Below, piece by piece: positions 1-64,000 of a stretch of 64,000 bases of DNA. The notes beneath the pieces are model-generated. The model made no database searches and was not told the DNA's origin. It worked only from the letters and a program-made list of their open reading frames with translations. The stretch covers positions 1,528,001 to 1,592,000 of the forward strand of contig NZ_CP047135.1 in the NCBI RefSeq assembly GCF_009832905.1. Direction: 5' to 3'. A program made the translations under genes and the position numbers. Each line of letters starts with the position of its first letter. The first letter of the stretch is position 1. The DNA is from Stenotrophomonas sp. 364 (GTDB lineage Bacteria > Pseudomonadota > Gammaproteobacteria > Xanthomonadales > Xanthomonadaceae).

Positions 1-132
1 GCCAGATTTCATGAGGAGCCGGCCAGCGGCCGGCACTACCGGGTGCCCGGATTTCATAAGGAGTCAGCCAGCGGTCGACAGCCGCCGTGGTGCCCGGATT
101 TCATGAGGCGCCGTCCAGCGGCCGCCTCCGGT
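1..132. repeat. Degenerate SMAG-like tandem repeats
   Basis: The stretch carries three imperfect copies, 45 to 48 bp apart, of a unit built around the words CCGGATTTCAT and CCAGCGGCCGGC. The copy near 18-39 reads on the minus strand as a GTAG-headed palindrome (GTAGTGCCGGCCGCTGGCC), the family found throughout the gaps of this window. The later copies are decayed. The repeat runs up to the stop codon of the UPF0178 gene, so it could act as a transcript-end hairpin for it. Confidence 0.6.
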
Positions 133-609
133 TCAGCGCCCTGAACGCTTCGCCAGCCAGCGATCCAGTTCGGCCGCGAATGCCTGCCGTTCACGCGGGC
201 CGAGCGGCGGTGGCCCGCCGGTCTGCACGCCGGCGCCGCGCAGCTCCTCCATGAAATTGCGCATCGACAGGCGCTCGGCCATGTTGTCGGGGGTATACAG
301 CTGCCCGCGCGGGTTCAGCGCCACGGCCTGCTTGGCAATCACCAGCGCCGCCAGCGGGATGTCCTGGGTGACCACCAGGTCGCCGGCGGCCACCCGCTCG
401 ACGATGGCGCTGTCGGCCACGTCCAGCCCGGCCGGCACCTGAAGAAAGTCGATCACCCGCGAAGGCGGGGTGCGCAGCCAGTGGTTGGCCACCAGGGTCA
501 GCGGCACCTGCACGCGCTCGGCGGCCCGGAACAGGATCTCCTTGATCACCCCGGGGCAGGCGTCCGCATCAACCCAGATGCGGCAATTGGCGGAACTTGA
601 ATCGGGCAT
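133..609 (-). CDS. UPF0178 (YaiI/YqxD, DUF188) family protein
   Basis: This 158-residue protein begins [19 protein letters not shown]. The [13 protein letters not shown] segment near the N-terminus, followed by [36 protein letters not shown] and RGQLYT, is the signature of the UPF0178 family. These proteins have a PIN/nuclease-like acidic core but no settled function. The frame extends 21 codons upstream to 672, but the family starts just before the VDADACP motif, so the internal ATG at 609 was chosen. The gene is divergent from the cold-shock gene and shares a 300-bp upstream region with it. The family assignment is secure; the biochemical role is unknown. Confidence 0.9.
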
Positions 610-909
610 TTGGCTGATCTTAAGGTAGGAAAAGTCTGAATGGGGCGCGCGAAATCGTGTAGGATGCGCCAATCCCTTGTCCCGTCAGGCGTGACGGGGG
701 GATGGCTGAATAAACCAGCTATCGCTTTTTAGGTAAAACACGAGTATCGTCACCCACACTGTGTTTGCTAGGGTCACCGTGAATCGTGGCCTGGTGCAGT
801 TGATCTCACGATCTGCTCATCGATCCGCTTTACCAACGCCTGCAACTCAGTCTCGGCTCCGATAAGCGGCGGCCGCGATTATTTCAACTATTGTTTCAGG
901 AGTTAGTAC
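610..909. promoter_or_regulatory. Divergent intergenic region with the cold-shock gene leader
   Basis: This gap separates the minus-strand UPF0178 gene from the plus-strand cold-shock gene. It holds a perfect 7-bp stem hairpin at 681-698 (CCCGTCA, loop GGCG, TGACGGG). An AGGAG ribosome-binding site at about 898-902 precedes the ATG at 910. Cold-shock genes usually have long structured leaders, and the size of this gap allows one. I could not place the transcription start or a clear cold-box motif. Confidence 0.4.
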
Positions 910-1119
910 ATGTCTGATCGTCAGCAGGGCACCGTGAAGTGGTTCAACGACGCCAAGGGCTTCGGCTTCATCACCCCGGAAAGCGGCCCGGACCTTTTCG
1001 TGCACTTCCGTGCCATCCAGGGCACCGGCTTCAAGTCGCTGCAGGAAGGCCAGAAGGTGACCTTCGTCGCCGTGCAGGGCCAGAAGGGTATGCAGGCTGA
1101 TCAGGTGCAGGCGGTCTAA
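910..1119 (+). CDS. Cold-shock protein, CspA family
   Basis: This 69-residue single-domain protein is a complete cold-shock OB fold. It has RNP1-like KGFGFITPE at about residues 16-24 and RNP2-like LFVHF at about 29-33, preceded by [14 protein letters not shown]. Such proteins bind single-stranded RNA or DNA and melt RNA secondary structure in the cytoplasm. The length is typical. An AGGAG ribosome-binding site precedes the ATG by about seven bases, and a strong intrinsic terminator follows 34 bp after the stop, so the gene appears monocistronic. Which paralogue it is, and whether it is cold-inducible, cannot be told from sequence alone. Confidence 0.95.
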
Positions 1120-1152
1120 TCGACCCCCCGCTACCGTCAGGTTGCAATGAAA

Positions 1153-1182
1153 CGCCGGGAGCGAAAGCTCCCGGCGTTTTTT
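1153..1182 (+). terminator. Rho-independent terminator of the cold-shock gene
   Basis: A perfect 10-bp GC-rich stem (CGCCGGGAGC / GCTCCCGGCG) closed by a GAAA tetraloop is followed by a run of six T. It lies 34 bp downstream of the cold-shock stop codon. Confidence 0.95.
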
Positions 1183-1273
1183 ATGCGGGGTGTTTTTTCA
1201 TCCGTGGGCGCCCGATGACATCGGCAGGGCGCGTACCTCGTTACGATGTCGCTTTGAACCTGCGGACCCGTCA

Positions 1274-1966
1274 ATGATCAAGGTGCACCATCTGGACCAC
1301 TCGCGCTCGCAGCGCGTGTTGTGGATGCTCGAAGAGCTGGGCCTGCCGTACCAGCTGGTCAACTACCAGCGCGACCCCACCACCTGGCTTGCGCCGCCGG
1401 CGCTGCGCGAGATCCACCCGCTGGGCAAATCGCCGGTGCTGCAGGACGACACCCTGGTGCTGGCCGAGTCCGGGGCCATCCTGGAATACCTGGCCGACCG
1501 CTACGACAGCGCCCGCCAACTGTCGCCCGAACTGCTGCCGGCTCAATCCGCCGAGCGCCTGCGCTACCGCTACTGGATGCACTACGCCGAAGGCTCGGCG
1601 ATGCCGCCGTTGCTGATGAGCCTGGTGTTCGCACGCGTGCGCAAGGCCCCCATGCCGTTCTTCGCCAAGCCGATTGCCCGTGGCATCGCCGACAAGGTGA
1701 TGAAGGGGTTCGTGGGCCCGCAGCTGAAGCTGCACCTGCAGTGGATGGAGCGTGAGCTGGGCCAGTCGCCGTGGTTTGCCGGCGAACGCTTCACCGCCGC
1801 CGACATCCAGATGAGCTTCCCGATCCAGGCGGCCGCCTCGCGCGCAGGCAGCATGGACGCGTACCCGAAACTGCAGGCCTTCCTGCAGCGCATCGAACAG
1901 CGCCCGGCCTACCAGCGCGCCACCGAGCGCGGCGGGGCGCTGGACCTGGGCGCGGGCGCGGCATGA
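1274..1966 (+). CDS. Glutathione S-transferase family protein
   Basis: This 230-residue protein has an N-terminal thioredoxin-like domain: [20 protein letters not shown], then the cis-proline motif KSPVLQDD and the glutathione-contact motif [15 protein letters not shown] at about residues 63-77. An all-helical C-terminal domain follows, including [17 protein letters not shown], the usual N-capping and hydrophobic staple region. The SRSQRVLW segment suggests a catalytic Ser rather than Tyr. The frame could begin at 1190, but the domain starts at the ATG at 1274. The protein probably conjugates glutathione to electrophiles in the cytosol; the substrate cannot be inferred. The gene stands just upstream of selO on the same strand. 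Confidence 0.92.
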
Positions 1967-2003
1967 ACTTGCGGGGGCGTGGCGGCGCCCCCATCTGGTG
2001 AGC

Positions 2004-3569
2004 ATGGATACCCAGCCCCTGCGCTTCGACAACCGATTCATCGGCGACCTTCCCGGCGACGAGGAAACCGGCCCGCGCGTGCGCGAGGTGCGCGGTGCCG
2101 CGTGGTCGTCGGTGATGCCCACGCCGGTGGCCGCACCACAGTTGCTGGCGCTTTCCGCCGACGTTGCCGACCTGCTGGGCCTTGGCCCGGACCTTACCGA
2201 CAGCCCGGATTTCGCGCGGGTGTTCGGCGGCAACGCGCTGTATGCCGGCATGCAGCCGTGGGCGGCCAACTACGGGGGCCACCAGTTCGGGCATTGGGCG
2301 GGGCAGCTTGGCGATGGCCGCGCCATTTCGCTGGGCGAGCTGCTGGCCCCGGACGGGGCGCGCTGGGAACTGCAGTTGAAAGGGGCCGGGCGCACCCCGT
2401 ACTCGCGCGGGGCCGACGGCCGCGCGGTCCTGCGCTCGTCCATCCGCGAATTCCTGTGCAGCGAAGCCATGCACCACCTGGGCGTGCCGACCACGCGCGC
2501 GTTGAGCCTGGTGGGCACCGGCGATGCGGTGGTGCGCGACATGTTCTACGACGGCCACCCGAAGGCGGAACCCGGTGCCGTGGTGTGCCGGGTGGCGCCG
2601 TCGTTCATCCGCTTCGGCACCTTCGAACTGCCGGCCTCGCGCGGCGACGTGGCCCTGCTGCGGCAGCTGGCCGATGCCTGCATCGCGCGTGATTTCCCGG
2701 CGCTGGCCGATGCCGGCGCGCAGCGCTATGCGCAGTGGTTCGCGCAGATCTGCGAGCGCACCGCGATCCTGGTGGCGCACTGGATGCGGGTCGGCTTCGT
2801 GCATGGGGTGATGAATACCGACAACATGTCCATTCTGGGCCTGACCATCGACTACGGACCGTATGGCTGGGTGGACGACTACGACCCCGACTGGACCCCG
2901 AACACCACCGACGCGCAGGGCCGTCGCTACCGCTTCGGTACCCAGCCGCAGGTGGCGTACTGGAACCTGACCCGGCTGGCGCAGGCACTTTCGCCGCTGT
3001 TTGACGATGTCGCGCCGCTGCACGACGGGCTGGCCCGTTTCCAGGCCGTGCATGCCGAGCGCGAGCGCGCGGACATCGCCGCCAAGTTCGGCCTGGCCGA
3101 CTGCAGCGACGACGACGTGGCGATGATGGCGGCCTGGCGGCAGATCCTGCAGGACGGCGAGATGGACATGACGCTCGCCTTCCGCGGCTTGATGGCGCTC
3201 GATCCGCAGGCACCGTCGGTACAGGTGCTCGCCGAGGCCTTCTACAGCGACGCGCGGCGCGAGGCCGTGCTGCCCGCGTTGCAGGTCTGGCTGCAGCAGT
3301 ACGCCGCGCGTCTGCGCGCCGATCCGCTGGATGCGGCCACCCGCCAGCAGCGGATGGCCGGTGCCAATCCGGTGTATGTGTTGCGCAACTGGCTGGCGCA
3401 GGACGCCATCGAACAGGCCGAGCAGGGCGACATGAGCGGTGTGCACACCCTGCTGGAGGTGCTGCGCACCCCCTACGAGGTGCAACCGGGCCGCGCGCAC
3501 TTCGCCGGCAAGCGCCCCGACTGGGCGCGCGACAAGGCCGGATGTTCGATGCTGTCCTGCAGCTCCTGA
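2004..3569 (+). CDS. selO: Protein adenylyltransferase SelO (YdiU/UPF0061 family)
   Basis: This roughly 520-residue pseudokinase-like protein shows the family landmarks: [60 protein letters not shown], then [23 protein letters not shown] with the metal-binding Asn and Asp. The C-terminus ends [15 protein letters not shown]; the terminal cysteine sits where the eukaryotic homologue carries selenocysteine. SelO transfers AMP from ATP to protein Ser, Thr or Tyr and is linked to the oxidative stress response. A GTG at 1998 is an alternative start two codons earlier. The gene is on the same strand as the upstream glutathione transferase, with a gap of about 37 bp, and may be co-transcribed with it. 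Confidence 0.95.
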
Positions 3570-3692
3570 GCCCGGGTGCGCGGCATGCCGCGCCTGAACC
3601 GCGAATCTCCTGACGGACACACCATCGCACGCCGCAGCGCCTGCGTTTGCCGTTGTCGTGCCTGCGCCTACGACAATGGTCGTAGCGACGAA

Positions 3693-3753
3693 ATCCGATA
3701 ATCGCACACGTAGTCGATAAACGCACTTGAATGGTGCAGTGCGATAAACCTAC
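3693..3753. promoter_or_regulatory. Putative PcaR/PcaU-type (IclR) operator upstream of quiC
   Basis: The site contains ATCCGATAATCGCAC at 3693-3707 and AGTCGATAAACGCAC at 3712-3726, direct copies 19 bp apart, then an inverted weaker copy GTGCGATAAACCTAC at 3739-3753. From memory, the Pseudomonas putida PcaR box is GTTCGATAATCGCAC, which the first copy matches at 13 of 15 positions. A triple-copy layout (one palindrome plus one direct repeat) also resembles the PcaU/PobR operators of Acinetobacter. The site begins about 180 bp before quiC and would control quiC-quiX-quiB-pcaK. The rest of the gap 3570-3870 shows no gene. Confidence 0.7.
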
Positions 3754-3870
3754 TTTCAATCCCGTTCCAAGCGATCCACCTCTGGCGGGCGAGGGCAGTG
3801 CCACTACGGTACTGAAGCCAGGTACAGGGGAAAGACCGCCGGAGTCCCTTTCCCTGTGCGGAGCCTGCGC

Positions 3871-5382
3871 ATGCGTTGCCGTTTGTCTGTTGTTTCCCTG
3901 ACCCTGCTCGCCCTGCTGCCGTCGTTGGCGCTGGCTTACCAGGCCGAGCCGCCGCGCGAGGCGCTGCAGGTCCTGCACGTGGACCGCTACGCCGACGACG
4001 CCGCGCCCTGGTCGCTGCGCTGGGCGATCATCACCGCCAACCAGGCCCCGGGCCGCTACCGCATCGAGATCGACGCGGTGGGCAGCGCGCCGTATGTGAT
4101 CCGCCCGGCCTCGCCGCTGCCGGAGATCGTCGGCCCGGTGCAGATCGTCGGCACGCCGTGGGCGAGCGCCGGCCAGTATGTGGCCATCGACGGCGCCGGC
4201 TACGTCACCGGCACCGGCACCGATGCCTGCCCGGGTGCCGAGCCGGGCCAGTCCGGCACCAACGTGCGCACCACCACGCTGCCGGGGCTGGTCCTGCGCG
4301 ACACCACGGGCGTTGAGCTCAGCGGCCTTGAGATCCGCAACTTCTGCATCGGCGTGCTGATCAACCGCAGCAGCCACAGCGACATCCACGACAACCGCAT
4401 CGTGGCCAACAAGGGTGGCGCCGGCATCATGCTGACCGGCGACGACGGCGAGGGCCAGTCCACCGCCACCACCACCGTGCACAACCGCATCGTGCGCAAC
4501 CAGTTCGTCGACAACGGCGACGGGCTGGAGCTGACCCGCGGCGCGGCCTGGAACCTGGTGGCCGACAACCTGTTCCAGTCCACCGCCGCAAACCCGGAGC
4601 CGTCGCAGGGCATCGAAATTCTGTGGGGCAACGACAACACGGTGGTGCGCAACCGCTTCGTCGACTACTCCGACGGCCTGCAGATCAACTGGGGCAACCG
4701 CAACTACATCGCAGCCAACACCTTCACCGGCAACTCGATCGGGGTCAGCGTCACGGGCAGCGACAACGTGCTGGATGGCAACACGATCACCGGCAACGGG
4801 ATCGGCATCGCGGTGCGTCCACAGCCGGTAAGTGCACCGAACCGCTTCAGCGCCAACCAGATGGTCGGCAACGGGCTGAAGATCGCGCGCTGCGAAGCCG
4901 GTGGCGCTTGTGCCACGGGCCAGCCGCGCGGGGCGATCGTGTTCGGCGTACCGGGGCTGGAACACGCGAACTTCGTGGGCTCGCGCGGGCGCGGCGTCGA
5001 TACCGACCCGTCCAAGCGCGCGCGCATCTGCAGCGGCACCGACACGACAGGGTGCCAGCCGGCGCCCAACCTGGGCCAGGCCGCGCCGGTGTTGCAGGCG
5101 GTGCAGGGCACCGGCACCGCGCGCACCGTGCACGGGGTGTTCCAGGGCGTGCCGGGGCAGCGCTACCAGCTGGAAGTGTTCGGCAACCGCACCGCGAACA
5201 GCAGCGACGCCGAACGCCTGCTCGGCACCGTAGACGCCGTCACCGATGCGCAGGGGCAGGGCCGCTTCACGCTGGCGCTGCCGACCACGGGCGAGGCTGC
5301 CGGTATCGCCACGCTCACCGCCACCGCGACCTCCGCGCTGGGTGCCACCTCCCCGTTGAGCGCGCCGCTGTCGCTGCGCTGA
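3871..5382 (+). CDS. quiC: QuiC-like periplasmic 3-dehydroshikimate dehydratase (right-handed beta-helix)
   Basis: This 503-residue protein has a signal peptide (hydrophobic core about residues 5-20, cleavage after SLALA) followed by repeated beta-helix coils, seen as recurring HDNRIV, HNRIVRNQFVDN, VVRNRFVDYSDGL and IAANTFTGNSIGV segments over about residues 150-320. A beta-sandwich-like C-terminal part follows. Homology alone would give only a NosD/pectate-lyase-type fold. The function comes from context: the Acinetobacter quinate gene quiC encodes a beta-helix dehydroshikimate dehydratase, and here the gene opens an operon with quiX, quiB and a PcaK-like transporter. The reaction would be 3-dehydroshikimate to protocatechuate in the periplasm. 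No other dehydroshikimate dehydratase (AsbF or QuiC1 type) is present in the cluster. The ATG at 3871 has GGAG upstream; a GTG at 3856 is an alternative. Confidence 0.75.
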   Translation: MRCRLSVVSLTLLALLPSLALAYQAEPPREALQVLHVDRYADDAAPWSLRWAIITANQAPGRYRIEIDAVGSAPYVIRPASPLPEIVGPVQIVGTPWASAGQYVAIDGAGYVTGTGTDACPGAEPGQSGTNVRTTTLPGLVLRDTTGVELSGLEIRNFCIGVLINRSSHSDIHDNRIVANKGGAGIMLTGDDGEGQSTATTTVHNRIVRNQFVDNGDGLELTRGAAWNLVADNLFQSTAANPEPSQGIEILWGNDNTVVRNRFVDYSDGLQINWGNRNYIAANTFTGNSIGVSVTGSDNVLDGNTITGNGIGIAVRPQPVSAPNRFSANQMVGNGLKIARCEAGGACATGQPRGAIVFGVPGLEHANFVGSRGRGVDTDPSKRARICSGTDTTGCQPAPNLGQAAPVLQAVQGTGTARTVHGVFQGVPGQRYQLEVFGNRTANSSDAERLLGTVDAVTDAQGQGRFTLALPTTGEAAGIATLTATATSALGATSPLSAPLSLR

Positions 5383-5405
5383 CCCGTCGACCCCGAGAGA
5401 TTCCG

Positions 5406-6701
5406 ATGCGATTTCCGAACCCCACTCCGCTTGCCGTCCTGTTGTCCGCTGCCGTGCTGACGCCCGCGCTGGCCCACGCACAGGACAGCAACCGTTACGA
5501 CGGCAAGACGCTCACCGGCGACTGGGGCGGCACCCGTACCGCGCTGGACGAACGCGGCATCCGCTTCCGTGGCGACTACGTGGGCGAGGCGATGGGCGTG
5601 GTCGACGGCGGCTACGGCCGCACCGGCGCGCGCTATGCGCAGCAGGTGCGGGTCGGCGTCGACCTGGACATGGGCCGCCTGGCCGGCTGGGACGGCGGCG
5701 CCTTCCACGTCACCCTCAACGACCGCCGCGGCAACAGCACCTCGGCCGACCTGGTCGGCAACCGCTTCCCGATCCAGGAAGCCTACGGCGGGCAGTACAC
5801 CCGGCTCACCGAGGCCAGCTATGACCAGACCTTCAACGGTGGGCAGTCGTATTTCAAGCTGGGCTACTACGCGATGGGCAACCAGTTCGGCCTGCACAGC
5901 CTGCTGACCCACTTCGTCAACGCCGCTTTCTGCGCCCATCCGCTGGCGATGTCCGGCAACAGCGGCTGGTACAACTACCCCACGGCACGCTGGGGCGGTG
6001 AAGTGGCCCAGCAGGTGAGCCCGGCGCTGAACGTGCGCACCGGCTGGTTCCAGGTCAACCCGAACCTGGGCGGCAACATCGAACGCAATGCGTTTCGTCC
6101 GTTCGTGTCGGGCACCACCGGCTCGCTGATTCCGCTGGAAGTGACCTGGACCCCGGACAAGGGCGGGGCGTATCCGGGCGTGTACAAGTTCGGCGGCTAC
6201 TACGACACCTCGCGGGTGGACCAGCGCGGGCTCGATACCTCGCCCACCACCGGCCGCCACGGTGCGTATGTGCTGGCCGAGCAGCGGCTTACCCGCGAAG
6301 CCGGCGACCCGCAGCGCGGGCTGACCGCCTTCGCGCAGTACATGGTGTCGGACACCGACACCGCGCAGATCCGCCGCTGGTATGCACTGGGCGGCGTCTA
6401 CCAGGGCATCGGCACGCGTGCGCAGGACAGCATCGCGCTCGGCTACGTGGGCGCGGACATCAACCGCCGCCTGGTGGACGCGCGCCGCGCCACCCTGGCC
6501 GACATGGGGGTGGCGACGGACTCGCCGCTGTACCAGCTCAGCCAGGCCGAGGAACTGTTCGAACTGTCCTACAGCATCCAGGTGAACCCCTGGCTGATGA
6601 TCCGCCCCGACGTGCAGTACATCGTCAACCCCGGCACGTTCGCCTACACCCGCACCGACAACGCGTGGGCCGTGGGCGTGCAGGCCAAGGTGACTTTCTG
6701 A
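5406..6701 (+). CDS. quiX: OprB-family outer-membrane porin, QuiX-like
   Basis: This 431-residue protein has a signal peptide ending AHA and a mature N-terminus with LTGDWGGTRTALDERGI, the hallmark of carbohydrate-selective OprB porins. The C-terminal strand ends in Phe (AVGVQAKVTF), as required for outer-membrane insertion. Alternating amphipathic segments rich in Tyr and Gly run through the whole length. In Acinetobacter the quiX product, next to quiB, quiC and quiA, belongs to this family and is thought to admit quinate or shikimate. The gene lies 23 bp after quiC and its stop codon overlaps the quiB start, so translation is probably coupled. The substrate is inferred from context. Confidence 0.82.
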   Translation: MRFPNPTPLAVLLSAAVLTPALAHAQDSNRYDGKTLTGDWGGTRTALDERGIRFRGDYVGEAMGVVDGGYGRTGARYAQQVRVGVDLDMGRLAGWDGGAFHVTLNDRRGNSTSADLVGNRFPIQEAYGGQYTRLTEASYDQTFNGGQSYFKLGYYAMGNQFGLHSLLTHFVNAAFCAHPLAMSGNSGWYNYPTARWGGEVAQQVSPALNVRTGWFQVNPNLGGNIERNAFRPFVSGTTGSLIPLEVTWTPDKGGAYPGVYKFGGYYDTSRVDQRGLDTSPTTGRHGAYVLAEQRLTREAGDPQRGLTAFAQYMVSDTDTAQIRRWYALGGVYQGIGTRAQDSIALGYVGADINRRLVDARRATLADMGVATDSPLYQLSQAEELFELSYSIQVNPWLMIRPDVQYIVNPGTFAYTRTDNAWAVGVQAKVTF

Positions 6702-7588
6702 TGCGCGCCTTCCTTCCCTCGTTCCTGGTGAACCGCATGCGTCCGCTCACTCCCTTCATGCTGGCCGCCGTACTCGGCGGCGCCGCGGCCGTTGCCCACG
6801 CCGCACCGGTACCGGTCACGCCCTTGCAGGTAGGCACACTGCGCATCGGCGAAGGCGCGCCACGCACCATCGTGCCGATCACCGGCGCCACCGCCGAACA
6901 GGCGCTCCAGCAGGCCGCCGTGATCGCCGCCAGCCCGGCCACCGACCTGGCCGAATGGCGCATCGATTATCTGGACATCGCCACCGACGGCAAGGCGCTG
7001 GTGACCCTCGGCAAGCGCATCGCGCGCACGCTGGATGGCAAGCCGATGATCCTCACCTTCCGCACCCAGGCCGAAGGCGGCAGCAAGCCGATCAGCGACG
7101 CCGACTACGCCGCGCTGTACGCCACGCTGCTGCGCGGCGGCTTCACCCAGCTGATCGACGTGGAGATGTTCCGCGATCCGGAGCGGGTGGCGGCACTGGT
7201 CGCGCAGGCACACACGGCCGGGGTGAAGGTGGTGATGTCCAGCCACGACTTCCATGCCACCCCCGCGCGCGAGGAGATCGTGGCGCGGCTGCTGCGCCAG
7301 GAGGCGATGGGCGCGGACGTGTTGAAGATCGCGGTGATGCCGCGCGACGCCGGCGACGTGCTTGCCCTGCTGGATGCCACCTGGCAGGTGCGCCAGCGCA
7401 GCCGCAAGCCACTGCTGACCATGTCCATGGGCGGCACCGGCGTGGTCTCGCGGCTGGCCGGGGAAACCTTCGGCCAGGCGCTGACCTTCGGCATGATCGG
7501 CACCCCGTCGGCGCCAGGCCAGGTCGAGGTCGAGCAGCTGCAGCAGGTGCTCCAGGTCATCCATGCCTCCAGCCAGGCCGGTCGTTGA
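6701..7588 (+). CDS. quiB: Periplasmic type I 3-dehydroquinate dehydratase QuiB
   Basis: This is a type I (class I aldolase-like, Schiff-base) dehydroquinase of 295 residues. The catalytic pair is visible: His182 in MSSHDFHATP and Lys209 in DVLKIAVMP, 27 residues apart as in E. coli AroD. Unlike biosynthetic AroD, the protein has an N-terminal export signal (hydrophobic run MLAAVLGGAAAVAHA), which points to a periplasmic catabolic enzyme converting 3-dehydroquinate to 3-dehydroshikimate. The ATG at 6701 overlaps the quiX stop; the ATG at 6737 would give an equally good, shorter signal peptide. The gene sits between quiX and the transporter gene in one operon. Confidence 0.9.
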   Translation: MRAFLPSFLVNRMRPLTPFMLAAVLGGAAAVAHAAPVPVTPLQVGTLRIGEGAPRTIVPITGATAEQALQQAAVIAASPATDLAEWRIDYLDIATDGKALVTLGKRIARTLDGKPMILTFRTQAEGGSKPISDADYAALYATLLRGGFTQLIDVEMFRDPERVAALVAQAHTAGVKVVMSSHDFHATPAREEIVARLLRQEAMGADVLKIAVMPRDAGDVLALLDATWQVRQRSRKPLLTMSMGGTGVVSRLAGETFGQALTFGMIGTPSAPGQVEVEQLQQVLQVIHASSQAGR

Positions 7589-7637
7589 GACCTCCCCGCC
7601 GGACGCTCCCCGCACTACGTCGTCGCAGGATCCCCGT

Positions 7638-8957
7638 ATGAGCCATGCCACCGCCACCGCGTCCCCGCTCGTGCTCGAGCGGATGACTCCCTTCCAATGG
7701 ACGGCGATCGCCATCTGCGTGCTGTTGAACATGCTCGATGGCTTCGACGTGATGGTCATGGCGTTCACCGCGCCGCACGTGTCGGCCGACTGGGCGCTGT
7801 CGGGCAAGCTGCTGGGCATCATGCTCAGCGCCGGTCTGGTCGGCATGGCGCTGGGCTCGTTCCTGCTGGCGCCGCTGGCCGACCGCTGGGGCCGGCGGCC
7901 GATGATCATGCTGTGCCTGGTGATCCTCACCGTGGGCATGGCGTTGTCGGCGCTGGCCAGCAACGCGTGGCAACTGGGCGCGCTGCGCGTGTTCACCGGC
8001 GTGGGCATCGGCGGCATGCTGGCCGGCGTGGGCGTGATCACCGCCGAGTACGCCAACCCCAAATGGCGCAGCACCGCGGTGGCGCTGCAGGCCACCGGCT
8101 ACCCCATCGGCGCCACCCTGGGCGGGGTGCTGGCGGCCTGGATGCTGCAGCATTTCAGCTGGCACAGCGTGTTCCTGATTGGTGCTGGCGCGTCGTTGCT
8201 GTGCATCCCGCTGGTGCTCAAGTGCCTGCCCGAATCGCTGGATTTCCTGGTGGCGCGGCGTCCGCCGGATGCCTTGCCGCGGCTCAACGCGCTGCTGGCG
8301 CGCATGCACATGCCCGCGCTGCAGGCGCTGCCGCCGGCACCGGTGCGGGCCGATGGACGCAAGGGCTACGCCGCGCTGTTCGTCGGTGACCTGCGCCGGG
8401 TGGCGGTGCTGATCGCGATGGCGTTTTTCCTGCACATGTTCGCGTTCTATTTCGTGCTGAGCTGGACGCCGAAGCTGCTGGTCTCGGCCGGCGTATCGGC
8501 CCAGCAGGGCATCACCGGGGGCGTGCTGCTCAACCTGGGCGGGATTGTCGGTGGCAGCCTGTTCGGCTGGCTGGCGTCGCGCTGGGCGTTGTCGCGGCTC
8601 ACCGCGGCCAGCCTGCTGCTGGCGATGGTGGCGATGCTGGCCTTCGCCGGTTTCAACACCCAACTCGGTATCGCCTTCCCGGTGGCGTTCGTGATCGGTG
8701 CGGCCCTGTTCGGCGCCATGGCCGGGCTGTATGCCGCCGCGCCGGTGGTATTTGCCGCCGACGTGCGCACCACCGGGCTGGGCTGGGCGATCGGCATCGG
8801 CCGGGTCGGCGCCATTCTGTCGCCGCTCACCGTGGGCCTTCTGGTCGATGCGGGTTGGTCGCCCACCGCGCTCTACGTGCTGTGTGCGCTGCCGTTGGCA
8901 CTGGCGGCGTGGGCCTGCCTGGGCCTGCGCGTCGGCGTTGGCCAGACGCGCAAGTGA
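7638..8957 (+). CDS. pcaK: MFS aromatic acid:H+ symporter, PcaK-like
   Basis: This 439-residue, 12-helix major facilitator has the aromatic acid:H+ symporter marks: LNMLDGFDVMVMAF in helix 1 and the loop 2-3 motif LADRWGRRPMIM, followed by VGIGGMLAGVGVITAEYAN in helix 4. A central cytoplasmic loop of about 40 residues separates the halves. In this pathway order, with quinate processed in the periplasm, the most economical substrate is protocatechuate, as for PcaK. Quinate or shikimate uptake cannot be excluded. The gene starts 50 bp after quiB on the same strand and ends before the pcaI operator, so it is likely the last gene of the quiCXB-pcaK transcript. Confidence 0.8.
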   Translation: MSHATATASPLVLERMTPFQWTAIAICVLLNMLDGFDVMVMAFTAPHVSADWALSGKLLGIMLSAGLVGMALGSFLLAPLADRWGRRPMIMLCLVILTVGMALSALASNAWQLGALRVFTGVGIGGMLAGVGVITAEYANPKWRSTAVALQATGYPIGATLGGVLAAWMLQHFSWHSVFLIGAGASLLCIPLVLKCLPESLDFLVARRPPDALPRLNALLARMHMPALQALPPAPVRADGRKGYAALFVGDLRRVAVLIAMAFFLHMFAFYFVLSWTPKLLVSAGVSAQQGITGGVLLNLGGIVGGSLFGWLASRWALSRLTAASLLLAMVAMLAFAGFNTQLGIAFPVAFVIGAALFGAMAGLYAAAPVVFAADVRTTGLGWAIGIGRVGAILSPLTVGLLVDAGWSPTALYVLCALPLALAAWACLGLRVGVGQTRK

Positions 8958-8981
8958 GCCGCCGGGCATGGACAGTCGCGT

Positions 8982-9016
8982 GTGCGATTATCGCATCATG
9001 AGTCCGATTATCGGAT
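8982..9016. promoter_or_regulatory. Putative PcaR/PcaU-type operator upstream of pcaI
   Basis: Two direct copies start 20 bp apart: GTGCGATTATCGCAT at 8982-8996 and GTCCGATTATCGGAT at 9002-9016. They match the reverse complement of the PcaR box recalled from Pseudomonas putida at 13 and 12 of 15 positions. Each copy is itself nearly palindromic. The pair ends about 90 bp before the GTG of pcaI, a spacing that fits a promoter-overlapping IclR activator site. Confidence 0.72.
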
Positions 9017-9107
9017 TGACCGCATGGTCGCCGCTGCGCACCATGTCCGCGTCCCGTTTTCCCCCGTATGTCGCCGCCGCCTGCAGGGCACGGCAAGGAG
9101 CAACGCA

Positions 9108-9803
9108 GTGATCGACAAGACCGTGGCCAACGCTGACGCAGCGGTGGCCGACATCCACGACGGGGCGACGGTGATGATCGGCGGGTTCGGTACCGCCGGC
9201 ATGCCCGACGCCCTGATCGACGCCCTGATCGCGCAGGGCGCGCGCGGGCTGACCATCATCAACAACAACGCCGGCAACGGCGACACCGGGCTGGCCGCGC
9301 TGATCCGGCACAAGCGCGTGCGCCGCGTCGTGTGCTCGTTCCCGCGCCAGGCCGACTCGCAGCATTTCGATGCGGCCTACCGCGCCGGCGAGATCGAACT
9401 GGAGCTGGTGCCGCAGGGCAACCTGGCCGCGCGCATCCATGCCGCCGGCTCGGGCCTGGGTGCGATCTTCACCCCTACCGGTTACGGCACCGAACTGGCA
9501 CGCGGCAAGGAAACCCGCGAGATCGACGGGCGCCACTACGTGCTGGAGTACCCGCTGCACGCCGACTTCGCGCTGATCAAGGCCCACCACGGCGACCGCT
9601 GGGGCAACCTGGTGTACCGCAAGACCGCGCGCAACTTCGGCCCGCTGATGGCGATGGCCGCGCGCTGTGCGATCGTGCAGGTGGATGCCGTGGTGCCGCT
9701 GGGCGACCTGGACCCGGAGGCCGTGGTGACGCCCGGCATCTTCGTGCAGCGCGTGGTTGCCCTGGATGCCACCGCTACCGCCACCGTTGGAGCCCGCGCA
9801 TGA
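9108..9803 (+). CDS. pcaI: 3-oxoadipate CoA-transferase subunit A
   Basis: This 231-residue alpha subunit carries GATVMIGGFGTAGMPDALIDAL near the N-terminus and the glycine-rich GNGDTGLAALI segment of family I CoA-transferases. With PcaJ it moves CoA from succinyl-CoA to beta-ketoadipate in the cytoplasm. The GTG at 9108 was chosen because a good AAGGAG ribosome-binding site lies eight bases upstream and the family starts at this point; an upstream ATG at 8982 falls inside the operator. The stop overlaps the pcaJ start by four bases. This is the first gene of the pcaIJFHGBDC operon. Confidence 0.93.
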   Translation: MIDKTVANADAAVADIHDGATVMIGGFGTAGMPDALIDALIAQGARGLTIINNNAGNGDTGLAALIRHKRVRRVVCSFPRQADSQHFDAAYRAGEIELELVPQGNLAARIHAAGSGLGAIFTPTGYGTELARGKETREIDGRHYVLEYPLHADFALIKAHHGDRWGNLVYRKTARNFGPLMAMAARCAIVQVDAVVPLGDLDPEAVVTPGIFVQRVVALDATATATVGARA

Positions 9804-10447
9804 ACCGCCTGAGCCGCGAACAGATGGCCGCGCGCGTGGCGCGCGATATTCCCGAAGGTGCCTACGTCAATCTGGGCATCGGCCTGCCGACCACGGTGGC
9901 CAACTTCCTGCCGGCCGACAAGGAGATCTTCCTGCAGTCGGAGAACGGCCTGCTCGGCATGGGGCCAGCACCGGCAGCGGGCGAAGAGGACCCAGACCTG
10001 ATCAATGCCGGCAAACAGCCGGTGACCCTGCTCACCGGCGGCTGCTATTTCCACCATGCCGATTCGTTCGCGATGATGCGCGGCGGTCACCTGGACATCT
10101 GCGTGCTGGGTGCATTCCAGGTGTCGGCACAGGGCGACCTGGCCAACTGGAGCACCGGTGCGGCCGATGCCATCCCCGCCGTCGGTGGGGCGATGGACCT
10201 GGCCATCGGCGCCAAGCAGGTGTTCGTGATGATGGACCTGCTGACCAAGCAGGGGCAGAGCAAGCTGGTGGACACCTGCAGCTATCCGCTCACCGGGCTG
10301 CGCTGCGTGTCGCGCGTGTATACCGACGTGGCCGTGTTCGACCTGGGCGAGGCGGGCGCGCGCGTGCTGGAAATGGTGGACGGGGTGAGCCTGGAGCAGT
10401 TGCGTGAACTCACCGGCCTGCCGCTGCAGATGAGCGAAGGAGCCTGA
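9800..10447 (+). CDS. pcaJ: 3-oxoadipate CoA-transferase subunit B
   Basis: This 215-residue beta subunit contains [16 protein letters not shown] and the active-site region [15 protein letters not shown], whose Glu forms the glutamyl-CoA thioester intermediate. It pairs with PcaI (ATGA overlap) to activate beta-ketoadipate. The length is typical for the family. The pcaF gene begins two bases after its stop, so all three genes should be translated from one message. Confidence 0.94.
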
Positions 10448-10448
10448 C

Positions 10449-11663
10449 ATGACCCTGCACGACACCTACATCATCGATGGCATCCGTACCCCGATCGGCC
10501 GCTACGGCGGTGCGTTGGCCGGCGTGCGCGCCGATGACCTCGGCGCGATCCCGTTGAAGGCGCTGCTGGCGCGCCATCCGCAGCTGGACCCGGCGTTGAT
10601 CGACGAGGTCTACCTGGGCTGCGCCAACCAGGCCGGCGAAGACAACCGCAACGTGGCCCGCATGAGCCTGCTGCTGGCCGGCCTGCCGGTGAGCGTGCCG
10701 GGCAGCACCGTCAACCGGCTGTGCGGCTCGGGGCTGGATGCGATCGGTACGGTGGCACGCGGCATCGCCGCCGGTGAACTCGGGCTGGCCATTGCCGGCG
10801 GCGTGGAGTCGATGTCGCGGGCGCCGTACGTGATGGGCAAGGCAGGCACGCCCTTCGCGCGCGACCAGGTGATGGAAGACACCACCATGGGCTGGCGTTT
10901 CATCAACCCGCAGCTGCGCGCGCTGTATGGCGTGGAGACCATGGGCCAGACCGCCGAGAACGTGGCCGAGCGGTACGCGGTATCGCGCGCCGACCAGGAC
11001 GCGTTCGCGCTGCGCAGCCAGCAGCGCGCCGCCGCCGCCCAGCAACGCGGGTTCTTCGACGGCGAGATCGTGGCGGTGGACGCACCCGGGCGCAAGCGCG
11101 GTGAAACCGTGCGCGTGGCGCGCGATGAACACCCGCGCGCGGACACCACGCTGGACGCGTTGGCCGCGCTCAAGCCGTTGTTCCGCCAGCCCGGCACGGT
11201 GACCGCCGGCAATGCGTCGGGCATCAACGATGGCGCCGCCGCGTTGCTGCTGGCGTCGGGCGCACAGGCACGCACACTGGGCCTGACCCCGCGCGCGCGC
11301 ATCCTGGGCTTTGCCAGTGCCGGGGTCGAACCGGCGGTGATGGGCATGGGCCCGGTACCGGCCACGCAGCGCCTGTTGGCGCGGCTCGGGCTGTCCATCG
11401 CCGATTTCGATGCGATCGAGCTCAACGAAGCGTTTGCTTCGCAGGGGCTGGCGTGCCTGCGCCAGTTCGGTGTCGCCGACGATGCCGCGCACGTCAACGC
11501 CAATGGCGGTGCTATCGCGCTGGGCCATCCGCTGGGCATGAGCGGGGCGCGCCTGGCGCTGACCCTGCTGCGCCAGCTGGAAGCCAGCGGGGGGCGGCGT
11601 GGTCTGGCCACCATGTGCATCGGCGTGGGCCAGGGGGTCGCGCTGGCCATCGAGCGCGTGTGA
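10449..11663 (+). CDS. pcaF: Beta-ketoadipyl-CoA thiolase
   Basis: This 404-residue thiolase splits 3-oxoadipyl-CoA with CoA to succinyl-CoA and acetyl-CoA, the last step of the beta-ketoadipate pathway. The acyl-accepting Cys92 lies in [12 protein letters not shown], the histidine motif in [17 protein letters not shown], and the second cysteine in [14 protein letters not shown]. The start [20 protein letters not shown], and placement directly after pcaIJ, favour PcaF over a general acetyl-CoA acetyltransferase. A gap of about 106 bp separates it from pcaH. Confidence 0.94.
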
Positions 11664-11769
11664 CCGCCCCTGTTTTTTCCTGCTTCACGGCCGCTGCCGC
11701 CTTCGCATGGCAGCGTGCCACTGCCTTTCAGCTGCGGCCCCACCGGCCGCCCGCCAACCGGAGTACGCC

Positions 11770-12480
11770 ATGAGCGATCCCACTGACCTGCGCGGCTACC
11801 GCAGGCCCTATCCCGGCACCCAGCCGGACCGCATCCACCTGCCGTATGCGTCCACCCGCCTGCGCGGCCCCGGACGTGACCCGATCCAGATCCCGGCCAC
11901 GCTGTCCGAAGTGACCGGGCCTACCTTGGACCGCATCACCCTGGGCGAACACGCCGCCGACCTGACCGCCGGTTTCAAGGGTCAGCCGCTGGGCGAGCGT
12001 ATCGTGGTCAGTGGCCGGGTGCTGGACGAGAACGGTCGCCCGGTGCGCAACAGCGTGGTCGAGGTATGGCAGTGCAACGCCGCCGGTCGCTACCTGCACA
12101 AGGGCGACCAGCACGATGCACCGCTGGACCCCAATTTCACCGGCACCGGCCAGGTGCTCACCGACGACCACGGCCGTTACCGCTTCACCACCATCAAGCC
12201 CGGCGCCTACCCGTGGCGCAACCACTACAACGCGTGGCGACCGGCACACATCCACTTTTCGCTGCACGGCGAAGGCATCGGCCAGCGCCTGGTCACGCAG
12301 ATGTACTTCCCCGGCGATCCGTTGCTGGCGTACGACCCGATCTACAACTGCGTGGACGACGCCAAGGCCCGCGAGCGCATGGTGTCCTCGTTCGACTGGG
12401 AAAACACCGCCAACGAATTCGCCCTCGGCTACCGCTTCGACATCGTGTTGCGCGGTCGCAAGATGACCGTGTGGGAGTAA
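11770..12480 (+). CDS. pcaH: Protocatechuate 3,4-dioxygenase beta chain
   Basis: This 236-residue subunit holds the catalytic iron. The four ligands are all visible: Tyr108 (GRYLH), Tyr147 (GAYPW), His160 and His162 (AHIHFS), at exactly the spacing of the Pseudomonas putida enzyme. With PcaG it performs intradiol cleavage of protocatechuate to 3-carboxy-cis,cis-muconate. The ATG at 11770 follows CGGAG. The frame is open further upstream, but the family starts here. The pcaG gene follows after four bases. Confidence 0.96.
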   Translation: MSDPTDLRGYRRPYPGTQPDRIHLPYASTRLRGPGRDPIQIPATLSEVTGPTLDRITLGEHAADLTAGFKGQPLGERIVVSGRVLDENGRPVRNSVVEVWQCNAAGRYLHKGDQHDAPLDPNFTGTGQVLTDDHGRYRFTTIKPGAYPWRNHYNAWRPAHIHFSLHGEGIGQRLVTQMYFPGDPLLAYDPIYNCVDDAKARERMVSSFDWENTANEFALGYRFDIVLRGRKMTVWE

Positions 12481-12484
12481 GCAG

Positions 12485-13048
12485 ATGAGTTTCCAATCCA
12501 CTCCGTGGCAGACCGTGGGCCCGTACTACCGGCTGGGCCTGGAACCGCTGTACCGCACCGACATCGCGCCGGCCCAGGCGCAGGGGGAGCGCGTACAGGT
12601 GCAGGGCCAGGTGTTCGATGGCCTGGGCGTGCCGGTGTCCGATGCCGTGCTGGAAATCTGGCAGGCCGACGCGCAGGGCATCTACGCCCATCCGGAAGAC
12701 CCGCGCCACGCCGCGCATGACCCGGGCTTCGATGGCTGGGGCAGGGTGCCCACCGACGCGCAGGGCCGCTTCGCCTTCACCACCGTGCGCCCGGGCAGTG
12801 TGGCCGGTCCCAAGGGGCAGCCGCAGGCACCGCACCTGATGGTGCTGGTGTTCATGCGCGGTCTGCTGCGCGCGGCCAGTGCGCGGATGTATTTCAGCGA
12901 CGCGCCGGGCAATGCCGACGATCCGATCCTGGCCCTGGTGCCGGCCGAACGCCGCGCCACGCTCATCGCCCAGGCGCAGGGCAACGGCCTGTACCACTGG
13001 GACGTGCGCATGCAGGGCGAGCTGGAAACCGTGTTCTTCGACTACTGA
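12485..13048 (+). CDS. pcaG: Protocatechuate 3,4-dioxygenase alpha chain
   Basis: This 187-residue subunit is homologous to PcaH (TVGPYYRLGLEPLYRTD, then VFDGLGVPVSDAVLEIWQAD) but lacks the iron ligand set, as expected for the alpha chain. It shapes the active site at the alpha-beta interface. The length and the tight coupling to pcaH match the known gene pair. Confidence 0.95.
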   Translation: MSFQSTPWQTVGPYYRLGLEPLYRTDIAPAQAQGERVQVQGQVFDGLGVPVSDAVLEIWQADAQGIYAHPEDPRHAAHDPGFDGWGRVPTDAQGRFAFTTVRPGSVAGPKGQPQAPHLMVLVFMRGLLRAASARMYFSDAPGNADDPILALVPAERRATLIAQAQGNGLYHWDVRMQGELETVFFDY

Positions 13049-13117
13049 TGCCGGCCTGCACGCGCGGCCTGACGGCGCGCGGGTAAGCTGGGTCCACCTT
13101 TGACTGGATGGCGTTTG

Positions 13118-14461
13118 ATGAGCGATTTCCCCTCGCTGCTTGGCGGCCTGTTCGGTGCGCCGGAGGTGGACGCAGTGTTCACCGACACCGCACGTCTGCA
13201 GGCAATGCTCGACGTGGAAGCCGCGCTGGCACGTGCGCAGGTGCGCTGTGCGGTGATTCCACCGGCCGCGCTCGGCGCGATCGAAGCGGCCTGCCGGGCC
13301 GACCTGTATGCCGTGCCCGCACTGGGCCAGGCCACGTTGCTGGCGGGCAATCCCGCCATTCCGCTGGTCAAGGCGCTGACTGCGCAGGTGCGCCACGCCG
13401 ATGCCGACGCCGCGCGCTGGGTGCACTGGGGCGCCACCAGCCAGGACATCATCGATACCGGCGCAGTGCTGCAGCTGCGCGAGGCAGTAGGCCTGGTGCA
13501 GGAGCGGCTGCATGTGTTGTGCACCGCGCTGGCGGTGCTGGCCGATGCCGAGCGCGATACCGGCCTGCCCGGGCGCACGCTGCTGCAACAGGCGGTGCCG
13601 GTGACCTTCGGGCTGAAGGCTGCCGGTTGGCTCGACGCATTGCACCGCAGCCAACGGCGCCTGCAGGCGTTGTACGACGACACGCTGGTGCTGCAGTTCG
13701 GCGGTGCGGCCGGGACCCTGGCCTCGCTGCAGGCGCGCGGCCTGGACGTGGCCCAGGCCCTGGGCGACGAACTGCAGTTGCCGGTGCCGGCGCTGCCGTG
13801 GCATACCGCCCGCGACCGGGTGGCCGAGCTCGGCAGCACGTTCGCGCTGCTCACCGGCACACTGGGCAAGATCGCCACCGACATCGTGCTGCTGATGCAG
13901 TCCGAAGTAGCCGAAGCATTCGAGCCGGTCGGCGAGGGCAGGGGCGGGTCGTCGGCGATGCCGCACAAGCGCAATCCGGTGGGCTGCGTGGCGGCCATTG
14001 CCTCGGCCACGCGGGTGCCGGGCCTGGTGTCCACCTTGTTCGTGGCGATGCCGCAACCGCATGAGCGCGCGGCCGGGCAGTGGCATGCCGAGTGGGAAAC
14101 CGTGCCGGAGATCGTGCGCCTGTGCGCCGGCAGCCTGGCCCAGGTGACCGTGGTGGTGCAGGGCCTGCAGTTGGACCGGGCGCGCATGCGCGACCACCTG
14201 GACAGCCACGGGGGGCTGCTTTACGCCGAAGCGGTGGCGGTGACGCTGGCTGAAACGCTGGGCAAGGCCACCGCGCATGCGCTGGTGGAACAGGCCGCGC
14301 GCCAGGCGCTGGCACAGTCACGTCACCTGCGCGATGTGCTGCAGGACATGCCGACGGTGAGCGCGCAGCTGTCGCCGACGCAGCTGGCGGCGTTGTTCGC
14401 GCCCGACAGCTGGCGCGGCATGGCCGACACCTGGATCAACCGCGTGCTGGCGCAGCGCTGA
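13118..14461 (+). CDS. pcaB: 3-carboxy-cis,cis-muconate cycloisomerase
   Basis: This 447-residue protein is a fumarase/aspartase superfamily lyase with the signature GGSSAMPHKRNPVGC at about residues 282-296 and a second conserved motif, WGATSQDIIDTG, at about 105-116. It converts 3-carboxymuconate to 4-carboxymuconolactone. The ATG at 13118 (MSDFPSLLGGLFG) is the family start; the six codons upstream lack support. The gene lies between pcaG and pcaD on the same strand. Confidence 0.94.
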   Translation: MSDFPSLLGGLFGAPEVDAVFTDTARLQAMLDVEAALARAQVRCAVIPPAALGAIEAACRADLYAVPALGQATLLAGNPAIPLVKALTAQVRHADADAARWVHWGATSQDIIDTGAVLQLREAVGLVQERLHVLCTALAVLADAERDTGLPGRTLLQQAVPVTFGLKAAGWLDALHRSQRRLQALYDDTLVLQFGGAAGTLASLQARGLDVAQALGDELQLPVPALPWHTARDRVAELGSTFALLTGTLGKIATDIVLLMQSEVAEAFEPVGEGRGGSSAMPHKRNPVGCVAAIASATRVPGLVSTLFVAMPQPHERAAGQWHAEWETVPEIVRLCAGSLAQVTVVVQGLQLDRARMRDHLDSHGGLLYAEAVAVTLAETLGKATAHALVEQAARQALAQSRHLRDVLQDMPTVSAQLSPTQLAALFAPDSWRGMADTWINRVLAQR

Positions 14462-14481
14462 ACCCTATTTGGAGTGTTGCA

Positions 14482-15258
14482 ATGCAATTTCTTGAGCTGG
14501 ATACGCATCGCCTGCATTACCGCATTGACGGGCCGGACGATGCGCCGTTGCTGACCTTCTGCAACTCGCTGGGCACCGACCTGCACATGTGGGACCCGCA
14601 GGTGGCGGCCTTGTCGAAGCGGTTCCGGATCCTGCGCTATGACCGCCGTGGGCATGGCCACTCCAGCGCGCCGCCGGGCCTGTACGGCGTGGCCGATCTG
14701 GGCGCGGACGTACTGGCCCTGTGGGACCACCTGAGGGTAGCGCGCAGCCATTTCTGCGGGCTGTCGATCGGTGGCCTGACCGGGCAGTGGCTGGGCGTGC
14801 ATGCCGGCACGCGCCTGCATAGCCTGACGGTGGCGGCTACCGCCGCGAAGATCGGCACGGCCGAGAGCTGGGACGCGCGCATCGCGCAGGTGCGTGCGCA
14901 CGGACTGGTGCCGCTGCGCGAGGGCACCGCCGAACGTTGGTTCACCCCGGCCTTCACTGCAGCGGAACCGGCGCGGGTTGAGGACATTCTGCAGCGCTTC
15001 GTCGCCACCACCGTTGCAGGCTACGTGGGCTGCTGCCACGCCGTGGCCACCGCGGACTTCCGTGACTCGCTGGCGCAGATCCGCGTGCCGACCCTGGCCA
15101 TCGCCGGCGACGACGACCCTGTCTGCCCGCCCGCAGACCTGCACGCCATCGCACGCGGGGTCGCCCACGGCCACGCCGTCACGGTGCCCGGCCGCCACAT
15201 CTGCAACATCGAATCTGCCGACGCATTCACCGCCGCCCTCACTGCCCACCTGACCTAG
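14482..15258 (+). CDS. pcaD: 3-oxoadipate enol-lactonase
   Basis: This 258-residue alpha/beta hydrolase has nucleophile Ser95 in CGLSIGG, an oxyanion region around FCNSLGTDLHMWDPQ, an acid in AIAGDDDPVCPP and the catalytic His in VPGRHICNIE near the C-terminus. It hydrolyses beta-ketoadipate enol-lactone to beta-ketoadipate. TTGGAG lies before the ATG. The stop TAG directly abuts a small palindrome (ACCGACCGTTGGTCGGT) placed between pcaD and pcaC. Confidence 0.94.
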   Translation: MQFLELDTHRLHYRIDGPDDAPLLTFCNSLGTDLHMWDPQVAALSKRFRILRYDRRGHGHSSAPPGLYGVADLGADVLALWDHLRVARSHFCGLSIGGLTGQWLGVHAGTRLHSLTVAATAAKIGTAESWDARIAQVRAHGLVPLREGTAERWFTPAFTAAEPARVEDILQRFVATTVAGYVGCCHAVATADFRDSLAQIRVPTLAIAGDDDPVCPPADLHAIARGVAHGHAVTVPGRHICNIESADAFTAALTAHLT

Positions 15259-15283
15259 ATACCGACCGTTGGTCGGTACATCC
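15259..15283. repeat. SMAG-like palindrome between pcaD and pcaC
   Basis: A single stem, TACCGACCGTTGGTCGGTA, fills most of the 47-bp pcaD-pcaC gap and begins right after the pcaD TAG stop. It is the GACC/GGTC member of the repeat family seen across the window. It could stabilise the upstream message or reduce pcaC expression. Confidence 0.6.
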
Positions 15284-15305
15284 CATCCAAAACGAGGCAT
15301 CCCCA

Positions 15306-15698
15306 ATGGACGAACAGGAACGCTACGAAGCCGGCCTGACCGTGCGCCGCGCCGTACTCGGCGAGGCCCACGTCGAGCGCTCGCTGCAGGCGCGCACCGA
15401 CTTCACCCACGAATTCCAGGATTTCATCACCCGTACCGCATGGGGCACGGTGTGGACCCGCGACGGCCTGCCGCGTCACACCCGCTCGCTGCTGACCATC
15501 GTGATGATGGTGGCGCTGGGGCACGACGAAGAGTTCAAGCTGCACATCCGCGCCGCGCGCAACAACGGCGTCACCCCGGACGAGATCAAAGAGGTGCTGT
15601 TGCAGGCCGCCATCTACTGCGGCGTGCCGGCCGCCAACCACGCCTTCGCCCTGGCCAAGCCGATCCTCGAAGAACAAGCCAACGACCCACCGCGGTGA
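15306..15698 (+). CDS. pcaC: 4-carboxymuconolactone decarboxylase
   Basis: This 130-residue all-helical protein of the CMD family contains NDFTHEFQDFITRTAWGTVW-like and LTIVMMVALGHDEEFKLHIRAA segments. The EIKEVLLQAAIYCGVPAANHAF motif carries the conserved Glu, Cys and His. It decarboxylates 4-carboxymuconolactone to the enol-lactone used by PcaD. The protein is stand-alone, not the PcaDC fusion seen in some bacteria. It is the last gene of the pca operon, converging on the regulator gene. Confidence 0.95.
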   Translation: MDEQERYEAGLTVRRAVLGEAHVERSLQARTDFTHEFQDFITRTAWGTVWTRDGLPRHTRSLLTIVMMVALGHDEEFKLHIRAARNNGVTPDEIKEVLLQAAIYCGVPAANHAFALAKPILEEQANDPPR

Positions 15699-15708
15699 GC
15701 CCAGCACC

Positions 15709-15735
15709 GGTAGTGCCGGCCGCTGGCCGGCAACC
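15709..15735. repeat. SMAG palindrome between convergent pcaC and pcaR
   Basis: A GTAGTGCCGGCCGCTGGCC-type hairpin follows the pcaC stop by about 10 bp. No T-run follows, so it is a repeat-borne hairpin rather than a classical terminator, though it sits where one would be expected. Confidence 0.65.
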
Positions 15736-15780
15736 CGAACGACGCGAACGAAACCGGATATCGCCGGCCAACACCCCGCC

Positions 15781-16635
15781 TCAATGCAGCAACGTACCCA
15801 GCCGCTGCGCCGCTTCCCGCAGCCGCGGCAGCAGCTGCGACTGCATCACCCCCAGGCTGACGCGCCCGGCCTGGGTCCCAATGTTCAGTGCGCCCACCAC
15901 CGCACCACTGCGCGCGTGCACCGGCACGGCGATCGAGCGCAGCCCGATCTCCAGCTCCTGGTCCACCAGCGCCACGCCGTCGCGACGCACGCGGTCCAGC
16001 GTGTCCAGGAATTCGTCCATGCGCGTCACGGTGCGCTCGGTGCGCGGCCGCAGCGGATTGCGTTCCAGGTAGCTTTCCAGCGTGTCGTGCGGCAACGCGG
16101 CCAGCAGCACGCGGCCCATCGAGGTGCAGTACGCCGGCAGACGGCTGCCGGCGCGCAGCCCGATCGACATGATCCGCACGGTTTCAGCGCGGGCCACGTA
16201 CAGCACGTCATCGCCATCCAGCACGCCCAGCGAGCATGACTCGTGCACGTCGTCGCGCAGGGCGTCCAGCACCGGCTGCGCAGCCGCGGTCATCGACGAC
16301 GACGCGACATAGGCCCCGCCCATGCCCAGCACGCGCGGCAGCAGCACGAAGCCACGGCCCTGTTCGCCCACGTAGCCGAGCTTTTCCAGTGTGTACAACA
16401 CACGGCGCACCGCCGCGCGCGAGATGCCGGTTTCGGTGCTGATCTGCGACATGGTCACTTCGCGCGGGTGTTGCGAAAATACGCTCAGCACCACCAGCCC
16501 GCGGCCGAGGGAGGTCATGAAATCCGGATCGCCCTGGTTGTCCTGGATCAGCTGCATCAGCTCATGGCTGAGCCCGCGATCCTGCGGCGGGGCAGGGGCG
16601 CGCTTGGGGCGACGGCTGGGAGGTACGGCAGACAT
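15781..16635 (-). CDS. pcaR: IclR-family regulator, PcaR/PcaU type
   Basis: This 284-residue regulator has a winged helix-turn-helix at about residues 60-90 (TMSQISTETGISRAAVRRVL, then TLEKLGYVG) and a C-terminal IclR effector domain with SCSLGVLDGDDVLYVAR, SRLPAYCTSMGRVLLA and LGLMQ-like segments. A region of about 40 residues before the DNA-binding domain, rich in Pro and basic residues, is typical of the PcaR/PobR subgroup. It probably senses beta-ketoadipate or protocatechuate and activates the three transcripts carrying the shared box. The ATG at 16635 was chosen; an ATG at 16665 (MHDHRARTT) is possible. It lies 95 bp downstream of quiA on the same strand. Confidence 0.85.
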   Translation of the reverse strand: MSAVPPSRRPKRAPAPPQDRGLSHELMQLIQDNQGDPDFMTSLGRGLVVLSVFSQHPREVTMSQISTETGISRAAVRRVLYTLEKLGYVGEQGRGFVLLPRVLGMGGAYVASSSMTAAAQPVLDALRDDVHESCSLGVLDGDDVLYVARAETVRIMSIGLRAGSRLPAYCTSMGRVLLAALPHDTLESYLERNPLRPRTERTVTRMDEFLDTLDRVRRDGVALVDQELEIGLRSIAVPVHARSGAVVGALNIGTQAGRVSLGVMQSQLLPRLREAAQRLGTLLH

Positions 16636-16695
16636 GGCGGTGGTTCGTGCTCGGTGATCGTGCATGGTAAGGGCTGCACGCGACGAAGCGAAGCT

Positions 16696-16725
16696 GCGCG
16701 CCACGGTGGGAAGACCGTGGCGCGC
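16696..16725 (-). terminator. Strong hairpin between quiA and pcaR
   Basis: A perfect 12-bp stem (GCGCGCCACGGT / ACCGTGGCGCGC) with a 6-base loop lies six bases past the quiA stop. The minus-strand sequence after it has no long T-run, so it may be a leaky terminator or an RNA-stability element that lowers pcaR expression relative to quiA. Confidence 0.5.
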
Positions 16726-16730
16726 GGGGC

Positions 16731-19157
16731 TCAGCGCCTGGCCGGCAACGCGTAGGCGATCACGTAGTCGCCACGATCCGGCGACTGGCGTGCACCGCCG
16801 GCGGAAATCACCACGTACTGGCGACCGGTTTTCGGCGACACATAGGTGATCGGCGTGCCCTGGCTGCCCACCGGCATGCGCGCCTTCCATACTTCCTTGC
16901 CTGTGCGGCTGTCATAGGCGCGCAGGTAATAATCCTGGGTGCCGGCGAAGAACAGCAGGCCCGACTGGGTCGCCAGCGAGCCGCCCAGGGTGGGCATGCC
17001 GATCGGAATCGGCAGGCGCATTTTGATGCCCATCGGTCCGGTGTCTTTCACCGTACCGACCGGCACCTGCCAGACCAGTTCGTGGGTGGCCAGGTTGATC
17101 GCCGACATCGTGCCGAACGGCGGCTTCTGGCACGGGATGCCCAGTTTGGACAGGAAGCGATCCCGCAGCGAGCCATACGGTGTGCCGGTCTGCGAGGCCG
17201 CGCCCATTTCCACGCCGCCCGCACCGGTGGTCATTTCCGCGCGCGGAATGAGCTTGGTCCACAGGCCCAGGCGCATGTCGTTGACGAACAGGTAGCCGGT
17301 GGTGGGATCCACCGACGCGCTGCCCCAGTTCATGCCGCCCAGCGAGCCGGGCCATTGCAGGGCCAGGTCCTCGCCCGGCGGGGTGAACATGCCGTCGTAG
17401 CGGAAGCCCTTGAACTGGATGCGGCACAGCATCTGGTCGATCGGCGTGGCGCCCCACATGTCCGATTCGGTCAGCGTCTGCGCACCGATCTGCGGCAGCC
17501 CCACCGACAGGCGCTGGGTGGGCGAATAGCGCTCGCCCGCGGCGTTGCCCTGCGGTGCCGCGATGTCGCGCACCTCGGTGATCGGCTGGCCGGTGGCGCG
17601 GTTGAGCATGAATACCTGGCCGGCCTTGGTGATCTGCAGCAGCGCGGGCAGGGTGCCGCCCTTGCCGTCCGGTACGTCGGTCAGAGTGGGCTGCGCAGGC
17701 AGGTCGTAATCCCACAGGTCGTGGTGCACGGTCTGGTAGACCCAGCGCTCCTTGCCGGTGGCCACATCCAGTGCCACCACCGCCGAGCTGTACTTGTCGT
17801 CCTGCGGAGTGCGCTCGCCGGCCCACTGGTCCGGCGTGGTGTTGCCGGTGGGCAGGTAGACCAGGCCCAGCTGCGGGTCATAGGCCATCGAGGTCCACAC
17901 GTTCGGGGTGGCGCGGGTGTAGTGGATGGACGGATCCAGCGGCACGTCCGGGGTTTCCCGGGACAGGTCCCAGACCCAGGCCAGCGCGCCGCTGCGCACG
18001 TTGTAGGCACGCACCACGCCGGACGGTTCGTTGACCTCGATATTGTCGGCCACCCGGCCGCCCACGATCACCAGTTCACCGGCCACCAGGGGCGCGGCGG
18101 TCAGCGTGTAGAAGCCGGGCTTGATCTCGCCCATGCCCCGTTTGAGGTCCACCACGCCGGCCTCGCCGAAGTCCGGGCAGGGCGCGCCGGTGGTGGCATC
18201 CAGCGCGAACAGGCGCGCGTCGATCGAGGTCATCAGAATGCGCTTCTCGCACAGCGCCGGGGCCGGTGCCGCGGCGACGGTAGCCGGTACGGCAGGGCTC
18301 GGTGCGGCGGCGACGGTGGGCGCGCCGACCAGCGGCTGGCCTGCGTCGAAATAGCCCAGGCCACGGCAGCGCTGCCAGTTCGGCGCGCTCGCCTTGGGGT
18401 CGAACGCCCAGCGCTGTTTGCCGCTGTCCACGTCCAGCGCCACCACCTGGTTGTGCGGCGTGCACAGGTACAGCGTGTCCCCGATCTGCAGCGGGGTGTT
18501 CTGGTCTTCGGCGCCGAAGCCATCGCTCTGCGGCACGTCGCCGGTATGCGCGGTCCAGGCGACCTGGAGCTGGGTGATGTTGGCCGGGGTGATCTGGTCC
18601 AGCGCGGCAAAACGGGTGCCGGCCGTGGTGTTGCCCCAGTGCTGCCAGTCGCGCTGCTCGCTACCCTTGGCCACCGGCACCACGGCCGGGGCCGCGCCCT
18701 TCGCGGTGACCACCGGGCGCGGCTGGAACGCCGACACTGCGGTACCCAGCAGGCCCACCAGCAGCAGCGCGGCCACGCCGTAGGCCGCGCGCCCGGGGCG
18801 CTGGCCACGGCTGCGCCGGAGCACCGGCCAGGTCAGTGCGACCAGCGTCGCCAGCACGGCGGGCATCACCAGCCGCGACACCAGCGGCCAGAATTCCAGC
18901 CCGGCATCGGCCAGCGCCCAGGCCACGGTGGCGACGAACGCCACGCCATACAGCAGCGCGCCCAGCGGGCGACGCAGGGCCAGCAGCCCGCCGGCCACCA
19001 GCGAGGCGGCGCCCATCAGCAGGAAGTACCAGCTGCCGCCCAGCTGGGCCAGCCGCACGCCGCCTACCAGCAGAACCAGGCCGAACAGCATCACCACGAT
19101 GCCAATCAGGACCACCAAGGTGCGGCACAGGGCCGACGGTTTCGTGTTCTCGTCCAC
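16731..19157 (-). CDS. quiA: Membrane-bound PQQ-dependent quinate/shikimate dehydrogenase
   Basis: This 808-residue protein, the size of the Acinetobacter enzyme, has about five membrane helices in residues 1-150 and then an eight-bladed PQQ propeller facing the periplasm. Visible propeller features are [20 protein letters not shown], the catalytic-region [15 protein letters not shown], and the late blade motifs [19 protein letters not shown] and [20 protein letters not shown]. It oxidises quinate to 3-dehydroquinate (and shikimate to 3-dehydroshikimate), passing electrons to ubiquinone. The GTG at 19157 fits the membrane-domain start and has AGAGG upstream. Context separates it from glucose dehydrogenase of the same fold: it is next to pcaR and across from quiB and quiC. 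No pqq biosynthesis genes lie in the window. Confidence 0.88.
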
Positions 19158-19324
19158 GTTGCATGAACCTCTACAGGAAACCCGGTACCGACCGGCACCG
19201 GGCAGGCCCGCGCGCGCCATGCGTGGCGGGGACCGTTGGCCATCACACCCCGGCATTGCCTTGCCCGACAGGGGCGCGGGAATGCTTCGCTGCTTATCGC
19301 GGAAAGGGAGTGAACGACCGGTTA

Positions 19325-19358
19325 GGGCGATTATCGCACCGTTGTGCGATTTACGCGT
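19325..19358. promoter_or_regulatory. Putative PcaR/PcaU-type operator upstream of quiA
   Basis: An inverted pair, GGGCGATTATCGCAC at 19325-19339 and GTGCGATTTACGCGT at 19344-19358, surrounds a GTT spacer. The first half matches the recalled PcaR box at 12 of 15 positions. It lies about 170 bp before quiA and about 110 bp before the divergent apt gene. The rest of the gap 19158-19464 shows no gene. Confidence 0.62.
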
Positions 19359-19464
19359 GAACCCGTGGTGCCACCTGTGGAACGCAGCAACGCAGCAGCC
19401 CGGCCGCGCAGGCAGTGCCGCGCCGAAGCGTTTACCCTATGCCACCCCGTTCGTTGCCCGCCCC

Positions 19465-20001
19465 ATGACCGAGTCTTCCGCCACGCCCGCCTGGGCCGGC
19501 CGCCTGCGCGATATCGCCGATTTCCCCAAGCCGGGCATCCTGTTCAAGGACATCATGCCGCTGCTGGCCAATGGCGATGATTTCGCCGCGGCCATCGACG
19601 CGATGGTGCAGCCGTGGCGCACGGCGAACCTGCAGGCGGTGATGGGCATCGAATCGCGCGGCTTCATCCTGGGCGCGGCCATGGCGCGCGTGTTGGGCGT
19701 CGGCTTCGTGCCGGTGCGCAAGCCGGGCAAGCTGCCGGGCCGCACGCTGAAGCAGGAATACACGCTGGAGTACCGCACCGATACCATCGAAGTGCACGCC
19801 GACGCCTTGCCGGCCGGTGCGCGCGTGCTGGTGGTCGATGATGTACTGGCCACCGGCGGCACGTTGCTGGCGGCGTTGTCGCTGGCGCGCCAGTTGCAGG
19901 TGGAGGTGGTGGGCGCGGCGGTGCTGGTGGAACTGGCCGGGCTGGGCGGGCGCGAGCGCTGGGACGGCGACGTGCCGCTGCTGGCCAACCTGGTGTATTG
20001 A
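19465..20001 (+). CDS. apt: Adenine phosphoribosyltransferase
   Basis: This 178-residue type I phosphoribosyltransferase converts adenine and PRPP to AMP in purine salvage. The PRPP-binding motif [19 protein letters not shown], the start region [16 protein letters not shown] and [14 protein letters not shown] are diagnostic for Apt. The ATG at 19465 places the family N-terminus correctly; the long open frame upstream is not conserved coding. It is divergent from quiA and unrelated to the catabolic cluster. Confidence 0.95.
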
Positions 20002-20026
20002 GGCGGAACCGTCGTCGGGTCTCTGC

Positions 20027-20222
20027 GTAGAGCCGGGCTGTGCCCGGCTGTTCGACATGGTCGAAGCCGACCAACGGGGTGGGGCACGTAGAGCTGGGCT
20101 CTGCCCGGCTGCTCGACATGGCGTAAGCCGACCAACGGTCGGCTCTACCCGGGTGGTGCGCAAGCCGACCAACGGTCGGCTCTACCCGGGTGGTGCGCAA
20201 GCCGACCAACGGTCGGCTCTAC
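20027..20222. repeat. Cluster of SMAG palindromes between apt and dbpA
   Basis: The cluster has two GTAG-headed GCCGGGC-type elements at its left end and three GCCGACCAACGGTCGGC elements at its right. The last ones are tandem copies of a 38-bp unit containing CCGGGTGGTGCGCAAGCC. It fills the gap between the convergent apt and dbpA genes and could serve as a bidirectional transcript end. Confidence 0.8.
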
Positions 20223-20225
20223 CCG

Positions 20226-21602
20226 TTACATGCGGCGGACGCGGAAGCGGCGGCCCTTGATCTTGCCTGCTTCCAGCCGGTCGATCGCGCGGCCTACCTG
20301 CTCGCGCGCGATCGCCACGTACGAGCGCGTGGCGTAGATGTCGATCTTGCCGATCACCTTGGCCGACAGCCCGGCTTCACCGGTCAACGCCCCCAGGATG
20401 TCGCCCGGGCGCAGCTTGTCGGTCTTGCCGCCATCGATGCGCAGGGTTTCCATCGCCGCCTGCGGCAGCACAGCGGGGCGGGCCGTCGCCAGCGGCGTCT
20501 TCTGCCAGTCCAGCGGCTTGCCCTGCGCGGCTTCCAGCGCATCGGCACGGTTGCGCTCGCGGCCGGTCACCAGGCTCACCGCCAGGCCCGACGCACCGGC
20601 GCGGCCGGTACGGCCCACGCGGTGTTCATAGGTTTCGATGTCGGTAGGCAACTCGTAGTTGATCACCGCCGCCAGGTCCTGCACGTCCAGCCCGCGCGCG
20701 GCCACGTCGCTGGCCACCAGCACGTTGCAGCTGCGGTTGGCGAAGCGCACCAGCACTTCATCGCGGTCGCGTTGTTCCATTTCGCCGTGCAACGGCAGTG
20801 CCGAGAAGCCGAACTGCTGCAGCGAATTGGCTACGTCGTCCACGTCACGGCGGGTGTTGCAGAACACCACCGTCGATTCCGGGGTGTACTTCAGCAGTAG
20901 ACCGGCCAGCGCCTTCTGCTTGCTGGCCAGGTCCACTTCGCAGAACAGATGGCGAATCGCCGGTGCGTTGTCGGCACCCTGGACGGTCACTTCCACCGGA
21001 TCGCGCAGCAGCACGCGGGCGATCTCGCGGATCTCGTCGGGATAGGTGGCCGAGAACAGCAGCGTCTGGCGGTCTTTGCTGGTGCGCCCGGCGATCTCGC
21101 GGATGGGCTCTTCAAAGCCCATGTCCAGCATGCGGTCGGCCTCGTCCAGCACCAGTGTGGTGACCCCGCCCAGCTTCAGGACGCGCTTGCGGCCCAGCTC
21201 CTGGATACGGCCGGGCGTGCCCACCACCACGTGGGGGTCATGTGCTTCCAGCGAGGCCAACTGCGGGCCCAGCGGCATGCCGCCGGTGAGCACCACCAGC
21301 TTCAGGTTGGGGATGCCGGTGGCGAGCTTGCGGATCTGCTTGCCCACCTGATCGGCCAGTTCGCGGGTGGGGCACAGCACCAGTGCCTGGGCGCGGATCA
21401 CCGACGGGTCCAGGGCCTGCAGCAGGCCCAGCCCGAAGGCGGCGGTCTTACCGCTGCCGGTGGGCGCCTGGGCGATCAGGTCGCGGCGCTCAAGGATCGC
21501 CGGCAGGCTCTGCGCCTGCACGGGGGTCATCTGGGTATAGCCCAGCGCGTCGATGCCCGCCGCCAGCGAGGCCGACAGGGGCAGTTCGGAGAATTCATTC
21601 AT
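20226..21602 (-). CDS. dbpA: ATP-dependent RNA helicase DbpA
   Basis: This 458-residue DEAD-box helicase has the Q motif (MTPVQAQSLP), motif I APTGSGKTAAF, Ia PTRELADQVG, II LDEADRMLDMGF, III SATYP and VI HRVGRTGRAG. The C-terminal domain of about 75 residues (KLRPGDILGALTGEAGLSAK to KGRRFRVRRM) is the DbpA RNA-binding domain that recognises hairpin 92 of 23S rRNA. It helps assemble the 50S subunit. The ATG at 21602 is followed by the family-typical start. Confidence 0.95.
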   Translation of the reverse strand: MNEFSELPLSASLAAGIDALGYTQMTPVQAQSLPAILERRDLIAQAPTGSGKTAAFGLGLLQALDPSVIRAQALVLCPTRELADQVGKQIRKLATGIPNLKLVVLTGGMPLGPQLASLEAHDPHVVVGTPGRIQELGRKRVLKLGGVTTLVLDEADRMLDMGFEEPIREIAGRTSKDRQTLLFSATYPDEIREIARVLLRDPVEVTVQGADNAPAIRHLFCEVDLASKQKALAGLLLKYTPESTVVFCNTRRDVDDVANSLQQFGFSALPLHGEMEQRDRDEVLVRFANRSCNVLVASDVAARGLDVQDLAAVINYELPTDIETYEHRVGRTGRAGASGLAVSLVTGRERNRADALEAAQGKPLDWQKTPLATARPAVLPQAAMETLRIDGGKTDKLRPGDILGALTGEAGLSAKVIGKIDIYATRSYVAIAREQVGRAIDRLEAGKIKGRRFRVRRM

Positions 21603-21650
21603 GGCGCATTCTACCCGCTGGGCCGCCTGTCGGGCGCGTGCCGCCGCTGC

Positions 21651-21935
21651 TCAGGCCAGATCCAGCGCCCGCAGCCCCGCCATCAACGCGGTGTGCTGGG
21701 CATGGCTGAACTCGCCCGGGCCGTCGCTGACATCCAGAATCAGCGTGTGGAACCAGGGATTGGGGTGGCTGACGTCCTGCTCCCAGCGGACCACGACCTC
21801 CGGGCCCAGCACCCGCTGCAGCAGGTCGAGCAGGTCGTCTTCGGCGTCATCGATCGCCCCGTAGCGCTCCAGCACCTGACGGTACGGGATGTGCAGACGA
21901 CGGCGATCGACGGGGGGAACGCGCTCACGCTTCAT
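21651..21935 (-). CDS. Hypothetical protein, 94 residues
   Basis: This is a small soluble, acidic-centred protein: MKRERVPPVDRRRLHIPYRQ, then DDAEDDLLDLLQRVLGPEVV and a WFHTLILDVSD segment. There is no signal peptide or membrane segment, and I do not recognise a named domain. The gene lies between dbpA and the YeiH-type gene on the same strand, 49 bp before dbpA. The regular codon composition and a plausible start make it a likely real gene, conserved at least locally. Confidence 0.6.
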   Translation of the reverse strand: MKRERVPPVDRRRLHIPYRQVLERYGAIDDAEDDLLDLLQRVLGPEVVVRWEQDVSHPNPWFHTLILDVSDGPGEFSHAQHTALMAGLRALDLA

Positions 21936-21962
21936 CGCACCAGTGTGGCATGCGGCACGCGC

Positions 21963-23039
21963 TCACCCCAGCAGCGCGTGCACGCCCACGTTGATGCCCA
22001 GGCCCCCGGCCAGCAACCAGCCAAACAGCAGCAGGGCCAGCAGCAGCGGCTTCATGCCGGCCTGGCGCAGCGCCGACGCATGTGTGGTCAAGCCAAGCGC
22101 CGCCATGGCCATGGCCAGCAGCACCGTGTCCACATCGATGGCGAGGGCGACCCATGCGGCAGGCAGCAGGTGCAGCGAATTGAACCCGGCCACCGCGACG
22201 AAGCCGAACGCAAACCACGGCACCACGATCTTCACGCGCGTCGCCCCGGCCTGGGCGCGGCCACCGCGGGCCAGCAGCAACGACAGCGCCACCAGGAACG
22301 GGGCCAGCATCATCACCCGCACCATCTTGGCGATCACTGCGGTGTCGGCCGCTCCTTCGCTGACCGCGCGTCCGGCCGCAACCACCTGCGCCACTTCGTG
22401 CACGGTGGAGCCGGTGAACACACCGTAGGCCTGCTCGCTCATCGGCATCACGCCATGCGCCAGGGTGAGCTGGTACAGCGCCGGATACAGGAACATCGCC
22501 AGCGTGCCGAACACCACCACGGTGGAGACCGCCACGGTGACCTGTTCCGCGCGCCCGCGCACCACCGGTTCGGCGGCCATCACCGCCGCCGCGCCGCAGA
22601 TCGCGCTGCCGGCGCCGATCAGCAGGGCGCTCTCCCTGTCGATGCCGAACCAGCGCGTGCCGGCCCACCAGGCCAGCGCGAAGGTGCTGGTCAGCACCAG
22701 CGCATCGATCAGCACGCCGCCAACGCCAACCTGGCCGATGTCCTGGAAGGTCAGACGCAGGCCGTACAGCACGATGCCGGCGCGCAGCAGCCACTGCTTG
22801 GAGAAGCCCACGCCCGCCGCCGCCTGCGGTGCCATGCGCGGGTACACACTGTTGCCGAGCGCAATGCCAAGCACGATGGCCAGGGTGAGGGCGCTGATGC
22901 CGTGCGCCTGCAGCCAGGGCAGGGTGGCCAGCGCCATCGCCGCCAGCGCGACGCCGCCCGCCAGCAGCAGGCCAGGCAGGCGCCCGCGCCAACGCTGGGC
23001 GAGGGTGGGCAGGTACAGCGTGGGACGGGACGCGTTCAC
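21963..23039 (-). CDS. YeiH-family (UPF0324) putative sulfate exporter
   Basis: This 358-residue protein has about ten membrane helices and the family motifs [33 protein letters not shown] and [18 protein letters not shown]. The family is annotated as a putative sulfate or sulfonate-related exporter in the inner membrane, with little direct evidence. The GTG at 23039 was chosen because a strong AAAGGAG sits nine bases upstream; the longer frame to 23117 overlaps the promoter region. It is divergent from a LysR gene, the same pairing as yeiH with yeiE in E. coli. Confidence 0.87.
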
Positions 23040-23141
23040 GGTGCGGCTCCTTTCAGATGGCCTCCAGCCTGCGCCCGCGCGATAAACCTGTAAAACGCAT
23101 TGATTATGTGATTTCAACCGGGTTTATGAGTTAATGGAGCC

Positions 23142-24044
23142 ATGCGCATCAGCCTTCGCCAATGGCAGGTATTTGTGGCCGTCGCCGACATCGGCACCAC
23201 TGCCGCCGCCGGCGAGCGCCTGGCGTTGTCGCAGTCGGCCACCAGTGCAGCGCTCAACGAACTGGAGGCGCGGTTGCCGTCGCCGCTGTTCGACCGCATC
23301 GGCCGCCGCTTGATCCTCAATGCGCAGGGCAGGGCCCTGCTGGACCCGGCGCGCGGGCTGTTGGCCGCGGCCACGGACCTGGAGGCGATGGCCGGGGCAG
23401 GGCGGCCGGCATCGGCCACCGGGGTACCGCTGCAGCTGCGGATCGGGGCCAGCACCACCATCGGCAACTACCTGCTGCCCGCCCGGGTCGCTGCCCTGTT
23501 GGCCGACCAGCCGAACGTGGACGTGGACCTGCGTATCGGCAACAGCGCCGAGGTGGTCGCGGCGGTGCAGCGGCTGGAGGTCGACCTGGGCCTCATCGAA
23601 GGCCCGTGCCACGAGAGCGGGCTGAACGTGCTGCCGTGGCAGCAGGACGCCCTGGTGATCGTGGCCGCCGCTGCGTCCCCGCTGGGCGCCCGCCCCGACC
23701 TTGCCGAATTGTCTGCCGCGCGCTGGCTGCTGCGTGAGCCCGGCTCGGGTACCCGCGAGGCGGTGGAACAGGCGTTGCTGCCGCACCTGCACCACTTCGC
23801 CCGCGCCATGCAGCTGGGCAGCACCGAAGCCATCAAGCAGGCCGCCGCGGCGGGGCTGGGCGTGGCCTGCCTGTCGCGGCATGCGGTGGCCGACCTGGTG
23901 GCGCTGGGCAGCCTGCGCATCCTGGACGCCGCGCTGCCGCCGCTGTCGCGCCAGTTGTGGGTGGTCCACCACCCCGGCAAGCACGTGCCGCCGCCGTTGC
24001 GCGCCCTGCTGGGGCTGGCTGCGGACGCTTTCGCATCCGGTTGA
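23142..24044 (+). CDS. LysR-family transcriptional regulator (YeiE-like)
   Basis: This 300-residue regulator has an N-terminal winged helix-turn-helix (ISLRQWQVFVAVADIGTTA, then SQSATSAALNELEARL) and a LysR effector-binding domain (LRIGASTTIGNYLLPARV, WLLREPGSGTREAVEQALL). The effector domain is CysB/CysL-like, with the typical GSGTR anion-binding loop. Its start lies about 100 bp from the divergent YeiH-type gene, which it probably controls. The effector is unknown. Confidence 0.87.
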   Translation: MRISLRQWQVFVAVADIGTTAAAGERLALSQSATSAALNELEARLPSPLFDRIGRRLILNAQGRALLDPARGLLAAATDLEAMAGAGRPASATGVPLQLRIGASTTIGNYLLPARVAALLADQPNVDVDLRIGNSAEVVAAVQRLEVDLGLIEGPCHESGLNVLPWQQDALVIVAAAASPLGARPDLAELSAARWLLREPGSGTREAVEQALLPHLHHFARAMQLGSTEAIKQAAAAGLGVACLSRHAVADLVALGSLRILDAALPPLSRQLWVVHHPGKHVPPPLRALLGLAADAFASG

Positions 24045-24080
24045 GCGACGCCGCGCACCGCCACACCGTACAATGGTCGG

Positions 24081-25964
24081 ATGCCTCTGATTACTCTGCA
24101 AAACGTCGACTTCAGCGTCGGCGGCCCCCTGTTGCTGGAAAAAGCCGAACTGTCGATCGAACCGGGCGAGCGTATCGCCCTGATCGGCCGCAACGGCGCC
24201 GGCAAATCGACCCTGCTCAAGCTGCTGTCCGGCGACCACAAGCCCGACGACGGAGAAGTCCGCGTGCAACAGGGGGTGCGCATCACCCGCCTGGAACAGG
24301 AAGTCCCGCACGGTGCCGCCGGCAGCGTGTTCGACGTGGTGGCCGATGGCCTGGGCGAGCTGGGCCAGTGGCTGGCCGAGTTCCATCACCTGAGCATGGC
24401 TGAAGAATTCGACGGCGATGCCCTGTCGGCCGTGCAGGCCAAGATCGACGCCGCCAACGGCTGGGGCCTGGACCAGCGCGTCAGCGAAACCCTGACCAAG
24501 CTTGACCTGGATGGCGATGCCGAATTCGCGCGCCTGTCCGGCGGCATGAAGCGCCGCGTGCTGCTCGGCCGCGCGCTGGTGTCCTCGCCGGATCTGCTGC
24601 TGCTCGACGAACCGACCAACCACCTGGACATCGAAGCCATCGACTGGCTCGAAATGTTCCTCAAGAACTGGAACGGCAGCGTGGTGTTCGTCACCCATGA
24701 CCGCCGCTTCCTGCGTGCACTGGCCACCCGCATCGTCGAGATCGACCGTGGCCAGGTCACCAGCTGGCCGGGCGACTGGGCCAACTACGAACGCCGCCGC
24801 GAAGAGCGACTCAATGCGCAGGCGCAGGAAAACGCGCGCTTTGACAAGCTGCTGGCGCAGGAAGAAATCTGGATCCGCCAGGGCATCAAGGCCCGCCGCA
24901 CCCGCGATGAAGGCCGTGTGCGTCGCCTCAAGGCGATGCGCAATGATCGGTCGCAGCGCCGCGAACTGGGCGGCAACGTGCGCATGGAAGCGGCGCAGGC
25001 GGAGAACTCCGGCAAGAAGGTCATCGACGTCAAGGACATCTCCTTCGCCTTTGGCGAGCGCGTGATGGTCAAGGATTTCAGCACCGTCATCCTGCGCGGC
25101 GACCGGATCGGCCTGATCGGCCCCAACGGCAGCGGCAAGACCACGCTGCTGAAGCTGTTGCTGGGCGACCTGCAGCCGCAGAGCGGCGAAGTCCGCGCCG
25201 GCACCAACCTGCAGATCGCCTATTTCGACCAGTACCGTGCGGTGCTGCGCGAAGACTGGACCGCGATCGAGAACGTCGCCGAAGGCCGCGACTTCATCGA
25301 GTTCAACGGCAAGCGCAAGCATGTGCACGCCTACCTGCAGGACTTCCTGTTCTCGCCCGAGCGCGCCCGCGCGCCGATCACCCGCCTGTCCGGTGGCGAG
25401 CGCAACCGCCTGCTGCTGGCCAAGCTGTTCGCGCAGCCGTCCAACCTGCTGGTGATGGACGAACCGACCAACGACCTGGACGTGGAAACGCTGGAACTGC
25501 TGGAAGAGCTGCTCAGCGATTACAGCGGCACCTTGCTGCTGGTCAGCCATGACCGTGACTTCCTCGACAACGTGGTGACCTCCACGATGGTGATGGAAGG
25601 CGACGGCGTGGTGGGCGAATACATCGGTGGCTACAGCGACTGGCAGCGCCAGGCCGAGCGCGTGGCGGCAGCTGCCGCGGCACCGGTGGGGGCGGGCAAG
25701 CCGGCCGCCCCGGTTGCGGCAGCACCGGCCGAGCCGGCCGCTGCCAAGCGCAAGCTCAGCTACAAGGACGCGCGCGAACTGGAACAGCTGCCGCTGAAGA
25801 TCGAAACCCTGGAGAAGGACGTCGAAGGCCTCACCGCCGCGATGAACGACCCGGCGTTCTACCAGCGCAGCGCGCCAGACATGGCCGCCCACAACGCGAA
25901 GCTTGCCAAGGTGCAGGCCGAGCTGGATGCGGCATACGCGCGCTGGGAAGAACTGGACGCGTAA
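24081..25964 (+). CDS. uup: ABC-F ATPase Uup
   Basis: This 627-residue cytosolic protein has two ABC ATPase domains and no membrane segments. The Walker A motifs are GRNGAGKST and GPNGSGKTT; the signatures are LSGGMKRRVLLGRAL and LSGGERNRLLLAKLF, each followed by DEPTN. The inter-domain linker (about residues 220-300) is highly charged, and the C-terminal 90 residues form an Ala/Pro-rich stretch and a coiled coil, as in Uup. ABC-F proteins act on the ribosome E site; Uup also affects transposon excision and replication intermediates. A cluster of SMAG palindromes follows it. Confidence 0.93.
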   Translation: MPLITLQNVDFSVGGPLLLEKAELSIEPGERIALIGRNGAGKSTLLKLLSGDHKPDDGEVRVQQGVRITRLEQEVPHGAAGSVFDVVADGLGELGQWLAEFHHLSMAEEFDGDALSAVQAKIDAANGWGLDQRVSETLTKLDLDGDAEFARLSGGMKRRVLLGRALVSSPDLLLLDEPTNHLDIEAIDWLEMFLKNWNGSVVFVTHDRRFLRALATRIVEIDRGQVTSWPGDWANYERRREERLNAQAQENARFDKLLAQEEIWIRQGIKARRTRDEGRVRRLKAMRNDRSQRRELGGNVRMEAAQAENSGKKVIDVKDISFAFGERVMVKDFSTVILRGDRIGLIGPNGSGKTTLLKLLLGDLQPQSGEVRAGTNLQIAYFDQYRAVLREDWTAIENVAEGRDFIEFNGKRKHVHAYLQDFLFSPERARAPITRLSGGERNRLLLAKLFAQPSNLLVMDEPTNDLDVETLELLEELLSDYSGTLLLVSHDRDFLDNVVTSTMVMEGDGVVGEYIGGYSDWQRQAERVAAAAAAPVGAGKPAAPVAAAPAEPAAAKRKLSYKDARELEQLPLKIETLEKDVEGLTAAMNDPAFYQRSAPDMAAHNAKLAKVQAELDAAYARWEELDA

Positions 25965-25971
25965 CGCGCCC

Positions 25972-26103
25972 GTAGAGCCGGGCTCTGCCCGGCTTGTGTC
26001 GGGCGTTCATCGCCCCGGACGGAGGGCAGCCGACCAACGGTCGGCTCTACCCGGTGGGGGTCATGGCCCCGGATGGAGACAGCCGACCAACGGTCGGCTC
26101 TAC
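25972..26103. repeat. SMAG palindromes after uup
   Basis: The cluster has one GTAG-headed GCCGGGCTCTGCCCGGC element followed by two inverted GCCGACCAACGGTCGGCTCTAC elements spaced about 56 bp apart. It separates convergent uup from the cytochrome genes. Confidence 0.8.
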
Positions 26104-26108
26104 CGGGG

Positions 26109-26570
26109 TCACTTCAACCCGTGCAGGTCCCGCAATTGCGTGGGCCGTGAGCCGAAGTACGCGGCCAGGTCGGCGATGTCCTGATCGCTCAGGTCGGTCG
26201 CCTGCGGCGTCATCAATGCGTGCTGGCGGTCGCCGGCGCGGTAGGCCTGCAATGCGTGGGCCAGGTAGTCACCGTACTGCCCACCCAGCTTCGGGTAGGT
26301 CGCGTCGATCGGCTTGTTGCCGTCGGCGCCGTGGCAGTCGATGCAGCTCTGGCCGGTGGCCTTGCCCTTGACCTGGGCACGGGCCTCGCCGGCGGCGATG
26401 CGTCCGGTGGGTAGACCGGCCGATGAGCCGGACCCGTGCTCGCCACTGGCGTGGCCCGGGTCGGCGGCGGAATCTGCGCTGTTTTCCACCTGCGACTGCG
26501 AACACGCAGCCAGCAGCAGGGCAACGGACAGGGCGATGGCATAACGCTTGAAGGGCGCGGCTTTCGTCAT
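26109..26570 (-). CDS. Cytochrome c lipoprotein, class I
   Basis: This 153-residue protein has a lipoprotein signal (SVALLLAAC, Cys about residue 22), a Ser/Gly/His-rich linker and one haem-binding site, CIDCH at about residues 76-80. The axial methionine is probably in HALMTPQATDLS. The domain ending DLSDQDIADLAAYFGSR is characteristic of cytochrome c4/c553-type carriers. It should be anchored to a membrane facing the periplasm and carry electrons. It lies nine bases downstream of a second, similar cytochrome gene on the same strand, so the two are probably one transcript. Confidence 0.88.
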   Translation of the reverse strand: MTKAAPFKRYAIALSVALLLAACSQSQVENSADSAADPGHASGEHGSGSSAGLPTGRIAAGEARAQVKGKATGQSCIDCHGADGNKPIDATYPKLGGQYGDYLAHALQAYRAGDRQHALMTPQATDLSDQDIADLAAYFGSRPTQLRDLHGLK

Positions 26571-26579
26571 GGGCGGTGC

Positions 26580-26984
26580 TTACTTGACGGTGGACAGGTA
26601 AACAGCGAGATCGGCGATCTCCTGTTCGCTGAAACTCATGGACTGCGCCTGCATCGTCGGATGCTTGCGCTTGCCCTGGCGGTACTCGCTCAGCGCCTGG
26701 CTGAGGTACTGCTGGGTCTGCCCACCAATCTTGGGCACCCGGTAGCTGGGGTAGGCGTTCTTGTAGCCGGTGATGCCGTGGCACCCCTGGCAGGTGTAGG
26801 CCAGGACCCGACCATTGTCGAAACTGCCCGTCAGCCCAGCCGGAGCGGCGGGGGCGGGCGGGGCGGCGGCAGGGGCGGGTACGGCAGGTGCGGCGGGTAC
26901 TGCTGGAGCAGTTGCGGCCTGTGCGGCGGCCCCGAGGGGCAGGAGGACGGCCAGAAGACAAGCGGCGAGCGGCTGCGGGCGCAT
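26580..26984 (-). CDS. Cytochrome c, class I, periplasmic
   Basis: This 134-residue protein has a Sec signal peptide ending AAAQA and a roughly 30-residue Ala/Pro linker. A single haem domain follows, with CQGCH and the methionine ligand region PTMQAQSMSFSEQEIADLAVYLS. It resembles one half of a dihaem cytochrome c4. The ATG at 26984 has AAGGA upstream; the longer frame to 27062 would spoil the signal peptide. With the adjacent lipoprotein cytochrome it may form a tandem electron relay to a terminal oxidase. Confidence 0.87.
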   Translation of the reverse strand: MRPQPLAACLLAVLLPLGAAAQAATAPAVPAAPAVPAPAAAPPAPAAPAGLTGSFDNGRVLAYTCQGCHGITGYKNAYPSYRVPKIGGQTQQYLSQALSEYRQGKRKHPTMQAQSMSFSEQEIADLAVYLSTVK

Positions 26985-27189
26985 GATGTCCTTTCCGGTG
27001 TACGGGTCTGGTCGTTCCGGCGTGGGGTACGGAACTGGCCCGAGTATAGCCTGCGTTTTCATCTAGCTGAAACCGGGGTGGGCACGGGCGTTGCCGCAGG
27101 TCACCATGACCTTTGGGATATGGTGTGATCGTGACGTGGTGAATTACTTTGCTACCACACCTGCCCACGCATCCCTCAGGGACACGACG

Positions 27190-28338
27190 ATGTCGCGAAA
27201 TTCCTTCCTGCACGGCCGCACCGGAACCTGCGCCGCTGCACTGCTGATCACCACCTCGCTGCTGCTCAGCGGCTGCGGCGCCGGCGCCGGCAGCGCCGAT
27301 GCGCAAGCCGCGGAAAAAGATCCCAAGGCTGAAAAAGCCGTCGACGCCGTGCCGGTGGAGGCGGTCGCCGCCAGCCGTCGCGCCGTTGCCGCCAGCTACA
27401 CCGGCACCGCCGCGCTGGAAGCGCGCGCCGAATCGCAGGTGGTGGCCAAGACGTCCGGCGTGGCCTTGGCGGTGCTGGTTGAAGAGGGCCAGGCCGTGCG
27501 TGCCGGGCAGCCGCTGGTGCGGCTGGACCCGGACCGCGCCCGCCTGGCCGTGGCGCAGAGCGAAGCGGTGATGCGCAAGCTGGAGAACAACTACCAGCGG
27601 GCGCAGAAACTGATCGGCCAGCAGATGGTCAGCGCCGCCGATGTGGACCAGATCAAGTACGACGTGGAAAACGCCCGGGCGCAGTACCGCCTGGCCACGC
27701 TGGAACTGTCCTACACCACCGTGGTCGCACCGATCTCCGGCGTGATCGCCTCGCGTTCGATCAAGACCGGCAACTTCGTGCAGATCAACACGCCGATCTT
27801 CCGCATCATCGACAACTCGCGCCTGGAGGCCACCCTCAACGTGCCCGAACGCGAACTGGCCACGCTCCGCGCCGGCCAGCCAGTGACGCTGGTGGCCGAT
27901 GCGTTGCCGGGCAAGTCGTTCCCCGGCGTGGTCGACCGCATCTCGCCGGTGGTCGACGCGGGCAGCGGCACCTTCCGCGTGGTCAGTGGCTTCGGTGAAG
28001 ACGCGCAGGGCCTGCAGCCGGGCATGTTCGGCCGCATCCGCATCGACTACGACCAGCGCGCCGACGCGCTGGTGGTGCCGCGCCTGGCGCTGCTCGACGA
28101 TGGCGCACCGGCGGTGTTCCGGGTGCGCGCCGGCAAGGTGGCGCGGGTGCCGGTGAAGCTGGGCTATGCCGAAGGCCCGTGGGTGGAAATCCGCGAGGGC
28201 CTGGCCGAAGGCGACCAGGTGGTGACCGCCGGCAAGGTGGCCCTGCGTGACGGCACGGCGGTGCAGGTGATCGGCGCCAAGCCGGCCACCGCCACCGCAT
28301 CGGCGCAACCGGCGAAGAAGGCGGAGAGCCGTCAATGA
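27190..28338 (+). CDS. RND efflux periplasmic adaptor (membrane fusion lipoprotein)
   Basis: This 382-residue lipoprotein has a lipobox (LLLSGC, Cys29), a lipoyl half-motif pair (ESQVVAKTSGVALAVLVEEG and LSYTTVVAPISGVIASRSIK), a short helical hairpin between them, and beta-barrel and membrane-proximal domains. It would link inner-membrane RND pumps to an outer-membrane channel. The ATG at 27190 is right for the signal peptide. Its stop overlaps the start of the first RND gene. No outer-membrane factor gene lies in the operon, so a TolC-type channel encoded elsewhere must be used. Confidence 0.92.
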   Translation: MSRNSFLHGRTGTCAAALLITTSLLLSGCGAGAGSADAQAAEKDPKAEKAVDAVPVEAVAASRRAVAASYTGTAALEARAESQVVAKTSGVALAVLVEEGQAVRAGQPLVRLDPDRARLAVAQSEAVMRKLENNYQRAQKLIGQQMVSAADVDQIKYDVENARAQYRLATLELSYTTVVAPISGVIASRSIKTGNFVQINTPIFRIIDNSRLEATLNVPERELATLRAGQPVTLVADALPGKSFPGVVDRISPVVDAGSGTFRVVSGFGEDAQGLQPGMFGRIRIDYDQRADALVVPRLALLDDGAPAVFRVRAGKVARVPVKLGYAEGPWVEIREGLAEGDQVVTAGKVALRDGTAVQVIGAKPATATASAQPAKKAESRQ

Positions 28339-31300
28339 CTTCGGCCGGCAACGACCACGGCAACGATCCGCACCACGGCGACCGCCCGGGTGCACAGGGC
28401 GGGGGGCTGGTGGAATTCGCCACCCGCCGCCGCGTCACCATCGCCATGTGCACGGTGACGCTGATGCTCTTCGGCGTCATCGCGCTGGGCAACCTCAAGG
28501 TCAACCTGCTGCCCGACCTGAGCTATCCCACCCTGACCGTGCGCACCGAATACACCGGCGCGGCCCCCACCGAAATTGAAACCCTGATCAGCGAACCGGT
28601 CGAAGAGGCCGTGGGCGTGGTCAAGAACCTGCGCAAGCTCAAGTCGGTCTCGCGTACCGGGCAGAGCGATGTGGTGCTCGAATTCGCCTGGGGCACCAAC
28701 ATGGACCAGGCCAGCCTGGAGGTGCGCGACAAGATGGAAGCGCTGAACCTGCCGCTGGAGGCCAAGGCCCCGGTGCTGCTGCGCTTCAATCCGTCCACCG
28801 AACCGATCATGCGCCTGGTGATCTCGGCCAAGGCCGACGCCGCCACCGATGCCGATGCGGTCCGCCAGCTCACCGAGCTGCGCCGCTATGCCGATGAAGA
28901 CCTGAAGAAGAAGCTCGAACCGGTGGCCGGCGTGGCTGCGGTCAAGGTGGGCGGCGGCCTGGAAGACGAGATCCAGGTCGACATCGACCAGCAGAAGCTG
29001 GCCCAGCTCAACCTGCCGATCGACAACGTGATCAAGCGGCTCAAGGAAGAGAACATCAACATCTCCGGCGGTCGCCTGGAGGAAGGCTCGCAGCGCTTCC
29101 TGGTGCGTACCGTCAACCAGTTCGCCGACCTGGAGGACATCCGCAACCTGCTGGTGACCACGCAGGGAAGCAATGGCAACGCCGCCGACGCGGCCATGCA
29201 GCAGATGTTCGCCATTGCCGCCTCGACCGGCTCCGATGCGGCCGTGGCCGCCGCGTCGGCCGCGCAGAGTGCGTCCAGCAGCAGTTCCTCGACCATCGCC
29301 AATGGCGTGCCGGTGCGGCTGAAGGACGTGGCCAGCGTGCGCCAGGGCTACAAGGAACGCGAGGCGATCATCCGCCTGGGCGGCAAGGAAGCGGTGGAAC
29401 TGGCGATCTACAAGGAAGGCGACGCCAATACCGTGGCCACCGCCGAGGCGCTGCGCGCGAAGCTGGAGCAGATCAAGGCGCAGATTCCCGGCGACGCCCA
29501 GCTGACCACCATCGAAGACCAGTCGCGCTTCATCGAACACGCCATCAGCGACGTCAAGAAAGACGCGGTGATCGGCGGCCTGCTGGCCATCCTGATCATC
29601 TTCCTGTTCCTGCGCGATGGCTGGAGCACGTTCGTGATCAGCCTGTCGCTGCCGGTCTCGATCATCACCACGTTCTTCTTCATGGGCCAGATGGGCCTGA
29701 GCCTCAACGTGATGTCGCTGGGCGGCCTGGCGTTGGCCACCGGCCTGGTGGTGGACGATTCGATCGTGGTGCTGGAGAGCATCGCCAAGGCGCGCGAGCG
29801 CGGCCTGGGCATCCTGCAGGCGGCCATTGCCGGTACCCGCGAAGTGAGCATGGCGGTGGTCGCCTCGACCCTGACCACCATTGCGGTGTTCCTGCCGCTG
29901 GTGTTCGTCGATGGCATCGCCGGGCAGCTGTTCCGCGACCAGGCGCTGACCGTGGCGATCGCCATTGCGATTTCGCTGCTGGTGTCGATGACCCTGATTC
30001 CGATGCTGAGCTCGCTCAAGGGCCGTCCGCCGCTGGCGTTCCCGGAAGAAGCGGCGCACGCGGCATGGCAGCCCGAAAAGCGCTGGCTCAAGCCGGTGGC
30101 CAGTGGCCGCCGCGGTATCGGTGCGCTGGTCCGCTGGGCCTGCTTCGGCGTGGCCTGGGCGATCATCCGCGTGTGGCGCGGTGTGGTGGCCGTGGTCGGG
30201 CCGGTGATGCGCAAGGCCAGCGACGTGGCGATGAAGCCCTATGCGGGCGCCGAACGCGGCTATCTCAAGCTGCTGCCCGGCGCGCTGCATCATCCGGGCA
30301 AGGTGCTGGGCTGTGCCGCGCTGGCCTTTGTGGCCACCATGGCGCTGGTACCGATGCTGGGTGCCGACCTGATCCCGCAGCTGGCCCAGGACCGCTTTGA
30401 AATGACCGCCAAGCTGCCGGCCGGCACGCCGCTGAAGCAGACCGATGCGCTGGTCCGCGAACTGCAGCTGGCCCATGCCAAGGATGACCAGATCGCCTCG
30501 CTGTATGGCGTCAGCGGCAGCGGCACGCGGCTGGATGCGAGCCCGACCGAAAGCGGCGAGAACATCGGCAAGTTGACCGTGGTGATGGCCGGTGGCGGCG
30601 ATGCGCGCACCGAAGCGGCCATCACCGAGCGCCTGCGCGATTCGATGCAGCAGCACCCCGGCGTGCAGGTCGACTTCGCACGGCCGGCGCTGTTCAGCTT
30701 CTCCACGCCGCTGGAAGTGGAGCTGCGCGGCCAGGACATGGCCACGCTGGAGCGCGCCGGGCAGGCGCTCGCTGCGATGCTGCGCAACAACCCGCACTAC
30801 GCCGACGTCAAATCCACGGTGGAAGAGGGCTTCCCGGAGATCCAGATCCGCTTCGACCAGGAACGCGCCGGTGCGCTGGGCCTGACCACCCGGCAGATCG
30901 CCGACGTGGTGGTGAAGAAGGTGCGCGGCGACGTGGCCACCCGCTACAGCTTCCGCGACCGCAAGATCGACGTGCTGGTGCGCGCGCAGGAAGGCGACCG
31001 CGCCAGCGTGGAGAGCATCCGCCGCCTGATCGTCAACCCGGGCAGCAGCCGTCCGGTCACGCTGGATGCGGTGGCCGAAGTGGTCGCCACCAACGGGCCT
31101 AGCGAGATCCATCGCGCCGACCAGACCCGCGTGGCGGTGGTCTCGGCCAACCTGCGCGACATCGACCTGGGCGGCGCAGTGCGCGAGGTGCACGACATGG
31201 TGGCAAAGGAGCCGCTGGGCGCCGGTGTAGGCATGCACATCGGCGGGCAGGGTGAGGAACTGGCGGAATCCGCGCGCTCGCTGATCTTCGCGTTCGGCCT

Positions 31301-31844
31301 GGCGATCTTCCTGGTGTACCTGGTGATGGCCTCGCAGTTCGAGTCCTTGCTGCACCCGTTCGTCATCCTGTTCACCATTCCGCTGGCGCTGGTCGGGGCG
31401 ATCCTGGCGCTGATGCTCACCGGCAAGCCGATCTCGGTGGTGGTGTTCATCGGCCTGATCCTGCTGGTGGGCTTGGTGACCAAGAACGCGATCATCCTGA
31501 TCGACAAGGTCAACCAGCTGCGCGAAGCCGGCGTGCCCAAGCAGGAGGCACTGGTGGAAGGCGCCCGCTCGCGCCTGCGTCCGATCATCATGACCACCCT
31601 GTGCACGCTGTTCGGCTTCCTGCCGCTGGCGGTGGCCATGGGCGAGGGTGCCGAAGTGCGCGCGCCGATGGCCATCACCGTGATCGGTGGCCTGCTGGTG
31701 TCCACGCTGCTCACCCTGCTGGTCATTCCGGTGGTGTACGACCTGCTCGACCGCCGCGGTGATGCCTACTACCGCGAGCGCGGCCGCAAGCACGCCGGCC
31801 ACGTGGAGCCCGCCGGCAGCGGCGCTGCGCAGGAGCCGGCATGA
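28335..31844 (+). CDS. RND efflux pump, inner-membrane subunit 1
   Basis: This is a full-length AcrB-type transporter of 1169 residues with 12 predicted helices and two large periplasmic loops. The proton-relay residues are canonical: two Asp in helix 4 (GLVVDDSIVVLE) and Lys in helix 10 (GLVTKNAIILID). Two insertions stand out: an Ala/Ser-rich stretch in the first periplasmic loop (about residues 275-320) and a roughly 90-residue cytoplasmic segment between helices 6 and 7. Overlaps of four bases with both neighbours show tight translational coupling. The layout, one adaptor with two RND proteins, recalls MdtABC and the Stenotrophomonas SmeIJK system, but the exact orthologue cannot be assigned here. 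Confidence 0.92.
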   Translation: MTSAGNDHGNDPHHGDRPGAQGGGLVEFATRRRVTIAMCTVTLMLFGVIALGNLKVNLLPDLSYPTLTVRTEYTGAAPTEIETLISEPVEEAVGVVKNLRKLKSVSRTGQSDVVLEFAWGTNMDQASLEVRDKMEALNLPLEAKAPVLLRFNPSTEPIMRLVISAKADAATDADAVRQLTELRRYADEDLKKKLEPVAGVAAVKVGGGLEDEIQVDIDQQKLAQLNLPIDNVIKRLKEENINISGGRLEEGSQRFLVRTVNQFADLEDIRNLLVTTQGSNGNAADAAMQQMFAIAASTGSDAAVAAASAAQSASSSSSSTIANGVPVRLKDVASVRQGYKEREAIIRLGGKEAVELAIYKEGDANTVATAEALRAKLEQIKAQIPGDAQLTTIEDQSRFIEHAISDVKKDAVIGGLLAILIIFLFLRDGWSTFVISLSLPVSIITTFFFMGQMGLSLNVMSLGGLALATGLVVDDSIVVLESIAKARERGLGILQAAIAGTREVSMAVVASTLTTIAVFLPLVFVDGIAGQLFRDQALTVAIAIAISLLVSMTLIPMLSSLKGRPPLAFPEEAAHAAWQPEKRWLKPVASGRRGIGALVRWACFGVAWAIIRVWRGVVAVVGPVMRKASDVAMKPYAGAERGYLKLLPGALHHPGKVLGCAALAFVATMALVPMLGADLIPQLAQDRFEMTAKLPAGTPLKQTDALVRELQLAHAKDDQIASLYGVSGSGTRLDASPTESGENIGKLTVVMAGGGDARTEAAITERLRDSMQQHPGVQVDFARPALFSFSTPLEVELRGQDMATLERAGQALAAMLRNNPHYADVKSTVEEGFPEIQIRFDQERAGALGLTTRQIADVVVKKVRGDVATRYSFRDRKIDVLVRAQEGDRASVESIRRLIVNPGSSRPVTLDAVAEVVATNGPSEIHRADQTRVAVVSANLRDIDLGGAVREVHDMVAKEPLGAGVGMHIGGQGEELAESARSLIFAFGLAIFLVYLVMASQFESLLHPFVILFTIPLALVGAILALMLTGKPISVVVFIGLILLVGLVTKNAIILIDKVNQLREAGVPKQEALVEGARSRLRPIIMTTLCTLFGFLPLAVAMGEGAEVRAPMAITVIGGLLVSTLLTLLVIPVVYDLLDRRGDAYYRERGRKHAGHVEPAGSGAAQEPA

Positions 31845-34800
31845 GCATCGCCGAGTTCTCCATCCGCCGCCCCATCACCACCATCATGTGTTTCGTGTCG
31901 CTGGTGGTGGTGGGCCTGATCGCCTCGTTCCGGCTGCCGCTGGAAGCGCTGCCGGACATCTCCGCGCCGTTCCTGTTCGTGCAGGTGCCCTACACCGGCT
32001 CCACCCCCGAGGAGGTGGAGCGCAACATCATCCGCCCCACCGAAGAAGCGCTGGCCACCATGACCGGGATCAAGCGCATGCGCTCCTCGGCCACCTCCGA
32101 AGGCGCCAGCATCTTCATCGAGTTCACCGACTGGGATCGCGACATCGCCATCGCCGCCTCCGATGCGCGTGAGCGCATCGATGCGATCCGCAGCGACCTG
32201 CCCGACGACCTGCAGCGCTACAACGTGTTCAAGTGGTCCAGCAGCGACGAACCGGTGTTGAAGGTGCGGCTGGCCAGCAGCACCGACCTGACCGGCGCGT
32301 ACGACATGCTCGACCGTGAGTTCAAGCGGCGCATCGAACGCATCCCCGGCGTGGCCCGGGTCAACATCTCCGGCGCACCGCCGAACGAGGTGGAAATCGC
32401 GATCAGCCCGGACCGGCTCACCGCGCACAACCTGAGCATCAACGAGCTCAGCGACCGCCTGCGCACGCTGAATTTCTCGATCTCGGCCGGGCAGATCGAC
32501 GACAACGGCCAGCGCGTGCGGATCCAGCCGGTGGGTGAAATCACCGACCTGCAGGAGCTGCGCGACTTGGTGATCGACACCAAGGGCCTGCGCCTGGGCG
32601 ACATCGCCGAGATCCGGCTCAAGCCCACCCGCATGAACTACGGTCGCCGCCTGGACGGCAATCCCGCCGTGGGCCTGGACATCTACAAGGAACGCAGCGC
32701 CAACCTGGTGGAAGTGTCGCGCGCCGCGTTGGCGGAGGTGGAGGCGATCCGCACCCAGCCGTCGATGCGCGACGTGCAGATCAAGGTCATCAACAACCAG
32801 GGCAAGACCGTGACCTCCTCGCTGCTGGAACTGGCCGAGGCCGGCGCGGTCGGCCTGCTGCTGTCGGTGACGGTGCTGTTCTTCTTCCTGCGCCATTGGC
32901 CGTCCACGCTGATGGTGACGCTGGCCATCCCGATCTGTTTCGTGATCACGCTGGGCTTCATGTACTTCGCCGGGGTCACCCTCAACATCCTGACCATGAT
33001 GGGCCTGCTGCTGGCGGTCGGCATGCTGGTGGACAACGCGGTGGTGGTGGTGGAGAGCATCTACCAGGAACGCGAGCGCATGCCGGACCAGCCGCGGCTG
33101 GCCTCGATCATCGGCACCCGCAACGTGGCCATCGCGCTGAGCGCCGGCACCCTGTGCCACTGCATCGTGTTCGTGCCCAACCTGTTCGGCGAAACCAACA
33201 ACATCAGCATCTTCATGGCGCAGATCGCGATCACCATCTCGGTGTCGCTGCTGGCCTCGTGGCTGGTCGCGGTCAGCCTGATCCCGATGCTGTCCGCCCG
33301 CATGCAGACCCCCAAGCTGGTGCATTCGGAAACCGGCGTGATCGCCCGCCTGCAGCGTCGCTACGCCAAGGTGCTGCAGTGGACGCTGGAACACCGCGGC
33401 TGGAGTGTGTTCGGCATCCTCATGGTGGTGCTGATCAGCCTGGTGCCGATGAAGCTGACCAAGATCGACATGTTCGGCGGCGAAGGCGGCAAGGACATCT
33501 TCATCGGCTACAACTGGAAGGGCGCCTACACCTACAGCCAGATGTCCGAGGAGGTCGCCCGCGTCGAACGCTACCTGGACGAGAACCGCGAAAAGCTGCA
33601 CATCACCCAGGTCTATTCCTGGTACAGCGAGCAGGAAGGCAGCAGCACCACCGTGACCCTCGACGAGAAGCACGCCGACAACCTGCCCGCCGTGCAGGAG
33701 GCACTGCGCAAGGGCCTGCCGCGTTCGGCGCGCACCGATTACATCGTGGGCAACCAGGGCGGCGATGGCGGCGGTGGCGGTGGGAACCAGTCGGTGCAGG
33801 TGCAGCTGGTGGGCGACTCGACCAAGATGCTGCAGGAGATCGGCGAGGACGTGGTACCGCTGCTGGCGCGGCGCAAGGAACTGCGCGACGTGCGCATCGA
33901 CAACGGCGAGAAGGGCAGCGAGCTGTCCATCCACGTCGACCGGGAGCGGGCGGCCGCGTTCGGCTTCAATGCCGAACAGGTGGCCAGTTTCGTCGGCCTG
34001 GCCCTGCGTGGCGCGCCGATGCGCGAGTTCCGCCGCGGTGACAGTGAAGTGCCGGTCTGGGTGCGTTTCGCCGGGGCCGAGCAGAGCAGCCCGGAAGACC
34101 TGGCCAGCTTCACCGTGCGCACCGGCGACGGTCGCTCGGTGCCGCTGCTGAGCCTGGTCGATGTCTCGATCAAGCCGTCGGCCACGCAGGTCGGCCGCAC
34201 CAATCGGCAGACCACGCTGACCATCAAGGCCAACCTGGCCGAGAAGGTCACCGCGCCCGAAGCCCGCAAGGCGATGGAGGAAACCCTCACGCCGATGAGC
34301 TTCCCGGCCGGCTACACCTTCACCTTCGATGGAGGTGACTACGGTGACGACAACGAGGCCATGCAGCAGATGCTGTTCAACCTGATCATCGCGCTGGTGA
34401 TGATCTACGTGGTGATGGCCGCGGTGTTCGAATCGCTGCTGTTCCCGGCGGCGATCATGAGCGGCGTGCTGTTCTCGATCTTCGGCGTGTTCTGGCTGTT
34501 CTGGATCACCGGCACGTCGTTCGGGATCATGTCCTTCATCGGCATCCTGGTGCTGATGGGCGTGGTGGTGAACAACGGCATCGTGATGATCGAGCACATC
34601 AACAACCTGCGTCGGCGCGGCATGGGCCGCACCCAGGCGCTGGTGGAGGGCTCCCGCGAGCGCCTGCGCCCGATCATGATGACCATGGGCACGGCCATCC
34701 TGGCGATGGTGCCGATCTCGCTGACCGACACCCAGCTGCTCGGCGACGGCCCGCCGTACTACCCGATGGCCCGCGCCATCGCCGGCGGCCTGGCGTTCTC

Positions 34801-34930
34801 CACCGTGGTCAGCCTGCTGTTCCTGCCGACCATCTACGCCATGCTCGACGACATGAGCAGCGCGGTATCGCGCATCATCCGCCGCGCCCGCGGCCTCCCG
34901 GCCAAGGGCGAAGCAACAACGCCCGCGTAA
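31841..34930 (+). CDS. RND efflux pump, inner-membrane subunit 2
   Basis: This 1029-residue AcrB-type transporter is a different lineage from its neighbour. Helix 4 reads GMLVDNAVVVVE, so the second Asp is Asn, and helix 10 reads GVVVNNGIVMIE, so the usual Lys is also Asn. This VDN/VNN variant is known in one branch of the family. The full set of helices and porter domains is present, including a Gly-rich loop (GGDGGGGGGNQ) in the second periplasmic region. It probably forms mixed trimers with subunit 1 or a separate pump that shares the adaptor. The substrate is unknown. Confidence 0.92.
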   Translation: MSIAEFSIRRPITTIMCFVSLVVVGLIASFRLPLEALPDISAPFLFVQVPYTGSTPEEVERNIIRPTEEALATMTGIKRMRSSATSEGASIFIEFTDWDRDIAIAASDARERIDAIRSDLPDDLQRYNVFKWSSSDEPVLKVRLASSTDLTGAYDMLDREFKRRIERIPGVARVNISGAPPNEVEIAISPDRLTAHNLSINELSDRLRTLNFSISAGQIDDNGQRVRIQPVGEITDLQELRDLVIDTKGLRLGDIAEIRLKPTRMNYGRRLDGNPAVGLDIYKERSANLVEVSRAALAEVEAIRTQPSMRDVQIKVINNQGKTVTSSLLELAEAGAVGLLLSVTVLFFFLRHWPSTLMVTLAIPICFVITLGFMYFAGVTLNILTMMGLLLAVGMLVDNAVVVVESIYQERERMPDQPRLASIIGTRNVAIALSAGTLCHCIVFVPNLFGETNNISIFMAQIAITISVSLLASWLVAVSLIPMLSARMQTPKLVHSETGVIARLQRRYAKVLQWTLEHRGWSVFGILMVVLISLVPMKLTKIDMFGGEGGKDIFIGYNWKGAYTYSQMSEEVARVERYLDENREKLHITQVYSWYSEQEGSSTTVTLDEKHADNLPAVQEALRKGLPRSARTDYIVGNQGGDGGGGGGNQSVQVQLVGDSTKMLQEIGEDVVPLLARRKELRDVRIDNGEKGSELSIHVDRERAAAFGFNAEQVASFVGLALRGAPMREFRRGDSEVPVWVRFAGAEQSSPEDLASFTVRTGDGRSVPLLSLVDVSIKPSATQVGRTNRQTTLTIKANLAEKVTAPEARKAMEETLTPMSFPAGYTFTFDGGDYGDDNEAMQQMLFNLIIALVMIYVVMAAVFESLLFPAAIMSGVLFSIFGVFWLFWITGTSFGIMSFIGILVLMGVVVNNGIVMIEHINNLRRRGMGRTQALVEGSRERLRPIMMTMGTAILAMVPISLTDTQLLGDGPPYYPMARAIAGGLAFSTVVSLLFLPTIYAMLDDMSSAVSRIIRRARGLPAKGEATTPA

Positions 34931-34943
34931 CGCACAGAACCCG

Positions 34944-35422
34944 GTAGAGCCGACCGTTGGTCGGCTCCAAGGAATGCATAGGTACCGGCCGTTGGCCGGA
35001 TCCGGTAGTGCCGGCCGCTGGCCGGCTCCAGGGACTGCGTAGGTACCGGCCGTTGGCCGGTACACGAACGAACCGCAGCCGACCAACGGTCGGCTCTACC
35101 GAGGTATCCGCGTGCATCCGCGTTCGCCCGCGATGCGTAGGTACCGGCCGTTGCCCGGATCCGGTAGTGCCGGCCGCTGGCCGGCTCCACGGAATGCGTA
35201 GGTACCGGCGGTTGGCCGGTATGCACACGAACGGCAGCCGACCAACGGTCGGCTCTACCGAGGTATCCGCGTGCATCCGCGTTCACCCGCGATGCGTAGG
35301 TACCGGCCGTTGCCCGGATCCGGTAGTGCCGGCCGCTGGCCGGCTCCACGGAATGCGTAGGTACCGGCCGTTGGCCGGTACGCGAACGAACGGCAGCCGA
35401 CCAACGGTCGACACCCCAACAC
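34944..35422. repeat. Higher-order SMAG repeat, about 159-bp period
   Basis: Three kinds of palindrome alternate here: GCCGACC/GGTCGGC, ACCGGCC/GGCCGGT and GCCGGCC/GGCCGGC. The GTAGTGCCGGCCGCTGG element recurs at 35005, 35164 and 35323, exactly 159 bp apart, so a block of several hairpins has been duplicated about 2.6 times. It occupies almost the whole gap between the RND operon and the TraB-family gene. I see no credible gene in the gap. Confidence 0.85.
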
Positions 35423-35434
35423 CCGGTCCGACAA

Positions 35435-35460
35435 CAAAAAAGGCCACGCAGTGCGTGGCC
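35435..35460 (-). terminator. Rho-independent terminator of the traB-family gene
   Basis: A stem GGCCACGCA / TGCGTGGCC is preceded on the plus strand by a run of A, which is a T-tail on the minus strand. It lies about 28 bp past the stop of the TraB-family gene. Confidence 0.85.
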
Positions 35461-35487
35461 TCTTGATTGTGCAGGCGCGCGCAGCGC

Positions 35488-36720
35488 TTACCCCGCCACC
35501 TTGCCCCACACCTGCAGCCCGGTCAGCCACAACCCCAGCATGCTGCCCAGGTTGGTCAGCATGAAGGTCAGCACCACCCGGGTCACCCGGTTGCGGTACC
35601 AGCCCTTCACGCTCTGCGCGTCGTCGCGCAGCTTGAGGAAATCCTCATACGCCGGCTTGCGCAGGCGCGTTTCCACCAGCGCGGCGAACGCGCCGGTCGG
35701 AATGCTCAACCGGAACGGCTTGAACGGCGCGACCACGATCGCGGTCAGGATGCTCAGCGGATGGCTGCCCGCCAGCAGGCAGCCCAGGCCCGCCAGGCCG
35801 CCGGTGTACATCGCCCAGGTCAGCAGCAGCTCGCCGCCCATGCCCAGGCCACCCCGGTAGAAGCCCACTGCGATCCCGGCCAGGACCACGGCCAGGATGA
35901 TCAGGGTGATCCACGGAATATTGCGCTTCTTCGGCACCGCTTCCAGCGACTCGCGCAGCGGGGCGGGGGCGTCGGTATCGGTTTCCAGGTACTTGGCAAG
36001 GCCGGCCAGATGCCCGGCGCCGACCACCGCCAGCACCTCGCGCTGGGCCGGGTCGTGCACTTCGCGCAGGCGCGTGGCCATGTAGCGGTCGCGCTCGCCG
36101 ATGATGGTTTCATACAGCGCAGGGCTTTCGCTGGCGAACTCGCCGAAGCTGGCTTCCAGCATGTCGCCCTGCTTGAGCTTTTCGATCTCGTCCTCGCCGA
36201 CCTCGTCGGACGCGAACAGGCCGGCACCCAGGCCCATCACCAGCTTGATCCGGCCGAAGAACCCCAGCCGCTGCGAGGCGCGTTTGAAGGTCAGGCCCAC
36301 TTCGCGGTCGATCAGGTGCACCGGCAGGTTGTGTTCGTTGGCCAGGGTCACCGCACGCTTGAGTTCGGCGCCCGGCTCGATCCCGAGCTGCTCGGCGAGG
36401 CGGCGCTGGTAGGCGGCCAGCGCCAGGTTGGCGGCGAACAGCGCCACGCGGCCCTTGCGGATCACCTCGACCAGATCCAGCTTGGCCAGGGCGTCGGGAT
36501 TGGTCAGGGCCTGCAGGCGCTGCGCGTCCAGTTCCACGGCGACGGCATCGAAGCGGCCACTGCCGATCGCCCGTTCCACCGCTTCCACGCTGGCCTGGGA
36601 CACGTGCGCGGTGCCGAGCAGGGTGTAGCGCACGCCGTCGCGTTCGACCACGCGCACGGGCTGGCCGGCGAACAACGTGTCGCCGGTGTCATCGAGTTGG
36701 GGTTCAGTCATTTCATTCAT
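35488..36720 (-). CDS. TraB/PrgY-family membrane protein
   Basis: This protein of about 410 residues has an N-terminal TraB domain (YTLLGTAHVSQASVEAVE, FDAVAVELDAQRLQAL, VHLIDREVGLTFKRA, VLAVVGAGHLAGL) and four or more hydrophobic helices in the C-terminal third. The family includes enterococcal TraB/PrgY, which limit pheromone activity, and eukaryotic homologues; the GxxH and ELD motifs suggest a Tiki-like metalloprotease ancestry. The bacterial role outside conjugation is not established. The start at 36720 (MNEMTEPQ) overlaps the end of the acetyltransferase gene; 36711 is an alternative start. Confidence 0.82.
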   Translation of the reverse strand: MNEMTEPQLDDTGDTLFAGQPVRVVERDGVRYTLLGTAHVSQASVEAVERAIGSGRFDAVAVELDAQRLQALTNPDALAKLDLVEVIRKGRVALFAANLALAAYQRRLAEQLGIEPGAELKRAVTLANEHNLPVHLIDREVGLTFKRASQRLGFFGRIKLVMGLGAGLFASDEVGEDEIEKLKQGDMLEASFGEFASESPALYETIIGERDRYMATRLREVHDPAQREVLAVVGAGHLAGLAKYLETDTDAPAPLRESLEAVPKKRNIPWITLIILAVVLAGIAVGFYRGGLGMGGELLLTWAMYTGGLAGLGCLLAGSHPLSILTAIVVAPFKPFRLSIPTGAFAALVETRLRKPAYEDFLKLRDDAQSVKGWYRNRVTRVVLTFMLTNLGSMLGLWLTGLQVWGKVAG

Positions 36721-37243
36721 TCGAAGGGGCGCTGTCGGCACCATCGCCGAGCGCGCGCTGCATCTGGACGGTGTCCAGCCAGCGGCCATGCTTGCGGCCG
36801 AGGCCGCGGAAAATGCCCACGGTGTGGAAACCGAAGCGCTCGTGCAGTTTGATCGACGCAGTGTTGGTCGGCTCGCCGATCACCGCCACCATCTGCCGGT
36901 ACCCGCGTGCGACGCAGGCGTCGATCAGGCCCTGCATCAGCGCGGTGCCGACGCCACGGCCCTGAAAGGCGGCATCGACGTAGACCGAGTTTTCCACGGT
37001 CCACTGGTAGGCGATGCGCCCGCGGTAGGTGTTGGCGTAGGCATACCCGGCCACCTGGCCATCGACCTCGGCCACGATGTACGGGAAGCCACGGCCCACG
37101 ATGTCGTGCATGCGCCGCTGCATTTCCGCCGCGTCGGGCACGTCGTACTCGTAGGTGTTGACCAGGTCGGTGACCTCCACCGCGTAGATCGCGGTGATGG
37201 CATCGATGTCGGTGTCGCGGGCGTCGCGCAGCTGCACGGTCAC
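36713..37243 (-). CDS. GNAT-family N-acetyltransferase (phosphinothricin acetyltransferase-like)
   Basis: This 176-residue protein has the GNAT fold: an N-terminal VQLRDARDTDIDAITAIYA, acetyl-CoA binding motif A VDAAFQGRGVGTALMQGLID and motif B GFHTVGIFRGLGRKHGRWLDT. The motif order YAVEVTDLVNTYEYDVP and AYANTYRGRIAYQWTVENSVYV is close to the Pat/YncA (MnaT) amino-acid acetyltransferases. It probably acetylates an amino acid analogue. The start is GTG at 37243 with AGGAC upstream; the frame beyond it overlaps aguB and is not conserved coding. It is probably the second gene of an aguB-led transcript. Confidence 0.85.
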   Translation of the reverse strand: MTVQLRDARDTDIDAITAIYAVEVTDLVNTYEYDVPDAAEMQRRMHDIVGRGFPYIVAEVDGQVAGYAYANTYRGRIAYQWTVENSVYVDAAFQGRGVGTALMQGLIDACVARGYRQMVAVIGEPTNTASIKLHERFGFHTVGIFRGLGRKHGRWLDTVQMQRALGDGADSAPSNE

Positions 37244-37262
37244 GGAGTGGGGGTCCTGGGGG

Positions 37263-38150
37263 TCAGTCGATGTAGCGCTTGAGCAGGTCGCCGTATGCGT
37301 CGATGCGGCGATCACGCAGGAACGGCCAGATGCGGCGCACGTGCTCGCTGCGCTGCAGGTCGACGTCGCACAGCAGCACGGTGGGCTCTCCGCCGGCTTC
37401 GGCGATGAACTCGCCCTGCGGGCCGAGCACGTGGCTGTTGCCCCAGAACTGGATGCCCGAGGCGCCCAGCGGCGAGGCTTCATGGCCGACGCGGTTGCAG
37501 CTCAGGACGGGTACGCCGTTGGCCACGGCATGGCCGCGGTGGCTAAGCACCCAGGCGTCGCGCTGGCGGCCCTGTTCGTCCTGCTGGTCGTCCGGGTCCC
37601 AGCCGATGGCGGTGGGGTAGAGCAGCAGTTCGGCACCGGCCAGCGCCATGAGGCGGGCGGCTTCCGGGTACCACTGGTCCCAGCACACGAGTACGCCCAG
37701 GCGGCCGACGGAGGTGTCGATCGGGGTGAAGCCAAGGTCGCCGGGGGTGAAGTAGAACTTTTCGTAGAAGCCCGGATCGTCCGGGATGTGCATCTTGCGA
37801 TACTTGCCCAGCAGGGTGCCGTCCTTTTCGAAGACGACGGCGGTGTTGTGATACAGGCCGGCGGCACGGCGTTCGAACAGGGAGCCGACGATGACGACCC
37901 CGTGTTTTTTGGCGAGTGCGCCCAGGCGTTCGGTGCTGGGGCCGGGGATGGGCTCGGCCAGGTCGAATTCGTCCACCGATTCGTGCTGGCAGAAGTACGC
38001 GCCGTTGTGCAGTTCCTGCAGCAGGATGAGCTTGGCACCCTGGGCGGCCGCTTCCGCCACGCGCGTTTCGATCACGGCCAGATTGGCGGCGGCGTCACCG
38101 TGGTTGCGCTCCTGGATCAGGGCGACGGAAAGGGTGTGGCGTGAGCTCAT
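37263..38150 (-). CDS. aguB: N-carbamoylputrescine amidase
   Basis: This 295-residue nitrilase-superfamily enzyme has the catalytic triad Glu46 (LLQELHN), Lys119 (KYRKMHIPD) and Cys156 (VLVCWDQWYPE). The sequences GAYFCQHE, DDPGFYEKFYFTPGD and YPTAIGWDP are diagnostic for the N-carbamoylputrescine branch. It hydrolyses N-carbamoylputrescine to putrescine, CO2 and ammonia in the cytosol. The partner gene aguA lies about 730 bp upstream on the same strand, separated by a repeat-filled gap. Confidence 0.95.
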   Translation of the reverse strand: MSSRHTLSVALIQERNHGDAAANLAVIETRVAEAAAQGAKLILLQELHNGAYFCQHESVDEFDLAEPIPGPSTERLGALAKKHGVVIVGSLFERRAAGLYHNTAVVFEKDGTLLGKYRKMHIPDDPGFYEKFYFTPGDLGFTPIDTSVGRLGVLVCWDQWYPEAARLMALAGAELLLYPTAIGWDPDDQQDEQGRQRDAWVLSHRGHAVANGVPVLSCNRVGHEASPLGASGIQFWGNSHVLGPQGEFIAEAGGEPTVLLCDVDLQRSEHVRRIWPFLRDRRIDAYGDLLKRYID

Positions 38151-38242
38151 CCGGGTGCGGTCCTGCAGGGGGAAAAACGCAGTTTATCGCGGATGGGTGC
38201 ACGCAGCGTGCTGGGCGCTAAACGCGCGGCGGGCACCCGCTC

Positions 38243-38368
38243 GTAGAGCCGGGCTCTGCCCGGCTGGAACGTATCCGTAGAGCCGGGCTCTGCCCGGCTG
38301 GACCGTATCCGTAGAGCCGGGCTCTGCCCGGCTGGACCGTATCCGTAGAGCCGGGCTCTGCCCGGCTG
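38243..38368. repeat. Four SMAG palindromes, 34-bp period
   Basis: Four nearly identical copies of GTAGAGCCGGGCTCTGCCC plus a spacer containing GTATCC begin at 38243, 38277, 38311 and 38345. The exact 34-bp period shows recent local duplication of one SMAG unit. Confidence 0.9.
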
Positions 38369-38394
38369 CCTCACCACCACGCCAAACCGACAGC

Positions 38395-38820
38395 CGTGGC
38401 CTGGGAATGCCCGAGCTGGGCCGGCGGGGGTTGGAGTACGGGACACGCCGTGAACCCCGCTCCGCGGTCCGGCCCAGCCGCTGGTGGCTGGGCGTTCAGT
38501 CGCATGCGAGGCAGTGCCTCGCGAGCAATGCGCCTTCACCCATGGGGGCTCGTAGAAAACATCCATGTTTTCTACGGTCCCGCACCCCCATCCCCGCCGG
38601 CCCCAGACGGTGTGCAGGAGGCCACGGGAGAGCAACCGCCGTCATGCGCACTGTCTTTTTCCGTGGCCGCCTGATCACTGTCGAAGGCGGGTCGGGGCGG
38701 GCGTGCGGGGGCGTGAGCCGCATGGATGCGGCGACCAAGTCCCCAAGGATGGGTTTACGGCGTCCCCCCGCAAGCTCGCCCCGACCTGCCAGTCCCGCGA
38801 GCGCGCAGACACCCGTGCGT
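38395..38820. repeat. Composite hairpin element between aguB and aguA
   Basis: Three successive inverted repeats fill this non-coding stretch. The first has arms CTGGGCCGG (near 38415) and CCGGCCCAG (near 38470) around GTACGGGACACGCCGTGAAC. The second is a near-perfect 24-bp palindrome at 38552-38575 with core AAAACATCCATGTTTT, flanked by GGGGGC and GCACCCCC. The third has 30-bp arms at 38686-38715 and 38761-38790 (GGTCGGGGCG / CGCCCCGACC) enclosing GAGCCGCATGGATGCGGCGA. Such phrases recur in intergenic regions of related genomes as far as I recall. Open frames on both strands look like by-products. Confidence 0.6.
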
Positions 38821-38823
38821 TGC

Positions 38824-38857
38824 CAAAAACAAAAAGCGCCGGGCAAAGCCCGGCGCC
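38824..38857 (-). terminator. Rho-independent terminator of aguA
   Basis: The stem GCGCCGGGC / GCCCGGCGC with an AAA loop is preceded on the plus strand by AAAAACAAAAA, which is the T-tail for the minus-strand aguA message. It ends 28 bp from the aguA stop. Confidence 0.88.
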
Positions 38858-38884
38858 AGGTAGTGCGTCGATCAGGCGATGGCG

Positions 38885-39922
38885 TTACGCCAGCAACCCT
38901 TCCGGCAACTGCATGGTGATGCAGTGCAGGCTGCCGTTCTGCCAGATCAGCGATCGGCACGGCACCGGGACGATTTCGCGGTCCGGGTAGGCTTGTGCCA
39001 GCACCGCGCGGGCGGCTTCGTCGGCGACATCCCCATAGGCCGGCATCAGCACCGCGCCGTTGAGGATCAGGTAATTGGCGTAGGACGCCGCCAGCCGGCG
39101 GCCATCGTCGATCACCGGCTGTGCCCACGGCAGCGGGAACAGGCGGTACGGCGCACCGTCTGCGGTCCGCAGCGCGGCCAGTTCGTTGCCCATCGCCTGC
39201 AGTTCGGCAAAGTGCGAATCGCTGCTGTCATCGCAGGCCTGGTAGACGATGCTGTCCACCGAGGCGAAGCGTGCCAGCGTGTCGATGTGGGCGTCGGTGT
39301 CGTCGCCTTCCAGGTAACCGTGGTCCAGCCACAGCACGCGGTCCTGCTGCAGCCAGCCGGCCAGGTCGGTGCTGAGCGAGGCGCGCTCGCGGTCCGGATG
39401 GCGCTCGTGCAGGCACTGCCAGGTGGTCAGCAGCGTGCCCGCACCGTCGGTCTCGATCCCGCCGCCTTCCAGTGCGAACGGAATGCTCTGCACCTCCGCG
39501 TTCGGCGCGAACACGCCCGCAGCGTGCAGTACGCCGACCAGCTGGTCGTCCAGGCTCGCGTCGAACTTGCCGCCCCAGCCGGTGAAGCGGAAATCGAGCA
39601 GGCGGAAGCCGCCGTCGGCGCGCTTGAGCGTGATCGGGCCGGAATCGCGCAGCCAGGTGTCATCGTACTGCGCGGTGACGAACCGGACCCGGTCCATGTC
39701 GATCCGGTTGGAGCGCAGGCGCGCATCGGCGTAGACCTCCAGGTCATCGTCGGCAACGATGATCAGCACCGGCTGGAAGCGGGTGATGGCGGCGACCAGG
39801 GCGATGTAGGTGTCCTCGACGTCACCCAGGCGGTCGGCCCAGTCGGTGTCGGCGTGGGGCCAGGCGATCAGGATGGCGGACTGGGTTTCCCATTCGGCCG
39901 GAAAGCGGAGCGTGTCGTTCAT
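38885..39922 (-). CDS. aguA: Agmatine deiminase
   Basis: This 345-residue protein is a Porphyromonas-type peptidylarginine deiminase-fold enzyme. The catalytic cysteine is Cys334 in SLHCITMQLP; other conserved parts are the N-terminal WPHADTDW, DTWLRDSGPI with active-site Asp, ALEGGGIETDGAGTLLTT and WLDHGYLEGDDTDAHIDTLARF with the catalytic His. It converts agmatine to N-carbamoylputrescine, which AguB then turns into putrescine. The gene is followed by its own terminator, so aguA and aguB appear to be separate transcripts here. Confidence 0.95.
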   Translation of the reverse strand: MNDTLRFPAEWETQSAILIAWPHADTDWADRLGDVEDTYIALVAAITRFQPVLIIVADDDLEVYADARLRSNRIDMDRVRFVTAQYDDTWLRDSGPITLKRADGGFRLLDFRFTGWGGKFDASLDDQLVGVLHAAGVFAPNAEVQSIPFALEGGGIETDGAGTLLTTWQCLHERHPDRERASLSTDLAGWLQQDRVLWLDHGYLEGDDTDAHIDTLARFASVDSIVYQACDDSSDSHFAELQAMGNELAALRTADGAPYRLFPLPWAQPVIDDGRRLAASYANYLILNGAVLMPAYGDVADEAARAVLAQAYPDREIVPVPCRSLIWQNGSLHCITMQLPEGLLA

Positions 39923-39971
39923 GGTCTCGGTGCGATGGCCCGCCGTGTGGCGGGCGGGGGAAAGGAATGAA

Positions 39972-40298
39972 TCAGCGGATCGGCGGCTTCGGGCCGACCT
40001 CGTTGGCGTCGGCCTTGTTGGCCACCACGTCGATCACCTTCTGCTTCTCGAAGTAGACGGTGAACTGCGGGTACACCCAGCGGTTGATGGTTGGCCACTG
40101 GCGTTTCTGTCCGCCGCGCGGCTCCAGTCGCTCGCCCGGGTCGCCGAACTGCGACTGCACCTGCTGCATGCTCTGGCCGCGGACGGGCAGGGCGGTGGCG
40201 GGCTTTTCCTGGCTGCGGTCGATCAGCAGCGTGTCGGCATGAGCGCTGGCGCAGGCCAGCAGGGCCAGCAACGGCAGGGTGGTCAGGTAACGCTTCAT
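39972..40298 (-). CDS. Small secreted protein, BamE/SmpA-like fold possible
   Basis: This 108-residue protein has a signal peptide (YLTTLPLLALLACASAHA) and a mature part with LPVRGQSMQQVQSQFGDPG and RWVYPQFTVYFEKQKVIDVV. The pattern of an 'RGQSM..V...FG.P' helix followed by a strand pair is like the SmpA/BamE and related outer-membrane-associated domains, but the similarity is weak. It lies 49 bp upstream of aguA on the same strand. It is a probable periplasmic protein of unknown function. Confidence 0.75.
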   Translation of the reverse strand: MKRYLTTLPLLALLACASAHADTLLIDRSQEKPATALPVRGQSMQQVQSQFGDPGERLEPRGGQKRQWPTINRWVYPQFTVYFEKQKVIDVVANKADANEVGPKPPIR

Positions 40299-40384
40299 CT
40301 CGATCTACTCCCCAGTGGTCAAGAATACGGAAGGGGCCACGACCGACGGTCGTGACCCACCCGGCGATTACAACAAAAACGGCA

Positions 40385-40412
40385 ATAAAAAACCGCCCGG
40401 AGGCGGCTTTTT
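40385..40412. terminator. Bidirectional intrinsic terminator after rpmJ
   Basis: A CCGCC/GGCGG stem with a CGGA loop is flanked by an A-run on the left and a T-run on the right. It can stop rpmJ (minus) transcripts and any plus-strand readthrough. Confidence 0.85.
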
Positions 40413-40453
40413 ATTCAGGTTGGTCGCGGCCGTCGGCCGTGACGCCTTCAGGC

Positions 40454-40579
40454 TCAGCGCTGGCGAGCCTTGAAACGCGGGTTCGACTTGCAGATCACGA
40501 AGATCTTGCCACGGCGACGGACGACCTTGCAGTCGCGGTGACGAGCCTTGGCGGACTTCAGGGAAGACAGGACTTTCAT
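40454..40579 (-). CDS. rpmJ: 50S ribosomal protein L36, zinc-free form
   Basis: The sequence [20 protein letters not shown] to [15 protein letters not shown], 41 residues, is the L36 variant with a basic insertion and without the full CxxC...C...H zinc site (the C-minus or YkgO-like form). It binds 23S rRNA in the large subunit. The ATG at 40579 was chosen by family; the longer upstream frame is spurious. The gene is alone, with its own terminator. Confidence 0.95.
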
Positions 40580-40773
40580 TGCATACCTCGGCGTAAACGT
40601 TGGATTCGGTTGGAGCGCGGCCGCGATATGCAGATGACAATCGGCAGGTGACGCCCGTTCAAGCCCGCAATTGTACCGGTCTTTTTTCCATCCTTTCAAG
40701 TGGTTGCACGAAAAAGGTCTCGGGCCGCCCCGGGCGGGGGCTAGAATGGGCGGTCCATTCCACAGGGAAACCC

Positions 40774-41454
40774 ATGAACCAGCTTCCTCCCGTGCTCACC
40801 ATCGACGGCCCGTCCGGGGCCGGCAAGGGGACCGTCAGCCGCATCGTCGCACGCCGCCTGGGCTGGCATTACCTGGATTCGGGCGCCCTGTACCGCGCCG
40901 TGGGCGTGGCCGCCAGCTGGGCCGATATCGACACTTCCGACGCCTCTGCGCTGGTGCGCTGCACCTTCGACACCCATGTCCGGTTCGTCGAAGCGGCCGA
41001 TGGCGGGCTGCGGGTGGTGGTCAATGATACCGATGCCACCGATGAGCTGCGCCTGGAGACCACCGGTGCGCTGGCCTCGGCCATTGCGGCCATCCCGGAG
41101 GTGCGGGCCGCCCTGAAAGAGCGCCAGCGCGCATTCAGGGTTCTGCCCGGCCTGGTCGCCGACGGCCGCGACATGGGTACGGTGATCTTCCCCGACGCCC
41201 CATTCAAGGTCTTCCTGACCGCCAGCGCCGAGGAGCGTGCCGGGCGCCGGCATAAGCAGTTGAAAGACAAGGGGGTTTCTGTTAACTTTGAAGACCTCCT
41301 GCGCGAGATCATGGCCCGCGACGCCCGTGATGCACAGCGCACAGTGGCGCCCCTGAAGCCGGCAGACGATGCCGTCATCATCGACACCAGTGGCATCGGC
41401 ATCGACGCAGTCGTTGCCAATGTGTTGGATCTGCTTCCGGTTTCGGGTGCCTGA
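40774..41454 (+). CDS. cmk: Cytidylate kinase
   Basis: This 226-residue kinase phosphorylates CMP and dCMP. The P-loop is [15 protein letters not shown] at the N-terminus, followed by [33 protein letters not shown] and the lid region [11 protein letters not shown]. The start at 40774 gives the family N-terminus. The gene heads the conserved cmk-rpsA-ihfB order, and a leader of 193 bp separates it from rpsA. Confidence 0.95.
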
Positions 41455-41647
41455 TCCGTTGTACAGGAGAACCGCCAGCGCATCGGCGGTGTCGCACATC
41501 GCAAGGCAACAAAAGCTCCGTCCCGCAATAGTGCGTGGCGGTTTTCCTACTTAACACACGACTCGCCGTACCGGGGTCGACCAACAGGCGGGCATCAAGC
41601 GGTTCCCCTCGGGGGCCAATGCCCATGTGTCCAACAGAGTAAATCTA

Positions 41648-43333
41648 ATGACCGAATCATTTGCAGAGCTGTTCGAAGCCAGTCAGGCCAATCTGGCCAA
41701 GCTGAAGCCGGGCTCGATCGTCAGCGGTGTCGTTGTTGAAGTCCGCGGCGATGTCGTGGTGATCAACGCCGGCCTGAAGTCCGAAGGCATCGTGCCGATC
41801 GAACAGTTCCGTAACGACGCTGGCGAGATCGACGTTGCTGAAGGCGACGTCGTCAAGGTCGCCCTCGATTCCATCGAGAACGGCTTCGGTGAAACCGTCC
41901 TGTCGCGCGAGAAGGCCAAGCGCGCGATGGTGTGGGACGAGCTGGAAGAAGCGTTGGAAAAGAACGAAACCATCACCGGTCGCATCAGCGGCAAGGTCAA
42001 GGGTGGTTTCACCGTGGACATCAAGGATGTCCGCGCGTTCCTGCCGGGTTCCCTGGTCGATGTGCGCCCCGTGCGCGATCCGGCCTACCTGGAAGGCAAG
42101 GAGCTGGAATTCAAGCTCATCAAGCTGGACCGCAAGCGTAACAACGTCGTGGTGTCGCGCCGCGCTGTCGTCGAAAGCGAGCACTCGGAAGAGCGCGAGC
42201 AGCTGATGGACAAGCTGCAGGAAGGCGCGATCCTGAAGGGTGTCGTCAAGAACCTGACCGATTACGGCGCATTCGTGGACCTGGGCGGTATCGACGGCCT
42301 GCTGCACATCACCGACATGGCCTGGAAGCGCGTGCGCCATCCGTCCGAAGTCGTGAACGTCGGCGACGAGCTGGACGTCCGCGTGCTGAAGTTCGACCGC
42401 GAGCGCAACCGCGTTTCGCTGGGTCTGAAGCAGCTGGGCGAGGATCCGTGGGACAACATCGCCCGTCGTTACCCGGCCAACAGCCGCGTGTTCGGCAAGG
42501 TCTCCAACGTCACCGATTACGGCGCATTCGTCGAGATCGAGCCGGGCGTCGAAGGTCTGGTGCACGTCTCCGAAATGGATTGGACCAACAAGAACGTCAA
42601 CCCGTCCAAGGTTGTGCAGGTCGGTGACGAAGTTGAAGTCATGGTCCTGGACGTCGACGAGGAGCGTCGCCGCATCTCGCTGGGCATGAAGCAGGTTGCC
42701 GCCAATCCGTGGGAAACCTTCGCTGCCATCCACAAGAAGGGCGACAAGGTGTCGGGCCAGATCAAGTCGATCACCGACTTCGGCATCTTCATCGGCCTGG
42801 ACGGCGGTATCGATGGCCTGGTGCACCTGTCCGACATCAGCTGGAACACCACCGGCGAAGACGTGGTCCGCAACTACAAGAAGGGCGACAACCTGGACGC
42901 AGTGGTCCTGGCCGTCGATCCGGAGCGCGAGCGCATCAGCCTGGGCGTCAAGCAGCTGGAGCAGGATCCGTTCGGTCAGTACATGGCTGCCAATCCGAAG
43001 GGTTCCAAGGTCGAAGGCGTGGTCAAGGAAGTGGACGCCAAGGGCGCAACCATCGAACTGGCTGACGGCATCGAAGGCTACGTGGCTGCACGCGACGTTG
43101 CCAACGAGCGCGTCGACGACGCGACCCAGTTCCTGAAGGTCGGCGACAAGGTGGAAGCCAAGTTCGTGGGCATGGACCGCAAGGGTCGTACCCTGCAGCT
43201 GTCCATCAAGGCCAAGGACGACGCGGAAATGCGCGAAGTGCTGGAGGAATACCAGTCCTCTTCGGCATCCAGCGGCACCACCCAGCTCGGCGCGCTGCTG
43301 CGTGCACAGCTGAACAGCAACAAGTCCGAGTAA
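41648..43333 (+). CDS. rpsA: 30S ribosomal protein S1
   Basis: This 561-residue protein contains six S1 (OB-fold) repeats, each with a version of [20 protein letters not shown] and ending in VxLGxKQL. It delivers mRNA to the 30S subunit and melts structured leaders. The ATG at 41648 matches the family N-terminus ([20 protein letters not shown]). The codon pattern is strongly biased, as expected for a highly expressed gene. The 193-bp leader before it may host S1 autoregulation, as in E. coli, but no motif was confirmed. Confidence 0.97.
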
Positions 43334-43361
43334 TCGGTCTCACGCTGTCGTAGTTTCCTGG

Positions 43362-43392
43362 ACGGCCCGGACATCAGTCCGGGCCGTTTCAG
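43362..43392 (+). terminator. Terminator between rpsA and ihfB
   Basis: An 11-bp stem ACGGCCCGGAC / GTCCGGGCCGT with an ATCA loop is followed by a short TTTC tail. The weak T-run suggests partial termination, leaving some readthrough into ihfB. Confidence 0.75.
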
Positions 43393-43420
43393 GGTCTGAG
43401 TTCCCCCCGAAGAGCCCGTA

Positions 43421-43726
43421 ATGACCAAATCCGAGCTGATCGAAATCCTGGCGCGCCGACAGGCGCATTTGAAGTCGGACGATGTCGATCTGGCAGTGAA
43501 GTCGTTGCTGGAAATGATGGGTGGGGCGCTGGCTGGCGGGGATCGCATCGAGATCCGCGGGTTCGGCAGTTTTTCGTTGCACTACCGGCCGCCCAGGCTG
43601 GGGCGCAACCCCAAGACCGGGGAATCGGTCGCGTTGCCGGGCAAGCATGTCCCGCACTTCAAACCAGGCAAGGAACTGCGCGAGCGCGTCAGCGCCGTGG
43701 TGCCGCTGGAAAGCGACCCCGCGTAG
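43421..43726 (+). CDS. ihfB: Integration host factor subunit beta
   Basis: This 101-residue HU/IHF-family protein carries the beta-arm signature [28 protein letters not shown], including the DNA-intercalating Pro in the arm, and an N-terminal helix pair ([19 protein letters not shown]). It bends DNA at specific sites as a heterodimer with IhfA. The stop codon TAG is part of a GTAGAGCGGACC palindrome. Confidence 0.96.
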
Positions 43727-43746
43727 AGCGGACCGTTGGTCGGTTG
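43723..43746. repeat. SMAG-like palindrome supplying the ihfB stop codon
   Basis: The element GTAGAGCGGACCGTTGGTCG begins one base before the ihfB stop, so the TAG of the repeat head is the stop codon of the gene. Confidence 0.7.
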
Positions 43747-43822
43747 CTTCTCGTTCCGGGCCTCTTTGTCCCGCTGCTCTATATTCCGCTACTCTTGAAT
43801 CTCCCGGAACTGGAGCTGCTCC

Positions 43823-44113
43823 ATGAACGTCGTACGTCTCCTTATCCTGCTGGCGGTTCTCGTCGCCGGGCTCATCATCGGTGCGCTCAACTCGGACAAG
43901 ATGGTCCTGAGTCTGGGCTTCACCCAGATCACCACCACCACCGGCCTGGCGATCATTGTCGCCCTGTTGTCCGGTGCCATCATCGGCGGCGGCATCGTGC
44001 TTGCCAGCCTGGTGATCCCGTTGTACGCCAAGCTGCGCAAAGCGCAGAAGGCCAGTCCGACCGTGGTCGTGGCGCCTGCTTCCACCCCTTCTTCTCCTTT
44101 CGACGGACGCTGA
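43823..44113 (+). CDS. lapA: LapA-family membrane protein (YciS-like)
   Basis: This 96-residue protein has two hydrophobic helices (LLILLAVLVAGLIIGAL, and IIVALLSGAIIGGGIVLASL) and a short basic cytoplasmic tail. The size, topology and position directly before lapB match LapA (YciS), a partner in the control of lipopolysaccharide synthesis. It is translationally close to lapB (6-bp gap). Confidence 0.88.
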   Translation: MNVVRLLILLAVLVAGLIIGALNSDKMVLSLGFTQITTTTGLAIIVALLSGAIIGGGIVLASLVIPLYAKLRKAQKASPTVVVAPASTPSSPFDGR

Positions 44114-44119
44114 GCCCCG

Positions 44120-45298
44120 ATGGAATTTGTCTCCGAGTGGTTCTGGTTCTTCCTGTTCCTTCCGCTGGCCGCGTTGTCCGGCTGGGTGATCGGGCGTCGC
44201 GGCGGTCAGCGCCATGGCGACAACCAGGTCAGCCGCCTGTCCAGTACCTATTTCCGTGGCCTGAACTACCTGCTCAACGAGCAGCCGGACAAGGCCATCG
44301 AACTGTTCCTGCATATCGCCGAGCTGGACAAGGAAACCTTTGAGACCCAGGTTGCCCTGGGCCATCTGTTCCGCCGCCGCGGTGAAGTGGACCGCGCCAT
44401 CCGCCTGCACCAGGGCCTGGTCAACCGTGCCGACCTGACCGATGCACAGCGCGTCCAGGCGCTGCTGGCGCTGGGCGAGGACTACATGAAGTCCGGCCTG
44501 CTGGACCGCGCCGAAACCGTGTTCACCGAACTGGCCCAGCTCGACCAGCGGGCGCCGCAGGCGCTCAAGCACCTGATCGGCATCTACCAGGCCGAGCGCG
44601 ATTGGGAAAAGGCGATCGACAACGCCAGCCGTTTCGAAGAAGTCACCGGCGAGCCGATGGGCAGGCTGATCGGGCAGTTCGAGTGCGAGCTGGCCGAGCG
44701 CTTCCGTGGCGCCGGCAAGATCGAAGAGGCGAGGGCGGCCATCGCCCGTGCCTACCAGGCCGATGCCATGTCGGTCCGCGCCGGCATCATCGAAGGGCGC
44801 CTGGAAACCGATGCCGGCAATGCCGAAGCGGCCGTGCGCGCGTTCGAGCGGGCGGCCCGCAACGATCCCGAGTACCTGCCCGAGGTGCTGCAGCCGCTCA
44901 TGCAGAACTACCGCAAGGTCGGCGACCTCGGGGGTGCGCGTGCGTTCCTGTCGGAGATGACCGAGCACTATCGCGGCATCGCCCCGGTGCTGGCGTTGAC
45001 CCAGTTGATGGAAGAGCAGGAGGGCGTGGCCCCGGCCCGCGCCTACCTGGGGCGCCAGCTCAAGGACCGCCCGTCGGTGCGCGGCGAGTCGGCGTTGATC
45101 GACCTGACCCTGGCCGAGGGTGCCGACTCCACGGCCACCCTGCACGACCTCAAGCACATCACCGACCAGCTGCTGGTGCGCAATCCCGCCTACCGCTGCA
45201 CCCGCTGCGGCTTCGGCGCCCGCACCCACCATTGGCAATGCCCCAGCTGCAAGGAGTGGGGAACAGTGAAGCCGCTGCTGAACTACGCGGTGCTTTAA
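44120..45298 (+). CDS. lapB: Lipopolysaccharide assembly protein LapB (YciM)
   Basis: This 392-residue protein has one N-terminal membrane anchor (FWFFLFLPLAALSGWVIG), about nine tetratricopeptide repeats and a C-terminal rubredoxin-like metal site (CTRCGFGARTHHWQCPSC). In E. coli LapB works with FtsH to degrade LpxC and so balance LPS synthesis. The complete cysteine pattern suggests a functional protein. Placement next to sugar-phosphate transferase and dehydratase genes of O-antigen type fits an LPS role. Confidence 0.93.
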   Translation: MEFVSEWFWFFLFLPLAALSGWVIGRRGGQRHGDNQVSRLSSTYFRGLNYLLNEQPDKAIELFLHIAELDKETFETQVALGHLFRRRGEVDRAIRLHQGLVNRADLTDAQRVQALLALGEDYMKSGLLDRAETVFTELAQLDQRAPQALKHLIGIYQAERDWEKAIDNASRFEEVTGEPMGRLIGQFECELAERFRGAGKIEEARAAIARAYQADAMSVRAGIIEGRLETDAGNAEAAVRAFERAARNDPEYLPEVLQPLMQNYRKVGDLGGARAFLSEMTEHYRGIAPVLALTQLMEEQEGVAPARAYLGRQLKDRPSVRGESALIDLTLAEGADSTATLHDLKHITDQLLVRNPAYRCTRCGFGARTHHWQCPSCKEWGTVKPLLNYAVL

Positions 45299-45301
45299 GC
45301 C

Positions 45302-46276
45302 ATGCCCGTGGCCTGGATGATCGGTCTGCCAGCGGTGCTGGCGATCGCGGCGGCGCTCACCTGGGGCGCGCGCCACTACGCGCTGCGCCGCAACCTGATG
45401 GACCAGCCGGGCGAACGTCGCAGTCATGGCGTGGCCACGCCACGCGGGGGCGGTATCGCCATCGTGCTGACCCTGCTGCTGGCCGCCGCCACGGCCGCCG
45501 TGGTCTGGCCGGCCGCCCGCACGACGCTGGGGGTATTCAGCCTGGGACTGGCACTCGTAGCCGGCATTGGCTGGTGGGACGACCACCGCCCACTGCCGGC
45601 CCTGCGCCGGCTGCTGGTGCACATGGTCGCCGCAACCCTGATCGGCGCCCTGGTCTGGCACGCCAGCGGGAGCGTGGTGCACGCGGTACTGGCGATGCTG
45701 TTCACGACCTCACTGGTCAACATCTGGAATTTCATGGATGGCATCAACGGCATCGCCACCAGCCAGGCGATCCTGGCCGGGCTGGCCTTCGCCATGGTGA
45801 TGCCGCTGCCGTTCGCCCTGGCCGGCGTGGTGCTGGCCTTGGCCTGCCTCGGCTTCCTGCCGTTCAATTTCCCGCAGGCACGCATCTTCATGGGGGACGT
45901 CGGCAGCGGCGCGCTGGGCTATGCCATCGCCGCCCTGGTGTGCCTGGCCAGCGTGGTCACTGAGATCAACTGGCTGCTGTTGCTGGTGCCGCTGTCGGCC
46001 TTCCTCGTGGACGCAGGCTTCACACTGTTGTCGCGCATGCTGTCAGGGCAACGGTGGATGGACGCCCACACCCAACATCTGTACCAGCGTGCGATCAAGA
46101 GTGGTGCAAGTCACACCTTGGTGACTGCGCTGTATTTTGTTTTTGGCCTGTTCAGTATTACAGTGTTTAATGCTTGCAGTGATCTGCAGCCGAGGTGGGA
46201 GGCTGCCGTGGCGGGTGCGTGGATGATTTTCGCGACCGGCTTGTGGCTACTCCTGCGCAATGGATTGCGCAATTAG
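45302..46276 (+). CDS. Undecaprenyl-phosphate sugar-1-phosphate transferase, WbpL/WecA-like
   Basis: This 324-residue protein has about ten membrane helices and is of the MraY/WecA (glycosyltransferase 4) superfamily. Key parts are RSHGVATPRGGGIAI in loop 2, GWWDDHRPLPA and the active-site NIWNFMDGINGIA with its Asp residues, and FPQARIFMGDVGSGALGYA with the metal-binding Asp. It starts lipid-linked glycan synthesis by loading a sugar phosphate onto undecaprenyl phosphate. Its coupling with a WbpM-like dehydratase favours an N-acetylfucosamine-type or GlcNAc donor, as for WbpL, but the substrate is an inference. Confidence 0.87.
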   Translation: MPVAWMIGLPAVLAIAAALTWGARHYALRRNLMDQPGERRSHGVATPRGGGIAIVLTLLLAAATAAVVWPAARTTLGVFSLGLALVAGIGWWDDHRPLPALRRLLVHMVAATLIGALVWHASGSVVHAVLAMLFTTSLVNIWNFMDGINGIATSQAILAGLAFAMVMPLPFALAGVVLALACLGFLPFNFPQARIFMGDVGSGALGYAIAALVCLASVVTEINWLLLLVPLSAFLVDAGFTLLSRMLSGQRWMDAHTQHLYQRAIKSGASHTLVTALYFVFGLFSITVFNACSDLQPRWEAAVAGAWMIFATGLWLLLRNGLRN

Positions 46277-46292
46277 AAGGATTGTTTGTTTT

Positions 46293-48200
46293 ATGACGCC
46301 TTGGCAGGACCGTCTCACCAGTTTGCTCCCGCGCGCCGCCATTGTGGCCCACGACCTGTTCATGGTCTGGGCGTGCTGGCAGCTGCTGCATGCCGGCCGC
46401 TATTCGATGCTGGCCGATGCCCCCTCCCTGCCGCTCTGGAACATCGACACCTCGCTGGTGCTGGCGATCCAGGCCGTGGTGTTTTGGCGGGTGGGCCTGT
46501 ACCGTGGCCTGTGGCGCTTTGCCAGCGTGGCCGACCTGCTGAACATCTTCAAGGCCAGCTTCATCGGCCTGTTGGCCATTGTCGTGGCCCTGGCCTACAA
46601 GCGCTTTGCCGGCGTCCCGATGTCGGTGCTGGTGATCTATCCATTCGCGCTGTCGGCCCTGCTCGGCGCCCCGCGCCTGCTGTATCGCGCGTGGAAGGAC
46701 TACCAGTCGCTGCAATCGGATGCGAGTGCGCGCCGCGTGCTGATCCTGGGCGCCGGCCAGGCGGCCGAAGCCCTGGTCCGTGACCTGCGCCGTTCAGGCG
46801 ATTTCCACCCGGTCGGCCTGCTCGACGATGCGCCGCACCTGCAAGGTGCGAAGCTGCAGGGTCTGCCCATCCTGGGCACGTTGGACGATGCCCCGTCGGT
46901 GGTGCGCGAGACCGCGGCCAAGCTGCTGGTGATCGCCATCCCGTCGCTGGATGCGGTCGGCATGCAGCGGGTGGTCGCGCTCTGCGAAGCCACCGGCGTG
47001 CCCTTCCGGATGGTGCCCAAGCTCAACGATGTGCTGCTCGGGCATTCGCTGCCCGGTGAACTGAAAGAGGTCGCCATCGAAGACCTGCTCGGGCGCAAGC
47101 CGATCCTGCCGGACTGGTCGCTGATCCGCGGCTGGCTGGGCGGGCGTACCGTGCTGGTAACCGGCGCAGGCGGCTCGATCGGTTCGGAGCTGTGCCGCCA
47201 GTGCGCGCGCCACGGTGCAGGCCGGATCATCCTGCTTGAAATGAGCGAGCTGCTGCTGCTTACCATCGAAGCCGAGCTCACGCGCAGCTTCCCCGACCTG
47301 GACGTGCAGGCCGTGCTGGGCGACTGCGGAGATCCGTCCGTGATCCGGCATGCGCTGTCGCTGGCAAGCGTGGATGCGGTCTTCCATGCGGCGGCCTACA
47401 AGCAGGTGCCGGTGCTGGAGCGCCAGCTTCGCGAAGCGGTGCGCAACAACATTCTGTCGACCGAAACGGTGGCGCGGGCCTGCGTGGAAGCGCGCATCGA
47501 GCATTTCGTGTTCATCTCCACCGACAAGGCGGTCGATCCGGTCAACGCGCTGGGCGCCAGCAAGCGCTACGCGGAAATGATCTGCCAGAGCCTGGACCAG
47601 AAAACCAACCACACGCGGTTCGTCACGGTGCGCTTCGGCAACGTGCTGGCGTCGGCCGGCAGCGTGGTGCCGTTGTTCCGCGACCAGATCATGAAGGGCG
47701 GGCCGGTGACCGTGACCGATCCGGAGGTCACCCGTTACTTCATGACCATTCCCGAGGCCTGCCAGTTGATTCTGCAGGCGGCCGCGTCGGCATCGCATGG
47801 CGCGATCTACACGCTGGACATGGGCGAGCCGGTGCCGATCCGGGTGCTGGCCGAGCAGATGATCCGTCTGGCCGGCAAGCAGCCGTACAAGGACATCGCG
47901 ATCATCTACACCGGGCTACGTCCGGGCGAGAAGCTGCACGAGACCTTGTTCTATTCCGACGAGGACTACCGGCCGACCGCGCATCCCAAGATTCTCGAAG
48001 CCGGTGTGCGCACGTTCGCGCGCGATCAGGTGCTGGGCAACATACCGCGCCTGCGCGAGGCCATCGCAACCTACGACACCGATGCCATCAACAGCATCCT
48101 GTTCGCGACCATGCCGGAGTTCTCGCCCCTGCAACAAGACGATCACGTCGCCTCGGCTAAAGTACTTCCCTTCCCGGCACGAGAGGCCAATAGGCTGTGA
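46293..48200 (+). CDS. Membrane UDP-N-acetylglucosamine 4,6-dehydratase, WbpM/PglF-like
   Basis: This 635-residue protein has four N-terminal membrane helices, a first Rossmann domain (RRVLILGAGQAAEALVRDL) and a second, catalytic short-chain dehydrogenase domain starting GRTVLVTGAGGSIGSELCRQ. Catalytic-region motifs include VFHAAAYKQVPVLE, HFVFISTDKAVDPVNALG and ASKRYAEMICQ. The residue four positions before the catalytic Lys is Leu, where WbpM and PglF have Met and ordinary dehydrogenases Tyr. It probably makes UDP-4-keto-6-deoxy sugars for surface polysaccharide. GAAGGA precedes the ATG at 46293. Its stop overlaps the galU start by four bases. Confidence 0.88.
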   Translation: MTPWQDRLTSLLPRAAIVAHDLFMVWACWQLLHAGRYSMLADAPSLPLWNIDTSLVLAIQAVVFWRVGLYRGLWRFASVADLLNIFKASFIGLLAIVVALAYKRFAGVPMSVLVIYPFALSALLGAPRLLYRAWKDYQSLQSDASARRVLILGAGQAAEALVRDLRRSGDFHPVGLLDDAPHLQGAKLQGLPILGTLDDAPSVVRETAAKLLVIAIPSLDAVGMQRVVALCEATGVPFRMVPKLNDVLLGHSLPGELKEVAIEDLLGRKPILPDWSLIRGWLGGRTVLVTGAGGSIGSELCRQCARHGAGRIILLEMSELLLLTIEAELTRSFPDLDVQAVLGDCGDPSVIRHALSLASVDAVFHAAAYKQVPVLERQLREAVRNNILSTETVARACVEARIEHFVFISTDKAVDPVNALGASKRYAEMICQSLDQKTNHTRFVTVRFGNVLASAGSVVPLFRDQIMKGGPVTVTDPEVTRYFMTIPEACQLILQAAASASHGAIYTLDMGEPVPIRVLAEQMIRLAGKQPYKDIAIIYTGLRPGEKLHETLFYSDEDYRPTAHPKILEAGVRTFARDQVLGNIPRLREAIATYDTDAINSILFATMPEFSPLQQDDHVASAKVLPFPAREANRL

Positions 48201-49081
48201 CGAACAAGCGTATTCGCAAGGCGGTTTTTCCCGTGGCAGGACTGGGTACCCGGTTCCTTCCCGCAACCAAGACGGTTCCCAAGGAGATGCTCCCGATCAT
48301 TGATCGGCCGCTCATCCAGTACGCCGTCGACGAGGCGATCGAAGCTGGCTGCGACACCTTGATCTTCATCACCAACCGCTACAAGCATGCGGTGGCCGAT
48401 TATTTCGACAAGGCATACGAGCTGGAACAGAAGCTCGAACGCGCCGGCAAGCTGGAGCAGCTGGAGCTGGTACGCCATGTGTTGCCCAATGGCGTGCGTG
48501 CGATCTTCGTCACCCAGGCTGAAGCGCTGGGCCTGGGTCACGCAGTGCTGTGTGCCAAGGCGATCGTCGGTGACGAACCGTTCGCGGTGCTGCTGCCCGA
48601 CGACCTGATCTGGAACCGTGGCGACGGTGCGCTCAAGCAGATGGCCGATGCGAACCAGTCCAGCGGTGCCAGCATCATCGCGGTGGAAGACGTGCCGCAT
48701 GAGAAGACCGGCAGCTACGGCATCGTCGCCACCGAGGCGTTCGATGGCCGCCAAGGGCACATCAGCGCGATCGTCGAGAAGCCCAAGCCGGAAGACGCGC
48801 CCAGCGACCTGGCCGTGGTCGGCCGGTATGTCCTGAGCCCGAAGATTTTCGAGCTGCTCGAAGCTACCGGCACCGGTGCCGGCGGTGAAATCCAGCTCAC
48901 CGACGCCATCGCCGAGCTGCTCAAGAGCGAGCCCGTGGACGCGTACCGTTTCGAAGGCACGCGCTTCGATTGCGGCACGCATCTGGGCCTGGTCGAAGCC
49001 ACCATCCGCTTTGCGTTGAACAACGACAAGCTGGCCGACCCGGCGCGCGAGATCATGAAGAAGGCGCTTGCCGAAGGCTGA
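48197..49081 (+). CDS. galU: UTP-glucose-1-phosphate uridylyltransferase
   Basis: This 294-residue nucleotidyltransferase makes UDP-glucose. The N-terminal AVFPVAGLGTRFLPATKTVP (uridylyl binding) and PKEMLPIIDRPLIQYAVDEA are diagnostic, with ETGAGGEIQLTD-like TGTGAGGEIQLTD near the C-terminus. UDP-glucose feeds LPS core, O-antigen and exopolysaccharide. The GTG start overlaps the dehydratase stop, so the two are probably translationally coupled. A strong bidirectional terminator follows. Confidence 0.95.
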   Translation: MTNKRIRKAVFPVAGLGTRFLPATKTVPKEMLPIIDRPLIQYAVDEAIEAGCDTLIFITNRYKHAVADYFDKAYELEQKLERAGKLEQLELVRHVLPNGVRAIFVTQAEALGLGHAVLCAKAIVGDEPFAVLLPDDLIWNRGDGALKQMADANQSSGASIIAVEDVPHEKTGSYGIVATEAFDGRQGHISAIVEKPKPEDAPSDLAVVGRYVLSPKIFELLEATGTGAGGEIQLTDAIAELLKSEPVDAYRFEGTRFDCGTHLGLVEATIRFALNNDKLADPAREIMKKALAEG

Positions 49082-49087
49082 CCCCCG

Positions 49088-49113
49088 GTAGCTACCGACC
49101 GTCGGTCGGTACG
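49088..49113. repeat. SMAG-like palindrome after galU
   Basis: The element GTAGCTACCGACCGTCGGTC begins seven bases after the galU stop. A smaller related palindrome (TCGACCAACGGTCGA) lies near 49172-49188 beyond the terminator. Confidence 0.65.
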
Positions 49114-49122
49114 CACGCCATC

Positions 49123-49152
49123 AAAAAGGGCAGCCTCGCGGCTGCCCTTTTT
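49123..49152. terminator. Bidirectional terminator between galU and fadA
   Basis: A perfect stem AAAAAGGGCAGCC / GGCTGCCCTTTTT with a TCGC loop has A and T runs on both sides, so it serves both convergent genes. Confidence 0.95.
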
Positions 49153-49242
49153 GCATTTCGTCGGTGTTCCCGCATCGACCAACGGTCGATGCCGTCCGGC
49201 GGGGGCAGGGTGCCGGCCTTGGGGCCGGCACCGCCCACTACA

Positions 49243-50451
49243 TCACAGCGACTCGAAGATGCCCGCCGCGCCCATGCCGGTGCCGATGCACATGGTGACC
49301 ATGCCGTACTTCTGCTGGCGACGGCGCAGGCCGTGCAGCAGGGTGGCGGTACGGATCGCGCCCGTCGCGCCCAGCGGGTGGCCCAGGGCGATAGCGCCGC
49401 CCAGCGGGTTGACCTTGGACGGGTCCAGGCCGCAATCGCGGATCACTGCCAGCGACTGTGCGGCAAAGGCTTCGTTGAGCTCGATCCAGTCCAGCTGGTC
49501 CTGGGTCAGGCCAGCCTGCTTCAGCGCCTTGGGGATCGCGGCGATCGGGCCGATGCCCATCACTTCCGGGCGCACGCCGGCAACGGAGAAGCTGACAAAA
49601 CGAGCCAGCGGCTTCAGGCCGTAGTCCTTGACCGCCTGTTCGGAGGCCAGCAGCACGGCGCCGGCGCCGTCGCTCATCTGCGACGAGTTGCCGGCCGTGA
49701 CGGTGCCGCCGAACTGGCCGTTGCGGAACACCGGACGCAGCTTGGCCAGGCCTTCAGCGGACGAATCCAGGCGCGGGCCTTCATCGGTATCGACGATCTT
49801 GTCGCGGGTGATGATGCGGCGGCCGTCGGCCAGGTCGGGCTGGCGGGTGCGCACGTCGTAGGGGCTGATCTCGTCCTTGAAGTCGCCGTTCTGGATCGCG
49901 GCGATCGCCTTCTGGTGCGAGGCCAGGGCGAAGGCGTCCTGCTCCTCGCGCGAGACCTTCCACTCTTCGGCGACCTTCTCGGCGGTGATGCCCATGCCGT
50001 AGGCGATGGCGACGTGGTCGTTGTCGAACACGCTCGGGGCCATGGCGATCTTGTTGCCCATCATCGGCACCATCGACATCGACTCGGTACCACCGGCCAG
50101 CATCAGGTCGGCATTGCCCAGGCGGATCTGGTCGGCGGCCATGGCCACGGCCTGCAGGCCGGAGGAGCAGAAGCGGTTGACCGTCTGCGCGGCGATGGTG
50201 TCGGGCAGGCCGGCCAGCAGCACGCCGATGCGGGCCACGTTCATGCCCTGCTCGGCCTCCGGCATCGCGCAGCCGATGATGGCGTCATCGATGCGGTTGA
50301 CGTCGATGCCCGGGGCCTGCGCGACCACCGAGCGGAGCACGTGGGCGAGCATGTCGTCGGGACGGGTGTTGCGGAACACGCCCTTGGGCGCCTTGCCTAC
50401 CGGGGTGCGGGTGGCGGCGACGATGTAGGCGTCCTGGATTTGCTTGGTCAT
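49243..50451 (-). CDS. fadA: Acetyl-CoA C-acyltransferase, FadA-like thiolase
   Basis: This 402-residue thiolase carries the acyl-binding Cys in TVNRFCSSGLQAVAMA, the His motif in [18 protein letters not shown] and the second Cys in MVTMCIGTGMGAAGIFE. It cleaves 3-ketoacyl-CoA in the last step of each beta-oxidation round. It follows the FadB-like gene by about 90 bp on the same strand. The ATG at 50451 was chosen; the 17 codons upstream derive from a SMAG-containing gap. Confidence 0.92.
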   Translation of the reverse strand: MTKQIQDAYIVAATRTPVGKAPKGVFRNTRPDDMLAHVLRSVVAQAPGIDVNRIDDAIIGCAMPEAEQGMNVARIGVLLAGLPDTIAAQTVNRFCSSGLQAVAMAADQIRLGNADLMLAGGTESMSMVPMMGNKIAMAPSVFDNDHVAIAYGMGITAEKVAEEWKVSREEQDAFALASHQKAIAAIQNGDFKDEISPYDVRTRQPDLADGRRIITRDKIVDTDEGPRLDSSAEGLAKLRPVFRNGQFGGTVTAGNSSQMSDGAGAVLLASEQAVKDYGLKPLARFVSFSVAGVRPEVMGIGPIAAIPKALKQAGLTQDQLDWIELNEAFAAQSLAVIRDCGLDPSKVNPLGGAIALGHPLGATGAIRTATLLHGLRRRQQKYGMVTMCIGTGMGAAGIFESL

Positions 50452-50481
50452 TGCAGTGATCTCTTGAATGTAGGGACAGGT

Positions 50482-50501
50482 GTGCCGACCAACGGTCGGC
50501 A
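50482..50501. repeat. SMAG-like palindrome between fadB and fadA
   Basis: The perfect stem TGCCGACC / GGTCGGCA with an AAC loop lies in the short gap between the two beta-oxidation genes and could differentially stabilise the upstream message. Confidence 0.65.
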
Positions 50502-50541
50502 CCGACCGGGCGCGGACGGGGCCGTCGCGCCCGGCGCGCCA

Positions 50542-52914
50542 TCAATTGCGCAGCGGCTTGCCGGTCTTGAGCATGTGCGCGATGCGGGCCTGGGTCTTTT
50601 CCTGCTGGGCCAGTTCGACGAAGTGCTTGCGCTCCAGGGTCAGCAGCCACTCTTCGTCCACCAGCGTGCCGCGGTCCACTTCGCCACCGCACAGCACGGT
50701 GGCGATGCGCACGGCAATCTCGTAGTCGTACGGGCTGATGAAACGGCCTTCCAGCATGTTGACCAGCATCATCTTGAACGTGGCGATGCCGACGTCGCCG
50801 GCGACCTGGATGCGGCGGGCCGGCATCGGCGGACGGTAGCCACCTTCGGCCAGCGCCAGCACTTCGGCCTTGGCGATATGCAGCGCCTCGAAGCTGTTGA
50901 ACACGACCTTGTCGGTCGCGCGCATCAGGCCCAGTTCCTTGGCGTTGACGGCCGAGTTGGAGACCTTGGCCATCGCGACGGTTTCAAAGGTCTTCTTCAG
51001 TTCGGCGAACACATCACCGCCCGGACCGGCCGCCTGCGAGGCGCGCACGGCCAGCTCCTTCAGGCCACCGCCGGCCGGCAGCAGGCCGACGCCGGCCTCG
51101 ACCAGGCCGATGTAGCTTTCCAGCGCGGCCACGCTCTTGGCGCTGTGCATCTGGAACTCGCAGCCGCCACCCAGGGCCAGGCCGCGCACGGCGGTCACCA
51201 CCGGCACCAGCGAATACTTGATGGCCTGGCTGGTGCGCTGGAAGTTGTGCACCATCTCTTCGAACTGGTCGACCTTGCCGGCCTGCAGCAGGCCGAGCGC
51301 GCCGGCCAGGTCGGCACCGGCCGAGAAGGGTTCCTTCTGCTGCCAGATCACCAGGCCCTTGTAGTCCTTCTCGGCGCGCTTGATCGCTTCCTGCAGGCCG
51401 TTGAGCACGTGGTCGGAGACGGTGTTCATCTTGGTCTTGAAGCTGACCACCGCGATCCCGTCGCCGTCGTGCCACATGCGCACGCCGTCGTTCTCGAACA
51501 CGGTTTCGCCCGGGGCAAACGTCTCGCCCAGCAGCGGATCCGGGAAGCGCTGGCGCTGGTAGACCGGCAGCGCCGAGCGCGGCAGCTTGGCGTTGCGGGT
51601 CGGGCTGTAGCTGCCTTCGGCGGCGTGCACGCCGTCGCGGCCGTCGAACACCCAGTCGGGCAGCGGCGCATTGCTCATGCTCTTGCCGGCCACGATGTCA
51701 TCGGCGATCCACTGCGCCACCTGCTTCCAGCCGGCGGCCTGCCAGGTTTCGAACGGGCCCAGCGACCAGCCGTAGCCCCAGCGGATGGCCAGGTCGACGT
51801 CGCGCGCGGTTTCGGCGATGTCGGCCAGGTGGTAGGCGCTGTAGTGGAACAGGTCGCGGAAGGTCGCCCACAGGAACTGCGCCTGCGGATGCTGGCTTTC
51901 GCGCAGCTTGGCGAACTTCTCGGCCGGGTTCTTGATCTTCAGGATCTCGACCACTTCCGGTGCGGCGGTGCGATCGGCCGGACGGTAGTCCTGCTTCTCC
52001 AGATCCAGCACCACGATGTCCTTGCCGACCTTGCGGAAGATGCCGGCACCGGTCTTCTGGCCGAGCGCGCCCTTGGCGATCAGCGCATCCAGCCACTTCG
52101 GCGACTTGAAGAATTCATGCCACGGATCGTTGGGCAGGGTGTCACCCATGGTCTTGATCACGTGCGCCATGGTGTCCAGGCCGACCACGTCGGAGGTGCG
52201 GTAGGTGGCCGACTTCGGGCGGCCGACCAGCGGACCGGTCAGGCCGTCCACTTCATCGAAGCCCAGGCCGAATTCCTGCGTGTGGTGGATGGTGGACAGG
52301 ATCGAGAACACACCGATGCGGTTGCCGATGAAGTTCGGGGTGTCCTTGGCGTACACCACGCCCTTGCCCAGCGTGGTGACCAGGAAGGCTTCCAGGCCTT
52401 CCAGCACGGCCGCGTCGGTGGTGCTGGCCGGGATCAGCTCGGCCAGGTGCATATAGCGCGGCGGGTTGAAGAAATGCACCCCGCAGAAGCGGTGGCGCAG
52501 CTGCTCGGGCAACACGTCGGCGAGCTTGTTGATGCCCAGGCCCGAGGTGTTGGAGGCCAGCACGGCGTGGTTGGCCACGAACGGGGCGATCTTCTTGTAC
52601 AGGTCCTGCTTCCAGTCCATCCGTTCGGCGATGGCTTCGATGATCAGGTCGCAGTCCTTGAGCTGCTCCAGGCCGGTCTCGTAGTTGGCCGGTGTGATCG
52701 CCTCGGCGTAGGACTTGCTGGCCAGCGGGGCAGGGCTGAGCTTGCCCAGGTTGGCGATTGCCTTGAGCACGATGCCATCGGCCGGACCTTCCTTGGCGGG
52801 AAGGTCGAACAGCACGGTGTCGACGCCGGCGTTGGTCAGGTGGGCCGCGATCTGGGCACCCATGACGCCGGCACCCAGCACGGCGGCGCGGCGGACTAGC
52901 AGGGAATTGGACAT
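50542..52914 (-). CDS. fadB: 3-hydroxyacyl-CoA dehydrogenase / enoyl-CoA hydratase fusion, FadB-like
   Basis: This 790-residue bifunctional enzyme has the NAD-dependent dehydrogenase first (Rossmann AAVLGAGVMGAQIAAHLTNA, then HFFNPPRYMHLAELIP and a second C-terminal dehydrogenase domain). The enoyl-CoA hydratase comes last (AVVSFKTKMNTVSDHVLNGL, FSAGADLAGALGL, RGLALGGGCEFQMHS). E. coli FadB has the reverse order; this order resembles Bacillus FadN. It performs hydration and oxidation in fatty acid degradation. It follows a TetR gene and precedes the thiolase, giving a three-gene operon. Confidence 0.92.
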   Translation of the reverse strand: MSNSLLVRRAAVLGAGVMGAQIAAHLTNAGVDTVLFDLPAKEGPADGIVLKAIANLGKLSPAPLASKSYAEAITPANYETGLEQLKDCDLIIEAIAERMDWKQDLYKKIAPFVANHAVLASNTSGLGINKLADVLPEQLRHRFCGVHFFNPPRYMHLAELIPASTTDAAVLEGLEAFLVTTLGKGVVYAKDTPNFIGNRIGVFSILSTIHHTQEFGLGFDEVDGLTGPLVGRPKSATYRTSDVVGLDTMAHVIKTMGDTLPNDPWHEFFKSPKWLDALIAKGALGQKTGAGIFRKVGKDIVVLDLEKQDYRPADRTAAPEVVEILKIKNPAEKFAKLRESQHPQAQFLWATFRDLFHYSAYHLADIAETARDVDLAIRWGYGWSLGPFETWQAAGWKQVAQWIADDIVAGKSMSNAPLPDWVFDGRDGVHAAEGSYSPTRNAKLPRSALPVYQRQRFPDPLLGETFAPGETVFENDGVRMWHDGDGIAVVSFKTKMNTVSDHVLNGLQEAIKRAEKDYKGLVIWQQKEPFSAGADLAGALGLLQAGKVDQFEEMVHNFQRTSQAIKYSLVPVVTAVRGLALGGGCEFQMHSAKSVAALESYIGLVEAGVGLLPAGGGLKELAVRASQAAGPGGDVFAELKKTFETVAMAKVSNSAVNAKELGLMRATDKVVFNSFEALHIAKAEVLALAEGGYRPPMPARRIQVAGDVGIATFKMMLVNMLEGRFISPYDYEIAVRIATVLCGGEVDRGTLVDEEWLLTLERKHFVELAQQEKTQARIAHMLKTGKPLRN

Positions 52915-52935
52915 GTCGATAAGCCTTTGTTGGTC

Positions 52936-52995
52936 TGGCAGCCGGGCAGGGCCCGGCTCTACGGAGGGTTCAATGGGCAGAGCCCGGCTCTACGG
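52936..52995. repeat. Two SMAG palindromes between the TetR gene and fadB
   Basis: Two elements read GTAGAGCCGGGC on the minus strand, at about 52940-52962 and 52974-52993. The TAG of the right one is the stop codon of the upstream TetR gene (minus strand, 52990-52992). Confidence 0.75.
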
Positions 52996-53652
52996 GGTGG
53001 AAAGGGAGGTCGACGGAGCATCGGTGACCGCGCTGGCGCGGAAACCGGCTTCGGCGAAGTGGATCAGTTCGCGGGCGGCATGGGCACGATGCGCCGCTTC
53101 GGTGACACCGGCGGGTCGCTTGATCAGGCCGAAGTCGGCCATTGCATAGGTCAGCGAGCCGGCCAGGAAGTCCAGCCGCCAGTACAGCTCTTCCTTGCTG
53201 AGCTCCGGCACGCAGGCCGCGATGGCCTTGCCGAAGTCGCGCAGCACGTGGCCGTAGTGGTCGGACAGGAACTTGCGCAGGTTGTCGTTCTTCTCCGCGT
53301 AGGCGCGGGCGATCACGCGGACGAAGGCGCCCCCGGTCTGGCGGTCCTGGGCCATCGCCAGGGCCGGCTCGACGAAGGCCGCCAGCACCGGGCGCAGCTG
53401 GCCGGGGTGCTCGCGGCGGGCCGTGTCCAGCTGGGCCAGGCGGGCGGTGGTCATCTCGTCCATGCGCCGGCGGAACACCTCGTTGACCAGGTTTTCCTTG
53501 GAGCCGAAGTGGTAATTGACCGCCGCGATGTTCACATCGGCCTGGCTGGTGACCTGGCGGAGCGAGGTGCCGGCGAAGCCATGCTGCGCGAACAGCTCCT
53601 CGGCGGCGCCGAGAATGCGGTCCTTGGTGGAGAAATGAGCGGGCTTGGCCAT
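52990..53652 (-). CDS. TetR-family regulator, PsrA-like
   Basis: This 220-residue regulator has an N-terminal helix-turn-helix (TKDRILGAAEELFAQHGFAG, TSLRQVTSQADVNIAAVNYHF, GSKENLVNEVF) and an all-helical ligand domain. The AAVNYHFGSKE phrase and the linked beta-oxidation genes suggest a fatty-acid sensor of the PsrA type that represses fad genes until long-chain acyl ligands bind. An 18-bp near-perfect palindrome lies just upstream of its start, supporting autoregulation. The ATG at 53652 (MAKPAHFST) is preferred to 53670. Confidence 0.85.
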   Translation of the reverse strand: MAKPAHFSTKDRILGAAEELFAQHGFAGTSLRQVTSQADVNIAAVNYHFGSKENLVNEVFRRRMDEMTTARLAQLDTARREHPGQLRPVLAAFVEPALAMAQDRQTGGAFVRVIARAYAEKNDNLRKFLSDHYGHVLRDFGKAIAACVPELSKEELYWRLDFLAGSLTYAMADFGLIKRPAGVTEAAHRAHAARELIHFAEAGFRASAVTDAPSTSLSTP

Positions 53653-53669
53653 GGGTCGGGCAGGGTTCA

Positions 53670-53687
53670 ATCAAACGATTGTTTGAT
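53670..53687. promoter_or_regulatory. PsrA-type operator palindrome
   Basis: The sequence ATCAAACGATTGTTTGAT lies 17 bp upstream of the TetR start. The core CAAAC-N4-GTTTG matches the motif known for Pseudomonas PsrA (G/CAAAC, N2-4, GTTTG/C). It probably mediates autorepression and control of the downstream fadB-fadA genes. Confidence 0.72.
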
Positions 53688-53821
53688 ATTAGACCCGGGG
53701 CTGCGCGGGCGCATTGTGCGACGCACAAAAGCGCCGGCTCCGTTCATCGTCGTGGCGGGACCTGCCCGGCAATCCCCGCACCGCCTGAACGGGGGGCTCC
53801 GCTTGGCATTGGTGGGTTTGC

Positions 53822-53841
53822 CGGGCAGCGGCCGGCACTAC
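53822..53841. repeat. SMAG element upstream of ndk
   Basis: A minus-strand GTAGTGCCGGCCGCTGCCC element lies in the 310-bp gap between the TetR gene and ndk. The rest of that gap holds the PsrA-type palindrome and an orphan terminator, but no gene that I can see. Confidence 0.6.
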
Positions 53842-53890
53842 CGCATGGGCGGGTTACACGTTAGAATTGCCTCACGTATATCAGGCTAAG

Positions 53891-53916
53891 CCCGCGTTTC
53901 GACGCGGGTTTTTTTC
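53891..53916 (+). terminator. Orphan intrinsic terminator or attenuator before ndk
   Basis: A perfect 7-bp stem CCCGCGT / ACGCGGG with a TTCG tetraloop is followed by seven T. It ends about 47 bp before the ndk ATG although no plus-strand gene precedes it, so it would end a short leader or small RNA. Confidence 0.8.
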
Positions 53917-53962
53917 ATGTTACTCTCGGGCCGATCAGTGGCCCGCCCAACGGAGAATTCCC

Positions 53963-54388
53963 ATGGCGCTGGAGCGCACCCTTTCCATCATCAAGCCGGA
54001 CGCCGTCGCCAAGAACGTCATCGGTGAAATCTACGCCCGCTTCGAAAAGGCCGGCCTGAAGGTCGTCGCCGCCAAGTACAAGCAGCTGTCGCGCCGTGAA
54101 GCCGAAGGCTTCTACGCCGTGCACCGCGAGCGTCCGTTCTTCAACGCGCTGGTCGAGTTCATGATCTCCGGCCCGGTGATGATCCAGGCCCTGGAAGGCG
54201 ACAACGCCGTCCTGGCCCACCGCGACCTGCTGGGCGCCACCAATCCGAAGGAAGCCGCTGCGGGCACCATCCGCGCCGACTTCGCTGAATCCATCGATGC
54301 CAATGCCGCCCACGGCTCGGACTCGGTTGAGAATGCCGCGATCGAAATCGCCTACTTCTTCGCCGCGACCGAAGTCGTCTCGCGCTGA
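53963..54388 (+). CDS. ndk: Nucleoside diphosphate kinase
   Basis: This 141-residue kinase has the phospho-His site in [12 protein letters not shown] and the N-terminal [20 protein letters not shown]. It balances nucleoside triphosphate pools. An ACGGAG ribosome-binding site precedes the ATG by nine bases. It opens the ndk-rlmN-pilF-rodZ-yfgM-bamB-der gene order, common in gammaproteobacteria. An intrinsic terminator-like hairpin lies in its leader. Confidence 0.97.
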
Positions 54389-54398
54389 GAGTGATGCC

Positions 54399-55604
54399 GT
54401 GAACGAGGTCGTACAGCCAACCGCCATCCCATCCGTGCTCGTCCCGAGCGTGGCTGTGGCCAAGCAGAACCTGCTCGACCTCGATCGCGAGGGTCTGGAG
54501 CGCTTCTTCGCCGAGACCCTCGGCGAGGCGCGCTACCGTGCCCATCAGGTGATGAAGTGGATTCACCATCACTACGTCACCGATTTCGATGAAATGACCG
54601 ACCTCGGCAAGGCCTTGCGCGCCAAGCTCAAGCAGCATGCCGAGGTGCTGGTCCCGAACATCGTGTTCGACAAACCGTCCAACGACGGCACCCACAAGTG
54701 GCTGCTGGCGATGGGCAACGATGGCAAGAACGCCATCGAGGCGGTCTACATCCCGGACAAGAACCGCGGCACGCTGTGCGTGTCCTCGCAGGTCGGCTGT
54801 GCGCTGAACTGCACGTTCTGTTCGACTGCTACCCAGGGCTTCAACCGCAACCTGTCCACCGCCGAGATCATCGGCCAGGTGTGGGTGGCGGCGCGGCATC
54901 TGGGCAACATCCCGCACAAGCAGCGTCGTCTCACCAACGTGGTGATGATGGGCATGGGCGAGCCGTTGATGAATTTCGACAACGTCGTGCGCGCCATGAG
55001 CGTGATGCGCGACGACCTGGGCTACGGGCTGGCCAACAAGCGCGTGACCCTGTCCACCTCGGGCCTGGTGCCGCAGATCGACCGGCTGTCCGCCGAGAGC
55101 GACGTATCGCTGGCGGTGTCGCTGCATGCGCCCAACGATGCGCTGCGCGAAACCCTGGTGCCGCTCAACAAGAAGTACCCGATCGTCGAGCTGATGGCCT
55201 CGTGCGCACGTTACCTGCGTGCCAACAAGCGCCGCGAATCGGTCACCTTCGAATACACCCTGATGAAGGGCATCAACGACCAGCCCGAACACGCCCGCCA
55301 GCTGGCGCGGCTGATGCGCCAGTTCGACAACGCCGTGCAGGCGTCGCACTCGGGCAAGGTCAACCTGATCCCCTTCAATCCGTTCCCGGGCACGCGCTAT
55401 GAGCGCTCCGGCGACACCGAGATCCGTGCCTTCCAGAAGATCCTGCTGGATTCGCAGGTCCTGACGATGGTCCGACGCACCCGCGGCGACGACATCGACG
55501 CCGCCTGTGGCCAGCTCAAGGGCCAGGTGATGGACCGCACGCGCCGCCAGGCCGAGTTCAACAAGACGCTCCAGGATGGGAAAAGCCGGGATGCCGCTGC
55601 CTGA
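54399..55604 (+). CDS. rlmN: 23S rRNA (adenine2503-C2)-methyltransferase
   Basis: This 401-residue radical-SAM enzyme binds its cluster through CALNCTFC (CxxxCxxC). The second catalytic Cys pair lies in [11 protein letters not shown] and the SAM-binding [14 protein letters not shown] follows. It methylates C2 of A2503 in 23S rRNA and A37 of some tRNAs. The GTG at 54399 was chosen, 10 bp after ndk, because the family begins at this point; the frame is open further into ndk. The pilF start overlaps its 3' end. Confidence 0.93.
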
Positions 55605-56388
55605 TTTCCGATTGCCAGCCGTTGTTTTCATCGCGCTGGCATTGGTCGGCTGCGGTAAAGAAGGCAAGCGAGCGCCCAGTGCGCCGCTCGGTGTGGCTCC
55701 CACCTATGAAGTCCGTGACAGCGCGGCCACGCGCCGCCGGTTGAATTACCAGGACCAGATGACCCTGGCCGACCGGGCCTATCAATCCGGCTCGCTGGCG
55801 GCGGCGGAGAAAAACGCCCGGACGGCGCTCAAGCTGGATGGCGACCGGCCCGAGGCCTACCTGATGCTGGCCACGCTGGCTGCACGGCGCGGCGAGGATA
55901 CCGCCGCCGGCGGACTCTACCGCAAGGCCGCCGAGCTGGCGCCCGAGCGCGGGGACGTCCTTAACAATTATGGTGCGTGGTTATGTACACATGGCCGCCC
56001 GGCCGAGTCGCTGGTCTGGTTTGACCGCGCGCTTGCCGCGCCGGGCTATGCCACACCGGCGTCGGCGCTGGCCAATGCCGGTGGCTGTGCGCTGGACGCC
56101 GGCCAGTCCGAACGGGCCGCCCGCGACCTGCGTGCCGCCCTGCAGGCCGAGCCGGGCAACGCCTATGCGCTGGAGTCGATGGCGCGCAGCGAGTTCGCCC
56201 AAGGCCGCTATTTCGAGGCGCGGGCCTTCTCCCAACGTCGTCTTGCGGCTGCACCGGCCACACGTTCCGTGTTACAACTTGCCTCTGAAATCGAGGCGCA
56301 GTTGGGCGACACGGTTGCATCGGGTCGCTATCTGCAGCGAATTCGCGACGAATTTCCGCAGGATGCGGCTCCTAATTCCCGGGGTTGA
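55576..56388 (+). CDS. pilF: Type IV pilus biogenesis TPR lipoprotein PilF/PilW
   Basis: This protein of about 270 residues has a lipobox (FIALALVGC) and then five to six tetratricopeptide repeats ([40 protein letters not shown], and further). PilF/PilW is an outer-membrane lipoprotein needed to assemble the PilQ secretin for type IV pili. The ATG at 55576 overlaps rlmN by 29 bases; the ATG at 55591 is equally possible. Its place between rlmN and rodZ matches the conserved order. Confidence 0.87.
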
Positions 56389-56394
56389 AGCATT

Positions 56395-57264
56395 GTGATT
56401 GATGACCAGACTGTGAACGCTTTTGATGCCGCTGCCGGCTGTGGGGTCCGTCTCCGCCAGGCGCGCGAAGCGGCAGGGCTGACGCTTGAAGCGGTAGGGC
56501 AGCAGTTGCACATGCCGGTGCAGGTGGTGAAGTCGCTGGAAGCCGAGCAATGGGACCGCCTTGGCGCCCCGGTGTTCGTGCGCGGCCAGTTGCGCAGCTA
56601 TGCGCGCCTGCTGAAGATCGATCTAGGCGATGTGCTGGAACAGGCCCGGATCGGACCGGTGGTGCCGCCGCAGCTGGTCAGCCACACCCATACTCCGCGG
56701 GCCCGGCGCATTGCCGAGAGCCTGGGGCGCCGCGTGCTGTATGTGGGCATCACCGCCGTACTGGCGGTGCCGGTCTGGTTTGCCACCCGGGGCCACTTCG
56801 ACGGCAGCGCCAACACCCCCAATACCGCGTCGCTGGATGTGATCCCGGCGGCCGTCCCGGTGGGCGGCGGTGCCGTTCCGGCCGAGACCACCCCGGCGGC
56901 GCCCGCACCGACCAGTGCGGCTGCCGGAACGCCTTCGGCGCCTTACCTGGCGTCACTGACCCCCGTGCCACGCCCTGCGGCCACCGCAGCAGCGCCGGCC
57001 GGTGCGCTCAGCCTGCAGTTCAATGGCGACAGCTGGGTCGATATCGCGGCCCCCGATGGCAGTACCGTGGAAAAGGCACTGATCAAATCGGGCGAAGCGC
57101 GCAGCTTCACGCCGGGCCAGGTGGGCCGCATGGTGCTGGGCAATGCGTCGGCGGTCGAGGTTCAGCAGGCGGGCACTATCGTCGACCTTTCGCCGTACCA
57201 GCGAGCCAACGTGGCACGCTTTACGGTATCCTCTGACGGCTCCGTGGCCCCAGTTTCGCACTGA
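56395..57264 (+). CDS. rodZ: RodZ-like helix-turn-helix membrane protein
   Basis: This 289-residue protein has an N-terminal Xre-type helix-turn-helix (GVRLRQAREAAGLTLEAVGQ, VVKSLEAEQWDRLG, VRGQLRSYARLL), one membrane helix (VLYVGITAVLAVPVWFA), a Pro/Ala-rich periplasmic linker and a C-terminal DUF4115 domain (LQFNGDSWVDIAAPDGSTVE). This is the RodZ architecture, which links MreB to the rod-shape machinery. The start is GTG at 56395, six bases after pilF. Confidence 0.88.
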   Translation: MIDDQTVNAFDAAAGCGVRLRQAREAAGLTLEAVGQQLHMPVQVVKSLEAEQWDRLGAPVFVRGQLRSYARLLKIDLGDVLEQARIGPVVPPQLVSHTHTPRARRIAESLGRRVLYVGITAVLAVPVWFATRGHFDGSANTPNTASLDVIPAAVPVGGGAVPAETTPAAPAPTSAAAGTPSAPYLASLTPVPRPAATAAAPAGALSLQFNGDSWVDIAAPDGSTVEKALIKSGEARSFTPGQVGRMVLGNASAVEVQQAGTIVDLSPYQRANVARFTVSSDGSVAPVSH

Positions 57265-57322
57265 GTCGCGTTTCCCAATCCAATTCAAACAGCCCCTCCT
57301 CACGGACGGGGCGAGAGTACGC

Positions 57323-57961
57323 ATGGCGATCGACGACCTGCTCGACGAGCACGAACAAAGTGAACGCGTCCGCGGCTGGCTGCGGAAGAATGGTGTCAGC
57401 ATCCTCGCCGGCGTGGCGATCGCAATCGGCGGCATCGCCGGTTGGCAGTGGTGGCAGAAGGACCACAGCAACCAGCTGGCCGGCGCCAACGTCCAGTACC
57501 AGGCGGTGCTCAAGCACCTGCAGGACAAGGATCTGGCCCAGGCGGCCAAGGGCGTGAAGGCGCTCGACGACGGCAAGGCCAACATCTACTCGGACCTGGC
57601 CGCGCTGCAGCTGGCCAAGGCCCAGGTCGAGGCAGGCAAGAACGAAGATGCGCTGGCAACGCTGCGTGCGATCAAGGCCGACCCGGAGTTCCAGCCGGTG
57701 ATCGAGCAGCGCATCGCACGCCTGTTGCTGGCCACCGGCAAGGCCGATGACGCGATCAAGGCGCTTGGCACCGCCAGCGACAGCGCCAGCCTGGAAATCC
57801 ATGGCGATGCGCTGATGGCGCAGGGCAAGCGTGATGCGGCCCGGCAACAGTATGAGAAGGCGCTCAAGACGCTGGACGTGGCAGCGCCGCAGCGGCGCCT
57901 GCTTGAAACCAAAGTGATGGATGCCGGTGGCACCGTCACCGATGCTGCGGAGTCGGTGTAA
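57323..57961 (+). CDS. YfgM-family ancillary TPR protein
   Basis: This 212-residue protein has one N-terminal membrane helix (VSILAGVAIAIGGIAGWQWW) after the family motif DDLLDEHEQSERVRGWLRKN, and a periplasmic TPR domain. YfgM associates with the SecYEG translocon and with PpiD and helps periplasmic folding. It lies 58 bp after rodZ, and bamB starts on its last base, matching the order in many gammaproteobacteria. Confidence 0.9.
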   Translation: MAIDDLLDEHEQSERVRGWLRKNGVSILAGVAIAIGGIAGWQWWQKDHSNQLAGANVQYQAVLKHLQDKDLAQAAKGVKALDDGKANIYSDLAALQLAKAQVEAGKNEDALATLRAIKADPEFQPVIEQRIARLLLATGKADDAIKALGTASDSASLEIHGDALMAQGKRDAARQQYEKALKTLDVAAPQRRLLETKVMDAGGTVTDAAESV

Positions 57962-59169
57962 TGAAGCATATGGTCATGATCAAGCGCGTTGCCACCCTGG
58001 TTCTGCTGGGCGTGGCGCTGTCTGGCTGCTCCACCGTCAAGGGGTGGTTCGCCGGCAAGGATGCAGCAGCCAAGAAGGCGCTGGAACCGGCTGAACTGGT
58101 GAAGTTCGAGCCGACCGTGAAAGTGGACCGGCTCTGGAGCGTGAACGTCGGCAAGGGCGAGAAGCGCATCGGCGTTCGCCAGGGCCCGACCGTGGCCGAT
58201 GGCCGCGTCTACGCGGCGGCCATTTACGGCGGCGTGCACGCCATCGACCTGCAGACCGGCAAGAAGGTCTGGACCTGGGAGCCGGCCAAGGAAAAGAAGA
58301 AGCCCAAGCTGCGCCTGTCCGGCGGCCCCGGCGTCGGTGACGGCCTGGTGGTGATCGGGACGCTGGACGGCCAGGTGATCGCCCTGAGCGCCGAGGATGG
58401 TGCCGAGAAGTGGCGCGCCAAGGTGCCCGGCGAAGTGATCGCCGCCCCTGCAATCGCCCAGGGCATGGTGTTCGTGCGCAGCAACGACGGTCGCGTGACC
58501 GCCTTGGACGCCGACAACGGCACCCAGCGCTGGTTCAACCCGCGTGAGCTGCCGGCGCTGACCGTGCGCGGCAATGCCGCCGTGGTGACCGGCCCGGGCG
58601 TGCTGTTCGTCGGCAACGATGATGGCAGCGTGTCGGCCCTGGCAATGACCGATGGCCGCACCGTGTGGGACCAGATGGTCGCCAACGGCGAAGGCCGTAC
58701 CGAACTGGAGCGCATGTCCGACGTGGACGGTGCGCCGGTGCTGGAAGGCAACACCCTGTTCGTGGGCAGCTTCAAGAACCAGACCATGGCGATCGAAGGC
58801 CCGACCGGCCGTCCGCTGTGGTCGCGTGATCATGGCGGCGCCGGTGGCGTGGCCCTGACCTCGGGCAATGTGTTTGTCACCGACAACAAGGGTGGCGTGT
58901 TCGGCCTGGACAAGAACAGTGGCAGCGCGATGTGGTCGCAGACCGCGTTGGCGCGCCGCTCGCTGACCGGGCCGGCGGTGCAGGGCGACTACGTCGTTGT
59001 AGGCGATTACAAGGGCTACCTGCACTGGTTGCGGACGGATAATGGCGAGCTTGCCGCTCGCGCCAAGAGTGGCGGTGACGCCCTGCTGGCGCAGCCGGTA
59101 ACCGCCGATGGGATTCTGCTGGTGCAGAACGTTGATGGAAAGCTGACCGCATTCCGGTTGGCACAATAA
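57961..59169 (+). CDS. bamB: Outer-membrane assembly lipoprotein BamB
   Basis: This 402-residue protein has a lipobox (LLGVALSGCS) and an eight-bladed beta propeller with repeated DGRVYAAAIYGGVHAIDLQT-type blades. BamB scaffolds the BAM complex that inserts outer-membrane proteins. The ATG overlaps the yfgM stop by one base, and der follows after 12 bases. The length agrees with the family. Confidence 0.95.
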   Translation: MKHMVMIKRVATLVLLGVALSGCSTVKGWFAGKDAAAKKALEPAELVKFEPTVKVDRLWSVNVGKGEKRIGVRQGPTVADGRVYAAAIYGGVHAIDLQTGKKVWTWEPAKEKKKPKLRLSGGPGVGDGLVVIGTLDGQVIALSAEDGAEKWRAKVPGEVIAAPAIAQGMVFVRSNDGRVTALDADNGTQRWFNPRELPALTVRGNAAVVTGPGVLFVGNDDGSVSALAMTDGRTVWDQMVANGEGRTELERMSDVDGAPVLEGNTLFVGSFKNQTMAIEGPTGRPLWSRDHGGAGGVALTSGNVFVTDNKGGVFGLDKNSGSAMWSQTALARRSLTGPAVQGDYVVVGDYKGYLHWLRTDNGELAARAKSGGDALLAQPVTADGILLVQNVDGKLTAFRLAQ

Positions 59170-59181
59170 GGAGTTACCGCG

Positions 59182-60573
59182 ATGCTGCCCTTGGTCGCCC
59201 TGGTTGGACGGCCGAATGTCGGCAAGTCCACGCTGTTCAATGCGTTTACCCGTACGCGCGACGCGCTGGTCCATGACCAGCCCGGCGTGACCCGGGACCG
59301 TAATTACGGTGTTTGTCGTCTTAACGAAGACCACCCGTTCCTGGTGGTCGATACCGGCGGTATCGCCGGTGAAGAAGAAGGCCTGGCTGGCGCTACCGCG
59401 CGTCAGGCCCGCGCTGCCGCCGCCGAGGCGGATCTGATCCTGTTCGTGGTCGATGCCCGTGAGGGCCCGATGGACGACGAGATCCTGTCCTGGCTGCGCA
59501 AGCTGGCGCGTCCGACGCTGCTGCTGATCAACAAGATCGACGGCATGAACGAAGACACCGTGCGGTCGGAGTTCGCCCGCTACGGCTTCGGCGAAATGCT
59601 GACCGTGTCGGCCGCGCACCGCCAGGGTCTTGACGATCTGCTGGACGAAGTCGTGGAGCGGCTGCCCGAAGAGGGCACCACCGAAACCCTCGACACCGAT
59701 CCCAACCGCATCCGCATTGCCTTCGTGGGCCGCCCCAACGTGGGCAAGTCGACGCTGGTCAATCGCCTGCTGGGAGAAGAGCGCATGATCGCCTCCGAAG
59801 TGCCCGGTACCACCCGCGACTCGATCGCGGTGGACATGGAGCGCGACGGTCGCGAGTACCGCCTGATCGACACCGCCGGCCTGCGTCGCAAGGCGCGCGT
59901 TGAGGAGGTGGTCGAGAAGTTCAGCGTGATCAAGACGCTGCAGGCGATCGAGCAGTGCCAGGTGGCCGTGCTGATGCTGGACGCGTCCGAAGGCGTGACC
60001 GACCAGGACGCCAGCGTGCTGGGCGCGGTGCTCGATGCCGGCCGTGCGTTGGTCGTTGCGATCAACAAGTGGGATGGCCTCACCGACTACCAGCGCGAGC
60101 AGGCCGAAGCGCTGGTGTCGCGCAAGCTCGGCTTCGTGCCGTGGGCCGAAGTGGTGCGCATCTCGGCCAAGCATGGCTCGGGCCTGCGCGAGCTGTTCCG
60201 CTGCATCCACGCCGCGCATGCCTCGGCGACGCATGAGTTCAGCACCAGCGAGGTCAACAAGGCGCTGGAAGTGGCCTACGAGACCAACCCGCCGCCGGCG
60301 ATCCGTGGTCACGTGTCCAAGCTGCGCTACGTGCATCCGGGCGGCTCCAACCCGCCGACCTTCATCGTGCACGGCACGCGCCTGAAGGATCTGCCGGAGT
60401 CGTACAAGCGCTACCTGGAGAACTTCTTCCGCAAGCGCTTCAAGCTGGTTGGTACCCCGGTGCAGTTCATCTTCCGCGAGGGCGTGAACCCTTACGAGGG
60501 CAAGAAGAACGTACTCACCGAGCGTCAGATCAAGCGCAAACGGCGCCTGATCAAGCACGTCAAGGGCAAGTGA
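59182..60573 (+). CDS. der: Ribosome biogenesis GTPase Der
   Basis: This 463-residue protein has two tandem GTPase domains, each with a P-loop ([28 protein letters not shown]), G3 ([22 protein letters not shown]) and G4 (NKID, NKWD), and a C-terminal KH-like domain. It is required for assembly of the 50S subunit. AGGAG precedes the ATG. A strong terminator follows 8 bp after the stop. Confidence 0.97.
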
Positions 60574-60580
60574 TCCACGA

Positions 60581-60606
60581 AGAGCCGGCGAAAGCCGGCT
60601 CTTTTC
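60581..60606 (+). terminator. Rho-independent terminator of the ndk-der operon
   Basis: The stem AGAGCCGGC / GCCGGCTCT with a GAAA tetraloop is followed by TTTT. Confidence 0.93.
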
Positions 60607-60638
60607 GTTACGGTGCCCCCGGCTGCCCGGCACGCGCC

Positions 60639-60664
60639 GGTAATGCCGGCCGCTGGCCGGCAAC
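60639..60664. repeat. SMAG-like palindrome between der and moeB
   Basis: The element GGTAATGCCGGCCGCTGGCC is a diverged SMAG (GTAA in place of GTAG) shortly upstream of the moeB-like gene. Confidence 0.55.
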
Positions 60665-60709
60665 CGCGACAAACCCACCGCGTGCGCGCCGGTGCGCGAT
60701 AATCCCGGC

Positions 60710-61849
60710 ATGAGCACGATCCCCGAACTCACCCCCGCACAGGCCCGCGAACGCGTCGCCCGTGGCGCGTTGCTCATCGACGTGCGCGAGGCGCACGAAC
60801 GCGCCGTCGGCATGGCCGAAGGCGCGCTGGGCATCGCCAAGGGCGAGCTGCTGGCATCGCCCTCGACGCACCTGCCCACCATTGATCGCGAGGTCGTGTT
60901 GATCTGCCAGAGCGGCCGGCGATCGCTGGACGCGGCAAGCGCGCTGGCCGATCTGGGCTACACGGATCTGGCGTCCGTGGACGGTGGCACCAACGCCTGG
61001 CGTGCCGACGGACTGCCCCTGGTGCAGCCGCTGCAGACCGACGCCGAGCGCGACTTCAACGCGCGCTACGCGCGCCACCTGCTGCTGCCCCAGGTGGGCG
61101 TGACCGGTCAGCAGACATTGTTGGCCTCGCGCGTGCTGGTGCTCGGTGCCGGTGGACTGGGTGCCCCTGCGGCCTTCTATCTGGCGGCGGCCGGGGTAGG
61201 GCATCTGCGTATCGCCGATGACGATGTGGTGGAGCGCAGCAACCTGCAGCGCCAGATCCTGCACACCGACGCCAGCGTCGGCATGCCCAAGGTGCTGTCG
61301 GCACGCGACCGCCTGCTGGCGCTCAATCCGCACCTGGATGTGGAGGCCGTGCAGGTGCGTGTCAGCGCCGACAACGTCGATGCACTGCTGGACGGGGTGG
61401 ACGTGGTGCTGGACGGCTCGGACAACTTCCCGCTGCGCTATCTGCTCAACGATGCCTGTCTCCAGCACCGCGTTCCGCTCGTGTATGGCGCGGTCGAGCG
61501 CTTCACCGGGCAGGTCAGCGTGTTCGACGCCGGCCGCCAGCGTGGCCAGGCCCCGTGCTACCGCTGCCTGTTCCCGGAGCCACCGCCGCCGGAATTCGCG
61601 CCCAACTGTTCGGAAGCCGGCGTGCTGGGCGTGCTGCCGGGGATGGTCGGCCTGCTCCAGGCCACCGAGGTGCTCAAGCTGCTGCTGGGCATCGGCGAGC
61701 CTCTGGTCGGGCGGCTGCTGAGTTTCGATGCACTGGGCATGCGTTTTCGTGAGACCCGGCTTCGCCCCGATCCGGCCTGCCCGCTGTGCGCGCCGGGGAA
61801 GGCGTTTCCCGGGTACATCGATTACGCCGCGTTCTGCAGCGGGCCGTAG
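60710..61849 (+). CDS. moeB: Rhodanese-MoeB fusion, molybdopterin-synthase adenylyltransferase
   Basis: This 379-residue protein has an N-terminal rhodanese domain (GALLIDVREAHER, active Cys66 in LICQSGRRS) and then an E1-like adenylyltransferase domain (RVLVLGAGGLGAPAAFYLAA, ERSNLQRQILHTDASVG, DGSDNFPLRYLLNDAC). Zn-binding cysteines are in CYRCLF and CPLCAPG. It adenylates the C-terminus of a ubiquitin-like sulfur carrier (MoaD or ThiS), and the rhodanese could supply the persulfide sulfur. In most fusions, such as MoeZ or MOCS3, the rhodanese is C-terminal. ATG at 60710 is preferred to GTG at 60692. Its stop TAG is the head of a SMAG repeat. Confidence 0.92.
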   Translation: MSTIPELTPAQARERVARGALLIDVREAHERAVGMAEGALGIAKGELLASPSTHLPTIDREVVLICQSGRRSLDAASALADLGYTDLASVDGGTNAWRADGLPLVQPLQTDAERDFNARYARHLLLPQVGVTGQQTLLASRVLVLGAGGLGAPAAFYLAAAGVGHLRIADDDVVERSNLQRQILHTDASVGMPKVLSARDRLLALNPHLDVEAVQVRVSADNVDALLDGVDVVLDGSDNFPLRYLLNDACLQHRVPLVYGAVERFTGQVSVFDAGRQRGQAPCYRCLFPEPPPPEFAPNCSEAGVLGVLPGMVGLLQATEVLKLLLGIGEPLVGRLLSFDALGMRFRETRLRPDPACPLCAPGKAFPGYIDYAAFCSGP

Positions 61850-62670
61850 CGTGGGTGCTGCCCGGCTGCATTTCGCACGTTGCTGGTCAGCCGGGCAGAG
61901 CCCGGCTCTACGTGATTGCGTCGACCCCGTAGCGCCGGGCTTTGCCCGGCTGCATTTCGCGTGTTGCCGGCCAGCCGGGCAGAGCCCGGCTCTACGTGAT
62001 TGCGTCGACCCCGTAGCGCCGGGCTCTGCCCGGCTGCATTTCGCACGGTGCTGGCCAGCCGGGCAGAGCCCGGCTCTACGTGATTGCGGCGACCCGTAGC
62101 GCCGGGCTCTGCCCGGCTGCATTTCGCACGGTGCCGGCCAGCCGGGCAGAGCCCGGCTCTACGTGATTGCGTCGACCCCGTAGCGCCGGGCTCTGCCCGG
62201 CTGCATTTCGCGTGTTGCCGGCCAGCCGGGCAGAGCCCGGCTCTACGTGATTGCGGCGACCCCGTAGCGCCGGGCTCTGCCCGGCTGCTTTTCGCACGGT
62301 GCTGGCCAGCCGGGCAGAGCCCGGCTCTACGTGATTGCGGCGACCCCGTAGCGCCGGGCTTTGCCCGGCTGCATTTCGCGTGTTGCCGGCCAGCCGGGCA
62401 GAGCCCGGCTCTACGTGATTGCGGCGCCCCGTAGCGCCGGGCTCTGCCCGGCTGCATTTCGCACGGTGCTGGCCAGCCGGGCAGAGCCCGGCTCTACGTG
62501 ATTGCGGCGACCCCGTAGCGCCGGGCTTTGCCCGGCTGCATTTCGCGTGTTGCCGGCCAGCCGGGCAGAGCCCGGCTCTACGTGATTGCGACGCCCCCGT
62601 AGTGCCGGGCTCTGCCCGGCTGCATTTCGCGTGTTGCCGGCCAGCCGGGCAGAGCCCGGCTCTACGTGAA
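61846..62670. repeat. Ten-copy 84-bp array of paired inverted SMAG elements
   Basis: Units start at 61846, 61929, 62013, 62096, 62180, 62264, 62348, 62431, 62515 and 62599, with a spacing of 83 or 84 bp. Each unit reads GTAGCGCCGGGCTCTGCCC, a spacer with GCATTTCGC, then the inverted partner GGGCAGAGCCCGGCTCTAC, so each unit alone can fold into one long hairpin. Two spacer types, TTTCGCACGGTGCTGG and TTTCGCGTGTTGCCGG, partly alternate, suggesting duplication of two-unit blocks. No spacers differ as in CRISPR. The remainder of the gap to 62802 shows nothing else. Confidence 0.93.
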
Positions 62671-62802
62671 TTCAGGACGATCCTCGCCGTCACCTGGTCC
62701 ATCGTTCTGTTTTCGGCACGATCATGCGCAACGTGGATGCTATTGCCGCTCGGCGCTTTGCCCTATCGTTGAGTCCTCTATGTAGTCCGGGGAAACAACC
62801 GC

Positions 62803-64000
62803 ATGGCGGTCGAAGCAGGTGCCAGTGAGCTGGTGAAAGTCGTGGCGCTGCTGGGTGCGGCGGTGGTGATGGTGCCGCTGTTCCGACGGCTGGGATTGGG
62901 CTCGGTGCTGGGGTACTTCGCTGCCGGCCTGGCCATCGGCCCGTTCGGCTTTGGCTGGTTCTCCGATCCGCAGGCCATCCTGCACACCGCCGAACTCGGC
63001 GTGGTCATGTTCCTGTTCGTGATCGGGCTGGAAATGCGTCCCTCGCACCTGTGGGGCCTGCGCAACGAGATTTTCGGCCTCGGCACGCTGCAGATCGTGG
63101 TCTGCGGCGCAGTGCTGACCGGCGTGTGCATGCTGTTTGGGTTCCCGGTCAACGTGGCCTTTATCGGTGCCTTCGGCTTTGTGCTGACCTCCACCGCGGT
63201 GGTGATGCAACTGTTGGCCGAGCGCGGCGACATTGCCCTGCCGTCCGGGCAGAAGATCGTCTCGATCCTGCTGTTTGAAGACCTGCTGATCGTGCCGCTG
63301 CTGGCCGTGGTGGCCTTCATGGCCCCGGTGCAGGCCGACGCCGGCGACAGCTCGCGCTGGCTCAGCGTGGGCATCGGTGCCGGCGCCATCGTCGGCCTGG
63401 TGCTGGTGGGCCGGTTCCTGCTCAATCCGTTGTTCCGCATCCTGGCCGCGGCCAAGGCGCGCGAAGTGATGACCGCCGCCGCGCTGTTGGTGGTGCTGGG
63501 GGCGGCGCTGCTCATGCAGCTGGGCGGGCTGTCGATGGCGATGGGCGCGTTCCTGGCTGGCGTGCTGCTCAGCGAATCCACGTTCCGCCACCAGATTGAA
63601 GCGGACATCGAGCCGTTCCGCGGCATCCTGCTGGGGCTGTTCTTCCTCAGCGTGGGCATGGCGCTGGACCTCACCGTGGTGGCCAACAACTGGCCGCTGA
63701 TCGTCTCGGGCGTGTTCGCGCTGATGCTGGCCAAGGGCGTGTGCATCTACATCGTGGCGCGCATCATGGGCAGCGACCACCGCCAGGCGCTGGACCGCGG
63801 CGTGGTGATGGCGCAGGGCGGCGAGTTCGCGTTCGTGCTGTTTTCCGCGGCCGCAGCGGCCGGTGTGATCGGGGTGGAGGTCAACGCCAACCTGACCGCG
63901 ATCGTGGTGCTGTCGATGGCGCTCACGCCGCTGTTCGTACTGCTGCACGACAAGCTGATGCCCGACCGCGAAGTGTCGCTGGATGGCGTTGAAGAAGCCG
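62803..64000 (+). CDS. CPA2-family cation:proton antiporter, Kef-like (truncated at window end)
   Basis: The window holds the first 399 residues: a membrane domain of about 12 to 13 helices typical of the CPA2 family. Key parts are LGSVLGYFAAGLAIGPFG, AELGVVMFLFVIGLEM, FVLTSTAVVMQLLAERG, ISILLFEDLLIVPLL-like SILLFEDLLIVPLLAVVAF with the transport Asp, and RGVVMAQGGEFAFVLFSAA. The expected C-terminal nucleotide-binding RCK (KTN) domain lies beyond the window. Kef proteins export K+ in exchange for protons under electrophile stress, gated by glutathione. The ATG at 62803 starts the family N-terminus. Assignment to KefB or KefC is not possible from this part. Confidence 0.88.
   Translation, partial: MAVEAGASELVKVVALLGAAVVMVPLFRRLGLGSVLGYFAAGLAIGPFGFGWFSDPQAILHTAELGVVMFLFVIGLEMRPSHLWGLRNEIFGLGTLQIVVCGAVLTGVCMLFGFPVNVAFIGAFGFVLTSTAVVMQLLAERGDIALPSGQKIVSILLFEDLLIVPLLAVVAFMAPVQADAGDSSRWLSVGIGAGAIVGLVLVGRFLLNPLFRILAAAKAREVMTAAALLVVLGAALLMQLGGLSMAMGAFLAGVLLSESTFRHQIEADIEPFRGILLGLFFLSVGMALDLTVVANNWPLIVSGVFALMLAKGVCIYIVARIMGSDHRQALDRGVVMAQGGEFAFVLFSAAAAAGVIGVEVNANLTAIVVLSMALTPLFVLLHDKLMPDREVSLDGVEEA

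Follow-up and report, generated by a model that had tools for sequence, protein, structure and literature searches.

Fourteen adjacent genes with open reading frames, located at positions 3871–19157 of the 64,000-nucleotide window (the whole stretch of the Stenotrophomonas sp. 364 chromosome analysed here), encode the complete carbon route from quinate to succinyl-CoA and acetyl-CoA. We consider it likely (probability roughly 0.78) that they form a periplasmic quinate/shikimate-to-β-ketoadipate cluster of the type described for Acinetobacter baylyi ADP1, residing in a probable non-producer of the cofactor PQQ, which would be scavenged via a PqqU-type importer. The core of this system is already known, since both the enzyme set and the layout predicted for the periplasm match the description of ADP1; what is added here is the cofactor gap, an unlinked PqqU-type importer and operator cores at three promoters. 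Family searches recovered all 14 genes listed in the initial annotation, and the accompanying assertion that every step is encoded holds for the carbon path but not for the supply of PQQ, because PqqE and PqqC were not found.

The cluster, in which quiA, quiB, quiC and pcaHGBCDIJF are all linked, consists of two convergent gene runs, quiC-quiX-quiB-MFS-pcaIJFHGBDC on the plus strand and quiA-pcaR on the minus strand. Its full span, 3693–19358, includes, beyond the genes, operator sites 5′ of quiC (from 3694) and quiA (19326–19357). The first gene, quiC (3871–5382; an alternative upstream GTG start is possible at 3856), has generic Pfam matches (beta-helix/NosD) and a full-length match to the solved β-helix 3-dehydroshikimate dehydratase 8wm1 (query residues 19–501; 530.9 bits, E = 2.6e-158). 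It is followed by quiX (5406–6701), encoding an OprB-family outer membrane porin (PF04966, E = 3.8e-84, searched with a longer frame from 4623, the start then being set separately at 5406), and by quiB (6737–7588, with a possible alternative ATG start at 6701), encoding a type I 3-dehydroquinate dehydratase (TIGR01093, 226.9 bits; cut-off, 139.3). The next product (7638–8957) is an MFS transporter related to aromatic acid/H+ symporters, which falls below the cut-offs of both the NCBIfam PcaK equivalog (186.6 of 770 bits) and the aromatic-acid/H+ symporter subfamily model (354.9 of 418.55); the designation “PcaK-like” should accordingly stay loose. On the opposite strand, quiA (16731–19157) encodes a membrane-bound quinate/shikimate dehydrogenase (TIGR03074, 1040.1 bits; cut-off, 832.65), in which five N-terminal hydrophobic helices, recognised by eye and by hydropathy, precede the PQQ propeller. 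QuiA is identical to E. coli Gcd at 9 of 11 inspected positions, which we take to have PQQ or Ca roles (the exceptions are H262 to R and D327 to E). The profile score and the conserved PQQ/Ca residues both place it in the membrane PQQ dehydrogenase (glucose/quinate/shikimate) family.

The β-ketoadipate half of the pathway is encoded by pcaI (9108–9803) and pcaJ (9800–10447), for subunits A and B of 3-oxoadipate CoA-transferase (over the cut-offs of the subfamily models TIGR02429 and TIGR02428, respectively); pcaF (10449–11663), for 3-oxoadipyl-CoA thiolase (TIGR02430, 697.9 bits; cut-off, 597); pcaH (11770–12480) and pcaG (12485–13048), for the β and α chains of protocatechuate 3,4-dioxygenase (2pcd_M, E = 1.1e-67, and TIGR02423, 236 bits; cut-off, 126.25); pcaB (13118–14461), for 3-carboxy-cis,cis-muconate cycloisomerase (over the NF006554 and TIGR02426 cut-offs); pcaD (14482–15258), for 3-oxoadipate enol-lactonase (TIGR02427, 330.2 bits; cut-off, 255.85); and pcaC (15306–15698), for 4-carboxymuconolactone decarboxylase (TIGR02425, 197 bits; cut-off, 155.7), all on the plus strand. 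The IclR regulator gene of the pcaR/pcaU type (15781–16665; TIGR02431, a PcaR/PcaU/PobR-type model, 319.4 bits; cut-off, 284.75) lies 65 bp 3′ of quiA on the same, minus strand.

The N-termini of QuiC, QuiX and QuiB each appear signal-peptide-like by eye, with a hydropathy peak over the threshold in QuiC and QuiB but not in QuiX. To the extent that inspection and hydropathy can tell, this agrees with the export signals initially ascribed to QuiB and QuiC, and the helices of QuiA support its predicted layout as a membrane enzyme with a periplasmic propeller; all three enzymes are thus predicted to act in the periplasm. Quinate or shikimate would cross the outer membrane, probably via QuiX, and be oxidised by QuiA with PQQ held on its periplasmic face, whereupon QuiB and QuiC would yield protocatechuate in the periplasm. 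The MFS carrier would bring it across the inner membrane, and PcaHG, PcaB, PcaC, PcaD, PcaIJ and PcaF would convert it to succinyl-CoA and acetyl-CoA. The proposed separation of the catabolic and biosynthetic pools is consistent with the presence of a separate type II dehydroquinase in the genome, but need not be strict, since PMC4213383 suggests that in ADP1 dehydroquinate and/or dehydroshikimate may leak from the periplasm into the cytoplasm.

Sequences resembling the PcaR/PcaU operator consensus (taken from PMC8222616) precede three of the genes, all read on the plus strand: upstream of quiC (3694–3725), TCCGATAATCGCA (3694–3706) is accompanied by a weaker copy, GTCGATAAACGCA (3713–3725); upstream of pcaI (8983–9015), there are two tandem cores (8983–8995 and 9003–9015); and upstream of quiA (19326–19357), GGCGATTATCGCA (19326–19338) is again paired with a weaker copy (19345–19357). 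The exact 9-base core CGATWATCG, which was fixed only after the sites had been seen, occurs 4 times in the 64 kb against 0.17 expected, a number reached in none of 100 shuffles; a looser operator pattern, with 9 matches against 6.6 expected in the window, shows no excess over chance. Within 500 bp 5′ of quiC, 4 of 8 named Stenotrophomonas loci have the exact core, as against none of the 7 other loci examined; 5′ of pcaI, it is found in all 8 of the named Stenotrophomonas loci and not in the Pseudoxanthomonas locus (L027). Upstream of quiA, it is present in every one of the 13 Stenotrophomonas loci read, which come from 10 different genomes including that of strain 364, in 3/3 Xanthomonas and 1/1 Pseudoxanthomonas loci, and in 0/3 others. 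The placement of the cores before quiC, pcaI and quiA, matching the type of the encoded regulator, suggests three transcription units, quiC-X-B-MFS, pcaIJFHGBDC and quiA-pcaR, which this regulator would control.

The cluster is similar to that of ADP1 in the kind and number of genes, the periplasmic route, and the PcaU-type regulator and operators. The ADP1 gene order is presumably pcaU, pcaIJFBDKCHG-quiBCXA. Comparison of loci supports the initial description of an Acinetobacter enzyme set with rearranged order and strands: the Acinetobacter loci compared, ADP1 not among them, form one long run with a divergent regulator, whereas strain 364 has its genes in two runs that converge, quiA-pcaR being encoded on the opposite strand, and carries operator cores at three positions. 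Its proteins share about 28–68% identity with their counterparts in A. tandoii, Acinetobacter sp. ANC 4910 and A. kanungonis. According to PMC4213383, quinate dissimilation takes 14 genes, three of which specify two transporters and a regulator. Solimonas marina (L051) likewise has all 14 genes linked within 21 kb; however, its pca genes are divergent from pcaR-MFS-quiCBXA, the exact core is absent before quiC and quiA, and the genome encodes PqqE and PqqC. Xanthomonas loci share the quiC-quiX-quiB-MFS order (3/3) and the operator core 5′ of quiA, but contain no pca gene in the flanks examined (up to 10 kb) and no exact core 5′ of quiC; PqqE is present in 3/3 of these genomes, and PqqC agrees.

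ADP1 possesses pqqA-E, and its pqq genes are reported to be essential for growth on quinate (PMC4213383), whereas in Stenotrophomonas sp. 364 neither PqqE nor PqqC, the two models used for the search of its genome, was found. In profile searches, PqqE exceeded its cut-off in none of the 91 Stenotrophomonas genomes, the closed genome of strain 364 included, and PqqC had no match in any of them. Matches below the PqqE cut-off occur in all 91 genomes and in 14/14 controls, that is, other radical-SAM proteins are present. As a positive control, of 49 named genomes carrying QuiC, 24 had PqqE above its cut-off, and PqqC exceeded its own in the same 24 among the 42 from outside Stenotrophomonas. Stenotrophomonas sp. 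364 thus probably cannot make PQQ, and QuiA activity should depend on imported PQQ, probably derived from neighbouring organisms. That the pathway works in this organism, as initially assumed, should not be taken for granted: the reading frames are open, but growth on quinate is predicted to require PQQ from outside. Given this expected dependence, a culture that fails to grow on quinate in unsupplemented minimal medium would not refute the cluster. Counting against the proposed reading, two named Stenotrophomonas species, which may or may not carry the cluster, reportedly cannot oxidise quinic acid (PMC11035887).

Outside the window and unlinked to quiA, the genome contains one clear gene for a PqqU-type importer (G000:C1:4436334-4438457), whose product is 45% identical to PqqU of E. 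coli (E = 7e-166, as against 1.8e-15 for the next-best receptor). This candidate retains all five residues whose change harmed PQQ import in E. coli (F99, K274, R304, R365 and R536, with Y99 as F; Y, F or W being accepted at this position) and the signature of Y/F/W at 99, R304 and R365 (PMC12124388), and is predicted to bind and import PQQ. The scavenged PQQ would load apo-QuiA directly in the periplasm. The system resembles E. coli PqqU and Gcd in that a membrane dehydrogenase needing PQQ is paired with a TonB-dependent receptor bearing the published binding residues, and no synthesis of PQQ was found; the difference is that the enzyme served here would be a quinate dehydrogenase, and the PqqU survey (PMC12124388) does not mention quinate in its main text. 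It is improbable, though more credible than the other alternatives, that the receptor imports something else and PQQ reaches QuiA only by porin diffusion when abundant. Consistent with such a role, the candidate misses the strict NCBIfam NF041535 cut-off (640.4 of 1200 bits), although this is still its best-scoring family (A. tandoii PqqU scores 813.7), and the occurrence of PqqU extends beyond quinate users, 7 of 8 genus genomes lacking a QuiA/Gcd-type match also carrying it. Against it stand the retained import residues, the three signature residues in 69/69 translated matches, and the position of pqqU directly 3′ of quiA in 3 of 80 QuiC loci, all from Acinetobacter (A. tandoii, A. kanungonis and Acinetobacter sp. 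ANC 4910); in A. tandoii, the one tested of the three, PqqE and PqqC were not over the cut-off. Furthermore, pqqU and a PQQ dehydrogenase gene are no more than 7 kb apart in 6 of 33 named PqqU-positive genomes against 0.63 expected, a limit picked after the distances had been seen. PqqU is present in 33 of 35 examined QuiA-positive genomes without PqqE and in 18 of 24 with PqqE, a weak contrast (Fisher p = 0.053) between lineages that are not independent. No PcaR-type core was detected in the 15 kb read around the strain 364 pqqU gene.

Somewhat less probable still is a decaying remnant, in which QuiA is never active for want of PQQ and the pca half alone is used, on protocatechuate from other sources. 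Besides the missing PqqE and PqqC, this would fit the joint occurrence of QuiC and QuiA in only 18 of 91 Stenotrophomonas genomes (at least 79% and 86% identity, respectively). However, the two co-occur in the same 18 genomes, the other 17 of which show 79–97% (QuiC) and 86–98% (QuiA) identity and no internal stops; none of the 14 frames is interrupted, every Stenotrophomonas locus read retains the operator core at quiA, and the genome has a candidate importer. We regard as very improbable a cluster self-sufficient as in ADP1, with PQQ made by genes that the models miss: profile searches can overlook divergent enzymes, of PqqA–E the own-genome search covered PqqE and PqqC, and the sub-cut-off radical-SAM matches reach 80.9 bits in the genus (G045), but the two independent models give the same result for each of the 42 other genomes, the three Xanthomonas included, neither reaches its cut-off in any of the 91 genus genomes, and the best PqqE match of strain 364 scores 23 bits where 381.35 are required.

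Among qui clusters, PQQ synthesis is encoded elsewhere in the genome in ADP1 and most Pseudomonas examined; pqqB, pqqC and pqqE directly follow quiA in Azotobacter beijerinckii; and the importer gene takes this place in the three Acinetobacter named above. We lean towards a broader reading in which the need for PQQ is met in at least three ways across qui clusters, and Stenotrophomonas, like many Acinetobacter, depends on cofactor cross-feeding through PqqU to catabolise quinate, the whole pathway being carried but quinate used only if PQQ-making neighbours supply the cofactor. The periplasmic layout, whose first use would be to keep two dehydroquinate pools apart, may also serve a second one, as a scavenged cofactor reaches its enzyme after crossing the outer membrane only. 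Quinate is an abundant plant acid, and a bacterium with every catabolic enzyme but no cofactor for the first would depend on other organisms to grow on it; predicting growth from the pathway genes of a genome alone would then give the wrong answer.

Fourteen genes with open reading frames were placed at positions 3871-19157 by combining the ORFs of the window, which spans bases 1528001-1592000 of a 4.84-Mb one-contig genome rated 100% complete and 1.71% contaminated, with profile searches. The plus strand carries, in order, quiC, quiX, quiB, a gene for an MFS transporter, pcaI, pcaJ, pcaF, pcaH, pcaG, pcaB, pcaD, and pcaC, followed on the minus strand by the gene for an IclR-type regulator (pcaR) and then quiA. 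The cluster is bordered by ordinary genes: those on its left encode GST and SelO, those on its right a protein with a phosphoribosyltransferase domain and a helicase of the DbpA type. The big overlapping ORFs in other frames were taken as high-GC artefacts on the basis of codon-position G+C. Curated cut-offs were reached for QuiB, PcaI, PcaJ, PcaC, PcaB, QuiA, the regulator, PcaF, PcaD, and PcaG, the models passed by PcaI and PcaJ being of subfamily rather than equivalog type. Searches against solved structures linked PcaH to 2pcd_M (E = 1.1e-67) and QuiB to dehydroquinases of type I, with 4ph6 as the top match (E = 4.3e-63). The MFS protein, related to aromatic acid/H+ symporters, scores under both relevant cut-offs. 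For the beta-helix gene, Pfam returned only generic beta-helix and NosD matches, both past their cut-offs. The NosD copper protein could nevertheless be dismissed, because the score for the NCBIfam NosD subfamily, 49.8 bits, falls far short of the 300 required and the match to a solved 3-dehydroshikimate dehydratase, 8wm1, is nearly full-length (residues 19-501; E = 2.6e-158), identifying the product as QuiC. The initial annotation was thus right at the gene level: there are 14 linked genes, with families assigned by profile or structure matches.

Elsewhere in the window, GC-rich tandem repeat arrays lie between genes at 20121-20225, 34941-35410, 38242-38368, and 61844-62669, the last consisting of ~10 copies of 84 bases. 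The repeat units in some arrays resemble GTAGAGCCGGGCTCTGCCCGGC, and the arrays are similar to the short palindromic repeats of Stenotrophomonas. The region 27091-34930 encodes an efflux system in which the gene for a membrane fusion protein stands ahead of two neighbouring RND pump genes, whose products of 1169 and 1029 aa are distinct pump subunits.

The genus is Stenotrophomonas, since QuiA sits at identical positions in genus members G026, G058, G013, and G053 and in the named records Stenotrophomonas sp. SAM-B, S. rhizophila, S. cyclobalanopsidis, and S. pavanii, respectively. Of the 91 genus genomes, 18 carry QuiC (at least 79% identity), and the same 18 carry QuiA (at least 86%); two more have a distant QuiC only. 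This second QuiC type (56-59% identity) was observed in G008:C1:1125720-1127291 and in the Stenotrophomonas genomes G046 and G077; the latter two yielded no close ortholog of QuiA, so that the distant QuiC may serve another route. Up to the ends of their flanks, all eight named Stenotrophomonas loci share the cluster order and the GST and SelO left neighbours; pcaR and quiA lie beyond the flank in all eight and pcaC in five. The order quiC-quiX-quiB-MFS is kept in three Xanthomonas loci, but there the pca genes are not nearby; Pseudomonas loci contain quiC alone among these cluster genes (at E 1e-15), and Acinetobacter loci have one common gene order among themselves. In a single paper, quinic acid is reported to be used by a new Xanthomonas species and not by two new Stenotrophomonas species (PMC11035887).

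The PcaR/PcaU-type operator core CGATWATCG was chosen after the sites had been seen and occurs four times in the 64-kb window against 0.17 expected, a number reached in none of 100 shuffles. The cores precede quiC (3696), pcaI (8985 and 9005), and quiA (19328), and second operator copies begin 19-20 bases off at each of the three places. The published PcaU/PcaR consensus contains this core, and PcaU needs an extra half-site (PMC8222616). A looser 13-base pattern with at most two mismatches showed no excess (nine matches versus 6.6 expected), five of the nine falling at the three operator places. An exact core precedes pcaI in 8/8 named Stenotrophomonas loci and is missing in the Pseudoxanthomonas locus L027; before quiC, it is present in four of the eight Stenotrophomonas loci and in none of seven others. 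Before quiA, the core is present in 13/13 Stenotrophomonas loci (10 distinct genomes, including the one studied here), 3/3 Xanthomonas loci, and 1/1 Pseudoxanthomonas locus; it was not found there in the Solimonas, Azotobacter, and Pseudomonas brassicae loci. Since pcaR follows quiA after 65 bp, it probably belongs to the quiA unit.

Judging from their sequences, QuiC, QuiX, and QuiB have signal-like N-termini, and QuiA comprises five hydrophobic helices followed by the PQQ propeller. QuiA is identical to the E. coli PQQ glucose dehydrogenase Gcd at 9 of 11 inspected positions (R266, D354, N355, W404, T424, D466, K493, N607, and D730) and differs at two (H262 to R and D327 to E). Stop codons are reported inside some QuiA/Gcd matches of relatives, and, many matches reaching the C-terminal end of the query, these may be the genes' own stops. 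A single 778-aa chain, P0059, fuses QuiC-type and QuiB-type domains, which fits both enzymes working in the same compartment. One type II dehydroquinase is encoded elsewhere in the genome and would serve biosynthesis. In strain ADP1, dehydroquinate and/or dehydroshikimate have been suggested to leak into the cytoplasm (PMC4213383).

The cluster had also been described as complete, which holds for the carbon route and probably fails for the cofactor supply, as neither PqqE nor PqqC was found. For PqqE (TIGR02109), nothing in the genome exceeded the cut-off (best, 23 versus 381.35 bits), nor did any match in the 91 genus genomes, sub-cut-off weak matches being present in all 91 and in 14 of 14 control genomes. 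PqqC (TIGR02111) had no match at E 0.001 in the 91 genus genomes, a search in which no control genome gave a match either and for which the control is a separate search of 42 non-Stenotrophomonas QuiC-bearing genomes. PqqE was also scored in 49 named genomes that carry QuiC, chosen out of the 80 best of 155 QuiC loci, and passed the cut-off in 24: Xanthomonas 3/3, Pseudomonas 16/17 (one labelled Pantoea), Azotobacter 1/1, Solimonas 1/1, and Acinetobacter 3/17, with none in Stenotrophomonas (0/7), Pseudoxanthomonas (0/2), or Caulobacter (0/1). PqqC exceeded its cut-off in exactly the same 24 genomes among the 42 from outside Stenotrophomonas, and this agreement shows that both models work. QuiA-type matches were obtained for 48 of these 49 genomes, all but A. 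rudis. Recognisable PQQ synthesis is therefore commonly missing from the quinate-cluster carriers examined, and is missing throughout the 91 Stenotrophomonas genomes.

Many Gram-negative bacteria use PQQ without synthesizing it, the importer being the TonB-dependent receptor PqqU, recognized by Y/F/W99, R304, and R365, with Q310 reported as not critical (2025 survey, PMC12124388). Quinate goes unmentioned in those PQQ papers found that name PqqU. The genome encodes a single clear partner of E. coli PqqU (C1:4436460-4438451; 45% identity; E = 7e-166), the second-best TonB receptor reaching only E = 1.8e-15. With F99, K274, R304, R365, and R536, and L at the position of Q310, it is a good PqqU candidate by sequence, although it misses the cut-off of the NCBIfam PqqU model NF041535 (640.4 of 1200 bits). 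Used as a query at E 1e-40, it found matches in 70 of 80 chosen genomes (37/38 from the genus and 33/42 named ones), misses being less certain than matches with ~14 candidates scored per genome after a first look. The three-residue signature is present in 69/69 translated matches, leaving out a pqqU copy that is in two pieces in the assembly (G006:C4:107440-109565). PqqU accompanies QuiA in 33/35 genomes below the PqqE cut-off (Stenotrophomonas 18/18, others 15/17; absent from P. wayambapalatensis and Caulobacter hibisci) versus 18/24 of those above it, two of the latter being weak matches of 31-32% identity; the contrast is weak (p = 0.053) and the lineages are related. PqqU had been expected to be missing from those genus genomes that have no membrane PQQ dehydrogenase, but seven of eight without a QuiA/Gcd match carry it, which argues against a tight tie between PqqU and these enzymes in Stenotrophomonas. 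No PcaR-type core occurs in the 15 kb around the pqqU gene.

In relatives, 3 of 80 QuiC loci (the 80 best of 155, with flanks of at most 10 kb) have pqqU as the next gene behind quiA in the same orientation, namely those of A. tandoii, Acinetobacter sp. ANC 4910, and A. kanungonis. All three have the order quiB-quiC-quiX-quiA-pqqU, and their quiA and pqqU frames are 58-59 bp apart. In A. tandoii, the one genome of the three that was searched, neither PqqE nor PqqC exceeded its cut-off. A gene of ~345 aa comes next after pqqU in all three loci; that of A. tandoii has no Pfam or NCBIfam match and is unrelated to YncE, to which it shows no similarity. Acinetobacter sp. ANC 3813, where PqqE and PqqC were not found over cut-off, has genes for a QuiX-like porin (31%) and a QuiA/Gcd-type dehydrogenase (39% to QuiA) followed by pqqU. 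Azotobacter beijerinckii has pqqB, pqqC, and pqqE behind quiA on the same strand, and no match to our PqqU query at E 1e-40. A. rudis, a single case, retains quiB, quiC, and quiX, lacks quiA in cluster and genome alike, and yielded neither PqqE nor PqqC above cut-off, nor a PqqU match. Overall, the distance from pqqU to a PQQ dehydrogenase gene is 7 kb or less in 6 of 33 named PqqU-positive genomes versus 0.63 expected from a simple random-placement estimate, with the limit set after the fact and related genomes not discounted. The quinate/beta-ketoadipate cluster is itself an already known kind of system; what the analysis adds is a probable cofactor gap, together with a good PqqU candidate in the genome and importer or synthesis genes beside quiA in some relatives.
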